Shown one piece after another: positions 1 through 64,000 of a stretch of 64,000 bases of DNA; position 1 is the first letter of the stretch; each line of letters starts with the position of its first letter. The translations under genes and the position numbers were made by a program. Origin of the DNA: Bryopsis sp. KO-2023 (lineage: Eukaryota; Chlorophyta; Ulvophyceae; Bryopsidales; Bryopsidaceae). The notes under the pieces were generated by a model, which saw only the letters and a program-made list of their open reading frames with translations, searched no databases and was not told the origin of the DNA. Location of the stretch: the NCBI GenBank assembly GCA_030272585.1, contig BSYQ01000009.1, forward strand, positions 2,232,001 to 2,296,000, given 5' to 3'.

Positions 1-2
1 AG

Positions 3-1882
3 ATATGCGATTGGTTGGATCATCGAGACATGCAATTTATTGCTTGGGGACATTCTTTCCTCTATGGGCCAGTACAAGTAAGTCTGATTGTGTCCCTTCC
101 TGATAGAGGTTTTATTAAGTCCGTATCGACAAACAATGATTGTCATTCCTGATAGAGGTTGGGTCACATTACTTCTCACTTTCACTGAAACCGTTTTTGT
201 ATGCGTATATTGAATATGAGAGACGATAAAGAATAAGGTGGATGGGCTGCGGATTCCGCAGCCGAAATAGGGTGGATGACCATTCATGGATTCTTCAAGT
301 CCAGAAGAAATGGAACAAAAAAGGACAAAGGGGAAAATATATATATATAAGACAACGATCAGATTTGGAAAGCACAGTAAAATATATGTTTCTGTAGGTT
401 GCAAAGAAACTAAAGGGGATTTCCATAGTGTAATTGTTTTCTTGGCATATATCAGGGTTTCTTGCGATTCTTGTTCAAACCTCTGCCACATTTGGTCGCC
501 TTTGCGCCTACCGCAGAAGCACTTCGGGAAATTAAGGCTCGTGGAAAAAATATCGTCTCCTCCAGTGCAATAAATCGCCCGTACGTTGATGTCATCAAGG
601 GTTTTTCAACGTACACCATGGAAGAAATGCAATCCTTGATCGAATGCTATAGCCCCTACCTCTTTCACGGAAATGTACTTCCACCAGAAACAAAATCTGC
701 GTGGAGTGACCTTCGAGCATTTGGTCTTTGGCTTCTTAGGCGAGAAGGTGGGAGTTTGCAAGACAATCCAAATTAAACTCAAAGCTCAGTTATGATACTT
801 GTGAAGTTGCTGAGACATATCCAAAAAATTCTTCTTAAAAACTGGACGGCCTCCGTTGGGAAAGTTTTCTTGATGTAAATTAACTGTTGATTGGTTCACA
901 CGCATACACATATTTCTTGTGAGTAGGAGAACAAGACGATGCATTTGGTCATCTTGCTGCTTTTAGCAGCTTTTGCGAACGCATGGATAAGCTTGGGGAG
1001 ACATTGGGCGGTGGAAAAATGTGTACTTTCAAGTTACACATATTAAATTGCAGAGCGAAAGAGCAGCACTGTCGTTCCGGTCACCCCAGTTTCAGCTTGG
1101 AGTATTGGGTTGAGCGCATGGTTCAGCTGGTAAAAAAATCTGTTAAATATCGCACCACTGCTCATCCCGAATTAATCTTCGTGAACACCCATCTGGTGCG
1201 ACACGCAATGACAAGAGCAAGGATTCATCATCCTGATTGCAAAAGCTTTGATGAACTTCTGCCAAACTTCCGTTTTAAAAATTTAAGTGGACCAGGAGTG
1301 GATACACCCAGCGAAGGAGATGATTCTCTGCTTCTGGGAAAGGGAGAACCTCCTTCAAGAGCACAATTAGATGAATGGGGTCAAGCTATCGGGAATCATT
1401 TGCGGAACGTACACAACGTAGCTTCCATCAACTCCACCACGTTGACGGATCGAGCTGCACTAAATATGTACAAACTGGCTAAGGTGGACTACTTCACGGA
1501 CCACCTGACATCCACTCTTTACAAGAAAAACCGGCATCTAAAAAGAAGTGATGAATTTTTCTTGGTCTTTTACGACACAGAACGTGGACGAGTCCCCTAT
1601 GTGGGATTGGCCGACATGTTTGTGAAAGTAGAAGTTTGGCGCAGAGATAGGGATAATGAAATTTTTCGCTTGGCGTTGAGTACACTGTGGAATCTTCAAG
1701 AGAAGGAGTCTTTCTATAGAGTCGCAAATATTGGTCGCCCAAGCTACAAGAGAGTAGTTGTGGATCTGTCACTCATTGATAGAAAACTCACGTTAGTTAA
1801 GAAGTTAGTTAAGAAGCCTCGTGACCAGAGCAACATTTCGGTGGGGGAGTGTTTTTTCTTGTGTCACTATAAAATGTCTTGA
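3..1882 (+). CDS. Partial spliced gene, transposon-like protein (C-terminal part)
   Basis: Three exons join in phase: 3-77 (window edge cuts the 5' side), 456-747 and 927-1882, with donors gtaagt at 78 and gtggga at 748 and acceptors atcag/455 and gtag/926. Together they give 441 in-frame codons ending in TGA. The product has motifs such as LFHGNVLPP, GHPSFSLEYWVERM and VDLSLIDRKL. It reads like the C-terminal part of large transposase-like proteins (KDZ-type or similar) that occur in many copies in algal genomes, but this is recall of a pattern and I cannot name the family with certainty. No catalytic residues can be assigned from this part alone. The reading frame is uninterrupted, so the copy may be young. 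It lies apart from the retrotransposon nest. Confidence 0.5.
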
Positions 1883-2109
1883 GCAGGGATAGGATAGTGG
1901 ATTCATTGGTGCAGAGGGTAAAAATCTGGAGTGGTTTGAGAACAGGATTTTAGTTTAATTTTTTTTCATATGGAAGGGGCATTTGGTTGCGAAGGAGAGG
2001 GTGAGGATTGCTTGATGAGGGGACAATTGACCTTGTAATGATTTTTTTAAATTGTTATTTTTCTTTTGTGGATATATTGGGTCTGATGAGTCACTATGAA
2101 GTAAGGTAT
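1883..2109. other. Non-coding spacer
   Basis: AT-rich 3' flank of the preceding gene. I see no ORF or repeat of note here. Confidence 0.5.
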
Positions 2110-2570
2110 TAATATAATACCTGTATTGTCCGCGAATGTATCAGAACTGCAGGTATCAACAAGTACTGACCAGGCATCTCCCAGGTATCTCCCAGGTATA
2201 TCTCATATAACACCCGGTTGATACCTGCCACGCCAGGCATCAAATTGAGGTCACATTTTCCAGGTACCTGGAGTAATACCACAGGTATGGATCTAATACC
2301 TGTATCGTCCGCGAATGTATCAAAATTCCAGGTATCAACAAGTACTAACCAGGCGTCGCCCAGGTGTCTCCCAGGTATATCTCATATAACACCTGGTTGA
2401 TACCTGACACGCCAGGCATCAAATTGAGGTGACATTTTCCGGGTACCTGGAGTAATACCGCAGGTATGTATCTAATACCTGTAGCGTCCGCGAATGCATA
2501 AAATCTGCAGGTATCAACAGGTACTGACCAGGCGTCTCCCAGGTATCTAGTTTTGATACCTGTCCAGGTA
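2110..2570. repeat. Tandem repeat, 179-bp period, about 2.6 copies
   Basis: The landmark TAATACCTGTA(T/G)(T/C)GTCCGCGAATG starts at 2115, 2294 and 2473, exactly 179 bp apart each time. Each unit carries several copies of AGGTATC/GATACCT in both orientations, and unit 1 contains the perfect 12-bp palindrome CCAGGTACCTGG near 2262. The third unit breaks off at about 2570 and runs into further (A/G)GTATC-rich sequence up to about 2600. Differences between units are point changes. It is either a short satellite or a minisatellite. Confidence 0.85.
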
Positions 2571-2599
2571 TTAAATAGGTATAAACTAGGTGTTACCCA

Positions 2600-3108
2600 T
2601 TTCCCGTAGTGACAGTAGGGTTGTTCCCACAGTGATATATATATACTTTCATTCATTCTTAGTTGTTTTCTTGGCTGGTTTTTTGGTCTCCGATATTTTT
2701 TTAGTTTTTTTTGTAGTATTACTTACTGTCCAACATTGGGACTGATTAATTGTGACTTTCAAACAAACAAACAATACAAACAGAACAAACAGAGATGTCG
2801 CCCAGATATCACAACTCACTCAATTAATTAATTATGTCTCCAGAATCATACGCTCAGTGCAAGAATTCTGGTTTGGAAATAATAATGTGTAACAGGTGCA
2901 ATCTACCAAGTCAATGGGGACTTCAGCAGCTGTATATAAATTCGGTTGATGCACAAATTAAGCAATCAATTGTGGTGTTCCCAGGGGTTCTGTTACGAAT
3001 GCATTTGCAATCAAATGTTACAACAAAACTGCGTCTCTCATCGAAGACTTGGGGATGAATTTCAACGTTTCATATGCTCAAAACGTCCCGAACGATACAA
3101 AGATATTC
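2600..3108. other. Non-coding spacer
   Basis: AT-rich sequence between the 179-bp repeat and the 3' end of the next minus-strand gene, containing a short (ta)n tract and AAAC repeats. No supportable gene. Confidence 0.5.
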
Positions 3109-5658
3109 TCAACGACCTGAAAAAAGAAAACCCAAAAAATATATATAATCTCTAATCTTGAACACCAAAAAAATATAATCGACAAATTTCCTACCTTCCC
3201 CTAGTCCCTTGGAGAACATTTTGAGCAAGTTCAAATTCTCCTCATCGCTGAGTGTATTGAAGATCGAGCCATATTTCATGACATAGCTGGAAAAAAAACC
3301 TAGCAAGAAGATCAAAAAGGAAAGAGTGAAAGAATGAGATATTTAAAATTTGAGTGGCTACTGGATAGCAAACACAGAAGGCTCTTCGAATTCGTCATGC
3401 ATCTTATCGCATTCTCCTCCAAAGGATGCCCAGCAGCAATCCTTCTCACTGATAAAAATGCCCCAGTCTGCACATTGTACACACACAAATTTATTCCCTA
3501 AAAGAAAAACAATATGATATATATCACAATATAATATTTTTATCCGATTCAAAAAAAATAAAATAAATGTATTTTCTTAAATTTTTTATATAAGAAATAT
3601 AAAATCTATTTATGAAACTTTTTTTAAGAGCTCTTCCGTGTCCTTGATACGGTACAAATAAGTATTAATAATTACTTATAATTCTCTATATAAATGCTCT
3701 CTATTCTCTCTATAAATATATAGAGAATTTAATATTTTTTAGAGAGAGAAAAGAAAAAGAGAAATAGAAATAACAATAGTAATAGGAGTTCAATGAATTA
3801 AATGTGAATGAGATGTGTTGATTCTCTGTCCATATTTTTTGAAATCCTATGCTTTCCAAACACAAAAGGACAAAATGTCTTTTTTTTTTTCCTTTCCAAA
3901 AGGGTGTTTGGGAGTTTTTGTTTTTAAAAAATACCGTACTTCGTGCACACAGAGCAGTATCTTCTGATTTTCGGCACAGCCTGGGGTTCTGGGATTCGAT
4001 CAACCAACAGGTGGTTGGAGGGGGATCATCGCAGCCTCTCATGTACAGGGCATATGGAGCGCAGCACTCTGCTTCAGTTTTATACTTCTTCATCCAACCT
4101 GCCAACCCCCCCAAGAAAATCCACCATATCGTTTCAAACAAGCAGTACAGCTACCTTTTTTCCCCTTTTTTATTCACTGGAGGTGCATGGGAGGATGCAG
4201 ACAAAAAAAATCGTTGGATCCTGATAATGATGGCATTTGAATGGAAGGTCTATTTTCTTCTCGAGTTTTGAGTTCTGACAGTATTTTTGAATGCCAACTC
4301 ACTGAGGGAACACATCGCCTGAGTCTTTCTGCACAGTTTTCTTGCGGTGTAAAGGGTGTCTCTGATCCAGCATTCTTCCTCAGGATGGTCCTTACAGCCT
4401 CCTGCAAGCAATATATTTCAGTTTTAATGCTCAATAAATAGTGGTACAAAGATAGAAAAAGGAAGGGAAAAAAAAAAAAAGACTTTTTGGCGTGCATATT
4501 AAGCTTCTCTTTCTTCAAGAAATCAAAGCAAAATTTGACGTATTTTAACAGGAAAAACAAACAAACCCATAAAGAAGGTAAAATGTATGTACGGGAAGGC
4601 AGAAAGGCGATTGCAAAAGAAACACATTATTACCATCGAAAGAGGCCCTGCAGCAAGTCTCCATTGAGTCAAAGACGCCCCAACCTGACAGATCAAATAA
4701 CAGAGTCAAAACCTCACCCAAATAAAACAGGGAACAAACAATAAAATCGGTCAGCCGAAAGAAAAAAAAATGAACAGCACATGTGAATTTTCTATGCTGC
4801 ACAGCAACCCCACACCCAGCTTCCCAAAACTGGGCCGAGAATATTCAAACAATGCGTTTATTTCCAGGATGGAGAATCTGCTAGCACCTCGAAGACAGAA
4901 CCTCTTGTCTTTGGTGCAACTCTTGGAGTTGTAATCCTCCACAACGTAGCACTCGGTCGGCTCTTGTCCACAGGCACGCTGAAAACTCCTCCAGCAGCAG
5001 ATTTCCTTGTCACTGAACACACCCCACCCTGCACAAAAAGCCGAAAACAAAAAGAAAAATGAGTGAAAATGAAAATGAGTGCTCCACTTTCACCTCCAGT
5101 ACACTTTTGAAAACCTCTTGTGACAAAGATAGCCTGCACACATTTACTACTATGTATCTGGAAAGAAAAACAAACTGGCCACGCTGCCCTTCTGTCTGAC
5201 AGTGGGAAGGATCCAGAATTATTGATGGACACTAATGGATTGGATTTTAGATGGATCAAGGATCACCTCGGTTGCAAAGCTCCTTGTCTGGAGGTTGGTA
5301 GCATGTGGGGTAAGGACTCCACCTCTCCACCACGAAACACGACCCTTCTGCATTTTGCACTGACGCCTGAGAGGAGCAACCCAATCACATAATCTCCTTT
5401 CAATGAAAAAAACAAAACACGATACGGGACGATCAAGATAACGCCGTCCTAAACACGAGGGGGGGGGGGGGAAGCGCAATTCCGCTGCCCGTTGTCTAAA
5501 AATGTCTGGAAAGGTTGGCAGCCGTCGGTGATTCGACCGATCCGGGCATGAAACCGTTCATGCACCCATGCGATCGATCTAACCCCAGGGGAATTCCTGC
5601 ACAAAAAGCGTACCAGTGCGATGGCCACACACCCAGCGATCAGAACCAAGCGCAGCAT
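3109..5658 (-). CDS. Secreted protein of repeated six-cysteine modules, 266 aa, nine exons
   Basis: Exons (plus coordinates, transcribed right to left): 5614-5658, 5267-5366, 4888-5028, 4634-4684, 4303-4401, 3940-4098, 3362-3467, 3195-3286, 3109-3116. All junctions are GT-AG, phases agree and the total is 801 bp. Exon 1 is a signal peptide (MLRLVLIAGCVAIAL) that joins to AS, creating an A-L-A cleavage site. The mature protein repeats a module of about 47 residues: W-x2-[FY]-x3-E/K-x-CC-x3-4-[FY], then C, then C[YWF][VLI][VIE], then C, then [LM]C. There are three complete copies, a leading half copy and a trailing half copy, so the pattern is permuted against exon borders. Most internal exon borders are phase 1. 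The tail (about 40 aa) is not Cys-rich. The WxxF...CC part resembles Cys-rich modules of algal and stramenopile secreted proteins, but I cannot assign a named family. Function is unknown, probably extracellular. Confidence 0.75.
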
Positions 5659-6442
5659 TGTGAAGAATGTAACGTGCAAACCGTTGCACAGCTTAAGAGA
5701 GTGGGCTGGGGCAGCCACTTCATTCTCCGAGATTCAGGTTGGTGGGACAGGTATTGGACTGCGGCGAGCGAGGTCGACATGACGGTGGGAACACCCCCCC
5801 GTGGGCGTCTTCAAGCTATTTCGGCTGTTTCTCTGGCAAGGCTCCACAACATGGCAGCAGATTAGTGAACAGGTTTTTTTGTTTCTTCGTCTGACCCAGG
5901 CGTATGCCAGGTTTTTGGGAGGTTTTACACTTGTCAAGCTCGACGGAGGCTGCTCCAAAAGCGATTTTCTTAGGTTCATTAGATTTGATCTGAATCTGGC
6001 AATGCTGTCATGAATGTGATTGCTCAAGGGTGTGCCGGTCAAGCGATGGCTGTGGTGTTTTTGATGTTTGTTTGTTTGTTTGTTTGTTTGGTGTTCCTTC
6101 CTGATCAATTTGATTTACATTCTCAAAAACGCAACTACACCCAACCCCCCACCAAAAAATGCATGGCTCCTACCCCCAACGATTGTCACCACAAAAAATG
6201 CAAAGTTCATCTAGAAATAATGAATTTGCTTGACCAGGCTAATGGAAAAAACTAAACCCTACTTTCAAGCAAAGAATCCATCTACCTCTCCAGGAATACT
6301 AATACAGATAAAAAAAATGCTTCATCGAAAAAGATTCAGAGGAAACCACTTGAAATTTGAGCAGAGGCATTGCAAATTTCGATTATTGAACGAACCCCCC
6401 CTCACCCTTAGTTCAAAATAAAGTTGCACTCCATCAACATTT
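5659..6442. other. Intergenic region with TTTG microsatellite
   Basis: This holds the promoter side of the six-Cys-module gene, a (TTTG)n tract near 6066-6092 and the 3' flank of the next minus-strand gene. Open frames here lack splice-consistent structure, and I could not support a gene. Confidence 0.5.
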
Positions 6443-6841
6443 CTAGCAACAGTAAACGTGATCATCATCCTGGCAGCATTGCCCCCCAGCCCTTTGACAC
6501 CTTGCGCAATCGAACAGCAGGGTTCTTGGCTTAAACATCAGGCCTTTTGAAGCAGAGGGGCGAAATACCCTGCATGGCATATGCAAGTTGGAGGTGAGAA
6601 TATATACACACTCCAGGCAGTATTTAATAATTTTTCCGGTCAAGAGCTCCATAAATCCAGACTTGCACGACACAAAATAGGCTATCAGCTAATAGTCGCC
6701 TGCAGGCGGCTGGTCCCACCCATCATGATCGCCGCCGCCGCTCGAATCGATCGTCTCTAAGTTGACGAGGGTTCGTGACGCGTTCGCTTGGCTTGCCAGC
6801 AAACACAACACGAGGAGAGCAGTGACGGCTGCAGAACGCAT
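6443..6841 (-). CDS. Small secreted peptide with Cys-rich C-terminus, 82 aa, two exons
   Basis: Exon 1 is 6720-6841 and exon 2 is 6443-6569, joined in phase 2 (donor gtggga, acceptor catgcag); total 249 bp. The first 21 residues (MRSAAVTALLVLCLLASQANA) are a clear signal peptide ending in A-N-A. The middle is Ser/Gly/Asp-rich. The end carries C-x2-C-x6-CC-x7-CC, six cysteines in about 21 residues, which suggests a compact disulfide-bonded peptide. If exon 1 is not spliced, it ends at a TAG at 6689-6691 and gives a 50-residue secreted peptide without the Cys tail. The donor is weak, so the spliced form is an inference. The family is not recognised. Confidence 0.5.
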
Positions 6842-8192
6842 TTTCGAAGTTCGTTTCAACGAAACCTGACATCGAAAAAAGAGCAAAGAAACTAAGGATC
6901 ATTCAAATGGTGAAAAAAATCCCCCCCAGCAGCCGTCTCTCGCGAGGAGAGAGAAACTTACCACACCTTGTGTTCGATATGTCTGTCCAATATTAATAAA
7001 ATCACGTGCGTAACAAAATCGCCAGCAGCAGCTGTGTTTTTTTTCGGATTCGTGTGGGAACAAACAACTGCAGTCCCTTTACAAACACGGGATGGACTTT
7101 CATGACAAACTCTCACACAAATGACGACACGTTGCATGCTGGAAGTGGAGCAATCATCTAGCCAGGTAGTGACTGGCGTTGAGAATTTGGGGAATGAATC
7201 CAAATATCGAGAAAACGGAGCTTCTTTCAATAAAGTGCTTTCATCGTTATTTGCTTCGAGGGGAGGAATTTTACGAAAAAAAAGGAATGTTTGATACTTT
7301 GCTCTTGTTTCTCTCATGCCTTCAACTGGCATTTTCATCATACTATCGCTCAGGGATGGGCAGCTGTGGCTTCTTTTGTCTGTTACCCTACCCCCCCCCA
7401 TATCTGCATCCACTATTGGTTATGAAAAGAGTGCATTTGTTCCACAGGAAATTTTGGTGCATCACGCTGCACTGCCATGTGCGGAGGGCGTTTTCTGTGA
7501 CAATTTCTTCAAAAAAAGAAAGCACCACAGATGGCAGCAGTCTGAGCAATCAAAGGGGAAAGGAGAACTTCATCAAGATATAGGCATGCAGGGAATTATT
7601 GGGAGTTGGGTGAAGTTGAAATCACTGCAGAACAAAAGGCCAACATTGGGAGTGATTTGTCAGTCACTGATTAGTCATCACCAATGAACACCAGACACAT
7701 TTTCTGTTGAATCGAACGAAAGATATGGATATAACATTACATTGTGTTCAATAACATGCTGCTTGATTTGATATGAATTAAATTTCAAAATTTCCAGTTC
7801 TCCAAAAAAAAAGCTTGGAACAGAGCTATCCTGCAATATTTGGACGCTCGTTGTTTATGAATTGTACATCTAAATCATGGAATAAAATGTTCAGTAAAGT
7901 TGCTGCTTCATAACTTGACGCTTTGAATCAAAACCTGCCTGCAGCCACAAAAATAGAGAAGAATTTGAAAAAACTTCAGTAAAACGTGCATGGATGATGT
8001 TTTCTCAATGAAATATGTTGGTTTAGATATTCAGGAAAACGCTGTTCCCCTGTAGCCACCTTTGATTGTGGCCATTTCAACAGAAAAAAAAATTAAAAAA
8101 TGTTAATTTGAGCTTTGTGTGAGAGCCTATTCCTAACAATTTTCAAAAGTTGTCCTAAATTAAGTCCCCCTCAGGAAGAACACTCACTTGTT
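6842..8192. other. Intergenic region
   Basis: AT-rich sequence between the small secreted peptide gene and the 3' end of the trypsin/fucolectin gene. Short ORFs on both strands have no domains, signal peptides or consistent splice sites. The part just left of 8193 is probably 3' UTR; a gtgagt donor directly after the stop codon suggests a 3'-UTR intron. Confidence 0.45.
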
Positions 8193-11100
8193 CTAAAATA
8201 GGTTGCCAGTTCCTTCCACCTGCACTTCGCACAGGGTCAGGATCTGTGACTTTCCAGGGATTCTGATGGTGACGTATCTACCCTGTGCAGAGCAGTCAAA
8301 GCCTTCTGTCTGACCACCGGGAACGCTCAGCCCACTGTTGCAAATACCATTCTGACTGCCATCTCCCTGTGGCGTAGAATCCCCCACCCTGATCTCAAAA
8401 TTTCTCAGCCTCTCCGAGCAGCAGTCTTTTCTGTTGGTCACCCAGACCTTCGTGATTTGGTTTTTTCCACCCAGATCAACCGTCCACCAGGGGTTGTCTG
8501 TACGCTCCTGCTGATGGTTGCTACCCAATCCAGTGTGGGTGCAGCTGCCTCCTCCATAATTTGTATCCAGGTTTCCATCGACTGCTCGGCTACTTGGTCC
8601 CCCCCAGGCTGTGGTTGACTGAAAAGTAGGTCTTCCTCCGCTCAGAATCCTCATTTCCCCAATAAAAACTGAATGGAAAAACAAAACCTCTGACACACTT
8701 TTTCTTGACATATATGTTCTATATAGAACTCACTATTTCAGCTTTCACCGAAGCTAGATCTGGCTCGATTTCAAATTCATTTCTCAACTTAAGATGATTC
8801 AAATTGGTACTTCAGACAAGAACCCATGAGCTCGTGTCAACGGAACACTCATTGGGTGAACTGCAAATTTTTGAATGGAAAATGACAGAATGCATGATAA
8901 AAATGCCCCACCTGGACCAATAGCCTCCACTTCACACAGGGTAAGAATTTGCGAATTGCCCGGAATCCTGATGGTCACGAATCTCCCAATCCCCTCGCAT
9001 GCAAAATCCAAGGTTTCCCCAGCAGGCACACTCAACCCACTGTTGCACACTGCATTCTGGTCCCCTGTTCCAGTCGGACTGGCATCCCCCACCCTGATCT
9101 CAAAATTAGTCAGCCTTTCAGAACAGCAATCCTTGCGATTGCTCACCCGGACCCGGCTGATGATTTTTGATGCACCCAGGTCCACCGTCCACCAAGGATT
9201 GTTTGTACGCTCTTCCCTCTTGTTGCTCCCCAATCCAGTGTGGCTGCAGCTTCCTCGTCCATACAGGGAATTGGTGTTTCCATCGACCGCTCGCTCGCTC
9301 AGCCCACCCCAGGCAGTGGTAGACTGAAATGTTTTTTTCCCTCGACTCAGGACCATCTCTTCAGCGACCAACTCTCCAGATGCTGAAACACAGACACTTT
9401 TGTTAATGAATACTAGGTTGCTGGGGTATATCTGATGCTGTCTTTGGGGGGGGGGGGGGGGATTTTTCAACACAATTTGCCGGGTATAGATGAGTATTAT
9501 ATCTCTCTCAACCACACCTCTGGCAGGAACCACACCTCTAGCATAGACTTGGACTTCACACAGAGTCAGGATCTCAGCATTGCCGGGGATTCTGATCACC
9601 ACGTAACGACCTTTCTTACGGCAAGCAAATTCCCTGGTTTCTCCCGCTTTCAGACTCTGTCCACTTTCACACAGGGGGTTGTGGTCCCCTTGACCCTCTG
9701 GCGGATTGTCCCCCACACGAATCTCAAAATTTGACAGCCTCTCACTGCAGCAATCCTTTCGATTCGTGACTACAACTTTTGTCAGCTGCACACTGGAGCC
9801 CAGGTCCACTCCCCACCATGGATTGACCGTGTGTGCATGACTGCCTCTATCCAGACCAGTGTGGGTGCAACTATTCCCGCCATAAGCAGTGTCAAAATTT
9901 CCATCCACTGCTCGGCTGCTGGATCCTCCCCATTCAGTCGTCGATTGAAAAGTTGGCTTTTGCTGGCTTACAAGCTTCTCTGGATCTGTGTGGCACCAAG
10001 AAAATAATTTTGCTCAATTTTGAGAAATGCCTCATGAAACCCCAACAACAGTTCACCTGAAATATTTTAGAGCATCTATGATTCTCAGTAGTTTGTGCCA
10101 CCTGCCAGAAGAGCAAATACATATAGCTACCTTTGCAACCCAGAGGTATCCATTGTCCTCCTCTCCAAACGCATTCTGACACAACAAGAAATGCTTGAAT
10201 AATATTAAACATACAATTGAGACAAATCTCAGCAGTGTTTCAGTTTTTCCTGATCGAAAAGCTGCTTGGATTGGATTTGACAGCCCACAGACCCCAAGGT
10301 GTTGGTGTTGTTGAATCAACTGAGATTGATCAATGATATTCACGCATAGCACACTTACTTTGACTCGGTGTGGGGGCTGGCGTCGGACTTGGACTTGGAG
10401 ACGGGTCCGGAGTTGGGGGTGGAGTTGGCGGCGGAGCTGGTGGCGGAGTTGGCGGCTTCTCATTACCCTGCAGCAAGCTCAAACCTCAGAACATGTGGAT
10501 TTTGACGAGATCGCACAGCGCAACAGACATCAACCAGCAGCAGAAGTTCGCGACAATCGAGATCGACCTCGCTGACGGCAATGCTTCGCAGCTCTTGTTG
10601 AATCCAGCTATGCAAGGCTGGCACCGATGCGTAAACCCCAGGCTTCCCCAATTTACCGCAGCCAGCGCCCCAAGACACGACCCCGACGATTTCTCCATCG
10701 AAGAACAAGGGCCCTCCCGAATCGTTCTGGCACGCATCCTTTCCTTCCTCCCCCGCACAGATCATAGCATCAGTCACACGCCCACCCATGGCCTCATTGC
10801 ACAACGATCTCCGCACCGTCGGGACTTCCACCTTCTGTATCATTTCGGCTTGTGAAAGTCGATTGCCTGGGTCGGTCAGGCCCCAGCCGACAGTCACGAC
10901 CCTCTTGCAAATCCCGTATTCGACGCAGTTCCCTTTGTGTAGAACCGCCGGCGTGACAGACGCAGATCTGTCCAGCACCAGCAACGCGACATCGTTGTTC
11001 TTCCAGCCCCCCCGTTCTTCATACTTGGGATGGATGCGCGTCTCCTTCACTGCAAATTCCTTGAAACGCCCGAAATCAGCGCCTTCACGATCCACGCGGC

Positions 11101-11422
11101 CCAAATGCACGTCCGGGTTCTTCAGATCGGCCGGCTTCACGCAATGACCGGCCGTGAGGATAACGTTCGCAGCGATCAAGGTGCCGCCACAGAAATGCCG
11201 TCCACGTTTGTGAATGCTCGCGTCTTTGTTGACGCGCAGCGAGGCAACTTGGGGAAATTCGCTGAGTTTGTTCAGGTCGACACCAGGAATCCCTCCCACT
11301 ACCGAGACAGTTATGGGCTTGGGGTGAGGTAGCGATATTTGCTTCGGCGCTTCTTTCGGCTGGGCATGTGCAACGATGAAAAAGAGAAGCAACCAGAGAA
11401 TTGGGGCGGTGGGGAGCAACAT
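8193..11422 (-). CDS. Secreted trypsin-like protease with Pro-rich linker and three fucolectin (F5/8C) domains, 786 aa
   Basis: Five exons: 10568-11422, 10359-10467, 9536-9985, 8912-9382, 8193-8668; total 2,361 bp, all phases consistent. The signal peptide is residues 1-20. An S1 peptidase (about 41-280) has His93 (TAGHC), Asp144 (NNDVALL) and Ser235 (NDSGGP); Asp229 predicts cleavage after Lys/Arg. Two oddities: the usual Gly before Asp-Ser (position 193) is Asn, and VVGG follows Ser rather than Arg/Lys, so activation is unclear. A Pro/Thr/Ser linker (about 286-321) has its own exon. Each F5/8C domain has its own phase 1-1 exon or ends with one and contains CTHTG or CSHTG, NPWW-x-VDLG, NRKDCCSERL, EIRVGD and IRIPG, matching the fucose-binding fucolectin/tachylectin-4 family. 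I infer an extracellular protease targeted to fucosylated glycans. I chose the start at 11422 because it begins the signal peptide; an in-frame extension to 11470 has none. Confidence 0.85.
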
Positions 11423-11617
11423 GATGCTGTACTCGACACAGTGGGCAGCGTTGACGTTTTCTTTGGCCAAGCACGCCCATCAGGACATCTTTTCCTTCGT
11501 TTGGCGCGTTTGTGCGACGGGGGGAATTTTGATTGCCCATTCGAGTGCGATTGTGGATGTGTAGAACATCTGCACCTGTTTTGTGTATGTGCACAGGAGT
11601 CTTTTTACAATTGAGTA
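11423..11617. promoter_or_regulatory. Probable former bidirectional promoter, left part
   Basis: These 195 bp lie upstream of the trypsin/fucolectin gene and end at the GGCCG target-site duplication of the outer retrotransposon. The other copy of the duplication (55,450-55,454) abuts the start of a divergent gene. Before the insertion this would have been nearly the whole shared intergenic space. I see no clear TATA box. Confidence 0.45.
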
Positions 11618-12904
11618 GGCCGTGTGACGCTCCGAAAACGCATTCGGCACAACTACTAATTCTTCATTACATAACATAACATAATTACACGCGCCGCGAC
11701 TGAAGGTAGAGTCGTACTGAACTACCGCAGAGTCTGTCTACGGCAACGGAGTCGGACTACGCCGACGTTGAATGTCTTATCCAAAAACTTGGTATCTAAA
11801 CTGCGACGCACTGAAACTATCGTCACCTAAGAAGTCGGCTAAGACCAGTCGCGCTAACAATCATCACCATCCGAGAGTCACAGTCTCGATTCCCCATAAC
11901 AATGAAAAGCCTAAGACCAGGCATCTGAACGCAACACGAGTCAAAGTCGACGGAGACACCCGCTAAGAGGGCCTTGCTCCCGAGAGTGAGACAGAAAGTG
12001 GAGTCCCCTGGAGGATGGTCGCTAAGAGACCATGGCCTAAGAGGACTCTGGAAACTGAGCTGGAGAAAGAGAGAAAACACAAAACGCAAACACCAAAAAC
12101 GAAAGGAGACACTCAGAGGAGAGGTCGGCTCCTCTGAGTGGAGAAAAACCTCCTAAGAGAAGGGCAGCACCTTCTCTTACTATTCTGACTCCACTCCTAT
12201 TTCCTCTAGAATCAAAGTTTGATCAGAAACAATCTTATTTTGAATAAAGACACTCAGAGACACAAGAATAATAGCAAGAGAATATTTTTACAGAAAGAGA
12301 AGGGATGGTATATCCCATTTCCAAAAAAAGTGTACTTCAGAAAACCTTGGATGATGCTATCTTTGGCCAGAAGTACCTCGTCCGGTCGGGATTCCCGTTT
12401 AAGGTAAGTCGCGAAGCTTTCCTTAAGTCCGTCACGATAAGAGAGTCCTCCTATAGATAGATGTCCGAAGTAAGAAGTAAACGAGGTATTCACCGAGTTC
12501 TGCCTGTCTTTAACCAGAATTCTGTGGGATATTTATACTCGCGGCCGGTTCTAGCGCTAGCGCATGTGTGCTGGCCGCGAGTTCGGCGTCACGACAGGGG
12601 TCGACTAGCGACCCGACTGCCAGTCGTGCGTATCGCCTAAGAGATCGTTTTTCGTAGGGAGTTGTATCCGTTTCGCTGGAATCCATAGTGTTTTCGCTGG
12701 CTCCTTGTGTTCCCAGCCGCACGTTTCGTAGAAGTCATACCTCGGATGTCATAAAACGACAGTGCCGGCAGTAAGACTCCTAGTACTCTGCGCTAGCCAT
12801 GGGTTGGCGTGCCAGCTATTCGATATCTTCCAGCGTATCAATATACAACTTTTCCTACGTCATCGACCTCGTCAGGAATTGAACCCGACGTACGAACCAC
12901 CAGG

Positions 12905-13369
12905 CAGAGATAGGACTTTACGGTTACGGTCACCGTAACCGGACCGTAACCACCGTAACCGGACCGTAACCGGAGTACAATTTTCGTCAGAAAATCGTAC
13001 TTTTACGGCCGTAACCGTAGCACCGTACCACTCCGTACCGCTCCGTACCGGACCGTAACGACCGTAACGGCCGTAACAACCGTAAACCGTAGAAAGTGAC
13101 CCCCGCAGGGTCCCGCGATTCCAAAGGAACCCAGGGGGATTCGAACCCGCGACCCTACTGACTGCAGCCTAACGCTTTAGCACTGAACCACGCTACTTCA
13201 CGGTGATTTAGGGCCTACCGTAGTTATACCGTACCTGTTCCGTACCGTAAAAACAACATATTACTCCGGTTACGGTACGGAGTTACGGCCGTAGTACGGT
13301 GACCGTAACCCGACCGTAACCGGACCGGACCGGAGTCGGACCAAAAATTTGGCCCAAGTCCTATCTCTG
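12905..13369. mobile_element. hAT-type MITE inside the O1 LTR
   Basis: The element is 465 bp, with terminal inverted repeats CAGAGATAGGACTT / AAGTCCTATCTCTG. An 8-bp target-site duplication CCACCAGG lies at 12,897-12,904 and 13,370-13,377. The right O1 LTR has the uninterrupted site with one CCACCAGG (55,309-55,316), which is a natural empty-site control. The 8-bp duplication and CAGAG ends fit the hAT superfamily. Many CCGTAAC/GTTACGG motifs near both ends look like subterminal transposase-binding repeats. It has no coding capacity, so it must be moved in trans. Confidence 0.9.
13125..13200 (-). other. tRNA-like segment inside the MITE
   Basis: The minus strand contains GGTTCGAATCC, a perfect Pol III B box, preceded at tRNA spacing by a D-arm-like GTGGTTCAGTGCTAAAGC. 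The T stem and anticodon stem pair poorly, so I do not call a working tRNA. It may be a captured tRNA or a SINE head. Confidence 0.45.
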
Positions 13370-13510
13370 CCACCAGGTCTCACATAGAGCAGCGTAAAAT
13401 ACGACTGTTTATCAGTGTGAGTTGGCAATTCCATTCTTCCGAATTATCATCGGAATAATCATTACATCTGGTGGCAGTACATCTGCCATGTTCTTTCTAG
13501 CTCCGTCACA

Positions 13511-13985
13511 GCTGTGACGCTCCCCCTTACACCCGCATAGAAATCACTCTATGCGTACCCAAAACCTAATCAAAAACCCACTGCACCTCATGCAGTCTTT
13601 CTTCCTTTCAACCATACTGTTCATTTCACCTCTTGCACCCACATCAAAACTCCATTGAGTGTATTCAACACCCACATCAAACCCCCTATTAAGTGTATTC
13701 AACACTTCTAAGTCCTCCCTTATTCTACCAGAAAATCCACAGAATTTGTCTCTCCCTTATTGTCTACCAGAAAATCCACAGGATTTGTCTCTCCCTTATT
13801 GTCTACCAGAAAATCCACAGGATTTGTCTCTCCCTTTTTGTCTACCAGAAAATCCACACCTCTTTGATAACCCAGTAATAACACCCTTTCACAAAGGGAA
13901 TCCCCCTCTTCACTGTTATCCAATTTTTATTTATTATTATTTTTTTTTTTTTAAATTTCTACTCTCCCAGAAATTTACCCTCTCT
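13511..13985 (-). other. O1 3' untranslated region, polypurine tract and 39-bp repeat
   Basis: Next to the LTR the minus strand reads AAGGGGGAG (about 13,520-13,528), the likely polypurine tract for plus-strand priming. Between 13,724 and 13,860 a 39-bp unit with the core CCAGAAAATCCACAG is repeated about four times. Confidence 0.6.
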
Positions 13986-15311
13986 CTAGCTGCCACTTGG
14001 TCCCCTTTGTCGTTTGCTGGATGCTGCAGCTGCTGATGTTGCTCCTTTTCGGGCAGTCCTCTTTCGGGAGAGTGGAGGAGTGGTAGCTCCATGGATTTCG
14101 ATCAACCTCTCATCCAGGAGGGTCTCCACTGGATGGCTCTGCTGCTCATTGTCGACCCACGCTCCTGGGAACTGATCCGCTCGCACATGACTCCGAGCCC
14201 GATGTATGGCGCGGTTGATTTCCAGACGGGGTCGAGAGGTCGCCGGGTAGATGGAGCGGAAATGATTTGCTCCTCCGATCAATCGACATAGAGAACATGT
14301 CTGATCGGAGAAGTTTGCCGGCGGTGCGATTGACGATTCGGGAGCGTATATCCTGCGAAAGGTTCCCATGCCCCCTTCATTCATGTCCAGCTCCAAGCTC
14401 CCCGCCAACCAAGCACGGTCTCGACAACCAATCCGGTGACAGGCTTGGTGCCGAGAACATGCCCCGCCGATGGGTTTCACTGCATTCCGCGATCTGCAGA
14501 AAAAGCAGTTCCCCTCAACCCAGTCCCCGCCGGGATTGTCCTCCTCCTCTTTGATCTGTGCTTGATCGATCCCTGCATCCGTTCCTCCATCTCCATCATT
14601 GTGATCCGCCCTCTCTCTGATTCCGCTGCCACCTTGACTACCTCCCTCTCGTCCTCCCGTGGGATCAATCCTGTCCTGGTCCTCCACTCTTTCATCCCTT
14701 TCTTGTTCCTCTCTAGCAGCACCTCCACTGATTCCCACTCTGCCAGATTCTCCTCCTTCTCTGTCTCCACCATGATCGATGTCATCCCTTTCTCCTCTTT
14801 TCCTTCCATGCTCCTCTCCATCCCCGCCGCTGTTGTGATCGTCATCGCTGTCGTCGACTCTGAATCCTCTCGCGGTTCTCCGTTCCTCCATCTGCCGTTT
14901 TCCTGCATCCGTCTGCCTCAGCTGCCCCTCGAGATCCACGACTTCCTGTCGCAACCTCACCGTTTCCAAGTCCTCCGAGGCGATACTGGCTTGAGCCGCC
15001 TGAAGCGACTCCTCCAGTTCAACCACTCGTAAGAGCAGCTGATCCCGTTCATGCTGCAGGAGTATCACCTGAGCAGCAGAACTAGAAGAACCCGCATCGC
15101 CCTCACTTGCAGCCTGTCGAAGGGCGGAGTTTTCCTGGATGAGCTTTTGTCGCTCCTCTTGCCATTTCAGCTGGTTCCGAGTATATTCCTCCGCCAACGA
15201 CTCTTCTCCCCTAAATAAATCCTCCAGTGCTCTAGCTCCCTCTCTGGACTGCACCGCCCCTGCCTCGATCCTCTCGATCGCTTCCTCCACTCTTTGACGC
15301 CACTCAACCAT
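13986..15311 (-). CDS. O1 ORF3: coiled-coil protein with Cys/His zinc-binding-like domain, 441 aa
   Basis: The start ATG at 15,311 gives MVEWRQRV, similar to the M2 ORF3 start. Residues about 1-145 are heptad-rich and probably coiled coil. About 150-255 is Gly/Asp/Arg-rich and charged. About 269-296 has C-x2-C-x12-C-x2-H-x2-C-x4-C-RDR-x-WL, and CSLC follows near residue 345. The end is basic (SRKRTARK, SSKRQR), like a nuclear localisation signal. It sits downstream of integrase, where most Ty3/gypsy elements have no gene. The same Cys/His spacing occurs in ORF3 of P2 and M2 here. I recognise no named family; nucleic-acid binding is an inference. Confidence 0.75.
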   Translation of the reverse strand: MVEWRQRVEEAIERIEAGAVQSREGARALEDLFRGEESLAEEYTRNQLKWQEERQKLIQENSALRQAASEGDAGSSSSAAQVILLQHERDQLLLRVVELEESLQAAQASIASEDLETVRLRQEVVDLEGQLRQTDAGKRQMEERRTARGFRVDDSDDDHNSGGDGEEHGRKRGERDDIDHGGDREGGESGRVGISGGAAREEQERDERVEDQDRIDPTGGREGGSQGGSGIRERADHNDGDGGTDAGIDQAQIKEEEDNPGGDWVEGNCFFCRSRNAVKPIGGACSRHQACHRIGCRDRAWLAGSLELDMNEGGMGTFRRIYAPESSIAPPANFSDQTCSLCRLIGGANHFRSIYPATSRPRLEINRAIHRARSHVRADQFPGAWVDNEQQSHPVETLLDERLIEIHGATTPPLSRKRTARKGATSAAAASSKRQRGPSGS

Positions 15312-15532
15312 TCTCTTTTCTCTCTTTTTTTTTTTTTAAACAAAAAGCAAAACCTCCCGCTCCGTTGGTTTTCTTTTTCTCAGTCGAAGGAATTCGACGC
15401 CTCGAGGCTTGGGGTTTAAAAACACTCCTCTACGTCCTCTCAAGATGACTCCATATCTATGTGTTGGGTCTCCCAATATTCTCCCTCACTCAACCAGAGT
15501 TCTACATCCTCCAGAGCTCTCCTGCCGATATC

Positions 15533-15994
15533 TCAATCTCCCCTCTCTCCCTCACTCTCGCTATCAGTTACTTCGAACCCATCGCTCTCGCTCTCCTCTC
15601 CTCTCGCTCGCTTAATCTCCTGCTCGTGCATGTCACCCACGACTTCCAGCCGCCGTTTTTGGTTCGAATCCTGTCGTCGCCACCCAGAAGTCCTAGACCT
15701 CTCTCGAACCACCTCCTGCAGTCTCTCCTCCGGAATTTCCTCTTCCCCTTGGGTTTTCCGCAGTCGACTTTGAAAGTCTTCTATCCTCCCCAAACTCTCT
15801 AAGTTACTCAGTAGAGCGATTTTCTGGCGCCTGAGTAACTCTCTCGCCGTCCTCCCAGCGGTGGTTTCGTTTGTGAAGGCCCGTTTGAGCCGTCTAGTAA
15901 CCTCCACTCTTTGTTTTTCTAACTCCGTCCGAAGGCGGAGCACTTCAGCCGCCATGCACTCGTTCAGCTGCTGTTCGGACATTGTTCCTGCCAT
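15533..15994 (-). CDS. O1 ORF2: small charged coiled-coil protein, 153 aa
   Basis: The ORF starts MAGTMSEQQLNECM and lies between the integrase end (16,164) and ORF3. It is rich in Glu, Arg and Lys with probable coiled coil over its first half, a basic stretch (RRQDSNQKRR) and an acidic Ser/Glu tail. The second Met at codon 5 is an equally good start. It could be an extra accessory protein or a detached N-terminal partner of ORF3. It has no recognised domain. Both its start and stop are intact, although neighbouring O1 genes are split by insertions. Confidence 0.5.
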   Translation of the reverse strand: MAGTMSEQQLNECMAAEVLRLRTELEKQRVEVTRRLKRAFTNETTAGRTARELLRRQKIALLSNLESLGRIEDFQSRLRKTQGEEEIPEERLQEVVRERSRTSGWRRQDSNQKRRLEVVGDMHEQEIKRARGEESESDGFEVTDSESEGERGD

Positions 15995-16163
15995 TCTTTC
16001 CTTCGAAGTCTTCGTCGTTAACGAAATATCTTTTAGAACTTTATCCCTGACCTCCCGAAGACACTCCTTAAAACCCGTCTCACTCGCTACTGTTCTCTAT
16101 TCTTGGATATCTCGCTAGTAGTTTGGTCCAAGCTTCTCCGTAAAACTCTCCTAAAGTACTCTC

Positions 16164-16478
16164 CTAAGTACTAGGCTCTCCTCCGGGTACAGCGACATCC
16201 TCTAGAGCCACCCACCGGCTTTGTCGAGTACCCCTAGAGACCTTAACTCTAACTCCTGTTCTATCTATTTCCTCTATTCGAAATCCTGCCTGAGCTTTAA
16301 CCACTAGCTTCTTAGAAGTCTTAATTCTAACTAAAACCGAATCCCCTATTTTAAGAGCTTCTATTCTTTCTTTTTCTTTAAGTTTTTCACCATAGTTCCT
16401 CTGCTGCCTATACTGAGCTGTTCCTATTGATTCCTTAGCTCTTTCTTCCATCCTTTTTCTTAATTCACTCAGCTCTTT
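16164..16478 (-). pseudogene. O1 integrase, C-terminal fragment (cut by P1)
   Basis: About 104 codons continue the integrase at 24,262-25,373 in the same frame across the P1 insertion; the TCTTT duplication marks the join. The fragment has a basic helix and an SH3-like beta domain (IGDSVLVRI ... RWVALEDV), as in Ty3/gypsy integrase C-termini. It stops at TAG 16,164-16,166 with no chromodomain. Confidence 0.8.
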
Positions 16479-16992
16479 TGATACCAGTTGCTGACGTCCA
16501 GGGACGTCAGACGTCAAAGGCGTCATGCATCTGACGTCTGTGAAGCGTCAGATGCATCCCCGGTGAATGACAGCATCCTCCCAAGGAGGTACTACTGACC
16601 TACAGCGAGGAAACCACCGTAAGAGCACAGAGTCAAGACAGTGGTTCGATCATCCAGATTAGGACTTGCGAGACTGAAGTCTTGGGTTCGAGTCTGAGCG
16701 GAAACGTGCTTTGGTCTGGGCCTGTGTGTGAGAGTGTGAGTGAGTCAGGAGTAGAACTGGCGGCTGTGAGTCAGGGTAGTGGGAGTGTTACGGGTGGTTA
16801 GTCACCCTCGGGAAAGTCGAACTGGGAGTTAAAATGATGGGACGCTTGATGTAACCTTGCTTTTCAGTGATCTGTTGGTGTGACCCCGAGTCTGTGACCC
16901 GTGCGATTTTGTGTGACCGTTCCGCCGCCGCCTCACTCTTTTCCGAGATAGGAGACGTCGCTCGCGGACGTCAGTCCTCCCGAGCGATAACA
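16479..16992 (+). repeat. P1 5' LTR with clustered TGACGTC motifs and hairpin
   Basis: 514 bp. The first 80 bp hold several GACGTC/TGACG motifs, like CRE/bZIP binding sites, with two more near 16,961-16,975. A perfect 12-bp inverted repeat (ATGCATCTGACG ... CGTCAGATGCAT, 16,525-16,557) forms a hairpin with a 9-nt loop. This is likely the U3 enhancer/promoter region. Confidence 0.85.
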
Positions 16993-17461
16993 TTTTTGGT
17001 TTCGGAGCCCGAAGGAACCGACTGGACTGGAGCTCTCCGCTGGTTTGACCAGCAGGTTTGTTCGAGGCGCTTAACGCCAGTCGTAAGGTCGTGGGAAAAC
17101 GGAAAAAGGCAAACGCAGTGAACGGGAAAAAAGGAAAACGTGTGGTAGCAACGTTGGAAAAGAAGCACACCCATAAAAAGAGAGAAAAGAGGGTGCCAAC
17201 GTTCAGTCGTGTGACAGGACGTTTGGGAAAAAGGTTACCCTGTAACCTGCGTCGCTGTCAGCGAACTGTAGTACTCAGGTTCGAAGGGTTAGAGTCGGAC
17301 GTGAAGGGGTATAGTAGTATTACGTATAGTAACTCTCACGGCAAGGGCACGTGGGTTATCCGTTCACAGTTCGGCAAGGACAGGTCGTGGCGCGAAAGTC
17401 AACGGTCTACAGTTGACAGTAACCGTTGCCTGGAAAGTCAACTGAAAGTCAAGCGACCAGA

Positions 17462-19708
17462 ATGGCTCTGGTTCCGGTCGTTACAGAAAGCGACATGGTC
17501 GCGATAAGCGACGAAGTCATGGAAGGGTCAGAAGTGCAACCAATGGTGCACCAGCAAATTCAGAATATACAGATTAATGGTTCTGATCACACTGAAATGC
17601 AAAGACAGATTGAGGTCTGGGGTGGAACAGTAACCAACCACCTCCAGCAATCATTGACCTCCATGCAGAGTCAGGTTCAACAAGTCCAGGTTGAACTCTA
17701 TACACACAGAGAGCAAGCAGAGCTACATCAGTCAACTCTAAAGGAAGAGTTGCAGTCAGCCTTAGTGCACAGTTTGGAAGAACAGAGTCGAAAACTACAG
17801 CAGACTCAGGAGCTACATGCAAAGGACTTTTATCAAAGCCTCACTGCAAATACAAATACTCAACTGAAGGACCTTGGTGAACAGTTGAGAAGTACAGGAA
17901 AAGATCATGCTGTGGGCATGGCTCAGTGGAAAAATAAGAACCAAACAGAGCTGGAACTATTCCAGAAGAAGCAGTTAGCTCTACAGGAGCAACTGATGTT
18001 GGTTCAAAAGAAACAACAGGAAGATATTAATGCCCAATTATATGAAGTGTCTCAGCACATGCAAAGAATGCAAAAACAGCTGATGGAAGAGAGGGAGAGT
18101 ATGACAAACACAATGACTAGCATACTGCAAGGAGAATTGGACTCCTATCCTGCAGTCATTCAGAAAATGGTAGCTACAGCAGTGGATGAAACCACCACAG
18201 CTATTGAGGACAAGTATAACAATGCTGAAGGACAGAAAGCAGATCTAGAAGAGACTAGATGGGCTTTAACTGATCCAGAATATCAGAAAGCAGTTGATGG
18301 CTGGATGAAGGATGGAATCCTGAGAACACCTATTCCTCCACAAGTGATGCAAGTGCATATGATGCAAGCAACACAAACAGTACAGAATACAGAGGAAGGA
18401 GAAACTGAGGGACAAACTCAGGATATCCCAACATCTGGTCAGCCACCAGTACAGCAAGTTATACCTGCCACAAGTACTGGAGCAGTACCTCCAGGACCCT
18501 CTTCTTTAGGTCTAATAGACCTCACTTCAGGACAACAACTGTCCATGGGTTTACCACCCCCTATACTGCAACCACCAGCAGTAACTATAGCACCTCCAGC
18601 TACCTTTACTTTAGGTACTACCCCAGCACCATCAGGAATGGGAATTAGACCACCAAATCCCTTTGAACAGTTAACAAGTCAAAGAGCACCCAGTGGTGGT
18701 GCACCTGGAGGAAATCCAGGGGATCCAAATGGATCAAATGGACCAAATGGCCCAGACAGACCAGGCATGCCTAGAGCATCTGGTTCTGGACATCCAGGGC
18801 CAGGGAATGGTGGTGATGGTGGTGGAGGTGATGGAGGAGGTCCCCCAGGAGGAGGACCACCTGATAGAGATCCTAGTGGTACATCAGGAGGTTCAGGACA
18901 AGGTCCTGATAGACCTTACAGCAAACAGATTAAGCTCACTCCCCCAGAGAAATTCACAGGAGATGAAAGGATGTCTGCAACAGAATGGATATTAGGAATG
19001 AAGAGATGGTTGCAGAATCAACACATCTTAGAGAGGGACTGGTTATCCTGTTTTCAGTCACATCTCCAGGGAGATGCACTTAGCTGGTTAAACCTGATGG
19101 ATATACAGATCATGAATCAGGAAAAAGCAGAGTATGCTAGCTGGCAAGAGTTCACTCAAGAACTAAGGAATGTTTTTGAGCCAGTCTCCCTAATAGAGAC
19201 TGCCAGAAAACAATTAAGAACTCTAAGGCAGACTGGAACTGCCTTAGGCTACATCAGACTCTTCAGAAAGCTGATGTTTAGACTCCCCAATCTACCTCAA
19301 GAAGAAAGATATGCAGCCTTTGTGGATGGGCTCTCAGATAGAAATATGCAAGCACAGGTTATGACCCTGTGTGATGGAGATCTAGATAAGGCCATCCTCA
19401 CAGTCCAAAGACTCTCTGCAACTATAGGCAGTAGAGGTGGCACTACTAGCAGTTTTAGAGGCAGAGGTAGAGGGAGGGGAAGATTTGGACAGAGAAATAC
19501 ACAGATGTCAGCAATGATGTCTGCTGCAACATCACAACTGCCTCCTGCAGCAAATTCAGTTAAGGCTGTGCAGCAGAGAGGTCAGATGGGATCTAGGCCC
19601 TCAAGGGGAGGATCCTTCAAGTGTTTTCTATGTGGAAGCACAGAGCATGGGGTAAGACAGTGTCCCAAACTGTCCCAAGCTCAGAAAGCCCTGAAGAAGG
19701 GAAACTAA
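17462..19708 (+). CDS. gag: P1 Gag, 748 aa
   Basis: This encodes the capsid/nucleocapsid polyprotein that packages the retrotransposon RNA. The ATG at 17,462 is the first good start; the open frame upstream has no ATG. Residues about 30-290 form long Gln/Glu-rich coiled coils, followed by a Pro/Gly-rich linker. The retrotransposon Gag domain lies at about 500-640 (PEKFTGDERM ... WLQNQHI ... AFVDGLSD), then an RG-rich stretch and one CCHC zinc knuckle (CFLCGSTEHGVRQC) near the end. The last codons are AAG GGA AAC TAA, so a GGGAAAC heptamer touches the stop codon and can slip to the pol frame. Confidence 0.9.
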   Translation: MALVPVVTESDMVAISDEVMEGSEVQPMVHQQIQNIQINGSDHTEMQRQIEVWGGTVTNHLQQSLTSMQSQVQQVQVELYTHREQAELHQSTLKEELQSALVHSLEEQSRKLQQTQELHAKDFYQSLTANTNTQLKDLGEQLRSTGKDHAVGMAQWKNKNQTELELFQKKQLALQEQLMLVQKKQQEDINAQLYEVSQHMQRMQKQLMEERESMTNTMTSILQGELDSYPAVIQKMVATAVDETTTAIEDKYNNAEGQKADLEETRWALTDPEYQKAVDGWMKDGILRTPIPPQVMQVHMMQATQTVQNTEEGETEGQTQDIPTSGQPPVQQVIPATSTGAVPPGPSSLGLIDLTSGQQLSMGLPPPILQPPAVTIAPPATFTLGTTPAPSGMGIRPPNPFEQLTSQRAPSGGAPGGNPGDPNGSNGPNGPDRPGMPRASGSGHPGPGNGGDGGGGDGGGPPGGGPPDRDPSGTSGGSGQGPDRPYSKQIKLTPPEKFTGDERMSATEWILGMKRWLQNQHILERDWLSCFQSHLQGDALSWLNLMDIQIMNQEKAEYASWQEFTQELRNVFEPVSLIETARKQLRTLRQTGTALGYIRLFRKLMFRLPNLPQEERYAAFVDGLSDRNMQAQVMTLCDGDLDKAILTVQRLSATIGSRGGTTSSFRGRGRGRGRFGQRNTQMSAMMSAATSQLPPAANSVKAVQQRGQMGSRPSRGGSFKCFLCGSTEHGVRQCPKLSQAQKALKKGN
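19699..19705 (+). promoter_or_regulatory. P1 -1 frameshift slippery site GGGAAAC
   Basis: The heptamer reads G GGA AAC in the gag frame, immediately before the TAA stop (19,706-19,708). A -1 slip continues as GGG AAA CTA into the pol frame, which is open here. This fits the X XXY YYZ rule for programmed -1 frameshifting. No ATG lies close to the gag stop in the pol frame, so frameshifting is the simplest route to Gag-Pol. Confidence 0.75.
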
Positions 19709-22700
19709 AAGAGGAGGCTAGTGTTGGGTCAGCTAAGCCTCCAGATGATATTGAAATGAAAGAACCCACTACAAAAACACCAGCCTCACTAAATGATGGT
19801 GTTCAAGAGACACCTGTGGTTGCAGCCCCTATTGCAACAGAACAGGAAGCATACACACTGGATGGGGTCACTCCAGGAGTGTTAATTCAAAAGAAAAGGC
19901 AGTCTCAAAAGAGAGTGGATAAACAAACAGAGGCCACTGTGAGTTTACCCACTAGAGTGGAAAGAAATGTTGAGGGAAAGGAACCAGTTCAGACTGCAGT
20001 AGCTCAGGCTACAGCAGCATATAGAGGATATGAACTGGCAGGATTTATTGGTGCAAAGAAAGCTACAGCATACATTGATACAGGATCCACTGCTAACTAT
20101 ATTAGCATGGATGCAGTCAAGGAACTGGGACTGCAATACAAACCACAAGAAACTCCTGTTAAGTTTCTAGATGGTACAGAAAGGAAATCAGTAGGGAGAT
20201 GTTATGGCATCCCATTTGTCTGTGGAAAGATCCAGCTCTCATTTGATGCTGATGTCTTTCCAGACAGTAATCACCCAATCCTGCTGGGATTGCCCTGGCT
20301 TATACACTACAATCCCAAAGTGGATTTTAAGTCAGGAATAATCACAGTAAACAAGGGCAGAAAGAGTGTAAAATTACCACTCTCAGTGATGCCTGAATAT
20401 CAGCTCAAACCCACTGGAGCTACAGAACTTTCCTTTTGTTCTAGTGGCAGAATCAAAAGACAGATAGAAAAAGGGGAAATTAAACACATCATCATGGTGG
20501 TGATCAGGCCAGAGGATGAATCAAAGACTGGAGTAGAAACAATCCCAGAACAAAGAGAAGGGGATGATCTACAGAAAATCCTGCAGGAGGATATGGATCC
20601 CAGGATTAAGGAAGTACTGACTCAGTACAGAAAAGTGTTTGCAAAGGATTTGCCTAAAGGTGTACCTCCTGTCAGACTGGGTCATGAATTCAGGATTGAT
20701 TTGGAGGAGGGTACAGAACCCATGTATAGACCCCTATACAAACTGTCTCCTCTTGAGTTAGATGAGGTTAAAAGACAGTTAGATTACCTGTTGGAGATGG
20801 ATTTCATAGAACCATCACAGTCACCATTTGGGGCACCCATCCTGTTTGTCCCTAAGAAAGATGGAGGGCTCAGGATGTGCCTGGATTACAGATGGCTCAA
20901 TAAGAAAACCATCAAAAATAGGTATCCTCTGCCCTTACCAGAGGAGATGATTGACAGGGTACATGGGGCTAAATATTTCACAAAGATTGACTTGAGATCA
21001 GGCTACTGGCAGATGCCTCTAAGGGAAGAGGACAGGCCTAAGACTGCCTTCAGAAGTAGATTTGGACATTACCAGTTCAAGGTCCTTTCTTTTGGACTTA
21101 CTAATGCTCCAGCACAATATATGAACATGGTTAATGACATCTTCAAGGATATGCTGGATATCTTTGTGCTGATCTTCATTGATGATCTCTTAATCTATTC
21201 TAAGAGCATCTCTGAGCATGTAGAGCATTTAGCAGCAGTCTTAGCCAGGCTACAGAAGTATAGTCTGTTTGCCAAGGCCACCAAAAGTGAAATCTGTGTA
21301 AGGGAAACAGATTTCTGTGGATTTTGGTTGAGTGAAAAAGGGATCTCAGCAATGGATGTGAAAGTTAAGGCAATCAGGGATTGGAAGCCCTTAAAGACAG
21401 TTACAGATGTCAGGAGTTTTCTGGGGATGGTTTCCTTCTATAGAAGATTCATCCCAGACTTTGCAAAGATAGCAGGCCCTCTGCATGACTTAACTAAGAA
21501 GGATGTCATGTGGGAGTGGGGATCTGCTCAGGAACAGGCTTTTCAAACACTCAAAACTGCATTGATGGGGAAACCAGTGCTGATCCATCCTAATCCAGTG
21601 AAAGATTACACTGTGATTAGTGATGCATCTGGGGAAGCAACTGGAGGAGTCCTCTGTCAGGATCATGGCTCTGGATTACAGCCCATAGCCTTTTGCAGTA
21701 GAAGATTATCCAAATCAGAACAGAATTACTCAGTGTATGAAAAGGAAACTCCTGGGAATAGCCTACTGCTTGATGCAGTGGAGGCACTATTTAGAGGGCT
21801 GCCCAGGAGAAGTCACAGTCTTTACAGACCACCAGCCACTAACAAACTTTATGGATCAAAAAATGATGTCAAGGCCTCAGGCCAGGTGGCTGAGAGCAGG
21901 ACATTTCCTCAGCATCAAACCAAAGATTCAGTACATCCAGGGGAAATTGAATCTAGTGGCTGATGCACTATCAAGAAGTCTACCAGCAGAGAATCAAGTG
22001 AATGTAGTGAGCTCCTTACAACCTAGTATGGAGGAGATTACACTCTGGGAACAAGCAACACTAGCAGATGTTGAGATCAAGGACATCTACACTCAAATAC
22101 TGGATGGGGAGAGAATTCCAGGCTATGGAATTAATGAATCAGGATTGTTGATTTATCAAACTCAAGATGGACTCATGAAGTTATGGGTACCTCAGGAACT
22201 GAGGATGAAAGTCCTTACAGAAGGACATGATAATCAAATCTCTGGACATCTAGGGATAGAGAGAACTCTGGAGCTGATGTCCAGGAAATACTACTGGAAT
22301 GATATGAAAAAGGATGTCCAGGAATATGTCAGGACATGTGAGGTTTGCCAGCAAATGAAGCCTGAGTTGAGAGCTCAGAAAGGCTTGCTGCAACCTATTC
22401 CAGTAGCTGATAAGAAATGGGATCAGATCACTACTGATTTAGTGACTGATTTACCCCCTGTTGATGGATTTGATTCCATTGCAGTCTTTGTTGATAGATT
22501 GACCAAAATGGTGAAGTTCATACCCTGTAGTAAAACAATAGATGCACCAGGGTATGCAAGGATATTCTTTGATCACATCTTCAGGAATCATGGGATTCCT
22601 AGTGTGATAATCAGTGATAGAGACACTAGATTCACAAGTAAATTTTGGCAGGAATTAATGAAGTGTGTGGGCACTAAAGTTAGAATGTCTACAGCCTTCC

Positions 22701-23491
22701 ATCCTCAAAGTGATGGACAAAGTGAGGTCAGCATCAGGACCTTAGAAAACTTTCTAAGACCCTATGTGGAAGATCATCCAGAGACCTGGATGCAGGGATT
22801 AGGGATGGCTGAGTTTGCAGCTAATAATGCTGTGCATACTGCAACTGGATACAGCCCCTTCTACTTGATGTATGGAGTGCATCCACAACTGCCAGGGGAT
22901 TTACTTGCTGGAAAAGCTCAAGCTGAAGCAGAGTCAGTACAAGAGATGATATCTCATATGCAGGAAGTCATCAATGATGCCAAGGACAGATATAAAACAG
23001 CCCAAGAGAAGATGAGGCAGCAAGCAAATAAAAGGAGAAGGGATGTACAGTTTCAAGTGGGAGAAAAGGTGTTGCTCTCCACAAAGACATTGAATTTATC
23101 AGTCTTGAAACATATTCCAGTGAAAATCAGAAGAAGATATATAGGGCCTTTTGTTATTGCTGCTGCAGTGGGATCTGTGGCATATAGATTGGTGTTACCA
23201 GATGGATGGAAATTACATCCTGTATTTCATGTATCAAAGTTGAGAAAACTTCAAGAGAGTTCTAAGTTTCCTAGGGAGGTAATGGCACCTCCAGCAGAAT
23301 TAGATTCTGAGGGAGAAGAAGAATTTGAAGTTGAGGCTGTAGTAAGACATAAGTTTTCAGGAAGGAAAAGAAGATTTTTAGTAGTCTGGAAGGGGTATCC
23401 ACTTAGTGAAGCAACCTGGGAACCCCAAGACAATTTATTGAATGCATCAGAGATCCTGGCTGATTATAAGAGGAGAGCTGGGATCAGGTAG
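19706..23491 (+). pseudogene. pol: P1 Pol (protease, RT, RNase H, integrase, chromodomain), frameshifted
   Basis: Pol runs in the -1 frame relative to gag. The protease has DTGS (near 20,080), the reverse transcriptase FIDDLL (near 21,180), then RNase H, an integrase with an HHCC zinc domain (near 22,230-22,360) and DDE region ([23 protein letters not shown]), and a C-terminal chromodomain (VVRHKFSGRKRRFLVVWKGYP ... EATWEP). Near 21,750, inside RNase H, a single extra base moves the frame: the first frame stops at 21,963, and the correct frame resumes before 21,760 and runs to TAG 23,491. Two frames read across this point with matching homology to the P2 Pol, so this copy is broken by one indel. 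Confidence 0.9.
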
Positions 23492-23747
23492 AAGTTAGAT
23501 GCACTTTTGATTCTGTGGCTGAAGGATCAGGAATCCCAGAGACTAGGGGATGGGTTGCATAAGGGCAGTGAAGTGTTTTCTGAACTTCTGTGGGTTAAGG
23601 ATTTTATGGGGATCTAATTATCCTTTCAGAAGTGCAGGGAGCTTGGGATTTGCATCACCCTAGTTCAGAGTTACTTTTACAGAATCAGAAGGATGCATTT
23701 GATGGATACTTGGTGAGGGCACCAACTGCCCCCAGGGGGGAGGCAAT

Positions 23748-24261
23748 TGATACCAGCTGCTGACGTCCAGGGACGTCAGACGTCAAAGGCGTCATGCATC
23801 TGACGTCTGTGAAGCGTCAGATGCATCCCCGGTGAATGACAGCATCCTCCCAAGGAGGTACTACTGACCTACAGCGAGGAAACCACCGTAAGAGCACAGA
23901 GTCAAGACAGTGGTTCGATCATCCAGATTAGGACTTGCGAGACTGAAGTCTTGGGTTCGAGTCTGAGCGGAAACGTGCTTTGGTCTGGGCCTGTGTGTGA
24001 GAGTGTGAGTGAGTCAGGAGTAGAACTGGCGGCTGTGAGTCAGGGTAGTGGGAGTGTTACGGGTGGTTAGTCACCCTCGGGAAAGTCGAACTGGGAGTTA
24101 AAATGATGGGACGCTTGATGTAACCTTGCTTTTCAGTGATCTGTTGGTGTGACCCCGAGTCTGTGACCCGTGCGATTTTGTGTGACCGTTCCGCCGCCGC
24201 CTCACTCTTTTCCGAGATAGGAGACGTCGCTCGCGGACGTCAGTCCTCCCGAGCGATAACA
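23748..24261 (+). repeat. P1 3' LTR
   Basis: 514 bp, the same length as the 5' LTR; I noticed one difference in the first 15 bases (CCAGCTGC against CCAGTTGC). It is followed by the TCTTT duplication. Confidence 0.95.
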
Positions 24262-25373
24262 TCTTTTAACTCCCTATCTGAGATCAGAACTGGCAGTTCC
24301 TGGACCACAGGATCTAATAAAACTGCCTCTTCCCTTTTCTCAGCTAAAGTCTGGGATCCAGAGCCTCCTCCTTGAGGTTGGGATCCTTCCCCTAAATCTC
24401 TCTGAGACTCCTCTAGTTGTTGTCCTAACTGATAAGCTGCCCAGTCTCTTTTATTCACCTGCCTCCTAATATATACTAATTCAAAAGGGCTGTACCCTGT
24501 TGTTTCTTTTACCCTGCTATTATAGTCTCTAAGACTGTCTAATAAAGCCCCCTGTAAATCCTTTACTGAAAATAAGAGTGCACCTGTGGTGGGTGTCTCT
24601 TCTGCCTGCTTTTCTTTTAGCCTACCCACTATTCCCTGTTTCAGGGTCTGATTTAATCTCTCCGCCAGCCCATTCGTTCTGGGATGGTTCGGACTAGTGT
24701 TCTTAATCTCTATCCCCTCTTGCTTGCATAAATCTAAAACTAAACCCTTAAACTCTGTCCCATTATCACATAGGAAGAATCTAGGAACCCCAAACCTACA
24801 GATGATGTTCTGGAAGAGAAACTGAGCTATAAAAATTGGACTCTTTGCATCCACTATTCCAGCCTCAGCCCATTTTGTAAAATAGTCCACCACTACTAAA
24901 ATATGCACTAAAGCCTGTGTGTCAGGCATCCTAATGGAAAATGTATCCATCCCCCACTGATAAAACGGGAGGCCAGCTGGGGTCTGGAGCAGTCTAGGCT
25001 GTATCAGAAACTTTGGCCTGATCTCCTGGCAGGTCTCACACTTCCCCAAAGTTTCTTTTGTCTGTTTTTCCATCCCATACCAAAAGTAGTGCTCCCTGAG
25101 TTTCTCCAGAGTTCCCTTCACAGACACATGTCCTACTGCTATGTGTGCCTCCATAATTAGCTCCTGTCTCCTAGCCTCCACTGGCACCTCCCTCCTTTTA
25201 TCTCCTCCCGCGTCCTGCAGAAACATTCGTTCTGTTTCCGAATCCCACATATACCTAGCCTCCTTTTTCCTAGCTGCTGCCTTTTCTTGGCTGGAATATC
25301 CAGCAAACTTCACAAAGTCTTTCTGCAAAAGACTTAGGGTGCAAGGGTCCCTCCAGATGTCATACTTCCGCAT
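24262..25373 (-). pseudogene. O1 integrase, main part
   Basis: The ATG at 25,373 begins MRKYDIWRDP. An H-H-C-C zinc domain (HIAVGHVSVKGTL ... CETCQ), the catalytic Asp in MDTFSIRM, DNGTEF and the Glu in NGLAERLNQ follow. The protein is interrupted by P1 at 24,261 and continues at 16,478. The catalytic region differs from the DRD type found in P1, P2, M2 and M3, which marks O1 as a distinct Ty3/gypsy lineage. The coding frame begins with its own ATG; no frame joins it directly to the RNase H fragment. Confidence 0.85.
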
Positions 25374-26161
25374 CTGGATACTTCCTTCTCGACTTAAATG
25401 CCTTACGTCTGTACTTAGAGCCTCTTAGCTCCGGTATCCTTTTGCTTTAAGTTGCTTATCCTGGGTAGATAAAGCAAAGTTTGCCCTCTCCTCTAGTTAA
25501 TAAGGGTTTCCACTTAAATACAAAATCCTCCAGGTTGAAACAGCTGTAACAGTTGGCCTGTGAGCTGACTGCAAGCTGTAAGCTTTAGAGGTCATCTCTT
25601 AGTCCAGTTAACATGCATTTGTTTAATCCCAGAGTTTGAACTATCAGTCCTGTTTATGGGAAAGGGCACTTTTCCTCTTAAGTGACCTTAACTTCTAGGT
25701 TGGATCAAACACCACACCATTTTCGACTTAGTGTATGAGGTCCTCACAGGGATTGATTTAAAATAAATCAAAGTGTGTACAGTCTTACCCGAGACTGTAG
25801 TCCTCCATTCTGAGAGTCCCCTCTTTCAGGATACCTGATCTCTGCAGAATCTGAACGTTTGTCTGGGATTACTTCTAATCCTCAGACCTTCCTTTAATTA
25901 TCTTAGAGATTGACCGGCTGTGAGCAGAGTGGTTTTCTGTTTTTCAGTGTAGATTGAAAGAAACTCAGACTGGTGTTCTGTTAAGAGGTGGAACTCATTT
26001 GTTCCAGGAGTCTTAACTATTCCTGAGATAACTTATATCACTTTAAGAAAAATGCAGAATCCTGCTTACAGAACCACTTCTCAACCCCGACATGACTTCA
26101 ACTTTTCCACCTGCATACCAGGCTAACATCCACACACTCAAACTGCCACTAAAAACATCCC
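25374..26161 (-). other. O1 internal non-coding stretch between a small ORF and integrase
   Basis: About 790 bp without an open frame longer than about 60 codons on the O1 strand. It lies where RNase H and integrase normally join. It may be an intron, a decayed insertion or a leader for a separate integrase message. I found no paired terminal repeats in it. Confidence 0.4.
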
Positions 26162-26420
26162 TTAACCACTGGGGCCTGGTGCCCCCACATCTCTAGTGTT
26201 CTCCTCTTCCCCTGAGGAGTACACCACTATCGGCTCCTCCGGAGGCACCTCCTGCATATCGCCATCACCGTTCTCCTCGAACCTTGCCTCTACCCGTGCC
26301 ACTGGGTAAAAGCGCGGCAGGCCAGCAGGGTTATTAGATGGACCCCCTCCACCTCCCTGTCCTCCAGCGTTCCCGATAGGTTGGGCCAACATCGCTGTTA
26401 TCTGCTGCCTCGGGGGCCTA

Positions 26421-26595
26421 TGATACGTTGTCGCACTCATTTTGCAGTACGAGTGTGTAGTACGGGTTAGTACGGGTTCTAGGGGGTTAAGTTCAGAGAG
26501 AACACCTTGTAAAATTAATTCTCTGGTTTGTGAAAGTGTGTGACCCCAGTCTCAGACTCAGCAACGACTTCACTAAAACCTACAGGGGCCTAACA
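26421..26595 (+). repeat. P2 5' LTR
   Basis: 175 bp; it contains a repeated GTACGGGTTAGTACGGGTT motif. The primer-binding site starts 3 nt beyond it. The 26,610-27,111 leader that follows has no ORF I trust. Confidence 0.9.
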
Positions 26596-27111
26596 ACTGG
26601 TTTCGGAGCCGAAGCACCCTACCTGCAAGTCGAGTCTACTTAGTGGAAGAGATCGACAGGAGATTTTGCAGTCGAGGTGCAAAAGATCAGGGTCGGCTAG
26701 GTCGAAGAAGGTTTCCCCTCGTGTCTGGAACCTACTTCGTGTTGCTGCGCACCAACCAAACGCTGGACGAAAGAGAACGCACGTTGCTGCGCTCGATCAT
26801 CCCTCCCAAAATCACAGGATCTATAGATCCTTGGACGCTACGACCACAGCACGGCGTAGTAGTACTTCCGTTTGTCGGAGAGTTGTCGACACTGCACGCG
26901 GTTACCGCAGAGCGGACAAAACGAGTCTGCCAGCGGACGTTTCTGCGGACGAATACGTTTCCGCCAGAAATTACGTGCCAGAAATTACGTGCCAGAAACC
27001 GCTGCCAGAAACCGCTGACAAAGAGTGACCAATTAGTCACGTGGATTACCCGCCAACGGAATCCACCAAACGGACACGTGATTCTACCGCCGACGAATCA
27101 AGACATCCACC

Positions 27112-30078
27112 ATGAGCGGACACGACGAGCAGCTATACCTGGAATACGGTATCGAAGACAATCAGCAAGAGCGCGACGCCCCAGATGGCCCGCCGCTATA
27201 TCCGCTGATCGTCGCCCAGGAATTACCTGCTGTCGGACTGCCAATACAGGCAGAAATGGACCGGCCATTACAGGCATACGGTATCCCCGCACACCCGGAC
27301 ATGGTGGAGGAAGCAGGCGATGAGGAAGCGGACATTGGCCCGGAGTTTGATGAGGAGATGGAGGAAGAACCAGGAGTCTTCATCAATCAACAAACGCAGC
27401 ACCTGCAACAGAGCCAAGTAAACGTGCATAACCAGACCCTGCACGTGCACAACGATGGCCTGCAGGAGCGCGATCTCCATGAATCGCAAGAGCGGTTATA
27501 CAGCCAATTGTCCGAGGAGGCTGCCCAGCGGACAGCCCAGGTCGCCGAGCACCTTGATAGTCGGATGGAGGGAGCTTGTTCAAGCATGGCTTCCCAAGTA
27601 CATGATGTGTTGGACTCTACTCTACAGTCCCGCCATCACCAGATCGAAGGACAGCTCAGTGAAAGGTTGGATGAGCGGATACAAGATCTGGATGCTGCAG
27701 CCAAGGGGAGGCTCAGCCAAATGGAAGCTGGCTTGGCGAATATCCGTGATGTCGCCCAGAAAGAGGTGGACGAAGCCAAAGAGGCTCAGCGGATATTGGC
27801 CGAACAAGTAGCGGACACGGATGAGCAAAGAAGGAAACTCGAAGAAGAGTTTGACCGGCAACATGCCGACGCCCTTTGGGGGTTGGATACGGTTCAACAA
27901 GAACTGAGAGAGACCCAGGCACTAGTGGATGCGGGTCAGAGTAAACAGTTCAAAGAACTCATTCGTGTTAAGCATGATCTTGAAGCGACTAAAGACAGAG
28001 CGGAAAGTTTTCAAACACAGCATCATGCGGAAGTAGCCTATTTGTTAAAGGAGGCAGCGGCTGCGAAAGAAGCGGCGGCTAGATTACAAATGGAAATGGA
28101 GGAGTTGAAAAGAAGTCAAAGTCGGTCTTCAAGGAGAAGCAGATCGAGAAGCTCAACAAGGAGCAGAGAGCCGCGGGAAATGCTACAAGAAATGCTACAA
28201 GATCCGGAAACAGCGCAAGAGCTAAAGAAGGTGTTTGAGGATGTAGCGGACACAAAGTTCACGTCGAACTTTGAGTTTTGGCGGAAGAAAGATGCTGCAG
28301 CAGTTGCCACACAAATGGCATCCGCTGCTCAACAAACACCTCTTGTGGCTGCTATGGCGGGAGCGGGAACCAGAACGGTGGCACAACCACCAAGCTTGGC
28401 CGAAGTACAAGTTCCATTCGGTCAACCGCCCCAAACCTCATCCGGCTTTGCCCCGGATTCGGTAGGTTTCCCGCCAATACCACCAGTATTCCCGCGGGCA
28501 AATAGACCGATTACCCGACCTGCATCACCCCCAGTCATTATTCCTGGAGTGGGGCGAGGCAGTGCAATCAGCGGACAGGGAAATGTACCTAGGCCGATCG
28601 TGAGGCCTAGCGCTGTGTTTGGACAAACACCAAATACAAGACCACCAGCGGTATTACAGCCAGTACAACCGCCACAGCGTACGCAGGCTTCTCCCGTGGT
28701 ACAAACTGTTCCGCTGACAACTCCAACAACCACGTCACCCGAGCCACCTAGAACATTACCCATGCCACCACCAGTTTCTCAGCCAGTGTTATCACATCCA
28801 TCAATGATTTCACCACCCGGCTATTATGCCATGGGAGCATCATACATTCGGCCTTCTATCTTAGGTCACTCCGTGAATGTATACGGAGCTCCATCATCCG
28901 GAAACCCCTATGTTGGATGGGGATCCTATCCGCGTATTCCTCAACGCGCAGGCGGAGGAGGCGGAGGAGGCGGAGGTGGAGATGATGATGGTTCCGGTGA
29001 TGGAAGTGGCGGAGGCCCATCGGACAGAAGTGGCCGTGGGTCTGCACCTGGACCACATATTGGTGGAGGAGGAGAAGGACCATCTAGGAACCCAGGAGGC
29101 GGTCCTGGAGATGGTGGTGGTGGAGGTGGCGGAGGAGGCGGACCTCCTGGTCCCCCAGGTGGGGTCCCAGATTTTATGGGCTATGCACGTCCAGAAAATC
29201 GTTTGCTTCACATTCCCAATGCGGTCAAATTCCCGATGCCGAAACCGTATACTGGCGCTGGAGATCGCTGGATTCGGGATTGGCAGGCAGAACTCACCAA
29301 CTTCTGTAAAGTTTATGATTTGGATGAGTCTGTTTGGCTTAAAGTATTCCGCACAAATCTCTCTGGTTCAGCCGCCACATGGCGGAATATGCAAGAGATG
29401 CGGATTCGGGAAGGAGTTCGTCCGATGTTCCAGGACTGGGTACAACTTGTGGAAGAGTTAGCTATTGCTTTCGAACCAACAAGAATGTCCGATGTTTCAC
29501 GTAGGAAGCTGCGGAAACTTCAACAAACGGGGACTGTTCGTTCCTACATTAACGCATTTCGGGATCTCATACTCAGAATTCCGAATATGACGGAGGAGGA
29601 GCAGTACTTGACGTTTGTTGACGGATTACGGCCCCAGATCCGACATCAAGTTGTTACAATGGTGACAGAAGGAGTGGAAGCGGCGATAGTCACTGCCGAA
29701 AGAATCGATTCGTTGGGTAGCCAATCTCAAAACAACCGCGGACGTGGTCGCGGACGAGGGCGATGGAACTGGAATTGGAAAAACAAGCCCAAAGCTGATC
29801 AGAACCAGCAAATGCAAGGTCAGCAACCGCAACCACCACCTCCACCCCAAGATCAAAATCAGCAAATGGGAGGAGGCAACAGAGGTGGAGGCGGCCGTGG
29901 CCGCGGAAGAGGCGGAAGACGAGGTGGCGGACGAAATCGAGGTGGTGGCGGAAGGCAGCAACAAGGCGGAGCTAGAGGCGGAGGCGCATGTTACATCTGC
30001 GGTGAAGTGGGTCATGGCTTTGGAAAATGTCCTAAAGGCCCAACTTTTCAAAAATGGCTAAAAGATCACGCCGCATAG
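27112..30078 (+). CDS. gag: P2 Gag, 988 aa
   Basis: The ATG at 27,112 is in good context (CACCATGA). Residues about 90-350 form long coiled coils, followed by an Arg/Ser stretch (SRSSRRSRSRSSTRS), then a Pro-rich region and Gly-rich low-complexity runs (about 610-690). A retrotransposon Gag domain lies at about 700-850 (KPYTGAGDRWIRDW ... LTFVDGLRPQ). A long RG-rich region leads to one CCHC knuckle (CYICGEVGHGFGKC). It is much longer than typical Ty3 Gag proteins because of the coiled coil and low-complexity additions. The end overlaps the pol start by 25 nt. Confidence 0.9.
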   Translation: MSGHDEQLYLEYGIEDNQQERDAPDGPPLYPLIVAQELPAVGLPIQAEMDRPLQAYGIPAHPDMVEEAGDEEADIGPEFDEEMEEEPGVFINQQTQHLQQSQVNVHNQTLHVHNDGLQERDLHESQERLYSQLSEEAAQRTAQVAEHLDSRMEGACSSMASQVHDVLDSTLQSRHHQIEGQLSERLDERIQDLDAAAKGRLSQMEAGLANIRDVAQKEVDEAKEAQRILAEQVADTDEQRRKLEEEFDRQHADALWGLDTVQQELRETQALVDAGQSKQFKELIRVKHDLEATKDRAESFQTQHHAEVAYLLKEAAAAKEAAARLQMEMEELKRSQSRSSRRSRSRSSTRSREPREMLQEMLQDPETAQELKKVFEDVADTKFTSNFEFWRKKDAAAVATQMASAAQQTPLVAAMAGAGTRTVAQPPSLAEVQVPFGQPPQTSSGFAPDSVGFPPIPPVFPRANRPITRPASPPVIIPGVGRGSAISGQGNVPRPIVRPSAVFGQTPNTRPPAVLQPVQPPQRTQASPVVQTVPLTTPTTTSPEPPRTLPMPPPVSQPVLSHPSMISPPGYYAMGASYIRPSILGHSVNVYGAPSSGNPYVGWGSYPRIPQRAGGGGGGGGGGDDDGSGDGSGGGPSDRSGRGSAPGPHIGGGGEGPSRNPGGGPGDGGGGGGGGGGPPGPPGGVPDFMGYARPENRLLHIPNAVKFPMPKPYTGAGDRWIRDWQAELTNFCKVYDLDESVWLKVFRTNLSGSAATWRNMQEMRIREGVRPMFQDWVQLVEELAIAFEPTRMSDVSRRKLRKLQQTGTVRSYINAFRDLILRIPNMTEEEQYLTFVDGLRPQIRHQVVTMVTEGVEAAIVTAERIDSLGSQSQNNRGRGRGRGRWNWNWKNKPKADQNQQMQGQQPQPPPPPQDQNQQMGGGNRGGGGRGRGRGGRRGGGRNRGGGGRQQQGGARGGGACYICGEVGHGFGKCPKGPTFQKWLKDHAA

Positions 30079-33000
30079 AGGAGACTTCACTCCATGCGGC
30101 CAGAAGAAAAAGAGCCAGACGCCGAAGATATAGACATCGCAGACGTCAGAAGCTCCGGGAGTCACGAGCAAGAGAACGAGAGGGGAATAAAAAGACCGAG
30201 AAAGAGTCAAAAAGAAATCCCGCCCAGAGGGCTGAAAATCCGCTGATGAGTACAAAACTTGGTGACAAAGAGCGGATGGATGATTCAAGTACGGTCATCC
30301 TAAGCACTTCCGGCAGAGAGTTGGCGGAAAGTGTTGGTTCAGTACATGAAGACTCTGGAAGTTCCTCCGGAGATAGCAACCTGGAATCTGTCCCGCCTTG
30401 TGGAGAGAAACAGGCTTCGGAAGGAAGTGTAAAAAGTTTAGACCGGACCAGCCCAAGGGTTCCGTCTGACGCCGATGCAAGGGAGGCATCGGACAGAAAG
30501 AAACAACCAGGGGTTGAAGGTGGGGATTACCTTCAAGACAGTTTTAACCCGCTGGTAAATAATCACCACCTTAAGTTCATGGGATATGAGCTTAAGGGGC
30601 GGATAGGGGGAGTTTCAATCTCCGCTTATTTGGACTGTGGAGCTACGGAAAATTATGTAGCGCAGAAACTTGTGGATCGTTTGGGGTTAGAGTTCTCCTC
30701 GTGTAATAAGACCGTTTCATTAGCCAACGGGTCTGTTTGCAATGTGGACAAACGATGCGGAAACATCAACATGCAGTTGGGCGGATACAAAACCCAGTTT
30801 TCTGCGGATGTTTTTCCTCATCTCACGTATGACATCGTGTTAGGGTTACCGTGGCTCATCGCCAATAACCCGTCCATAGACTTTGCACAGGGAACTATCA
30901 ACATTCGCCAAGGTCAAGGTTGGATAACAGTACCGGTAAAGGAAAGACCGACTGATTATCTTCAACTTGCGAATGAAACCACACCTCTCATCACCCACAA
31001 GAAGATATTCCGCTACATCAAGAAGCAAACTGAAGCCACAGATAGTTTGGCTTACTTGGTGGTGGTGCGTGAATCTGACCCCACGGATAGCAATCACTTG
31101 ATGCAATATCCGTATGAGGGGGTAACCGTTGATAGCCTTCAAACTTCAGCGGGCACCAACACACCACAAGAGACGGAGGTACCGAAGTTGCTGCATGATC
31201 AGATGCACCCGGATATCCGCTCTGTGGTGGAGGAATATAGCCACATTTTTCCAAAAGATCTCCCGCCTGGCATACCTCCCGTCCGCAAGGGTCATGAATT
31301 TAAGATCGACCTTGAGGATGAGAGTATGAGCCCAATCCACCGTCCCCTGTACAAACTTTCTCCGGCTGAATTGGATGAAGTTCGGACACAAGTGGATTAT
31401 CTCCTCGAGCAACGGAAGATTAGGCCGTCAGAGAGTCCCTGGGGAGCTCCCATACTCTTTGTCCCTAAGAAAGACGGCGGACTGCGGATGTGTGTTGATT
31501 ACAGATGGATCAACCACTACACCATTAAAAACCGCTATCCACTTCCGCTCCCCGAAGAGTTAATGGACCGGCTCGCGAAAGCAAAGATCTACACCAAGAT
31601 CGACCTCCGCTCGGGCTACTGGCAATTTCCAGTCCGGCCAAAGGATACCCCAAAAACTGCATTCCGCACACGATACGGGCATTTCGAGTTCCTCGTTTGT
31701 CCCTTCGGAATGTCCAACTGTCCGGCCCAGTTTCAAACTATGGTGCAGGATTTGTTGGGGGAGTTTTTGGACCACTTTGTGGTTGTTTTCATTGACGACA
31801 TTCTGGTGTTTTCCAATTCAGTGGAAGAACATGTCGATCATTTGAAACAGGTATTCGAGCGGTTACACAAACACAAGCTCTACGCGGAAGCGAGCAAGTG
31901 TGAAGTGGGGGTCAGCGAGACCGATTATCTGGGATATCATTTGTCAGGAAAAGGCCTGCAACCAATGAGTGATAAAGTGCGGGCTATTCAAGAATGGAAG
32001 GAGTTGAGCTCAGTTGGGGATGTGCGAAGTTTTCTGGGCATGGTATCTTACTATCGTAAGTTTATACCAGAGTTTGCGCGGATTGCAGGACCCTTACATG
32101 ATCTGATCAAAAAGAATCATGTGTGGACATGGGGGCCTATTCAGCGCGAAGCCTTCAGCAAACTCAAGCAAAAGATCACCCGCACCCCCATACTTCTCCT
32201 ACCCGATCCGCTTCTTAGGTACACCGTAATAACGGACGCATCAGGAACTGCATATGGAGCAGTTCTGTGTCAGGACCATGGAAAGGGGCTACAGCCAATA
32301 GCCTACCTTTCAAGACGATTAAAACCAGCTGAGACACGATATTCCGCATATGAGCGGGAGCTGGGGGCTGTAGCATATGCGCTCAGCCAATGGCGGCATT
32401 ACCTCGAAGGAGCGCCTGGGGAGGTTACGGTTCTGACAGACCATCAGCCGATAACCCACTTCATGACCCAAGCTAAAATGTCGCGGACACAATCCCGATG
32501 GTACACGTCAGGGTATTTTGATTCCATAGATCCAAAAATCGTCTATGTGCCTGGTAAAGCCAATGTACTGGCGGATGCGTTATCCCGAAGCCTTCCTGAT
32601 TCACAGGATCAACTTCATGCTTTGTCCGCCTGGGTGGTGGATGAAGCGGATGCATGGAAGACCGCTATTGCAGCAGATCAAAAACTGCAAGCGGAAGTCG
32701 CGAAAATCCAAGAGGGTAAACCCACGAAACTTTCGTTCGAGGATGGCTGGTTGTACTATCAAGCAACTCCCACCTCAGACAAAGTACTAGTGGTTCCAAA
32801 TGGATACCGGAAAAAGGTTATGGGGGAGTTCCATGATGTTCCGAGCGCTGGACACGCAGGTGCCGCCCGGACATCGGATGTGCTACAGCGATACTACTGG
32901 TGGAAAGGAGTTGGAAAGGATGTCCAAGCATATGTGCGGACATGTCCTGTCTGTCAGCGGACAAAAGCTGATACGACGAAGCAGAAAGGGCTTCTGCATC

Positions 33001-34163
33001 CACTCCCGATACCGACAACAAAGTGGGAACAGATCACCACTGACCTCGTGACTGATTTACCAAAGTCACGTGGGTTCACCGCCATCGCGGTATTTGTTGA
33101 TCGGTTAACCAAGTACGTTCGCTTCGCACCCTGCACTAAGGAAATAACCGCCCCGGAATATGCTAAGTTGTTTGTGGACAAAATATACAAACACTATGGC
33201 CTCCCCAAAGTGATAATTTCCGATCGAGACCCCAGATTCACAAGTTCCTTCTGGCGGTCTTTATTTTCACTTCTGGGAACCCAACTCCGAATGAGCACAG
33301 CCTACCACCCACAAACAGATGGGCAGTCAGAGGTTACTATTCGGGTGTTGGAAGACTTTTTGCGGCCTTATGTGGAGCGGTATCCAGACCGCTGGGTTGA
33401 TTTCTTGGCGACAGCGGAATTTGCTGCCAACAACTCCCGCAATGTGTCAACCGGCTATGCCCCAGCACACTTGTTGTATGGGCAGCATATGGGACAAATT
33501 ACCGTGCAGAAAAAGTTAACGGCGAAAGAAGAGTCCGAAATGGCAACCGAAATGGTGAAACGAATGGACGAGCAACTGCAGCAGGCAAAGCAGCAGTATG
33601 CAACCGCACAAGAGCGGATGTGTGTCCAAGCGAACAAACGGCGGCGGGAAGTAATCTTCAAAGAAGGGGATGAAGTTTTGGTGCGGAGTACATTTATTCC
33701 GCTGCAATCCTTACAAAAGATCCCACCAAAAATCCGCCGGAGGTTTGTCGGGCCATTCAAAGTGGACAAAGCGATATCCACAGTCGCTTATCGCCTGCAA
33801 CTACCACCCCATTGGACTATTCATTCTACCTTCCATGTCTCCAAGCTGAAGGCATACAACCGCTTGTCAGAAGATGATGAGCGGGAGGTGGAACCTCCCG
33901 AAGGGGAGTTGGTGGATGGCGCCATTGAATATGAGGTCGAGCGTATTCTGCGGGATCGAGGCACACCCAACCGTCGGGAGTACTTGATTCTGTGGAAGGG
34001 CTATGATTTGATGGAAGCCACCTGGGAGCCAGAAACCCACCTGGCCAATGCCAGCGATATCTTGGCAGAGTATCTCAGAAACCGCACGCGCTTGCCGACC
34101 AAAGAAGAAATCCGCTCTAAGCGGGAAGAAAGGCGGACAAGGCGGCGGAAACAACCTCTTTAG
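30054..34163 (+). CDS. pol: P2 Pol, 1,369 aa (protease, RT, RNase H, integrase, chromodomain)
   Basis: Pol is in the -1 frame relative to gag. An ATG at 30,054 lies 25 nt before the gag stop, so either reinitiation or -1 frameshifting could express it. It begins with a very basic Arg-rich segment. Protease has DCGAT (Cys in place of the usual Ser/Thr after the catalytic Asp). RT has [16 protein letters not shown] and FIDDIL; RNase H has TDASG and ALSRS. Integrase has an HHCC domain and ISDRDPRF ... HPQTDGQSE. A chromodomain is near the C-terminus (ERILRDRGTPNRREYLILWKGYD). The frame is open throughout. Confidence 0.95.
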   Translation: MAKRSRRIEETSLHAARRKRARRRRYRHRRRQKLRESRAREREGNKKTEKESKRNPAQRAENPLMSTKLGDKERMDDSSTVILSTSGRELAESVGSVHEDSGSSSGDSNLESVPPCGEKQASEGSVKSLDRTSPRVPSDADAREASDRKKQPGVEGGDYLQDSFNPLVNNHHLKFMGYELKGRIGGVSISAYLDCGATENYVAQKLVDRLGLEFSSCNKTVSLANGSVCNVDKRCGNINMQLGGYKTQFSADVFPHLTYDIVLGLPWLIANNPSIDFAQGTINIRQGQGWITVPVKERPTDYLQLANETTPLITHKKIFRYIKKQTEATDSLAYLVVVRESDPTDSNHLMQYPYEGVTVDSLQTSAGTNTPQETEVPKLLHDQMHPDIRSVVEEYSHIFPKDLPPGIPPVRKGHEFKIDLEDESMSPIHRPLYKLSPAELDEVRTQVDYLLEQRKIRPSESPWGAPILFVPKKDGGLRMCVDYRWINHYTIKNRYPLPLPEELMDRLAKAKIYTKIDLRSGYWQFPVRPKDTPKTAFRTRYGHFEFLVCPFGMSNCPAQFQTMVQDLLGEFLDHFVVVFIDDILVFSNSVEEHVDHLKQVFERLHKHKLYAEASKCEVGVSETDYLGYHLSGKGLQPMSDKVRAIQEWKELSSVGDVRSFLGMVSYYRKFIPEFARIAGPLHDLIKKNHVWTWGPIQREAFSKLKQKITRTPILLLPDPLLRYTVITDASGTAYGAVLCQDHGKGLQPIAYLSRRLKPAETRYSAYERELGAVAYALSQWRHYLEGAPGEVTVLTDHQPITHFMTQAKMSRTQSRWYTSGYFDSIDPKIVYVPGKANVLADALSRSLPDSQDQLHALSAWVVDEADAWKTAIAADQKLQAEVAKIQEGKPTKLSFEDGWLYYQATPTSDKVLVVPNGYRKKVMGEFHDVPSAGHAGAARTSDVLQRYYWWKGVGKDVQAYVRTCPVCQRTKADTTKQKGLLHPLPIPTTKWEQITTDLVTDLPKSRGFTAIAVFVDRLTKYVRFAPCTKEITAPEYAKLFVDKIYKHYGLPKVIISDRDPRFTSSFWRSLFSLLGTQLRMSTAYHPQTDGQSEVTIRVLEDFLRPYVERYPDRWVDFLATAEFAANNSRNVSTGYAPAHLLYGQHMGQITVQKKLTAKEESEMATEMVKRMDEQLQQAKQQYATAQERMCVQANKRRREVIFKEGDEVLVRSTFIPLQSLQKIPPKIRRRFVGPFKVDKAISTVAYRLQLPPHWTIHSTFHVSKLKAYNRLSEDDEREVEPPEGELVDGAIEYEVERILRDRGTPNRREYLILWKGYDLMEATWEPETHLANASDILAEYLRNRTRLPTKEEIRSKREERRTRRRKQPL

Positions 34164-34484
34164 ATGATACAGGTTGATATGGGGAAGGGAACGATGGTTG
34201 ATGTGTTGGTATCAGTTCACCCATAATCAAATACATCTAAGAGCGAGCTACAGAGAGCTGAGTCAAGATAGCGAGGGTAATATCAAAGCGGGCTAGAACC
34301 TTGGATGAGACGACACTCAATAGAGGAAGTCTTCCATCAGTGACAAGTGAGTGACTCTATCACTTGTATAAACTAGCTAGGCTGCAACCCTCCAGCCCTA
34401 TTTCGTCAAAAGTTTACGCCGAGCACACTGAACCTTCAGAAGCAACCGCCACCAGAGCAAAACATTAAAAGCATTTGCATAAAA
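34164..34484 (+). other. P2 spacer between pol and ORF3
   Basis: 321 bp with stops in all forward frames. It may hold a promoter or splice acceptor for ORF3, but I see no clear motif. Confidence 0.4.
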
Positions 34485-36368
34485 ATGTCTGGAACATCCG
34501 AGCATTTGGAGCGACTCCGTCAGCAGAGGAATGAGTGGAAAGCAAAGGCAGAGGCCTTGGAAACGGAGCTCGCGGAAGCCTTAGAATCTGGAACTGAGGC
34601 GGTGGAATCACATGCAAATGTGGCGGCGGATTACGAAAAGTTACACAAGAAGCTTCAGGAGGGTGTGACAAAAAGAGATGAGCAGGAGGCGGAAATTTGT
34701 GAGCTGGCGGCGGAACTCCGGGAAACAAAAGAGGAAAGGGCGGCGGAAAAAACTAAGCTGGAGGCGGATTGGACCAATCGATACCGGGCTCTTCAACAGC
34801 AGTTGAGTGATGCTCAAGTGAAAGCCCGCGGTGCGGAAGCGGAACTCAAGACTATCAAAAGAGAGTTATCCGCGCAAGAGGAAGAAAATTCCGCAAAGGA
34901 TCAAGTAATTTCCGCGCGGAATCAAGAAATTTCCGCGAAAGCCAAGGAAATTACCCAGCTGACCACCGATCTGGCCCTGTCCCGGAAAACAGCCACCAAA
35001 GCTCAGGCGGATACCGAATGGTATCACAAGGAGAATAAGCAGCTCATCAGTGAGGCGGAGAAACGCTACCGCAACCTCGTCACGGTCCAAAAAGAGTTGG
35101 CAGCCACAAAAGCCGCTCTCGCCAAGGCGGAAAAGGGAGACGACTTCTGCAGCAGCACGACCGCCCGGGTGTTGATGTCAGAACTCGTCGCGTCCAAAGT
35201 TGAGGTCAACCGGCTTCGGGCCAACCTCATGGACATCCCGCAGTCACTCGCGAGCTTCTCACACGGACTCGTGGGAGTACGGCTGGACACCGCGAAGGCG
35301 CAGGCGCAGTTGGTGCGTGACGGCCGGATAAAAGATCAGGTCGACATGCATAAGGTCAAGGAGATCACCATCACGAATGTGGACCTTACCAAAGCGCACA
35401 ATTTGGACCAAGTGAACGACTGGTTGAGCCGGATAAACGGGGCAGCGGAAAATATCTCAAAGCAGTTGGCGAAACCACCCCAGAGTTCCCTTGACGATGA
35501 CGACAACGAAGACGTCATAGCGGAAGAACCGACAGGTTCAAAACCACCGCTGAGCGCGGAGGACGCACAAACAAAAGCACTCGTCAAAGCAGCAATGCTC
35601 AAAGCACTTGCGGAGAAAAAGAAAGCAGCCGCGGAGAAAAAGGCGGCCGCGGAAAAACAACAGGCGGACGCGGAGAAAACACATGCGGAGAAAAAGGCGG
35701 CTGCGGAAAAACAAAAGGCGGACGCGGAGAAAACACATGCGGACGCGGGAAAACAAAAGAAGGCGGACGCGGAGAAAAAGACAACCGCTGAAACCAAGCA
35801 AGGGGAGCCGTCGACTCAGGCGGATGCGGAAAAAGTGAAGGAAGCGGAAAAAAAGGGCGCGGAGAAAAAGGGCGCGGAGAAAAGCACCAAGCGGGGGAAG
35901 AAACGCACACGCGCGAAGGACGCGAAAGAGTTGCGTGCAGCGCTCAAGAAGATCAAAGGCACGCACGATCCAGCACTCGCGGGAACGAAGTGCTATTACT
36001 GCGCGGGAACGCAACATGGTGTCGGGGTAAAAACCAGTTGTGGGGCACACTACGTTTGCCCTACACACTGGCCCCATCATCATGTAATGGATCGGGTCAT
36101 CAATCGGTGGCTCGCGGATAAAACTATCCGGCCGCTCGATATGACCGCGGAGCATCTTCGCCTCGGGAAACGTGCAGAGGATTTTCTTCCGCTCCCATCG
36201 CTTCCATCCCCGGATACCACTGATCAGCTCACCTTACCATGTCAGGTGTGTCGGGTCAAATCCGCAGCCTTCCCTTCAAAAACCGGTGTCAAGGAGCTTG
36301 GATCCCGGCTGACATACATCCTACGAACGATGTGGGATCTCGAGGGCTTGGACTCGGAGACAGAGTGA
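34485..36368 (+). CDS. P2 ORF3: coiled-coil protein with Cys/His zinc-binding-like domain, 627 aa
   Basis: The ATG at 34,485 begins MSGTSEHLERL. Residues about 5-240 are coiled coil. About 370-470 is a Lys/Ala/Glu repeat (units like KKAAAEKQ and KADAEKTHA), then a basic patch (KRGKKRTRAK). The C-terminal domain has CYYC, then C-x2-H-x2-C after exactly 12 residues, and later CQVC. This C-x2-C-x12-C-x2-H-x2-C ... C-x2-C order matches O1 ORF3 and nearly matches M2 ORF3, although the rest of the sequence differs widely. It lies downstream of pol and before the polypurine tract. It is not part of the standard Ty3/gypsy gene set and I recognise no named family. Confidence 0.8.
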   Translation: MSGTSEHLERLRQQRNEWKAKAEALETELAEALESGTEAVESHANVAADYEKLHKKLQEGVTKRDEQEAEICELAAELRETKEERAAEKTKLEADWTNRYRALQQQLSDAQVKARGAEAELKTIKRELSAQEEENSAKDQVISARNQEISAKAKEITQLTTDLALSRKTATKAQADTEWYHKENKQLISEAEKRYRNLVTVQKELAATKAALAKAEKGDDFCSSTTARVLMSELVASKVEVNRLRANLMDIPQSLASFSHGLVGVRLDTAKAQAQLVRDGRIKDQVDMHKVKEITITNVDLTKAHNLDQVNDWLSRINGAAENISKQLAKPPQSSLDDDDNEDVIAEEPTGSKPPLSAEDAQTKALVKAAMLKALAEKKKAAAEKKAAAEKQQADAEKTHAEKKAAAEKQKADAEKTHADAGKQKKADAEKKTTAETKQGEPSTQADAEKVKEAEKKGAEKKGAEKSTKRGKKRTRAKDAKELRAALKKIKGTHDPALAGTKCYYCAGTQHGVGVKTSCGAHYVCPTHWPHHHVMDRVINRWLADKTIRPLDMTAEHLRLGKRAEDFLPLPSLPSPDTTDQLTLPCQVCRVKSAAFPSKTGVKELGSRLTYILRTMWDLEGLDSETE

Positions 36369-36518
36369 GCGAGAGCGGAGCCAGAGCCAGAGAGTCAGAG
36401 CCGGACAGAGACAGTTTTTCCTTGGGGGTTTTCTTTTCTTTTCTTTTCTTTTATTTTTCTTTCTTTTTGGGTTCTTCTACGGGTGTGGACACCCTTTGGG
36501 GGGGGGGGGGGGAGTAGT

Positions 36519-36693
36519 TGATACGTTGTCGCACTCATTTTGCAGTACGAGTGTGTAGTACGGGTTAGTACGGGTTCTAGGGGGTTAAGTTCAGAGAGAA
36601 CACCTTGTAAAATTAATTCTCTGGTTTGTGAAAGTGTGTGACCCCAGTCTCAGACTCAGCAACGACTTCACTAAAACCTACAGGGGCCTAACA
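36519..36693 (+). repeat. P2 3' LTR
   Basis: 175 bp, identical by eye to the 5' LTR. It is preceded by a CTTTT-rich tract and the G-run polypurine tract. Confidence 0.95.
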
Positions 36694-36984
36694 GCCTAAG
36701 AGGGCCTGGACCAATCGGAACACCTGACCGAAACTGGTCTAACAGTCCTCGCAAAGTCATCAGTGTCTCCGTGTACTGAGCGAGTTTGGAGACATTCATC
36801 CGAGCTTCCCTGCCTGCTCTTGTGTTCATCCGGAACTCTCCCACAAGCAGACGGTGTCGCAGTTCCTCCTCATATTCCTCCATATCCACCAGTAGCTCCA
36901 GCAAAACAGCGATGATGTGCGCAAGGGCGGCGGCTTGGGTTGCATCCATTTCTTTCCTCTCCTCTTCAAACTTCTAATTCCCGT

Positions 36985-37749
36985 TTACTGAACTCTGCTC
37001 TGTTCTCTGAGAAACTTATCTCGATCTACTTCTTCCCTGCCTGCTTCTCCCTTAAGAATCCTAAGCAGGACTTGTTTCCTCCCAGAGGCCCTTTCCTCTA
37101 CAGGAGGTTTCTTGGATTTAACCTTTATCTTTTCTATCCCCCGTCCTGTGCCTCCTGTTCGACTCTGTCCCAGAAATTCCACCAAACCTTGCCATCCACT
37201 AGTCCTCCCCTAGACTAGTCTTTCTCCTATTCCTAGACCCTACTAATTCAACTTCCTCCCCAGAGGCAGATGATCTGACACTGTAGGCAGACCCTACTAA
37301 TTCAACTTCCTCCCCAGAGGCAGATGATCTGACACTGTAGGCAGACCCTGTGCCTCCTTTTTCTTTTCTCTATTCATAACTAGTCTAGACAATGCATCTG
37401 CATTGACATGAAACTTCCCAGGTCTATGGACCACCTTAATTTTATACCCCTGTAACTCTATGACCCACCTGGCCATCATATTGCTCAGGTGTCTAGAACC
37501 CATTAGCCAGAACAAGGCTCCACAGTCAGTAAAGACAGTAAACTCCCTCCCTGTCAGATAATAACTAAATTTCCGGATAGTCTTAATTACAGCCATGGCC
37601 TCCCCCTGGCTAGGGGCATACCTAGCTTCTGATTGACTATTCTTTTTGGAGAAATAAGCTATTACCTTCTCCTGTCCTTCCTGAACCTGGCCCAGTATTC
37701 CAGCTATAGCATACTGACTCCAATCGGTGCACACGAACACCTCCCCTTC
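36985..37749 (-). pseudogene. O1 RNase H fragment and linker (cut by M2)
   Basis: Beginning at the M2 LTR edge (37,749) the frame encodes VFVCTDWSQYAI, SKKNSQSEARY, FTVFTDCGAL and NADALSRL, a Ty3/gypsy RNase H. The frame stops at 37,297 just after a 54-bp direct duplication (37,234-37,341), and a basic linker frame continues to 36,985. The N-terminal part of RNase H and the whole reverse transcriptase are absent from both sides of M2. Confidence 0.8.
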
Positions 37750-38320
37750 TGAAACGGATTTGTTTCCTGAGGCTGAATACTTCCAGCCGCCACTTAACCC
37801 GTTCTTCACACACGTTGGGAGACGACCAGAACTTCTGTAAGAAAGGTCTGGGACACGAGAGTATACAACTGAATCTTATTTCAACAAGCTTGTTCTTTAC
37901 AACGATCCCCAGCCTTTTATACTCTCAGCCCAGAGCTTCTAGAAAACTCCCAGCCCATCTCCTAACCTTACAAATACTAGCTATCATCTAGCTCTCCTCA
38001 AAACGTCTCTATCATTTCTCAGCTCAGCCCTTCTAGCCAGAGCTCCGACTAACCCTTTATAACCCTTGATAACCTCTAGACTAAGGACCCAGACTGAAGC
38101 TCCTTCCAGTCTGACTCCCGACTCTCTACCCAAACTCTCAGCCATCTGAGACCTGACACTGAATATACTGAACCTGGTTCGAACTCTTTTCACTACGTTT
38201 CAGCCTCTCATTGAGCATCACGTAACTACCCCATTCCAGTCAGTCCGCGACTACCTGGAACTCTCAGACTGTAACCTCTGTTTTCCGCCTAGATCTTCGC
38301 CTACTAAGTCAGCCGTTTCA
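37750..38320 (-). repeat. M2 3' LTR
   Basis: 571 bp with 8-bp inverted ends TGAAACGG/CCGTTTCA. It lies against the O1 RNase H fragment on its left. Confidence 0.9.
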
Positions 38321-38334
38321 CTCCTCCCCCCTTA

Positions 38335-38830
38335 GAGAGAGATCGCTGACCCAGCGATGTTCTGTACACTAAGTTCGTATTGCACGACTCACCAGAACTG
38401 CCAAGTTAACTAACTCGCTTATTCTGAGAATACCTCTGATATAGCTGTAAGCAATATTCTCCGACGTTTTCCGTAACAACTTCCCGATTGCGACTTGAGC
38501 TGAATGTTGGTTTCTGCTTATGGTTACTTCTGCCGCTGTGACATCCCATCCCAGCCCGTTCACACATAAACCCAACCCTGTTCAATAGACTTCACAGCCC
38601 ACACTGGAAATCACACAGTCTCAGCTCTAGTCAAACTGTAATTCTCACAAGTGTTTTTACACACTCAGTATGTTAATTGTTTTCCAGAAATTCCCTCTAC
38701 CCTCACTTGATCCATTCACTGTTCTTTTCCTTTTTCTTCCAAAAACAAAATAAAATTCAAACACCCAATTACCAACAGAAAATCATATTTCACTCTTGAT
38801 CCTATATTTTTTTATTTTTTTTTTTTCAAC
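38335..38830 (-). other. M2 3' untranslated region
   Basis: AT-rich sequence with a poly-T tract near 38,808-38,826, between the ORF3 stop and the polypurine tract. No ORF of note. Confidence 0.5.
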
Positions 38831-39163
38831 TCAGGCTTTTCTGAGTTTCACATTTCTGGATCCCCCTGAACTTCCAGGAGGTTTCCTTTTCTTTCCTTCT
38901 GGTCCACTGTCTCCGCCTGGCTCATTGACGACCCAATCCCCATCGTAGTCCGTTGGTTCTGCATCGTCTTCGGCTGCCTCGAATTTTCTCAGGGGGCCCA
39001 CGGTCCGCTTGGCCTTTAAATACACTCCCCGAGTATAATCCGCCCCCAACTTGAAACCCAAGGCGCAGAGTTTGCAGGTTTCCGAGTGTAGCACCATTGG
39101 TGGCCCTGTTTCAGCTGGTACCCACATTCTCCGCCAGTCTCGTTTTTCCTCATCGACTTCCAG

Positions 39164-39399
39164 TGTTACAAAAACCTCCCAGAACCCTCCCTCGAAGCCT
39201 CCTTAACCCATCAAACCCCCACTCATTGATGGGACCCTTGACTAATGTCATTAGGGCGAGGCACCAGGGTTCTTGAGCTATAGGATCTCCTATTGGGATC
39301 CTATGGACCTTAAGCTCTGACTAGGCTATCACTAGTGCCCATAGCTAGTCTGTAGCTCTAGCTAGTGCTTACTAGACATCTCGGTGATCACTTGTAACA
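39164..39399 (-). repeat. M3 3' LTR
   Basis: 236 bp; it contains an 8-bp inverted repeat ATAGGATC/GATCCTAT and several CTAGC-rich motifs. The 147 bp between it and the polyprotein stop hold no ORF. Confidence 0.9.
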
Positions 39400-39545
39400 G
39401 TGCCCCCTCCTTAGATGTGAAGCCGCCTCGGGTTCACTAGGAATCAAATGCATGATAGGCATCATACAAATGATAGTGTCTAGTAGTTACACTATTTTAA
39501 GAGAGGAGATCATCATCATCCAGTGGCCAACTGTGATATGATGTC

Positions 39546-42500
39546 TCAAACCTTCGCTTGTGATCTCCTTCGGATCGTGCGAGGTGGTACAATCGATTGT
39601 GCTTGAGATTGGTGAAACTCGTCAACCAATTCTCGCGCGTGCACGACATTCTGTTCCGGTTCCCATGAGTTGTGCTCATGACCGTATCCAACCCATTTCA
39701 CTAGGAATTCTGTGTAGCATTTCTTGCCCCTACGTCGCTCTCTGCGATCAAGAATGCGCTCAACCTCCCATTCCAAGTCACCTTCAATCTCGATAGGTGG
39801 CGGGGGTTGCACAGTTCCTTTAGCCCAATATGGCTTCAAGAGTGAAGCATGGAACACCGGATGTATGGGCAAAGTATCGGGAAGCTTTATTTTGAAAGCA
39901 ACCTCATTTATTTGACGCTCGATAGGGAAAGGTCCTACCCATTTCGGCGTTAATTTCCGCGATCCTGGATGCTTTAACCTTAAGTTCCTTGCATCAAGGA
40001 GAACAAGGTCTCCAACCTTGATCTCTACAGGAGCCCGGTGACGATCAGCTTGAGCTTTATAGCGTTGCTGAGCCGCCTGAAGGCGTTTCTTTGCCTCAAC
40101 AATCCCTTCTCGGATTTCACTCGTCATTTTCTGAACTTCTGGTACAGCGACCTGCTTTGGTCCTTTTCTAGGGATCTGAGCAGTCAATGCTGTCCATGGA
40201 TCTTTTCCATAGTTCAGGAAGAAGGGTGTTTCTCCAGTTGCTTCTGATCTTGAGTTATTTATTGCAAACTCAACAACCGGTAATAAATCAGCCCAATTTC
40301 TTTGGGAAGGCCCCACAAAGTGGCGAAGAGTATCTTGCATCACTTTGTTCATCGCTTCGGTTTGCCCATCTGTTTCTGGATGATAAGCCGAAGAAAGGGC
40401 TTGACTGATTTCCCATTTATCACACAACTCCCTAAAGAAGTGTGAGACAAATCTTGGATCTCTATCTGTGACCAATTTCTTTGGCATGCCATGAGCTTTG
40501 AAAACATGGTTCACAAAGAGATTTGCTGCTTCAGCTGCACCACAATCCGTTCGAGTTGCAGCGAGATGTACCATTTTAGTTAACAAGTCCACAAAGACAA
40601 GGATTGCATCATAACCTGCTCCATTAGATGATGGGAGGTGAGTGACAAAATCCATCGAAACATTTTCCCATTGTGCATTCGGAATAGACAAGGGTTTTAG
40701 GGGACCTTGAGGCTTTCTTCGCCTACCCTTGTGCCTTTGGCATGAATCACATCCTTGCACATATGATCTGATATGGTCCTCCATCTGAGGCCACCAGAAA
40801 TGTCTCTTGATTTGCCGTAAAGTCTTAGCCACACCAAAGTGTCCACTATAGACTGTACTATGGCAATCATGGATTATATCCTGTCTCAATGTTCCAAAAT
40901 TTGGTACAGCCAGCACATTACCATTCCACCAGTAACCATCTTGATATTGTAACACCTGGGCAGCTTCCAGTGTGTCATACCAAGGGTCCTTAGTGTACCC
41001 TTCAGTCAACCTATCTATCAACTGGGTATAATAACCCTGAGGCGGAGATGGGTCCACAGAGTCCCGCCGGCTAGAAACCAAGCCACGTGATCTCCCGGTC
41101 TCGCATAATACTCCAATAGATGGTGAGCAAGACGGTATCCGCGACAAGGGATCAGCCACGTTTACCCGTCCCGGTCTATACTCCCATTCAAATTGGAATT
41201 CATGGAGTAATGCTAACCAGCGAACCTGCCGTCGATTCAAAGTCGATTGGGAATGGAAAAATGTGTTTGGACTATGGTCTGTGATTACTTTGAATTTGCT
41301 ATCAGCCAAGTAGCATCTCCATAGTTGAAGTGCATAAACTGTAGCATACATTTCTTGATCACTTGTAGACCAATTCAGTTGTGGGCCGGTAAGCTTTCTA
41401 CTCTCATATGCAATGGGATGTCCCTCTTGAAGGAGAACTGCCCCTATTGCATTGTTAGAAGCATCCGTAATTACTTCAAAGGGTTTGGTAAAATCCGGCA
41501 TAGCCAAGCAAAGTGCTTCTGTTAATGCCTTCTTCACCCCCTCAAAAGCGGCCTCACAAGCTGGAGTCCAATCCCATGTCTGTTGCTTTTTAAGCAAATC
41601 AGTGAGAGGTGATGCCAAAGAAGAATAACCCTGGACGAACTTACGAAAATAATTGGCAAGCCCGAGGAACGATCTCAAATCGTGTACCCCTTGTGGACGA
41701 GGCCATTCTCGTACTTTATTCGTTTTTCGAGGGTCTACAGAGATACCTTTGCGACCTACAATGAAGCCAAGGTAATGTAACTCTGTTTTGTTAAAGTCAC
41801 ATTTGGACTTCTTAAGGAACAAGTTATGTTCTCTTAATCTTTGCATCACGGCTCGTACATGGGCCACATGTTCCTCTGGTGTTTTTGAGTAAATCAAAAT
41901 GTCATCAAGGTAAATCAAGACATATTTGCCTATCATTCCTTGAAACACATGATTCATCAGTGTTTGAAACACTGCCGGAGCGTTCGTTAATCCCATTGGG
42001 AGAACCCGGTACTCAAATAATCCAAAAGGCGTTTTAAAGGCGGTTTTGGGGATGTCTTCCTCTTTGACTCTCATTTGCCAATAACCGGCTCTGAGGTCAA
42101 GAGATGTGAAGCATCTCGCGCCTTGTAACTGATCAAGAAGGTCATCAATCCGCGGGATCGGGAACTGATTCTTGATAGTTACTTTATTTAAACCCCTATA
42201 GTCAATGCACATCCGGAAACTTCCATCCTTTTTAGGAACAAAGAGGACCGGAGCGCCCCATGGACTAGCACTCGGCTGAATTAATTTTTTGGATAAGAGT
42301 TCGGACAACTGGTCCTCTATCTCTTTCCTTTCAGCAGGGGTGTATCTAAATAAGGGTCTATTGACCGGACGCGTTCCCTCGACCAAAGGGATATCCGCTG
42401 CCACTGCCCTTTCAGGAGGATATTCCGCCAAACCAGAAATAAACAAATCATCAAAGTCCTTCAACAGAGCTTCCATTTGCTCCTCTGGAACTTTGTCTGA

Positions 42501-44645
42501 TTCACTCGTTTCATCCGCCAATTTCAGATGGGATGATATCTCTTCCATCTCACGAACTACCAACAAAATAGGTTTTATTGAAGTATCTTTCAACTTCCTT
42601 TTCACCTGTGGTATCGAGAGTAGAGATGCAACCTGTTTTTGGGGAATATCTTTACCCGTAGCTTTGGGTAATAATCCCTGACGAAGCAATATTCGTTGAT
42701 GGGATGAAGTCGTTAAAGCGCACTTCTTTTCAAAGAAGTCTAAAACCGCTTTACGCTTCTGCAACCACGTATCACCAAGTATAATATCAAACCGATCTAG
42801 AAGATCCAACACCAAACAATCAAGCTTCTCTTGATAGCCTTGAATTTTCAGTGTGATCTTTGTCTCTCCCATTATATCAATATTATCCCCATTTGCCAAC
42901 TCAGCCTGTGATCCAACGGTAGCTCGATAAGCTATCCCATTTTGTTCACAAAACTGTTTGGACAGGAAGGCTAATCCTTTAGCTCCTGAGTCCAAAAGAC
43001 AATGGGCTGGGATTCCACTCAAGAGGCCCTCAAAATGCATTGCAAGCTTATCTTGCATGAGAAGCTCTGTTGCTTCCTCTGGCATTTTGGGTACGGGTGG
43101 ATCATAGAACACATTCACGGGCCAAGGAATGCCAGGAAGTCTTTTCCGACTTTTCCCCTTTTTGGCTGTGAATAAAACTGTTCCCTTCTTGTATTGTGCA
43201 ATCAATCTCATTGAGGTCAAGGCTGGATGCAACTCTTTAGACCTTACTGGAACAAGAATGCAACAAGAAGTATCATGGGGAGATCTCTTCTTTGCGAGAA
43301 GATAGTGATCGAGATATTTGTTGATATCCTTGAAAGGAGGATTCAACCACACATGCTGTCCACCTAAATCTCTTTCCAGAAATTCAGAAGGTGTGCAAAA
43401 TGTATTACATAAGGCACTGTTCACATCCGAACACCCATCCAACGTAAATACGCGGCCTGAAAGTGTCTCAAGACGTTGGAACTCCGCCCTTGTGATTCCT
43501 TGGTGAGAATCTTCTCTCTCATCCCTAAATTCCACAGAAGATTTCATTTCTTCACTTTTTTGACTTCTGGTCAAGATTGGTGCAAGAAAAGCATCACAAT
43601 CAATGTCCATTGGGTCAATTGTGGAATGTGGATTCAGATTCTTCTGATCTCTCAATTGTGTCCACTCAAGTGGGACTTCACAAGAACTGAGGTTCACCTT
43701 TTTCGACTGACCACACTTATGGCCTCTTGCCCATGGTTCCCCACAGAACCAGCATAAGCCAGCTTTCTTGCGAGCCTCCCTCTCACTCTCGGTCAACCGT
43801 ACCACCGGTCTTCGTGAGGGCTGAGTGCCACTTTGAGCTTTAAGCCTTGGTTGCTTAGGCTGATGCCTCTTCTTACTTCCTTTGGCTGGATCTGAGAAGG
43901 TAGTTTCCATACCTCTCTTTTTAGCCTTCCGGTCCGTAGTTTTCAACGGAAAACGAGCATCGTGACCCGGGGCTTTAGCCAGCACATACGTTCGCAAGGC
44001 TGAGTAGCTTCTCCATTCCCGACCAAGTGTATCAGTCTCCACTTGTTTGCACAAGTGTGGATGGAGGCCCCTCAGAAGGATCCAACACTTGGTAGTGTCG
44101 TCCATTGGCTCTTTTCGCATTGCTAAGTGAGCATCCACAAAGCGTACGAAGCCAGGAGTATCGACCTTCTGGTCAATATGATCCTTGCAGGAAGTAAGGG
44201 CATTATTTATGGAGTAATCTGTGGCAAGATCTCCAAATGTGCCATCTTCCAGGACTTGGCAGAATTTTTCCCAAGATAAAGACCCGTCCTCGAGTTCTTC
44301 CTTGGGTACCCTAGCCAATAAATGTCGGCGGGGTTTTGATCCGAGGAAAGTAGGTGCAATCACTCCCCACTCCTCTCTTGGGACTTTTGCTGCCCTGAAG
44401 TACATGGCTAACTCCAAACGGAATTCTGGCCACGGGACTTTGCCCTGGTACTTTTCAGGTTTATCAGCAGTCACTCTTCTGGTTTTGCCCAGGCTAGCAT
44501 CTTTCTCTTCTTTGGTCACTTCAGACCTGAGAGTGCTAGGGGACTGTGGTCCCTCTGTTCTTTCACTTGGAGAGTCCTCATTGACTTCCTCCAGAACAGA
44601 CCCTTCTTCTAAGGCAAGTACCTCTTGTTCTTCTTCTTGACTCAT
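39546..44645 (-). CDS. M3 Gag-methyltransferase-like-Pol polyprotein, 1,699 aa, single ORF
   Basis: The ATG at 44,645 is taken; the frame extends two codons upstream without another ATG. Domains in order: Gag-like (about 60-250); zinc knuckle CWFCGEPWARGHKC (about 298-311), the form common in chromoviruses; a Dam-like adenine methyltransferase domain (about 383-518); protease (DSGAKG, about 552); RT (about 765-945, YLDDIL); RNase H; integrase with HHCC (GHFGVAKTL ... CDSCQ) and VTDRDPRF ... HPETDGQTE; and a C-terminal chromodomain (ERILDRRERRRGKKCYTEFLVKW). Gag and Pol are fused with no frameshift or stop between them. No lesion is visible, so this copy may be active. Confidence 0.95.
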   Translation of the reverse strand: MSQEEEQEVLALEEGSVLEEVNEDSPSERTEGPQSPSTLRSEVTKEEKDASLGKTRRVTADKPEKYQGKVPWPEFRLELAMYFRAAKVPREEWGVIAPTFLGSKPRRHLLARVPKEELEDGSLSWEKFCQVLEDGTFGDLATDYSINNALTSCKDHIDQKVDTPGFVRFVDAHLAMRKEPMDDTTKCWILLRGLHPHLCKQVETDTLGREWRSYSALRTYVLAKAPGHDARFPLKTTDRKAKKRGMETTFSDPAKGSKKRHQPKQPRLKAQSGTQPSRRPVVRLTESEREARKKAGLCWFCGEPWARGHKCGQSKKVNLSSCEVPLEWTQLRDQKNLNPHSTIDPMDIDCDAFLAPILTRSQKSEEMKSSVEFRDEREDSHQGITRAEFQRLETLSGRVFTLDGCSDVNSALCNTFCTPSEFLERDLGGQHVWLNPPFKDINKYLDHYLLAKKRSPHDTSCCILVPVRSKELHPALTSMRLIAQYKKGTVLFTAKKGKSRKRLPGIPWPVNVFYDPPVPKMPEEATELLMQDKLAMHFEGLLSGIPAHCLLDSGAKGLAFLSKQFCEQNGIAYRATVGSQAELANGDNIDIMGETKITLKIQGYQEKLDCLVLDLLDRFDIILGDTWLQKRKAVLDFFEKKCALTTSSHQRILLRQGLLPKATGKDIPQKQVASLLSIPQVKRKLKDTSIKPILLVVREMEEISSHLKLADETSESDKVPEEQMEALLKDFDDLFISGLAEYPPERAVAADIPLVEGTRPVNRPLFRYTPAERKEIEDQLSELLSKKLIQPSASPWGAPVLFVPKKDGSFRMCIDYRGLNKVTIKNQFPIPRIDDLLDQLQGARCFTSLDLRAGYWQMRVKEEDIPKTAFKTPFGLFEYRVLPMGLTNAPAVFQTLMNHVFQGMIGKYVLIYLDDILIYSKTPEEHVAHVRAVMQRLREHNLFLKKSKCDFNKTELHYLGFIVGRKGISVDPRKTNKVREWPRPQGVHDLRSFLGLANYFRKFVQGYSSLASPLTDLLKKQQTWDWTPACEAAFEGVKKALTEALCLAMPDFTKPFEVITDASNNAIGAVLLQEGHPIAYESRKLTGPQLNWSTSDQEMYATVYALQLWRCYLADSKFKVITDHSPNTFFHSQSTLNRRQVRWLALLHEFQFEWEYRPGRVNVADPLSRIPSCSPSIGVLCETGRSRGLVSSRRDSVDPSPPQGYYTQLIDRLTEGYTKDPWYDTLEAAQVLQYQDGYWWNGNVLAVPNFGTLRQDIIHDCHSTVYSGHFGVAKTLRQIKRHFWWPQMEDHIRSYVQGCDSCQRHKGRRRKPQGPLKPLSIPNAQWENVSMDFVTHLPSSNGAGYDAILVFVDLLTKMVHLAATRTDCGAAEAANLFVNHVFKAHGMPKKLVTDRDPRFVSHFFRELCDKWEISQALSSAYHPETDGQTEAMNKVMQDTLRHFVGPSQRNWADLLPVVEFAINNSRSEATGETPFFLNYGKDPWTALTAQIPRKGPKQVAVPEVQKMTSEIREGIVEAKKRLQAAQQRYKAQADRHRAPVEIKVGDLVLLDARNLRLKHPGSRKLTPKWVGPFPIERQINEVAFKIKLPDTLPIHPVFHASLLKPYWAKGTVQPPPPIEIEGDLEWEVERILDRRERRRGKKCYTEFLVKWVGYGHEHNSWEPEQNVVHARELVDEFHQSQAQSIVPPRTIRRRSQAKV
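43092..43499 (-). other. Dam-like N6-adenine methyltransferase domain inside M3
   Basis: The segment reads FTLDGCSDVNSALC, then FLERDLGGQHVWLNPPF, then CCILVPVRS. This order and spacing match the phage-type Dam family (Phe-Thr-Leu-Asp ... Ala-Lys-Cys ... Gly-Gly ... Val-Trp-x-NPP[YF] ... LLP-x-R). NPPF is the catalytic motif IV of adenine-N6 methyltransferases and is intact. It sits between the zinc knuckle and the protease. The SAM-binding side is only partly conserved, so activity is uncertain. Confidence 0.75.
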
Positions 44646-44992
44646 GGTCACTTTTTATTTTGGTTTCCTTTGGACACAACCCCAACACAGCACAAAAACT
44701 GGAAATTTGCCCAAAACTCTGAAACCCAACTTTTATCGCTTCACTAGCCCTTCGAGGACCTCTTGGGTCTCCTCGAACTCACAGAACTAGCTTCCCAACG
44801 ATTCAGAAAACAAACCCTAACTTTGTCGGGCTGTAACTTTTCACTCACAACTCCGAACGACCCCAAACAAGTTTCAAACGAAGCGTCGTGTTCTCGGCTT
44901 ACTGTTAGACGCCTGTTTCGTCCAATTCCGAGTTGTTATAGTGTAGTTATGCGTCAAAACGTGACGCGCTCTCTTCCTGCTCCGAAACCAAC

Positions 44993-45228
44993 TGTTACAA
45001 AAACCTCCCAGAACCCTCCCTCGAAGCCTCCTTAACCCATCAAACCCCCACTCATTGATGGGACCCTTGACTAATGTCATTAGGGCGAGGCACCAGGGTT
45101 CTTGAGCTATAGGATCTCCTATTGGGATCCTATGGACCTTAAGCTCTGACTAGGCTATCACTAGTGCCCATAGCTAGTCTGTAGCTCTAGCTAGTGCTTA
45201 CTAGACATCTCGGTGATCACTTGTAACA
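44993..45228 (-). repeat. M3 5' LTR
   Basis: 236 bp, identical by eye to the 3' LTR; the primer-binding site lies to its left. The leader 44,646-44,978 holds no ORF I trust. Confidence 0.9.
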
Positions 45229-46014
45229 TCCAGACTGATACTCAGCCACACCCGATCCCGACACCCGATATTCGAGCACACCCAGTGCCGTTGGCAGTCT
45301 TCTCCGGTCGGCTGACAGTTGCTGCTCGGGGTGCGACAAAACACGCAAGTGTGTTTTTCCCCCTCTTCGTGCTTCACTTCTCCGCTTGGTTTTCCCGACA
45401 TGGACTCCACCATACTCTTCAACAAGTCTACCTGGCCCTTGAGCTGTTGGTTCCGCATTTGCTCTTCCCGCAGCTTGTCTTCGACCCCGTCGAGCTTGTG
45501 GCGCATTTCCTCATCTGCCCCCTCCATCAGCAGCTTTTCCGCCTCTCTTTTCGCCGCGTCCGCTGAAGTTTCCGCCATCGCCAATTTTACGCTGAGGTCC
45601 TCATTTTCCGCCAAATATTTCGCCCGGTCGTCGAGCAACCGAGTGCGTTCAGCCTCCCAGCTATCTCTTTCCGCCTGAAATCCCCCTTCTTCTTCCAGCT
45701 CGCCGATCTTTTGCTTGAGTTGTTCTTTTTCCTCCTCCAGCTTTGCCATTTTTTCCAGGGCCTCCTGCTCATCTCTTTCTTGGATTCTTTCCAGTCTGGT
45801 TCCTTCCTTCAGGTACTCCTCCAGCATTTTGTTGATCCTTTCCGACACTCCCTCGATCGCTCCAGCATTCTTTTTAATCTCCTCCAACAGTGCTTTGACT
45901 CCTCCACCAAACTCAACCATGTTGTCTGCTTTCTTTTTCTTTTTCGAACTCCAAACTGTCTCTCGCACACACTCGCACTCGCACACACTCAACCCGAACT
46001 CAGGAAAACAGGAG

Positions 46015-49000
46015 CTAGTCCATGGAAGATTTTTGACGTAAATACTCCTGCAGCACTTGCTGCGCATTACCCAAGTGATGTGACGGGAGCCACTGGTCCT
46101 CTTCCGATCCGTATCCTTCCCAGGAAACCAAGTACTCTGTCACATTCTTCTTTTTCCGCCGTTTGGTTCGATGTGTCTTGATCTTTTCGACGATATATTC
46201 CTCGACTCCTTCCAACACCACTGGATCTGGAGGTGGAGAAATAGCCCTGGCTGGAAACTCTTCTGATCCATCTTCAAATGCTTTTAGCTTGGAAACATGA
46301 AAAACATCATGTATTTTCCAGTGATTAGGAAGTTCCAACCTGTAAGTTACTGATGTCACAATATCAATAATTCTAAAAGGTCCACAAAACTTAGATACCA
46401 ACTTCCGGCCCATCATTGGCGGTAAAGGTAAATCAGCTGTCGATAAAAAGACATACTGATTTAATGCAAAACTTGCATCCCTCCGCCCTCGGTTTGCGAC
46501 AGCCCTCTGTCGCTGTTGGCTTTTCAAAATCGCTTTCCGAGCCAGCTGTAAACTTTTAGCCCAAACTGTCCACCATTCATCTGAAACTGGACCTGAGTCT
46601 AACAAATCCTGAGGGGATCTGGGATGTTGCCCATAAACCAAATAAAAAGGTGTAAAACCTGTTGATGAGTGAACGGATGAGTTATAAGCAAACTCAGCCG
46701 CCACTAATTTAGTGTCCCAATCACCCCCTATGGTCGAAATATAAATTCGCAACATGTCTCCGACTACTCGATTTGCCCTTTCAGTCATTCCATCAGTTTC
46801 AGGGTGATATCCAGAGGACATAGCTAAACGAGTCCCCGCTAATTCCCACAGTTTTCGCCAAAACTGGCCTGTAAAACGAGTATCTCGATCGGAAATAATA
46901 GCCTCTGGCAACCCATGATGTCTGAAAATTGTATCAAAGAAAATTTCAGCTACCCCACTAGCTGTAACTGCAGTAGTGGTGGCTACCAAGTGGATCATTC
47001 GACTAAAACGGTCGACCATAACCACTAAATAATCATGACCCTTTTGTGTCATAGGTAAAGGTCCCACAAAATCTAAACAAACTTCTTTCCAGCGTTCGTC
47101 TGGAACTGGAATTGGCTGATATAACCCCAATGGTTTTTGAGTGCTAGACTTGTTTTTCTGACAACCAACACAAGTCCTAACATATCGTTCGACATCCTCA
47201 GTGCATCTAGGCCAATAATATCTTTTTCGAACATTTGCGACAGTCTTGTGTCTCCCAAAATGTCCAGCCTGATCGTGACATTCAGCCAACACTGTTTGTC
47301 TAATTTCTTTGTCCTTTGGAATATACCAAAACCATTTGTCTTTCAGACTATACCACAATTTTGTGCCATCCCACCTATAACGCGGATCTTTTTCACCAGC
47401 TTCCCAATTAGCTATAACTTCTCTGCAATGTTCATCCCCTTGATACGCAAGTCTAACCTGATCCTGAAATACTACGCCTGCTCGGACTTTTGCCACAGCG
47501 TTTAATTCCATTTCCGACCTTCGACTCAATGCATCTGCAACTGTATTTTCTTTTCCAGGTTTGTATTTAATCTCAAAATCAAATTCCTGTAAAGTTTCCA
47601 TCCACCTAGCCTGTCTACTGGATAATTTAGGCTGCGTCTGAATATATTTCAGCGGAGCGTGGTCCGTGTGAACCACAAATTTCCTCGCCCCCAAATAATG
47701 TCGCCAAGTTTTCAAACAATAGACTATCGCATACAGTTCTTTTTCGTGTGTCGGATAATTCCTCTCAGCTGAATTTAATTTCCGACTTTCAAACGCGGCT
47801 GGTTGTTGCCCCTGACCTTGATCTTGCGTCAAAACTCCTCCAATAGCAAAATCCGATGCGTCTGTAGTTACTTCAAAACTCAACTCCGGATCTGGAATTA
47901 TTAACACAGGTGCCTCCTGCATGCTCTTCTTTAGCGTCTGAAACGCTTTCTCCTGACTTTCAGTCCACTGCCATTTAACTTCCTTCCTTGTTAGTTCATG
48001 TAACGGCGTTGCAATCCCAGAGTATCCCTTAATAAATTTCCGATAATAATTCGCTAAACCCAAAAACGACCTAATATCCCGAACTGTCTGAGGTTGTGCC
48101 CACTCCTTAATGGCTAAAACTTTCTTAGGTACCACGGAGAGTCCCTCTCTTCCGACTATGTGTCCCAAAAATTCGACTTCTGTCATCCCCAAATCACATT
48201 TGTCCGGTGAAACGTAAAGTTTGTGTTTTTCGAGTAGCTGAAACACTTGTCTAAGATGTTCCTTGTGCTCTTCCCAGTTCCGACTGTAAACTAAGATATC
48301 ATCGAGATAAACTATAACAAACTTATCCAGATGTGGTCGAAAAACATCGTTCATCACATTCATAAAAGTTGCTGGTGCATTTGTCAAACCCATTGGCATA
48401 ACTGTGTATTCGTAAGATCCATATCTAGTTCGAAAAGCAGTTTTCGCCCAATCCTTTTTCGCCATCCTGACTTGATAGTATCCCGAACACAAATCTATTT
48501 TCGAGAAGTATTTTGCGCCATGAAGCTGATCTATCAGTTCATCTATCCTCGGAATCGGATAAGCGTTTTTCACCGTCACCTTATTCAATGCCCGATAATC
48601 TACACACATGCGTAGTTTCCCGTTCTTCTTCGGTACAAAAATTACCGGTGCTCCCCAAGGTGATCTACTCGGTCGAATAAACCCTTTTTCCGACATGGCT
48701 GCAATCTGAGTTTTCAGTTCTGCCATTTCCTTGATGCCTAGTCGATAAGGTGCTTTACTTTGTGGAACCGTGCCTGGTTCCAACTGGATCGTGTGTTCGA
48801 TACCTCTGGAAGGGGGTATCTCACTGGGTAATTCTTCCACAAAAGTGTTAGGAAATTCCTGTCTGATTTCTGCTGTAAGTTCAGCTTGTCTGGAAACATT
48901 TTGTTCAGAGTCAGTTCTGTTCAAACATGTTTCAAACACCATCAGCACACACTGTTCCTCTTCCTCCTCTCCGGGGTTTGCCGGAGGAATCAAATGTTCT

Positions 49001-49560
49001 TTCAGCCCGTCTGAAACCACTACCTCATTCGTTCGAAAATCAACCCGGGGATTATGCTTAGCCAGCCAAGTTTTTCCCAATATAGCATCATACTTAGCAA
49101 GAGACATTTCATGAAAAATCTCCCTACTAGCAAAATCTCCAAATCTGAGAGTAGCCCTGATCTTCCCTTTAGATTCTAAGGTACTTCCCCCAGCCAGGCT
49201 AACTTTTTCTTCTTGTGCTTCTAATTCCAGCTTATTTTTCTCGCAAATTTTCCGAGCCAAAAAGCAATCAGTTGCTCCACAGTCTATTAATATCTCAGCT
49301 GCAAAACCTGAGATTTCCCCTTTCACAGTAATCAGTTGTCTAGTTCGGTTATCAGTTTCAGCCACTGCTAGAAATCCGAACTTAGTCATGTCTAAATCTG
49401 TCCCATCAAATGAATGGACTTCTAGGTTATCTTGGTTATCAGGTCTAGTCGGCTCCTTGGACGTTTCTTCCAACGAAAAATCCCTCGAATTCCTAGAATT
49501 CCTCGAACTCGCAGGCTTCCCCTTAACTTCACACCCTGCGAGTTTACCTAACATACTCAT
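46015..49560 (-). CDS. pol: M2 Pol, 1,181 aa (protease, RT, RNase H, integrase, chromodomain)
   Basis: The ATG at 49,558-49,560 overlaps the gag stop as ATGA, so translation may restart there after gag termination. Protease has DCGATD, as in P2. RT has [16 protein letters not shown] and [10 protein letters not shown]. RNase H has [10 protein letters not shown] and ALSRR. Integrase has an HHCC zinc domain ([14 protein letters not shown] ... CVGCQ), ISDRDTRF and HPETDGMTE. The C-terminal chromodomain begins near [20 protein letters not shown]. The frame is open to the stop at 46,015 and overlaps nothing essential of ORF3, whose ATG is about 95 nt downstream. Confidence 0.95.
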
Positions 49561-50552
49561 TTTCGCGAGGGGCAGTCTCGAGCGTAATGCCCTCGACGCC
49601 CACACTTGTAACACTTCACCTCTCCGTCTGCTTTTTCTTTCTTCCAGACTGGCTTATTTCTTTCTCTCTCTTTATCACCTCGCTGTTTCTGCTGTCTCTG
49701 TTGTCGCCTTCTTCCGACGTAGTCCAATTCCATGTGATCCGATCTGCGATTTCCGCCGCCGCCGCTGCCGCCGCCGCCGCCGCGATCTCGATTCAAGATC
49801 GAACTCCCAGATTGAGCTCCTCCCCACCTTTCCGCCACTCGAATAGCTTCATCCAAGGTCTTGGGGTTTTGGAGGTCGGTCTCGATACCAACCCTCCCTC
49901 GTAAACCATCGACGAACCTGTGTATTTTCTCGCCCTCTGATGCGTCGGAAATATACAACATCAGCTGCCTAAAGCGATGCGTGTATTCCCGCACAGACAT
50001 TCCGCCTTGGCGTAAATTCGCCCATTCTGTCCGTGTGCGGCGCAAAAAATGTGGTTCTCCGAACTGGTTTTTCAGCTCCTCACAGAAATCCTCATACGTC
50101 GGCAAAGGTCGGCCTCCATCAGTCTCCGACTCCTCCACTCTTGTCCTCCACCATGTCGCGGCTGGCCCTCTCAGTAGAGATCCTGCCAGGCGGAGTTTCG
50201 AGACTCCATCTTCGACGTGGGTGGCGTCAAAATGCACTCGGAGGCTGAACAACCAGTCCTGGATAGGAGGGTCATTCTGCCTGCCTCCCCACAGATCAGG
50301 TCGGGCTGGCTTGCTTCTCAGGTCATTACCTCGACCACCACTTCCAGCCGCCGTTCCAGCCTGTGCTGCAGTTGCCGCCCCGATTGCTGTTCCCACTTTG
50401 TCGGTTAGTTGCTCCAAAATGGAGCTTCCCACAGCCTCATTGACCGCCGTGCTCAGCATTCCCGGTACTTCTTCGACCACGCCTTGCACTCGGTTCAACC
50501 TTCCCATTACCTCCTCATACGCCGCCCTCAACTCAGCCACCTGTTGCTCCAT
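49557..50552 (-). CDS. gag: M2 Gag, 331 aa
   Basis: The ATG at 50,552 begins [15 protein letters not shown], a short coiled coil. The retrotransposon Gag domain lies at about 95-235 ([14 protein letters not shown] ... [10 protein letters not shown]), followed by a Gly-rich stretch, a basic region and a canonical CCHC knuckle C-x2-C-x4-H-x4-C ([14 protein letters not shown]). The stop TGA at 49,557-49,559 overlaps the pol ATG. At about 330 residues it is of ordinary Ty3 Gag size, unlike the long Gag proteins of P1 and P2. Confidence 0.9.
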
Positions 50553-50559
50553 CTCAGCC

Positions 50560-50919
50560 TCAAAAATCCTCGGTTAGGGTATTCCGCGGATAGGTAAATT
50601 CGGATACCCTAACTTTCTTCGACTGCCTTTTCCGATCAAGGAGCTCCACTGACTCTCCTTCCTGATTTACGAGGGTGTCTGGAACCCTCTTCCTCTCTGG
50701 ATCTCCGGTGCACGTCCTCACGATCTGCCGCTCCTCTTGGGTCAGCTGCAGAAACTTGTCGCCAAACAAACCCAGAGGTCTGATAGTTGGGATTTCCAGA
50801 CCCTCTGAGTTCACAACCGGCTCTTGCTCGTGCCCCCGTACGTTATGTACTCCTGGCTGCGCGAGCGTCCACTTTACTTGGTAGGTGTCGTTTAGTTCGT
50901 GGATCCTCTCCTCTTTCAT
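50560..50919 (-). CDS. M2 upstream ORF c, 119 aa
   Basis: The ATG at 50,917-50,919 overlaps the stop of ORF b as ATGA. It begins MKEERIHELNDTYQVKWTL and ends 8 nt before the gag ATG. It is charged, with no recognised domain. The tight spacing on both sides suggests translational coupling in a polycistronic retrotransposon RNA. It could instead be a decayed upstream part of gag. Confidence 0.5.
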   Translation of the reverse strand: MKEERIHELNDTYQVKWTLAQPGVHNVRGHEQEPVVNSEGLEIPTIRPLGLFGDKFLQLTQEERQIVRTCTGDPERKRVPDTLVNQEGESVELLDRKRQSKKVRVSEFTYPRNTLTEDF

Positions 50920-51215
50920 TGGTGAAAAAGCGATGTCAGGGCCAAGGAGTTCCGTTCCTCCTCGTCGTAGCGGTAAAACCTTGATGTAGTGGGAAAGTCG
51001 AGAGGTGACTCGGTAGTTGGGGTTGGCTGATTCTCCTTGTCAGCCTGTTCTTCCAGCTCTTTCAGGAAACAGAGTAGGTCGAGTTCTTCGTAGTTCAACT
51101 GGACCTCGTTCCTCCTAGCTTCCCTCCGCACAATCGGTAATCCCAGCTCCTCGTCGGGATACTGCCACTCTACTCTGTAATAAAGATCGAGAAGGTGAGC
51201 CAGCCAAGGGTCCAT
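50916..51215 (-). CDS. M2 upstream ORF b, 99 aa
   Basis: The first ATG in frame is at 51,215 (MDPWLAHLLDLYYRVEW), 12 nt past the stop of ORF a. The product is acidic, with an ELDLLCFLKELEEQ helix. It ends at TGA 50,916-50,918, overlapping the next ATG. I recognise no domain. Confidence 0.5.
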   Translation of the reverse strand: MDPWLAHLLDLYYRVEWQYPDEELGLPIVRREARRNEVQLNYEELDLLCFLKELEEQADKENQPTPTTESPLDFPTTSRFYRYDEEERNSLALTSLFHQ

Positions 51216-51226
51216 AGACAACGAAC

Positions 51227-51457
51227 TCACTGATGTTGGGGTTCCTCCTGAGTTGGGGTTTCAGGGGTAAGCGGAAGATCAACTGTCGCCTCTGTCTCAG
51301 TTCTCGATTCGCTTGATCCTGTGCTTTCAGTATCACTATTGTCTTCGCCTATGTGCAGAACTTCCAACGGGTTCTCTTCCAGCCAGAGGTCTACAAGCAG
51401 TAACCTAGGATCTCCTTCTTCGCCAAACCAGTATTCTTCTTCTCTGATTATAGGCAT
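51227..51457 (-). CDS. M2 upstream ORF a, 76 aa
   Basis: The ATG at 51,457 lies just inside the primer-binding site. The product MPIIREEEYWFGEEG... is strongly acidic with a Ser/Thr/Glu-rich tail. The frame is also open backwards into the LTR, but no ATG there is required. It is the first of three small ORFs before gag. I recognise no domain. Confidence 0.45.
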   Translation of the reverse strand: MPIIREEEYWFGEEGDPRLLLVDLWLEENPLEVLHIGEDNSDTESTGSSESRTETEATVDLPLTPETPTQEEPQHQ

Positions 51458-51475
51458 AACTCGCTCCGAAACCAG

Positions 51476-52046
51476 TGAAACGGATTTGTTTCCTGAGGCT
51501 GAATACTTCCAGCCGCCACTTAACCCGTTCTTCACACACGTTGGGAGACGACCAGAAGTTCTGTAAGAAAGGTCTGGGACACGAGAGTATACAACTGAAT
51601 CTTATTTCAACAAGCTTGTTCTTTACAACGATCCCCAGCCTTTTATACTCTCAGCCCAGAGCTTCTAGAAAACTCCCAGCCCATCTCCTAACCTTACAAA
51701 TACTAGCTATCATCTAGCTCTCCTCAAAACGTCTCTATCATTTCTCAGCTCAGCCCTTCTAGCCAGAGCTCCGACTAACCCTTTATAACCCTTGATAACC
51801 TCTAGACTAAGGACCCAGACTGAAGCTCCTTCCAGTCTGACTCCCGACTCTCTACCCAAACTCTCAGCCATCTGAGACCTGACACTGAATATACTGAACC
51901 TGGTTCGAACTCTTTTCACTACGTTTCAGCCTCTCATTGAGCATCACGTAACTACCCCATTCCAGTCAGTCCGCGACTACCTGGAACTCTCAGACTGTAA
52001 CCTCTGTTTTCCGCCTAGATCTTCGCCTACTAAGTCAGCCGTTTCA
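51476..52046 (-). repeat. M2 5' LTR
   Basis: 571 bp; it differs from the 3' LTR at about one position by eye (CCAGAAGTTC against CCAGAACTTC). The primer-binding site is directly to its left; O1 gag-protease begins at 52,047. Confidence 0.95.
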
Positions 52047-53910
52047 CTGGAGTACTCCTTTGTCCGAATCCTGATGGCAGAGGACTGTGTGGTGCTTCTT
52101 TTGGAATGGTCTCGGTGGTGGGGTTGAACCTGACCTTTTTCTCCGGGGTCAAGTTTTCTCCTTTCCTTTTCTTCCCGGCTGCAGTCTGGACTTCCTCCTC
52201 CGTCCCTGGGCTTTGCTTCTCCTCTGTCCTAAGAGAGATGGCCCCCATCTTCCCATTGCCCTTGTGATAGAATATCTGCTGTGGTCCCAGCATTATCATG
52301 GCCCTGATTGACTTAAGAAAGTCTATCCCCAGCAGGACACAGCAGGTGTCTGTGTCTGTCACCATAAAAGAGTTGTGGGAGCCTGTTCCTCCTATGTTGA
52401 CAAATATTTTTGGGAGATACCCAAGAGAGGTGGCTATCTCCCCACTGGCTGTCCTAAAAACCCATTCGGAGGGTTGGACCTGTCCCACCAGGCCAAGCTT
52501 CTCCACCGTGGCTCTGGAGATGCAGCTGTGGCTGGCCCCCGTGTCCACCACTGCCTCCAATGCCTCCCCCTTGATTTTGATGGTGCATTTTGCTGGGGTG
52601 TTCTTGGAGGCCGCTTCCCTCTGAAGTGTGTCCACCTCCAGCATGCCCACCTCCTTGTCTTCATCCTCCTGGCCAGAGGTTTCCGGTTCGAAGTGGAGGG
52701 GTTGGGTTACCCCAGCATCCACTGAAGTCATCAGGTCTGCCTCCCTCCTGATGGCCTCCCTGAGTTCAGGGGAATAAAACATGAATGTTTTGAGGGGGAC
52801 AGGTAACTCTGTCCTGTCTAGAAATGCCTGAGCATCTATCAAAGCATGCTTATTCCCCATCCTATATTTGTTCTCCCCTCCAGAGGTCTTCCCCTCTACC
52901 ATATTCATTTGGGGACCCTGAGACTTGGAGTTCCCTTGGTCGGGGTTCGCCTGTACAACCAAAGGGGTATTGCCTGCTCTGTATTGGAGGCTGTAGGTTA
53001 CTCCCGCCTTTCTCTTAAGACATCTTCCCCATCTATGACCTGGTACCCCACAGTGCCAACATTCTCCTAGGTTCAGATCCTTGTTCAGTAAAGGACTATA
53101 ATAACCCCTGGGTCTTTGGCCTTCATAAGTCTGATTCCTTCCACCCTTCTTTCCTGAAGCTCCCCCATTGACTTTCTGTCGCCATTCCAGCAGCCTTTCC
53201 TCTGGAGCTGGGAGGGCTGTATAGATCTTGTGCATATGTCCCTCCATAACTTTCTGAACCTTGTGCATCACTTTATTCAGAAGCTTTTCTTCCTTTGAGT
53301 CTGTAGTCTGTCCAGTGTTCTTCTCTGTGTCTGAATCTGAGTCAGTGCTGTCTGGAGCTTTCCTTTTCTTACTCAGCCCTATTCCCTCAACTGCCTTTGC
53401 AGCCGTCACCACTTCCTCAAAGTTCTGATGCTGGAGTGGGGCTATAGCATCCCTTATCTTCGATGGTATTCCAGCCTGAAAAATGTGACGGAGAAATTCG
53501 TCGTTCAGGGCAATCGGGGTGGCGCCGTCAGTGCGTGTCGCGGTCTGAATATCAGTGATATCCTCAGCTAAGCCACGAAGGGCGTCCGCGAAATCTTCGA
53601 CCGTCTCCGTAGACCGTTGGCGACGCCTTGTTAGCTCGCTCATCAAATCATCGGTGGCCCCCAGCCACCTTTTCATAAACTTCTTTTTAAAGTTCTCCCA
53701 GGTCATATCTTCTGGGAGAGCAGCCGCCCAGAGGGCTGCACCGTGAGTGAGGTTCGCTTTCGCCCTGCTCACTTTGGAACGAGCAGGCCAGTTCTGTGCC
53801 GTGGCTGTCGCTTCCACAGTCTTGAACCATTCTGCTGCTGGAGGTTTCTTTCCGTCAAACTTTTCGAGCTTAGGGGCACGATACTTATCGGCAGAAGTTG
53901 CTCCAACCAT
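52047..53910 (-). pseudogene. gag: O1 Gag-protease, truncated by M2
   Basis: The ATG at 53,910 begins MVGATSADKYRAPKL. A Gag capsid-like domain lies at about 10-175 (FDGKKPPAAEWFKTVEA ... FMKRWLGATDD), then a zinc knuckle CWHCGVPGHRWGRC (about 285-298) and a retropepsin-like protease with VVDTGASHSC (about 455) and LLGIDFL. Gag and protease share one frame. At 52,046 the frame runs into the M2 LTR and the reverse transcriptase that should follow is missing from the window. The leader to the primer-binding site (54,054-54,067) is short. Confidence 0.9.
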
Positions 53911-54053
53911 TGTTCCTACAATGTTTTACACTTGTGTTAATTTCTGGAGCGCTTTCTCTTTTACGAGAGGTGATCACCAGAGTAAACAGTGTTGCACAGA
54001 ACTTTGTTGCAATGTTAGTGGGCCCATATTCCTAACATGTCCGAAGCTCGCAA

Positions 54054-54067
54054 CGCTCCGAAACCAG
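54054..54067 (-). promoter_or_regulatory. O1 primer-binding site
   Basis: The minus strand reads CTGGTTTCGGAGCG beside the 5' LTR. TGG pairs with a tRNA CCA end, and the following bases would pair with an acceptor stem ending CTCCGAA plus discriminator A. The same core is found in P1, P2, M2 and M3. Confidence 0.8.
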
Positions 54068-55449
54068 AAAACGCATTCGGCACAACTACTAATTCTTCAT
54101 TCGCGCCGCGACTGAAGGTAGAGTCGTACTGAACTACCGCAGAGTCTGTCTACGGCAACGGAGTCGGACTACGCCGACGTTGAATGTCTTATCCAAAAAC
54201 TTGGTATCTAAACTGCGACGCACTGAAACTATCGTCACCTAAGAAGTCGGCTAAGACCAGTCGCGCTAACAATCATCACCATCCGAGAGTCACAGTCTCG
54301 ATTCCCCATAACAATGAAAAGCCTAAGACCAGGCATCTGAACGCAACACGAGTCAAAGTCGACGGAGACACCCGCTAAGAGGGCCTTGCTCCCGAGAGTG
54401 AGACAGAAAGTGGAGTCCCCTGGAGGATGGTCGCTAAGAGACCATGGCCCAAGAGGACTCTGGAAACTGAGCTGGAGAAAGAGAGAAAACACAAAACGCA
54501 AACACCAAAAACGAAAGGAGACACTCAGAGGAGAGGTCGGCTCCTCTGAGTGGAGAAAAACCTCCTAAGAGAAGGGCAGCACCTTCTCTTACTATTCTGA
54601 CTCCACTCCTATTTCCTCTAGAATCAAAGTTTGATCAGAAACAATCTTATTTTGAATAAAGACACTCAGAGACACAAGAATAATAGCAAGAGAATATTTT
54701 TACAGAAAGAGAAGGGATGGTATATCCCATTTCCAAAAAAAGTGTACTTCAGAAAACCTTGGATGATGCTATCTTTGGCCAGAAGTACCTCGTCCGGTCG
54801 GGATTCCCGTTTAAGGTAAGTCGCGAAGCTTTCCTTAAGTCCGTCACGATAAGAGAGTCCTCCTATAGATAGATGTCCGAAGTAAGAAGTAAACGAGGTA
54901 TTCACCGAGTTCTGCCTGTCTTTAACCAGAATTCTGTGGGATATTTATACTCGCGGCCGGTTCTAGCGCTAGCGCATGTGTGCTGGCCGCGAGTTCGGCG
55001 TCACGACAGGGGTCGACTAGCGACCCGACTGCCAGTCGTGCGTATCGCCTAAGAGATCGTTTTTCGTAGGGAGTTGTATCCGTTTCGCTGGAATCCATAG
55101 TGTTTTCGCTGGCTCCTTGTGTTCCCAGCCGCACGTTTCGTAGAAGTCATACCTCGGATGTCATAAAACGACAGTGCCGGCAGTAAGACTCCTAGTACTC
55201 TGCGCTAGCCATGGGTTGGCGTGCCAGCTATTCGATATCTTCCAGCGTATCAATATACAACTTTTCCTACGTCATCGACCTCGTCAGGAATTGAACCCGA
55301 CGTACGAACCACCAGGTCTCACATAGAGCAGCGTAAAATACGACTGTTTATCAGTGTGAGTTGGCAATTCCATTCTTCCGAATTATCATCGGAATAATCA
55401 TTACATCTGGTGGCAGTACATCTGCCATGTTCTTTCTAGCTCCGTCACA
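54068..55449 (-). repeat. O1 5' LTR
   Basis: 1,382 bp. It lacks the last 12 bp (CGGAGCGTCACA) present in the left copy; the lost end and the primer-binding site share TTTCGGAGCG, which suggests a slip during reverse transcription or a repeat-mediated deletion. It holds the empty MITE site CCACCAGG at 55,309-55,316. Confidence 0.9.
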
Positions 55450-55456
55450 GGCCGCC

Positions 55457-56185
55457 ATGGCTGTGTGAGTATTACACTTTCCAGGTTTCTTGAGGTGTCT
55501 TTTATCCTGCAGGGCGCTCATGGCGGCGCAAGAAGCCAGTACACGCCACTGTCAGGCGAGCGTCTTCAATGCTGTGAACCAAGGACAGAAATGTTGCTGA
55601 AATTGGTGAGGCCACGTGCTGGTACATATAGGCTTCCAAACCCAGCGTTCAACGACCTTGTTCGACGACTTTTGACGTCCGTGTGTCTTTGGTGTTCTTT
55701 GGCAACCAGCGTGCGGCAACTCAGAGTTCTGCAGTCATGAGGTCTTTGGCATTATTGGAGCGAATGGGGAATCTACTCGACGAGATGGTGCGATTTTTCT
55801 CAAACTGGCGTCGTCGTCGGCTCGGATCGAGAGGGGTTCCTTCGAGTAGGACCTCTTTTCTCTTGGGCTCATGCCAGTCAGTGTCGCTATTTCCAATGTC
55901 GTGATGTTACGCAGGGGGGCTTGTGTGACGAGCTGAAGGCTGTGGTGGACCCCGTAGACGCCATCGTCGATTTGTTTCTGGGGGTAAGATTCGACATGGA
56001 TCGACTGGTGGTGGTGTTTTTTGTTTGAACATGCGGTTTATTATTCAGAGGGATTCGCGTAATAATTTTGAACTGATCAGGACAATGAAGAAAACAACCA
56101 GAGCGAAGAAGAATCAATCGATGATCTCTACGCCAGAGCTGAATCGGAGTTGGACTACAGCGGCGACGATGAGGTGGATGACTGA
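55457..56185 (+). CDS. Multi-exon gene with acidic tail, incomplete model
   Basis: The ATG at 55,457 lies in GCCGCCATGG, an ideal initiation context, directly beside the O1 target-site duplication, and is soon followed by a gtgagt donor. Two later exons are convincing: 55,915-55,983 (GLCDELKAVVDPVDAIVDLFLG, donor gtaaga) and 56,081 onward (DNEENNQSEEESIDDLYARA ... DDEVDD, stop 56,183-56,185), joined in phase 0. Exons between 55,504 and 55,880 are not resolved. The gene may instead splice at 56,174 (gtggat) and continue: acidic, Ser-rich open segments at about 56,490-56,580 and 56,750-56,893 (ending VPAENVE before gtgagt) have the same character. It was probably the divergent neighbour of the trypsin/fucolectin gene. 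Function unknown. Confidence 0.45.
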
Positions 56186-57688
56186 TTCAAAATTGATTTT
56201 GTTTGTCTAGGCCTTTCTGGTCAGATTCTTTTTTAGTCAAGTTGAAGATCCTGTTGTGTTTCACTTTCTCCCTTTTTTTTCCCCAACACAAACAATCCTC
56301 CATGTATTCTACACCGTTCCTTTTTTTTTAATTATCTGTCGATTGTCCTTTGGCCGCCATCATCTTCGCATGGGAATTTTTGCCACCATTGCCTGCTCCA
56401 GCCGTTGAATCATTTGGAGGATGACTAAGCATTTGGAAAGAGCCAGGATGACTGAATTCTGCATGAATGTGTGTGTTTCGAAAATTCAGACATTCAGCGA
56501 TGCGGGTTATGGCAGCAGTGACGACAGTATGGATGACGCCATCAAGAAGATGGATATCCATCGATGCTACATACTATGAGGTATAATTGGAGTGTTTCGA
56601 TAATCATAAAACAATCAACTGCATTCTTTTTGGAAGCAGGTCAGCAGAATCTTTCTGGCGTAAAACATGTGTCGAACAATGAACATGTTTTAATCCGCGG
56701 CAAATCGCATGCTGGAGGAAAGATGAAACGAAAAAGTAATTTGACCTGAATGACAAATAAATTTGAGAAAAGTCGATTGAAGCGGCAGTTGTACGGCGAA
56801 TCTGTTGATATCCAGAAATATCAAGCGGACGATGGAAGTGAGGATGCTGATGAGTCAGAAATCCAGGATGATGTGCCAGCCGAAAATGTCGAAGTGAGTC
56901 TTCCTCAATCAAAAATGAACAAGACAAAAAAAAGTACACGTATATATATAAGAAAGAAAGAAAGAAAGAAAGAAAGGCAGTGGCAACACCACCATCATGG
57001 CTGAGCTGGTGTTCAAACAGATGATAAATTTGAAGACAGGTGTTGGATGCTGGTAGTCATCCAAGAACCAAGGTTGTATTCACAAAAAGCTGTGGCAGCT
57101 GATTGATGGCAATGAACGATGCTATTATCCTGCTTGGATTTGAATTTCGATGAACTCAGCTCAACGAAAAAATCAAGTGTTTCATTAGCTTGCAAAACGT
57201 TTAATACATTTTTCTTGGCTCAAACAAGGGCTCTTTCAGGCAGCACGAAACAGGATGCAAGTTGATGGCTGCAGGAAGGGGGGAAAGTGAAAAAATTGGA
57301 GTGTTCATGAATATTTCGTCCAGCTAAATTTGCTCCTAATTTTGTTTCCAATATAAAACAACAGGAAAAATCAGATGCACTCAAATCAGCCAAGGTTTGC
57401 TGCTGCCCTTTATTATTATTATTCAGATGAATAAAAATAGCAATAGTAAAGGGAATCGACTTCACTTACGAAAGAATGTTTGTTTTTTTTCCCCAAGATA
57501 ACTTTTCGCAGTACTTCTCACCTGATTGAGAAGGTAAAAAAAAAAACAATTGTCCTACCCACTAGAATTAGGAGCAGAATAGTTCACCACACAATCACTC
57601 CCCGAACTTTTGTCTAAAAATTAAACACTATAAAAATATGGTTTCGTTATAATATGGGACATTCGCTCAAGAGCTGCCTTTCACATGT
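56186..57688. other. Region with possible further exons and a GAAA microsatellite
   Basis: Acidic open segments at about 56,490-56,580, 56,640-56,735 and 56,750-56,893 may be exons of the gene to the left; another short open segment ends near 57,110. A (GAAA)n tract lies at 56,950-56,975. The stretch 57,115-57,688 shows nothing I can support. Confidence 0.35.
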
Positions 57689-57994
57689 TCAAAGATTGAC
57701 ATGTAAATAATGACAACACACAAGCCGAAGAAAAAGAGTTGAATATTCAACCTCCCTGATGCATCCCCCAGAATAAATCATGTCACCAGCCGACTTCGAT
57801 TTTGTTCTTTCATCAATCGCAAATTTCACCTGCACGAAACCCCACCCAACATTGGAGCAAATGCAAATGCTTTCCCCTTGAGGAACGTGTTTTTCTGCCA
57901 GGCTTTTCATCGACTCGTAATAAGTTATCTCTGTCTCAGCAAATAATCGAGCACAATACTGTTTGTTTGTTTGTGCTGCAAAAGACTGTACCAT
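57689..57994 (-). CDS. Candidate ORF or exon, 101 aa, Cys-containing
   Basis: The ATG at 57,994 begins MVQSFAAQTNKQYC. The central part (FAETEITYYESMKSLAEKH, ESICICSNVGWGFVQVKFAI) has the composition of a real protein and six cysteines over its length. It has no signal peptide at this start and no recognised domain. It could be the last exon of a gene whose upstream exons are missed. The CAAACAAACAAA near its start belongs to a repeat also found in the second unit of the local duplication. Confidence 0.3.
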   Translation of the reverse strand: MVQSFAAQTNKQYCARLFAETEITYYESMKSLAEKHVPQGESICICSNVGWGFVQVKFAIDERTKSKSAGDMIYSGGCIREVEYSTLFLRLVCCHYLHVNL

Positions 57995-58512
57995 TTTAGG
58001 ACGCGGTTGAACCAGGTGAAACCACGTGCAGACCACCCCCAAATGACACGGTGACTCCAACCCATAAATGGTCGAATTTAAAGAGATACAAGCAGACAAG
58101 ATGAACGATGATCGTTTACAAAACAACAATGCTTTTCTACAGCCTGCCAACATGCTTATTTTCTCATGTTTATTTTATAATACATATAAGGATAAGCAAG
58201 GGTCTTTGGATGGACATTCAATTCGGTTTGCCAGGCAAACCTCCGATCCGCCCATGGACAAAAAAGTAGAATACCATCAAAAGCTGCTTCCGCACTATAG
58301 TGCCAAGAAACACGGAACCAATTATATCAGAATCTGGCCAAGTAGTCTCTTCCTCTCGACGGGAAGAATTTTTCCTTGAATCCGCCCCACCAAACAGCCA
58401 CAATGCGCGCCAAGTTTGCGTCTCACTGCACGAAAATGCACACGAGTAAACCAGGTTCCAATGATTGCGATGCAACAGAACCTCAGCAAAAGTGTAAGTA
58501 GTGTCACTTACT

Positions 58513-58899
58513 CTACTTGTCGTCACGACGACGGCCCCTGCCCTTGCGGCGGCCACCCCCTCTGCGGCGGCCACCTCCTCCACCACCTCCACCCCCGCCG
58601 CCACCACCATCACCAAAGCTGCCGCCACCTCCGCCTCCTCCGTCGCCTCCTACTTCTTCGGGAACTTCTTCAAGAATTTCTTCCAAAACTTCCTCAAAAA
58701 TTTTGAGACGACGTCGTGTGCCATCCTCTGCAACAGAAAAGATACCCACATAAAGCATCACTCATATTTGTATCATCTTACAAACAGTAAAACCTGAGCA
58801 GGTATGATGAGACCCCTTCAAGATTTTACCTGCGATGGAAGCTTGCGAGGCGACGACCACAAGGCCGATCACAAGCACGAGAGCTAACGCTTTCATCAT
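58513..58899 (-). CDS. Secreted Gly-rich protein, copy F, 94 aa, two exons
   Basis: Exon 1 is 58,830-58,899 and exon 2 is 58,513-58,727, phase 1, total 285 bp. The signal peptide MMKALALVLVIGLVVVASQASIA ends exactly at the splice. The mature part starts EDGTRRRLKI, then has an acidic helix with repeated EEVLEEI and EEVPEEV, a Gly-rich stretch with single Ser-Phe and Asp, and a basic tail (RRRGGGRRKGRGRRRDDK). An alternating acidic-glycine-basic layout suggests a cell-wall or extracellular-matrix protein. A gtaagt donor just after the stop suggests a 3'-UTR intron. Paralogue of copy G at 61,075. Confidence 0.7.
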
Positions 58900-59331
58900 T
58901 GTGACCAAAATCCGCTGTCGAGAGAACGGTACTGCTGAAACAGAGGCCAAACGATCGCAAACAATCCTGATCAAAACCTTCCAGTGCGGAATAAGTAGGA
59001 AGAAGTCGACGTGACCTTGGGGACTCTAACGCACCCTCTCGTGAGTTTTCCTCGTTCGCAGGAGCACTCCATGTGGCACCAGAAGGCCGTGATCCAATGC
59101 TGGATTGAGAGGTAGACCGGGCGTGCGCGTGTTCATTCAATACGCCAGGTAGGAAAAATAGTTCACAATGGCAATTCTGTCAGCACAACACCTGTTCAGA
59201 TTCTGAGTACCAAACCAAACCAAAAATTACATGCGAAGAAGCCCGAGTACCACCTGAGTACCACCTGTGGCCGGCCACATGAGAATGTCTTCATTGATGT
59301 GGATGATCAGGTTCAGGTAGTTTCGCAAGTT

Positions 59332-59701
59332 TCAAGAGGCCGAGCCTGAGTGTTTTGGCAGGAGGGGCATCTTCGCATGCAATTGTGTTTGTGTGTTTGG
59401 CAGGAGTCCACCGGGGATGCCCAAATTCTGAGGGGGTCTGAGGTAGCCAGTAATACCCTCCGCAGGGAAGCCCGTGATATCATCAATCATCACAGCATCT
59501 ATGCTGATATCAACCCTCGGAGTCAATGAGGGACCCAGGCAGAAGTTCTTCCTTCATCAAGTTCAGCACAAGCGGTGCGAGTGCGGTCAGCAACGAAACA
59601 AGCGACCCAATCTTTTGCGACACGCTGAAGGCCCTTCCCCCACCCGCTGACGCTCTCACTTTTCCAGGACACGTGTCGGCGCGCTTTCCAATCTCTCCCA
59701 T
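59332..59701 (-). pseudogene. Possible broken ORF
   Basis: Two overlapping minus frames read like one protein with a shift near 59,515: KIGSLVSLLTALAPLVLNLMK in the first and ISIDAVMIDDITGFPAEGIT in the second. Either a 1-nt lesion or a missed intron would explain it. No homologue is recognised. Weak. Confidence 0.25.
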
Positions 59702-61074
59702 CGTACGCAGACTTTTTTTCGAGTGTGTCGGAGGGGTGCGATGCTTTCAGAGGTCAAGCCACAGGTTTTTATGAACAACCGGACACTTGTTGCTCATATC
59801 TGTTTATGCAAGAATATTCTTGCATATATCACATTCTTTCAGGTCACACGTGATCGAATTGTAAAACAGACAATGTGAACATTTTACACGTTCGCGCGAC
59901 ATTCTGTTCGGATGTGTTCAAAATGAAGCACTCTGAAAAGAGATATTGCCACGGCCAACACTCCAACACTAGCAGCAGCCCCTTCTGGAGGGAAATGCCA
60001 ATCTTGTTCATTGTTTCTGAACCAGGATCCAATAATTTCGTCTGTTTTCCATTTTGTCCCTATTCCAAACCACCAACCCTGGTCTTGTTGTGATTAACCA
60101 AACTCCACTGCAAAACCTACCAGAGGTGCATTGGGCAGATTTGGGTGTAGCAACCCCCCCCCCAAAAAAATAAATAAGATAATTCAGAGAATCCCCCGTT
60201 TGATTTTTATTAGACCTCAACACTGGGACCTCTAAAATGTAAGACATGTAAATGTATCAGCTGTGTGTACATGTGCGTCGCACATTGCATTTGCTGACAC
60301 CCCAACCCCTAGGAACACCACAATGTTTTTGTTTGATTTGTGCATCAACCGAACTTGTATTCTAACAAACAAACAAACATCATTTACATTATTCTAACTG
60401 CGGAAGTCAGATTGGTAGATTGCGTCTGTCACACATTATACATAACTAATCAATTGCGACCGAGTTGTTGTGATATATGGCGGGCGGCATCTCCGCATGT
60501 AATTTTGTTTGTTTGCTTGTGCTGCTCGTTGCTCTATTTTATTTTATTTCGCGGTGGAACCAGGCGAAACCACGTGTAGGCCACCCCCAAAAGAAACGTT
60601 GCCTTAGAGAGATAAAGAAGACTCCATTAACCCATTCGGGATGACAATGTTCGTTTACAAAACAACAATGCTCTTCTACAGCCTGCCGTCATGCTTAGTT
60701 TCTCATGTTTATTTTATATAAATATATAAGGAAAAGCAAGGGTCTTTGGATGGACACTCATTTTGGTTTGCTAGGCAAACCTCCAATCCGCCCATGGACA
60801 AAAGTAGAAAAAAACGTCAAAAGCTGCTTCCGCACTAGAGTGCCAAGAAACACAGAACCATTTATATCAGAATCTGGCCAAGCAGTCCCTTTCTCTCAAC
60901 GGGATCGATCACTTGTCGCCTTGCGATTGCCCAGATTTTTTCTTTGAATTCGTCTCCACCGACGCCACAACGCGAAGTTTGCAGCTCACTGCACAAAAAT
61001 ACACACAAGCAAATCAAGTTCCAATCTTGCAATGCAACAGAACCTCAGCAAAAGTGTCAGCAGTGTTACTTACT

Positions 61075-61584
61075 CTACTTGTCGTGACGACGGCCGCTGC
61101 CCTTGCGGCGGCCACCTCCTCCACCGCCTCCGCCACCTCCGCCACCCCCACCTCCCCCACCGTTGCGACCACCTCCTCCACCGCCGCCGTTGCGACCACC
61201 ACCCCCACCGCCACCACCGTTGCGACCACCGCCGCCACCGCCGCCACCGCCGCCGCCACCCCCTCCGCCACCTCCACCACCAAAGCTGCCGCCGCCTCCA
61301 CCACCAAACTTGCCGCCGCCTCCACCTCCTCCGCCACCTTCTTCATCTCCACCTTCTTCCGGAACTTTCTCCTCAACTTCAACGATTTTGAGACGACGTC
61401 GTGCGCCATCCTCTGCAACAGAAAAGATACCCACATAAAGCATCGCTCATATTTGTATCATATCGTAAATATGGAAACCCGAGCAGGTATGATGAGACCC
61501 CTTCAAGATTTTACCTGCGATGGAGGCTTGCGAGGCGACGACCACAAGGCCGATCACAAGCACGAGAGTCAACGCTTTCACCAT
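61075..61584 (-). CDS. Secreted Gly-rich protein, copy G, 135 aa, two exons
   Basis: Exon 1 is 61,515-61,584 and exon 2 is 61,075-61,412, phase 1, total 408 bp. The signal peptide MVKALTLVLVIGLVVVASQASIA is almost the same as in copy F and also ends at the splice. The mature part starts EDGARRRLKI, has a shorter acidic helix (VEVEEKVPEEGGDEE) and a much longer Gly run broken by KFG, SFG and three GRNGG motifs, then RRKGSGRRHDK. The longer Gly region probably arose by expansion of GGN repeats. The 3' end has the same TAG-agtaagt arrangement as copy F. Confidence 0.7.
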
Positions 61585-62007
61585 TGTGACCAATATCCGC
61601 TGTCGAGAGAACGGTACCGCTAAAACAGAGGCCAAACGATCGCAAAACCAAAATTTTTGACCAAAACCTTCCAGGTGCGCAATAAGTAGGAAGAGGCGGA
61701 CGTGACCTTGGGGACTCCAAAGCACCCTCTCGTGAGGTTTCATTGTTTGCAGGAGCACTCCAGGCGTGCGCGTGTTCATTCAGTACACCAGGTGGGAAGA
61801 ATAGCTCACACGTGGCAACTCTGAAATTGAAATTCTACCTGTGGCCACATGGGAATGTCTTCGTCGATGGAATTTCAACATTAAAATACACATGGTCACA
61901 TTTGATTTTTACTGATCATTGTAATAGGAGAATGTCTCTCCTACAGGGTGATGGCTCTCTTTTGCTGTGGGTTGTAATTATGATTATGATTATGATTACA
62001 CAATGTA

Positions 62008-62055
62008 ATTGATGTTTGTTTGTTTGTTTTGTTTGTTTGTTTTGTTTGTTTTGTC
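62008..62055. repeat. TTTG microsatellite
   Basis: A run of TTTG/TTTTG units. Similar tracts occur at about 6,066-6,092, 57,958-57,972 and 60,366-60,378. Confidence 0.85.
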
Positions 62056-62189
62056 TTCGTCGATGTGGACGATCAGGTTTGGGTAGTTTCGAAATCTAAC
62101 AGAGACCAATCTTCAGTGTATTGGTAGAAGGAGTCCGTCAGGGATGCCCAAATTCTTGGGTAGATTTGGGTGCAGCAAACCCCTCCCTG

Positions 62190-63198
62190 CTAAAAAAGGA
62201 AACAAAGAGGGGGGGGGGGGGAAGAGGGCAGGTAGGCAAGGAGGAAATTACAATTGCAGAAAAACTGCTGGACAATGTTGATGGGATTGGCTTAAGATTA
62301 CTTTTGCAATATCGCCAGTTGCACCGCCCAGAAATATCAGGAGTCACCAATATAATCTGGTTTAAAAGCAAGGGAGGGGGTGGGACAACGGGAGAATAAA
62401 TTGTCAAAAAAAAGGGGGTGTTGAGGGACACTGAGGTCGACCTACTGGTCCCTACATACATTATCGAGTTCTGGCCAGTTTTTTTCGGGTTGTGAGTTTT
62501 GCCAAGTTGGCCAGTTTTTGGAATTTGGATTTTTGAAGAAGGGGGGGAAGGGGATGGATCGTCTCCGAAGAAAAACTGGGTGTAATTAGGAAAAAAGAGA
62601 GAAGAAAATGTCGATAAATAGCAGTGTGTTTCTTTTTTTTGTTTGTTGTTTCATGGGTGGTGCATTCTGTTTTGGTTCAGATTGCACGAAAAAAACAAAA
62701 AAAGAAACAAAAAAAAGAGAAGAAAAAGTGAAAAAGGATTTGATATTGTGGGTGATGAGTTAAATTGGAGGGCTAGGGGGGGGGGGATTCAGGGGGGGAT
62801 GTTCATTTGGGTGAAATGGGTGTTATTTTCTTCTGTTGTGCTCTTTTCAATCATTGTGCCTACCCCCTTTCCTCCCCATTTTGCACTATCGTAATAATTT
62901 TCGAACAATATCTTCTTATCGTCGCTCACTCATTCTGTTCTGCCTCTGTTCGCTGCACAGAGAAAAATTATGGACACTTGAAATGGAAAATATCCTCCCC
63001 CATGCCCTTGGAGGAACTGGTTAATAATAGTTGTGTTGGATTTTGTCCCCATCATGCCCAAACAGTTCAGTGGTGACAGAAATATGAAAATAAAAAAATA
63101 GAATTACATCCATCCATCCCCACTGATGGTGCTGTCACGAAACCCCACAGACCCCCTTCAAACAAATAAAGCAAATAAAAAAAAACCCTCCCCCATTT
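62190..63198. other. Intergenic region, homopolymer-rich
   Basis: It contains G runs of up to 12 (near 62,210 and 62,777) and A/G-rich stretches. No supportable gene. Confidence 0.5.
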
Positions 63199-63533
63199 TT
63201 ATTGCGACAGAAACTGTTTTCTTGAATCTTGATCAAACTTTTTAATGACCCGATGGTCACCATGACGGATACGCAAGGATAAACTCCGAATGGCTTCTAG
63301 ACGGCAGCCTGGGAGCTTGCCGACGACGCGAAGGAAAAAGGAGCAACGGTCCTGTCCAGCAAGAAGTCGGAAAAGTGTCACACAACGATCGCAACATGAT
63401 TCGCCAGAAACTGAAGTCCCAATTTTCCCTCCACAACCATCCCACACAAAAGTAGTAGTGCAGAGCGTGAGGCGAGCCCTCACCAGCAGGAGATGTTGCA
63501 GAGCGCTCGCCTTTGGCCGAACCGACTTGGCGT
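63199..63533 (-). CDS. Candidate terminal exon with PAN/Apple-like Cys module
   Basis: An acceptor (tttttttcag) at about 63,534 opens a frame that ends at a stop at 63,199. It includes WDGCGGKIGTSVSGESCCDR, CVTLF, RCSFFL and PGCRLEAI. The spacing CC-x2-C ... C-x-FF ... GC-x-L resembles PAN/Apple modules, which bind proteins or glycans outside the cell. Upstream exons would lie beyond 63,545 and are not identified. An alternative frame across the same bases is also open, so confidence is low. Confidence 0.35.
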
Positions 63534-63580
63534 CTGAAAAAAAAGAACTGGTTTGAATCGAGTTTTGGTCTGTGAAAAAG

Positions 63581-63738
63581 TTGCATCTCTCGCGTGCAAC
63601 AGGCGCTGGGTCGAGTTTTTTAGGCAGTTCCAGTCGGTTTCGGTTTCAACAAGGCGGCAACATCAAAGGGATCCAAGCGATCCAATGAAAATACATCTTT
63701 GCATCTCTCGCGTGCAAATGGCGCTGGGTCGAGTTTTT
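63581..63738. repeat. Direct repeat pair of about 40 bp, 118 bp apart
   Basis: TTGCATCTCTCGCGTGCAA...GGCGCTGGGTCGAGTTTTT occurs at 63,581-63,620 and again at 63,699-63,738 with two mismatches. Each copy contains the inverted pair TTGCA/TGCAA. Confidence 0.85.
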
Positions 63739-63817
63739 CAAAGAGCGAGTACATTTGGGTATCTCCTTTCCAATCCATTTATCCACCACTTGAGTCTCCC
63801 ATGTACGATTTTTTTAA

Positions 63818-63850
63818 ACGGGCTTCCTAGAGCCCGTCCTTTTTTTTGTT
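63818..63850 (+). terminator. Hairpin followed by T run
   Basis: ACGGGCT and AGCCCGT form a perfect 7-bp stem with a 6-nt loop, followed by CC and a long T tract. It looks like the 3' end of a small Pol III or processed RNA, but no such RNA is identified upstream. Confidence 0.35.
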
Positions 63851-64000
63851 TTTTTTTTATGGGTCGGAAAACAAAAGCATAAAAAAAAAACCGACCACCC
63901 GTTTTACAAGGATTTTTTAGTTTTCTTATTTATGACTCGGGAAACAAAATTATAAAAAAAACCGAGTACCTTATTGGGTCCCTCCTTTCCATTCAAATTA

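Follow-up and report, generated by a model that had tools for sequence, protein, structure and literature searches.

LTR retrotransposons are known to carry few accessory genes, most of them env-like or captured enzymes. The window analyzed here (the whole stretch of 64,000 nucleotides of Bryopsis sp. KO-2023 DNA) contains three Ty3/gypsy elements, O, P and M, that each encode a further gene (O1, P2 and M2, respectively) downstream of integrase. What is this third gene (ORF3), is it maintained, and what might it do for the element that carries it?

Three Ty3/gypsy elements encode a third gene

Direct reading of frames and positions confirms in essence that O1, P2 and M2 are genes located after integrase and before the 3' LTR and that they have a Cys/His pattern (Table 1). 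The positions first proposed for O1 were right, and its strand, which had been left out, is minus. The three genes belong to recently inserted elements. These had been described as unrelated-looking, and reverse transcriptase (RT) identities of 35-48% among O, P and M bear out that they are deeply different Ty3/gypsy elements.

Element M encodes gag (49557-50573) and a pol with a chromodomain (46015-49653), followed by M2, which is split over ~6 kb by the insertion of M3. M3 has a single gag-pol frame (39546-44654) with a chromodomain and lacks a third gene. Element P encodes gag (27082-30078) and a pol with a chromodomain (30036-34163), followed by P2; its nearest pol relative within the window is element N. 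The coding pieces of element O comprise gag-protease (52030-53925), an RNase H piece (37297-37875) and integrase (24240-25424 and 16164-16547), and an extra 187-codon frame (15533-16096) precedes O1. Its repeat pieces are 11690-12904/54102-55316 (99.9%), and a further piece (13370-13511/55309-55450) is spaced differently, so the LTR of O is longer and includes an indel difference. The source genome is 91 Mb, and many light-harvesting-protein exons are also present.

Table 1. Positions of the elements and third-gene features in the window.
Feature	Position	Strand	Details
Element O	11690..55316	minus	split by N, P and M (M containing M3)
O1 (third gene of O)	13986..15311	minus	441 aa from MVE start at 15311; frame of 449 open codons, 15335..13986
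O1 Cys/His domain	14286..14507	minus	putative zinc ligands 1-8; from sequence, alignments and ligand codons
Element N	16478..24267	plus	last pol frame ends 23491; LTR from 23747; no third gene
Element P	26421..36693	plus	LTRs 26421-26595/36519-36693, identical; TSD GCCTA
P2 (third gene of P)	34485..36368	plus	627 aa
P2 Cys/His domain	35991..36251	plus	putative zinc ligands 1-8; from sequence, alignment and ligand codons
Element M	37750..52048	minus	LTRs 37750-38322/51476-52048 (99.8%)
M2 part a	45229..45920	minus	N-terminal helical region and domain ligands 1-6; broken by M3
M2 part b	38831..39163	minus	lies beyond M3, with the final CxxC pair (CKLC) and the basic tail; by-eye comparison with uninterrupted copy L051
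M3 (nested Ty3/gypsy element)	39164..45228	minus	LTRs 39164-39399 and 44993-45228, identical; TSD TCCAG

A C-terminal Cys/His domain lies behind a helical region

O1 consists of a helical N-terminal part, a Gly/Asp/Arg-rich middle, a C-terminal Cys/His domain and a basic tail. P2 has a helical N-terminal part, Lys/Ala/Glu repeats and a C-terminal Cys/His domain. The putative ligands are spaced C-x2-C-x12-C-x2-H-x2-C-x4-C-x42-C-x2-C in O1 (last pair CSLC) and C-x2-C-x12-C-x2-H-x2-C-x2-H-x57-C-x2-C in P2 (last pair CQVC), and M2 has x13 in place of x12 in the first ligand group. All three share eight Cys/His positions, ordered C-C-C-H-C-(C/H)-C-C.

The sequence-only reading had reported C-x2-C-x12(13)-C-x2-H-x2-C followed by CSLC, CKLC or CQVC, and MVE starts, C-RDR-x-WL and basic tails shared by O1 and M2; all of these can be read directly, the second as GCRDR-x-WL. 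Its other structural claims hold in part. An N-terminal coiled coil, proposed for all three, is supported for M2 in a crude heptad test (1 of 200 shuffles scored as high) and weakly supported for O1 and P2 (14 of 200 each). O1 and P2 have a long charged low-complexity middle, which M2 almost lacks. To say that the remaining sequence differs strongly overstates the case for O1 and M2, which are ~31-32% identical across the C-terminal part.

ORF3 is multicopy and under purifying selection

Near-full genome matches, which are lower bounds on copy number, amount to at least 27 for O1 (among 94 matches, covering at least 420 of 449 residues; 26 without a stop), at least 39 for P2 (among 78, covering at least 600 of 627 residues; 36 without a stop) and at least 56 for M2 (among 98 for part a, covering at least 235 of 239 residues; none with a stop). 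Whole-gene dN/dS is 0.12-0.28 for O1 (five pairs), 0.20-0.38 for M2 (three pairs), 0.12-0.16 for P2 (two pairs) and 0.14 for the P2b family described below (one pair). This shows purifying selection, and a pseudogene reading of ORF3 was dropped. Selection had been proposed to act on the zinc-ligand pattern, and comparison of Cys/His codons with other codons agrees: 0 of 8 ligand codons change among 26 O1 copies (versus 35 of 113 other domain codons) and 0 of 8 among 25 P2 copies (versus 13 of 113). One ligand codon changes among four M2 copies. That O1, M2 and P2 exist as selected accessory genes is nearly certain.

Similar domains occur in further families

The gene had been noted in these three elements, which stands, and a like domain occurs in at least five further kinds in this genome (P2b, R, F1, F2 and F3). 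The module occupies at least seven families in one genome, with ~240 matched places, including 18 genome matches for P2b and 61 for R. In F1 and F2, a similar domain is fused in frame to the end of pol, behind integrase. Both were found among seven sampled integrase matches (L061 and L065, respectively) and were missed by a strict domain pattern. A looser pattern, applied over ~4.4 kb at each of the remaining five loci (L060, L062, L063, L064 and L066), revealed no domain behind integrase. L060 and L064 represent one family (88% in integrase).

The domain resembles a RING finger in ligand order

The ligand order C-C-C-H-C-C/H-C-C is found in O1, O1b, M2, M2b, P2, P2b, R, F1 and F2; in F1 the His ligand could be one of two, and F3 has Phe in the seventh ligand place. 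RING-HC fingers likewise have His as the fourth ligand. RING (C3HC4) fingers that follow coiled coils, as in Bre1, are alike in this order and in their C-terminal place behind helices. The ORF3 domain differs from them in its spacing, in having no Pfam match over cut-off and in having no confident fold model. Canonical RING spacing is C5-x2-C6, with a C6 to C7 loop of 4-48 residues. O1 and M2 instead have C5-x4-C6 and the F families x10-11. P2 and R have C-x2-H-x2-C-x2-H (that is, C5-x2-H6), but their last loop of 53-57 residues is above the usual 48.

Two other zinc-binding folds were considered and dropped. In PHD fingers His is the fifth ligand. The CCHC zinc knuckle (C-x2-C-x4-H-x4-C) is absent from O1, M2 and P2, in which the spacing is wrong.

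In line with the earlier expectation that no well-known family would match, no Pfam family scored over its cut-off for any ORF3 examined. The R domain alone matched zf-RING_5 at E 0.041 (14.3 bits, below the cut-off of 27.9) and full-length R at E 1.1; O1, O1b, M2, P2, P2b, F1, F2 and F3 gave no match to this family. The helical part of R matched Dynamitin and Crescentin below their Pfam cut-offs, and weak PHROGs matches were likewise confined to it. AlphaFold2 models of the O1 and P2 domains have a mean pLDDT of 38, from input alignments of four window rows each (O1, two separate M2 pieces and P2), and PDB offered no credible relative. The domain is a putative RING member, and a RING-like zinc fold is about an even prospect for it.

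When the C-terminal domains of O1, P2 and M2 served as protein queries (946, 272 and 45 candidates, respectively), nothing matched at E ≤ 0.1. The collection also lacked this genome's own ORF3 proteins, so absence from it says little about other algae. Viral contigs scanned with the O1/M2 and P2 alignments gave 37 and 40 pattern matches, none of them confirmed, and phage records contained no match for P2.

O1 and M2 are close kin in elements with distant pol genes

O1 and M2 score 66 bits in pairwise ORF3 comparison, and O1 as a query against the genome matches the M2 domain at E 2e-15, a value on which a chance pattern was dropped for this pair. By these scores O1 and M2 are clearly homologous, and they are close kin despite far-apart pol genes. 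Pol identities and unrooted pol trees place M nearer P, whereas pairwise ORF3 scores place the ORF3 of M nearer that of O. This disagreement suggests that ORF3 was swapped between element lineages. A further sign of exchange comes from the M copies, in which identity inside ORF3 jumps from ~64-66% to 92-96% near nucleotide 330 of L051.

A third gene had been thought unusual in Ty3/gypsy elements; precedents exist in bdelloid ORF3 genes (PMC5408684) and in CERV of Cer1 (PMC10309623). Bdelloid ORF3 genes (GDSL, DEDDy, CC and TM) lie behind pol and are described as common to distant retroelement lineages, read as exchange between element types (PMC5408684). The genes found here are similar in both respects, and the pol/ORF3 disagreement is as in an exchanged module of the bdelloid type. 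Where a bdelloid ORF3 has been assigned a domain, it is an enzyme or env, and the main text describing them does not use the words zinc and ring (PMC5408684).

A possible role against host silencing

In our preferred reading, the ORF3 domain would form a RING-like cross-brace around two zinc ions, and it would be a single mobile module passed from one element lineage to another. Basic clusters seen by eye (PKKRK in R, GKKRKP in M2, KRGKKRTR in P2, SRKRTARKG in O1 and PKKKRR in F2), lying beside or behind the domain, may direct the protein to the nucleus. There it could oligomerize via its N-terminal helices, and the zinc head might bind host proteins in trans, its likeliest function being that of a ubiquitin-ligase-like or adaptor head, and thereby blunt silencing or restriction of the element. 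As a whole this is the best explanation of the sequence features, offered tentatively and at somewhat less than even chances. That the protein acts on nuclear proteins of the host, and not on the RNA of its own element, is possible, and more doubtful than not. In the F families the domain is inside pol, which would also suit a particle or integrase role. It is rather unlikely, though conceivable, that these genes form a new class of LTR-retrotransposon gene, a nuclear RING-like (possibly E3) accessory module that spreads between distant Ty3/gypsy lineages as a separate gene or pol fusion and may serve as counter-defence against silencing in the algal host. With a Cys/His gene in at least seven families and signs of swapping between lineages, this genome makes it possible to test how retrotransposons gain regulators and share them, and the same families may inform how retrotransposons resist silencing in algae.

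ORF3 could instead encode a Rev- or CERV-like factor, a nuclear protein that forms oligomers, uses its Cys/His domain to bind the unspliced RNA of its own element and promotes export or packaging of that RNA. CERV, from the Caenorhabditis elegans Ty3/gypsy element Cer1, is reported to have a leucine-zipper motif, a candidate nuclear localization signal (KRKK) and a Cys-rich loop required for gRNA export (PMC10309623). Compared by description, ORF3 has suggested counterparts of each: an accessory protein beyond gag-pol with a zipper-like part, a basic NLS candidate and a Cys-rich motif. The ORF3 ligand pattern nonetheless differs from the single Cys-rich loop of CERV, possibly of C4 type, and CERV as described shares its N-terminal half with gag and has predicted G-protein-like and ring-forming domains (PMC10309623). 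Nucleic-acid binding, proposed in the sequence-only reading, is also not specially indicated: Pfam shows no RNA-binding domain in ORF3, its ligand order is different and RING-like, and, by reading of frames, gag already carries a CCHC knuckle in O, P, M and N (one each). We consider such an RNA-directed role somewhat unlikely.

The preferred reading also treats the domain as a single module. Under convergence, P2/R, O1/M2 and F1/F2 would have arrived at their Cys/His patterns independently, as two or three zinc proteins without common descent that occupy one slot. P2 appears linked to O1/M2 only by profile comparison (first E 6e-4, probability 29%; later E 1.6e-4, probability 50%), and single-sequence comparison gives 6.5 bits at most. 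R alone shows no link to the M or O profile (E 0.13 and 0.28, respectively), and the O1/M2 versus F comparison (E 0.46) scores no better than 97 of 150 shuffles, or 122 of 150 with Cys/His kept. Shuffles argue the other way for P2/R versus O1/M2 and for R versus F2/F3, each of which is equaled by 0 of 150 full column shuffles and by 1 of 150 in which the Cys/His columns stayed in place; the slot behind integrase and the ligand order are also identical across families. We consider convergence unlikely.

An integration tether, in which the domain would bind chromatin or a chromatin protein and guide the pre-integration complex as chromodomains do, is quite improbable. It would suit F1 and F2, whose domain is in frame behind integrase in the place of a chromodomain, likewise an extra domain at the gag-pol end (PMC3350952). 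The F1/F2 domain has a Cys/His pattern, unlike the chromodomain described there, and P and M carry both, with a chromodomain already at the pol end and ORF3 in a separate frame.

ORF3 lies in the position of env, which would suit an env-like or membrane protein that serves movement between cells, but O1, M2, P2 and R have no hydrophobic stretch (best Kyte-Doolittle mean 0.58-0.93); env identity, with signal peptide and membrane anchor, was rejected on this ground, and such a role is very improbable. The earlier claim that no membrane segment is present stands for O1, M2 and P2 (best 19-residue mean 0.58-0.84). It is not general, because the domain of F1 and F2 lies behind a hydrophobic stretch (Kyte-Doolittle mean 2.0), one in each, between integrase and the domain.

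Third genes in nested Ty3/gypsy elements

The window consists of nested Ty3/gypsy insertions with five LTR pairs at 99.6-100% identity in a self-comparison. Element O contains N, P and M, and M in turn contains M3. Exact 5 bp duplications surround P (GCCTA) and M3 (TCCAG); none was found at the boundaries assigned here to O, M and N. The sequence-only reading had placed a gene downstream of integrase in O, P and M. This is borne out, as each carries a third gene (ORF3; O1, on the minus strand, P2 and M2, respectively) between integrase and the 3' LTR. No gene occupies this position in N or M3. M2, which is split by M3 into parts a and b, was treated as two pieces in all analyses.

Coordinates of LTR pairs and reading frames (window positions unless a host-genome locus, L, is named)
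Feature	Position	Strand	Remark
O LTR pair	11690-12904/54102-55316		LTR is longer than this, because another O piece repeats at different spacing
N LTR pair	16478-16997/23747-24267		
P LTR pair	26421-26595/36519-36693		
M LTR pair	37750-38322/51476-52048		
M3 LTR pair	39164-39399/44993-45228		inside M
O 187-codon frame	15533-16096	-	between integrase and O1
O 177-codon frame	L058:3723-4253	+	between RNase H and integrase frames
End of 177-codon frame	26162-26551	-	second occurrence
M3 gag-pol frame	39549-44654	-	
F1 long frame	L061:1-3114		
F2 long frame	L065:1-2757		
Frame similar to F5/8-type frame	8193-8729	-	by eye
F5/8-type frame	8802-10013	-	galactose-binding, lectin-like domains
Trypsin-like frame	10463-11479	-	by eye

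Two extra frames of O have no Pfam match: the 187-codon frame, which ends in an acidic tail and recurs in the O copy L058, and the 177-codon frame. The M3 gag-pol frame includes a stretch similar to DNA adenine methyltransferases (Dam; residues ~393-452) ahead of the protease, with an NPPF motif by eye; it scores below the cut-off of 28.1 against Pfam Dam (E 3e-5, 24.2 bits). One report describes methylase-bearing Ty3/gypsy and DIRS elements, including in green algae (PMC6338049).

Copy number and selection

Searching the host genome (91.09 Mb, 28 contigs) with each protein gave copy counts that are lower bounds, with rows counted by eye. At least 27 of 94 O1 rows cover 420 or more of the 449 residues (26 of them lack a stop), at least 39 of 78 P2 rows cover at least 600 of 627 (36 without a stop), and at least 56 of 98 rows for M2 part a cover at least 235 of 239 (none with a stop). 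The P2 search also detects a sister family, P2b, of which at least 18 rows, a single one with a stop, cover 153 or all 154 domain residues.

Whole-gene dN/dS (Nei-Gojobori, purpose-written script) is 0.12-0.28 for O1 (five pairs), 0.20-0.38 for M2 (three pairs), 0.12-0.16 for P2 (two pairs) and 0.14 for P2b (one pair); the P2-P2b pair is saturated. For the C-terminal Cys/His domain, with its eight putative zinc ligands, values are 0.05-0.23 across O1, P2 and P2b pairs and 0.08, 0.39 and 0.54 for M2 pairs, the last including L054, which is frameshifted at its end. The proposal that selection acts on the ligand pattern is supported for O1 and P2, with no amino-acid change at the ligand codons in 26 and 25 sequences (35 and 13 of 113 other domain codons vary, respectively); in M2, four copies (frameshifted L054 included) show one ligand change.

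The Cys/His domain family

The O1 ligands are spaced C-x2-C-x12-C-x2-H-x2-C-x4-C-x42-C-x2-C; in M2, x13 replaces x12 and the last loop is 38 long. P2 has C-x2-C-x12-C-x2-H-x2-C-x2-H-x57-C-x2-C, and a further host-genome family, R, differs from it in x14 and a loop of 53. All 12 domain sequences used in the profile comparison have a Trp soon after the fifth or sixth ligand, although one alignment leaves these residues unaligned. In RING-HC domains, His is likewise the fourth ligand. From the domain library, the R domain alone draws a hint, a zf-RING_5 match below its cut-off (E 0.041).

When the host genome is queried with O1, the M2 domain is detected with a best E value of 2e-15, and identity is mostly 35-37%. 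P2b and R match reciprocally (E ~1e-10), and R matches P2 (E ~2e-9); at least 61 R rows, with 150 of 340 candidates scored, cover 147 of 147 query residues without a stop. We also examined the stretch downstream of seven other integrase matches. In two families, F1 (L061) and F2 (L065), the frame stays open past integrase, across a hydrophobic stretch and low-complexity sequence, and reaches a domain with the same ligand order (x13-15 and a longer C5-C6 step); in the other five loci, a looser pattern detected none over about 4.4 kb each. The hydrophobic stretch of F1 and F2 has a Kyte-Doolittle mean of 2.0. The 45 rows of the F2 search include two self copies, a closer relative, F3 (43%), and 40 F1 or F1-like sequences (35-38% identity).

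Profile comparison of P2/R with O1/M2 gave E 1.6e-4 (probability 50%), a score reached by 0 of 150 column-shuffled profiles (1 of 150 with Cys/His columns fixed). R against F2/F3 gave E 1.1e-3 (21%; 0 and 1 of 150), and P2/R against all F profiles E 0.014 (3 and 6 of 150). O1/M2 profiles do not resemble those of F (97 and 122 of 150). Taken singly, R gave E 0.13 against the M profile and 0.28 against O. From these searches and comparisons, O1 and M2 firmly form one family, as do P2, P2b and R; the two are likely related, and kinship of F to the other groups is possible.

Proposed exchange between element lineages

Reverse transcriptase identity is 61% for P-N, 51% for M-M3, 48% for P-M, 38% for O-M and 35% for O-P; integrase identity is 55% (P-N), 37% (P-M) and 25% (O-M). 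In unrooted trees, P pairs with N (support 0.99), and M groups with M3, P and N, apart from O. ORF3 relationships run opposite to pol: the O1-M2 domain pair scores 66 bits, and M2 reaches at most 6.5 bits against P2 or P2b. N, the closest pol relative of P within the window, has no ORF3. The simplest reading would be transfer of ORF3 between O-like and M-like elements; the alternative, differential loss of old ORF3 paralogues, would account for the same discordance. Exchange of third genes between retroelements is already known from bdelloid rotifers (PMC5408684).

Within ORF3 of the M copies, identity of L051 to L052, L053 and L054 leaps from ~64-66% to 92-96% near nt 330 of L051. L054 also shows a fall near nt 930. 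The leap is a sign of recombination between subfamilies, which reshuffles ORF3 ends.

Possible function

The predicted N-terminal coiled coil is supported for M2 by a strong heptad test (as for R) and weakly for O1 and P2. The N-terminal helices suggest oligomers, and basic clusters, judged by eye, look like nuclear signals. Given that a CCHC knuckle is already present in gag of O, P, M and N, and that the ligand order is RING-like, we tentatively favor a Cys/His domain that would act as a protein-gripping head on host nuclear proteins. Ranked next, and rather doubtful, is an RNA role by analogy with CERV of Cer1. This closest functional precedent is a nuclear Ty3/gypsy protein that combines a zipper motif and KRKK with a Cys-rich loop needed for export of Cer1 RNA (PMC10309623). 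Among the matches listed in open-access literature on third or additional ORFs, judged by title or abstract start, the domain is not described; nothing was found there on Bryopsidales retrotransposons, and on the Bryopsis nuclear genome only a sea-slug paper was listed.

Host-genome features

The minus-strand frames at 8193-11479 are likely host genes. The F5/8-type lectin-like frame, the genome size, light-harvesting-protein exons and dispersed cox1 pieces point to a coenocytic green alga as host, perhaps Bryopsis. In the host genome, light-harvesting-protein exons give 107 matches, and cox1 pieces are scattered across 12 kb of a single contig.
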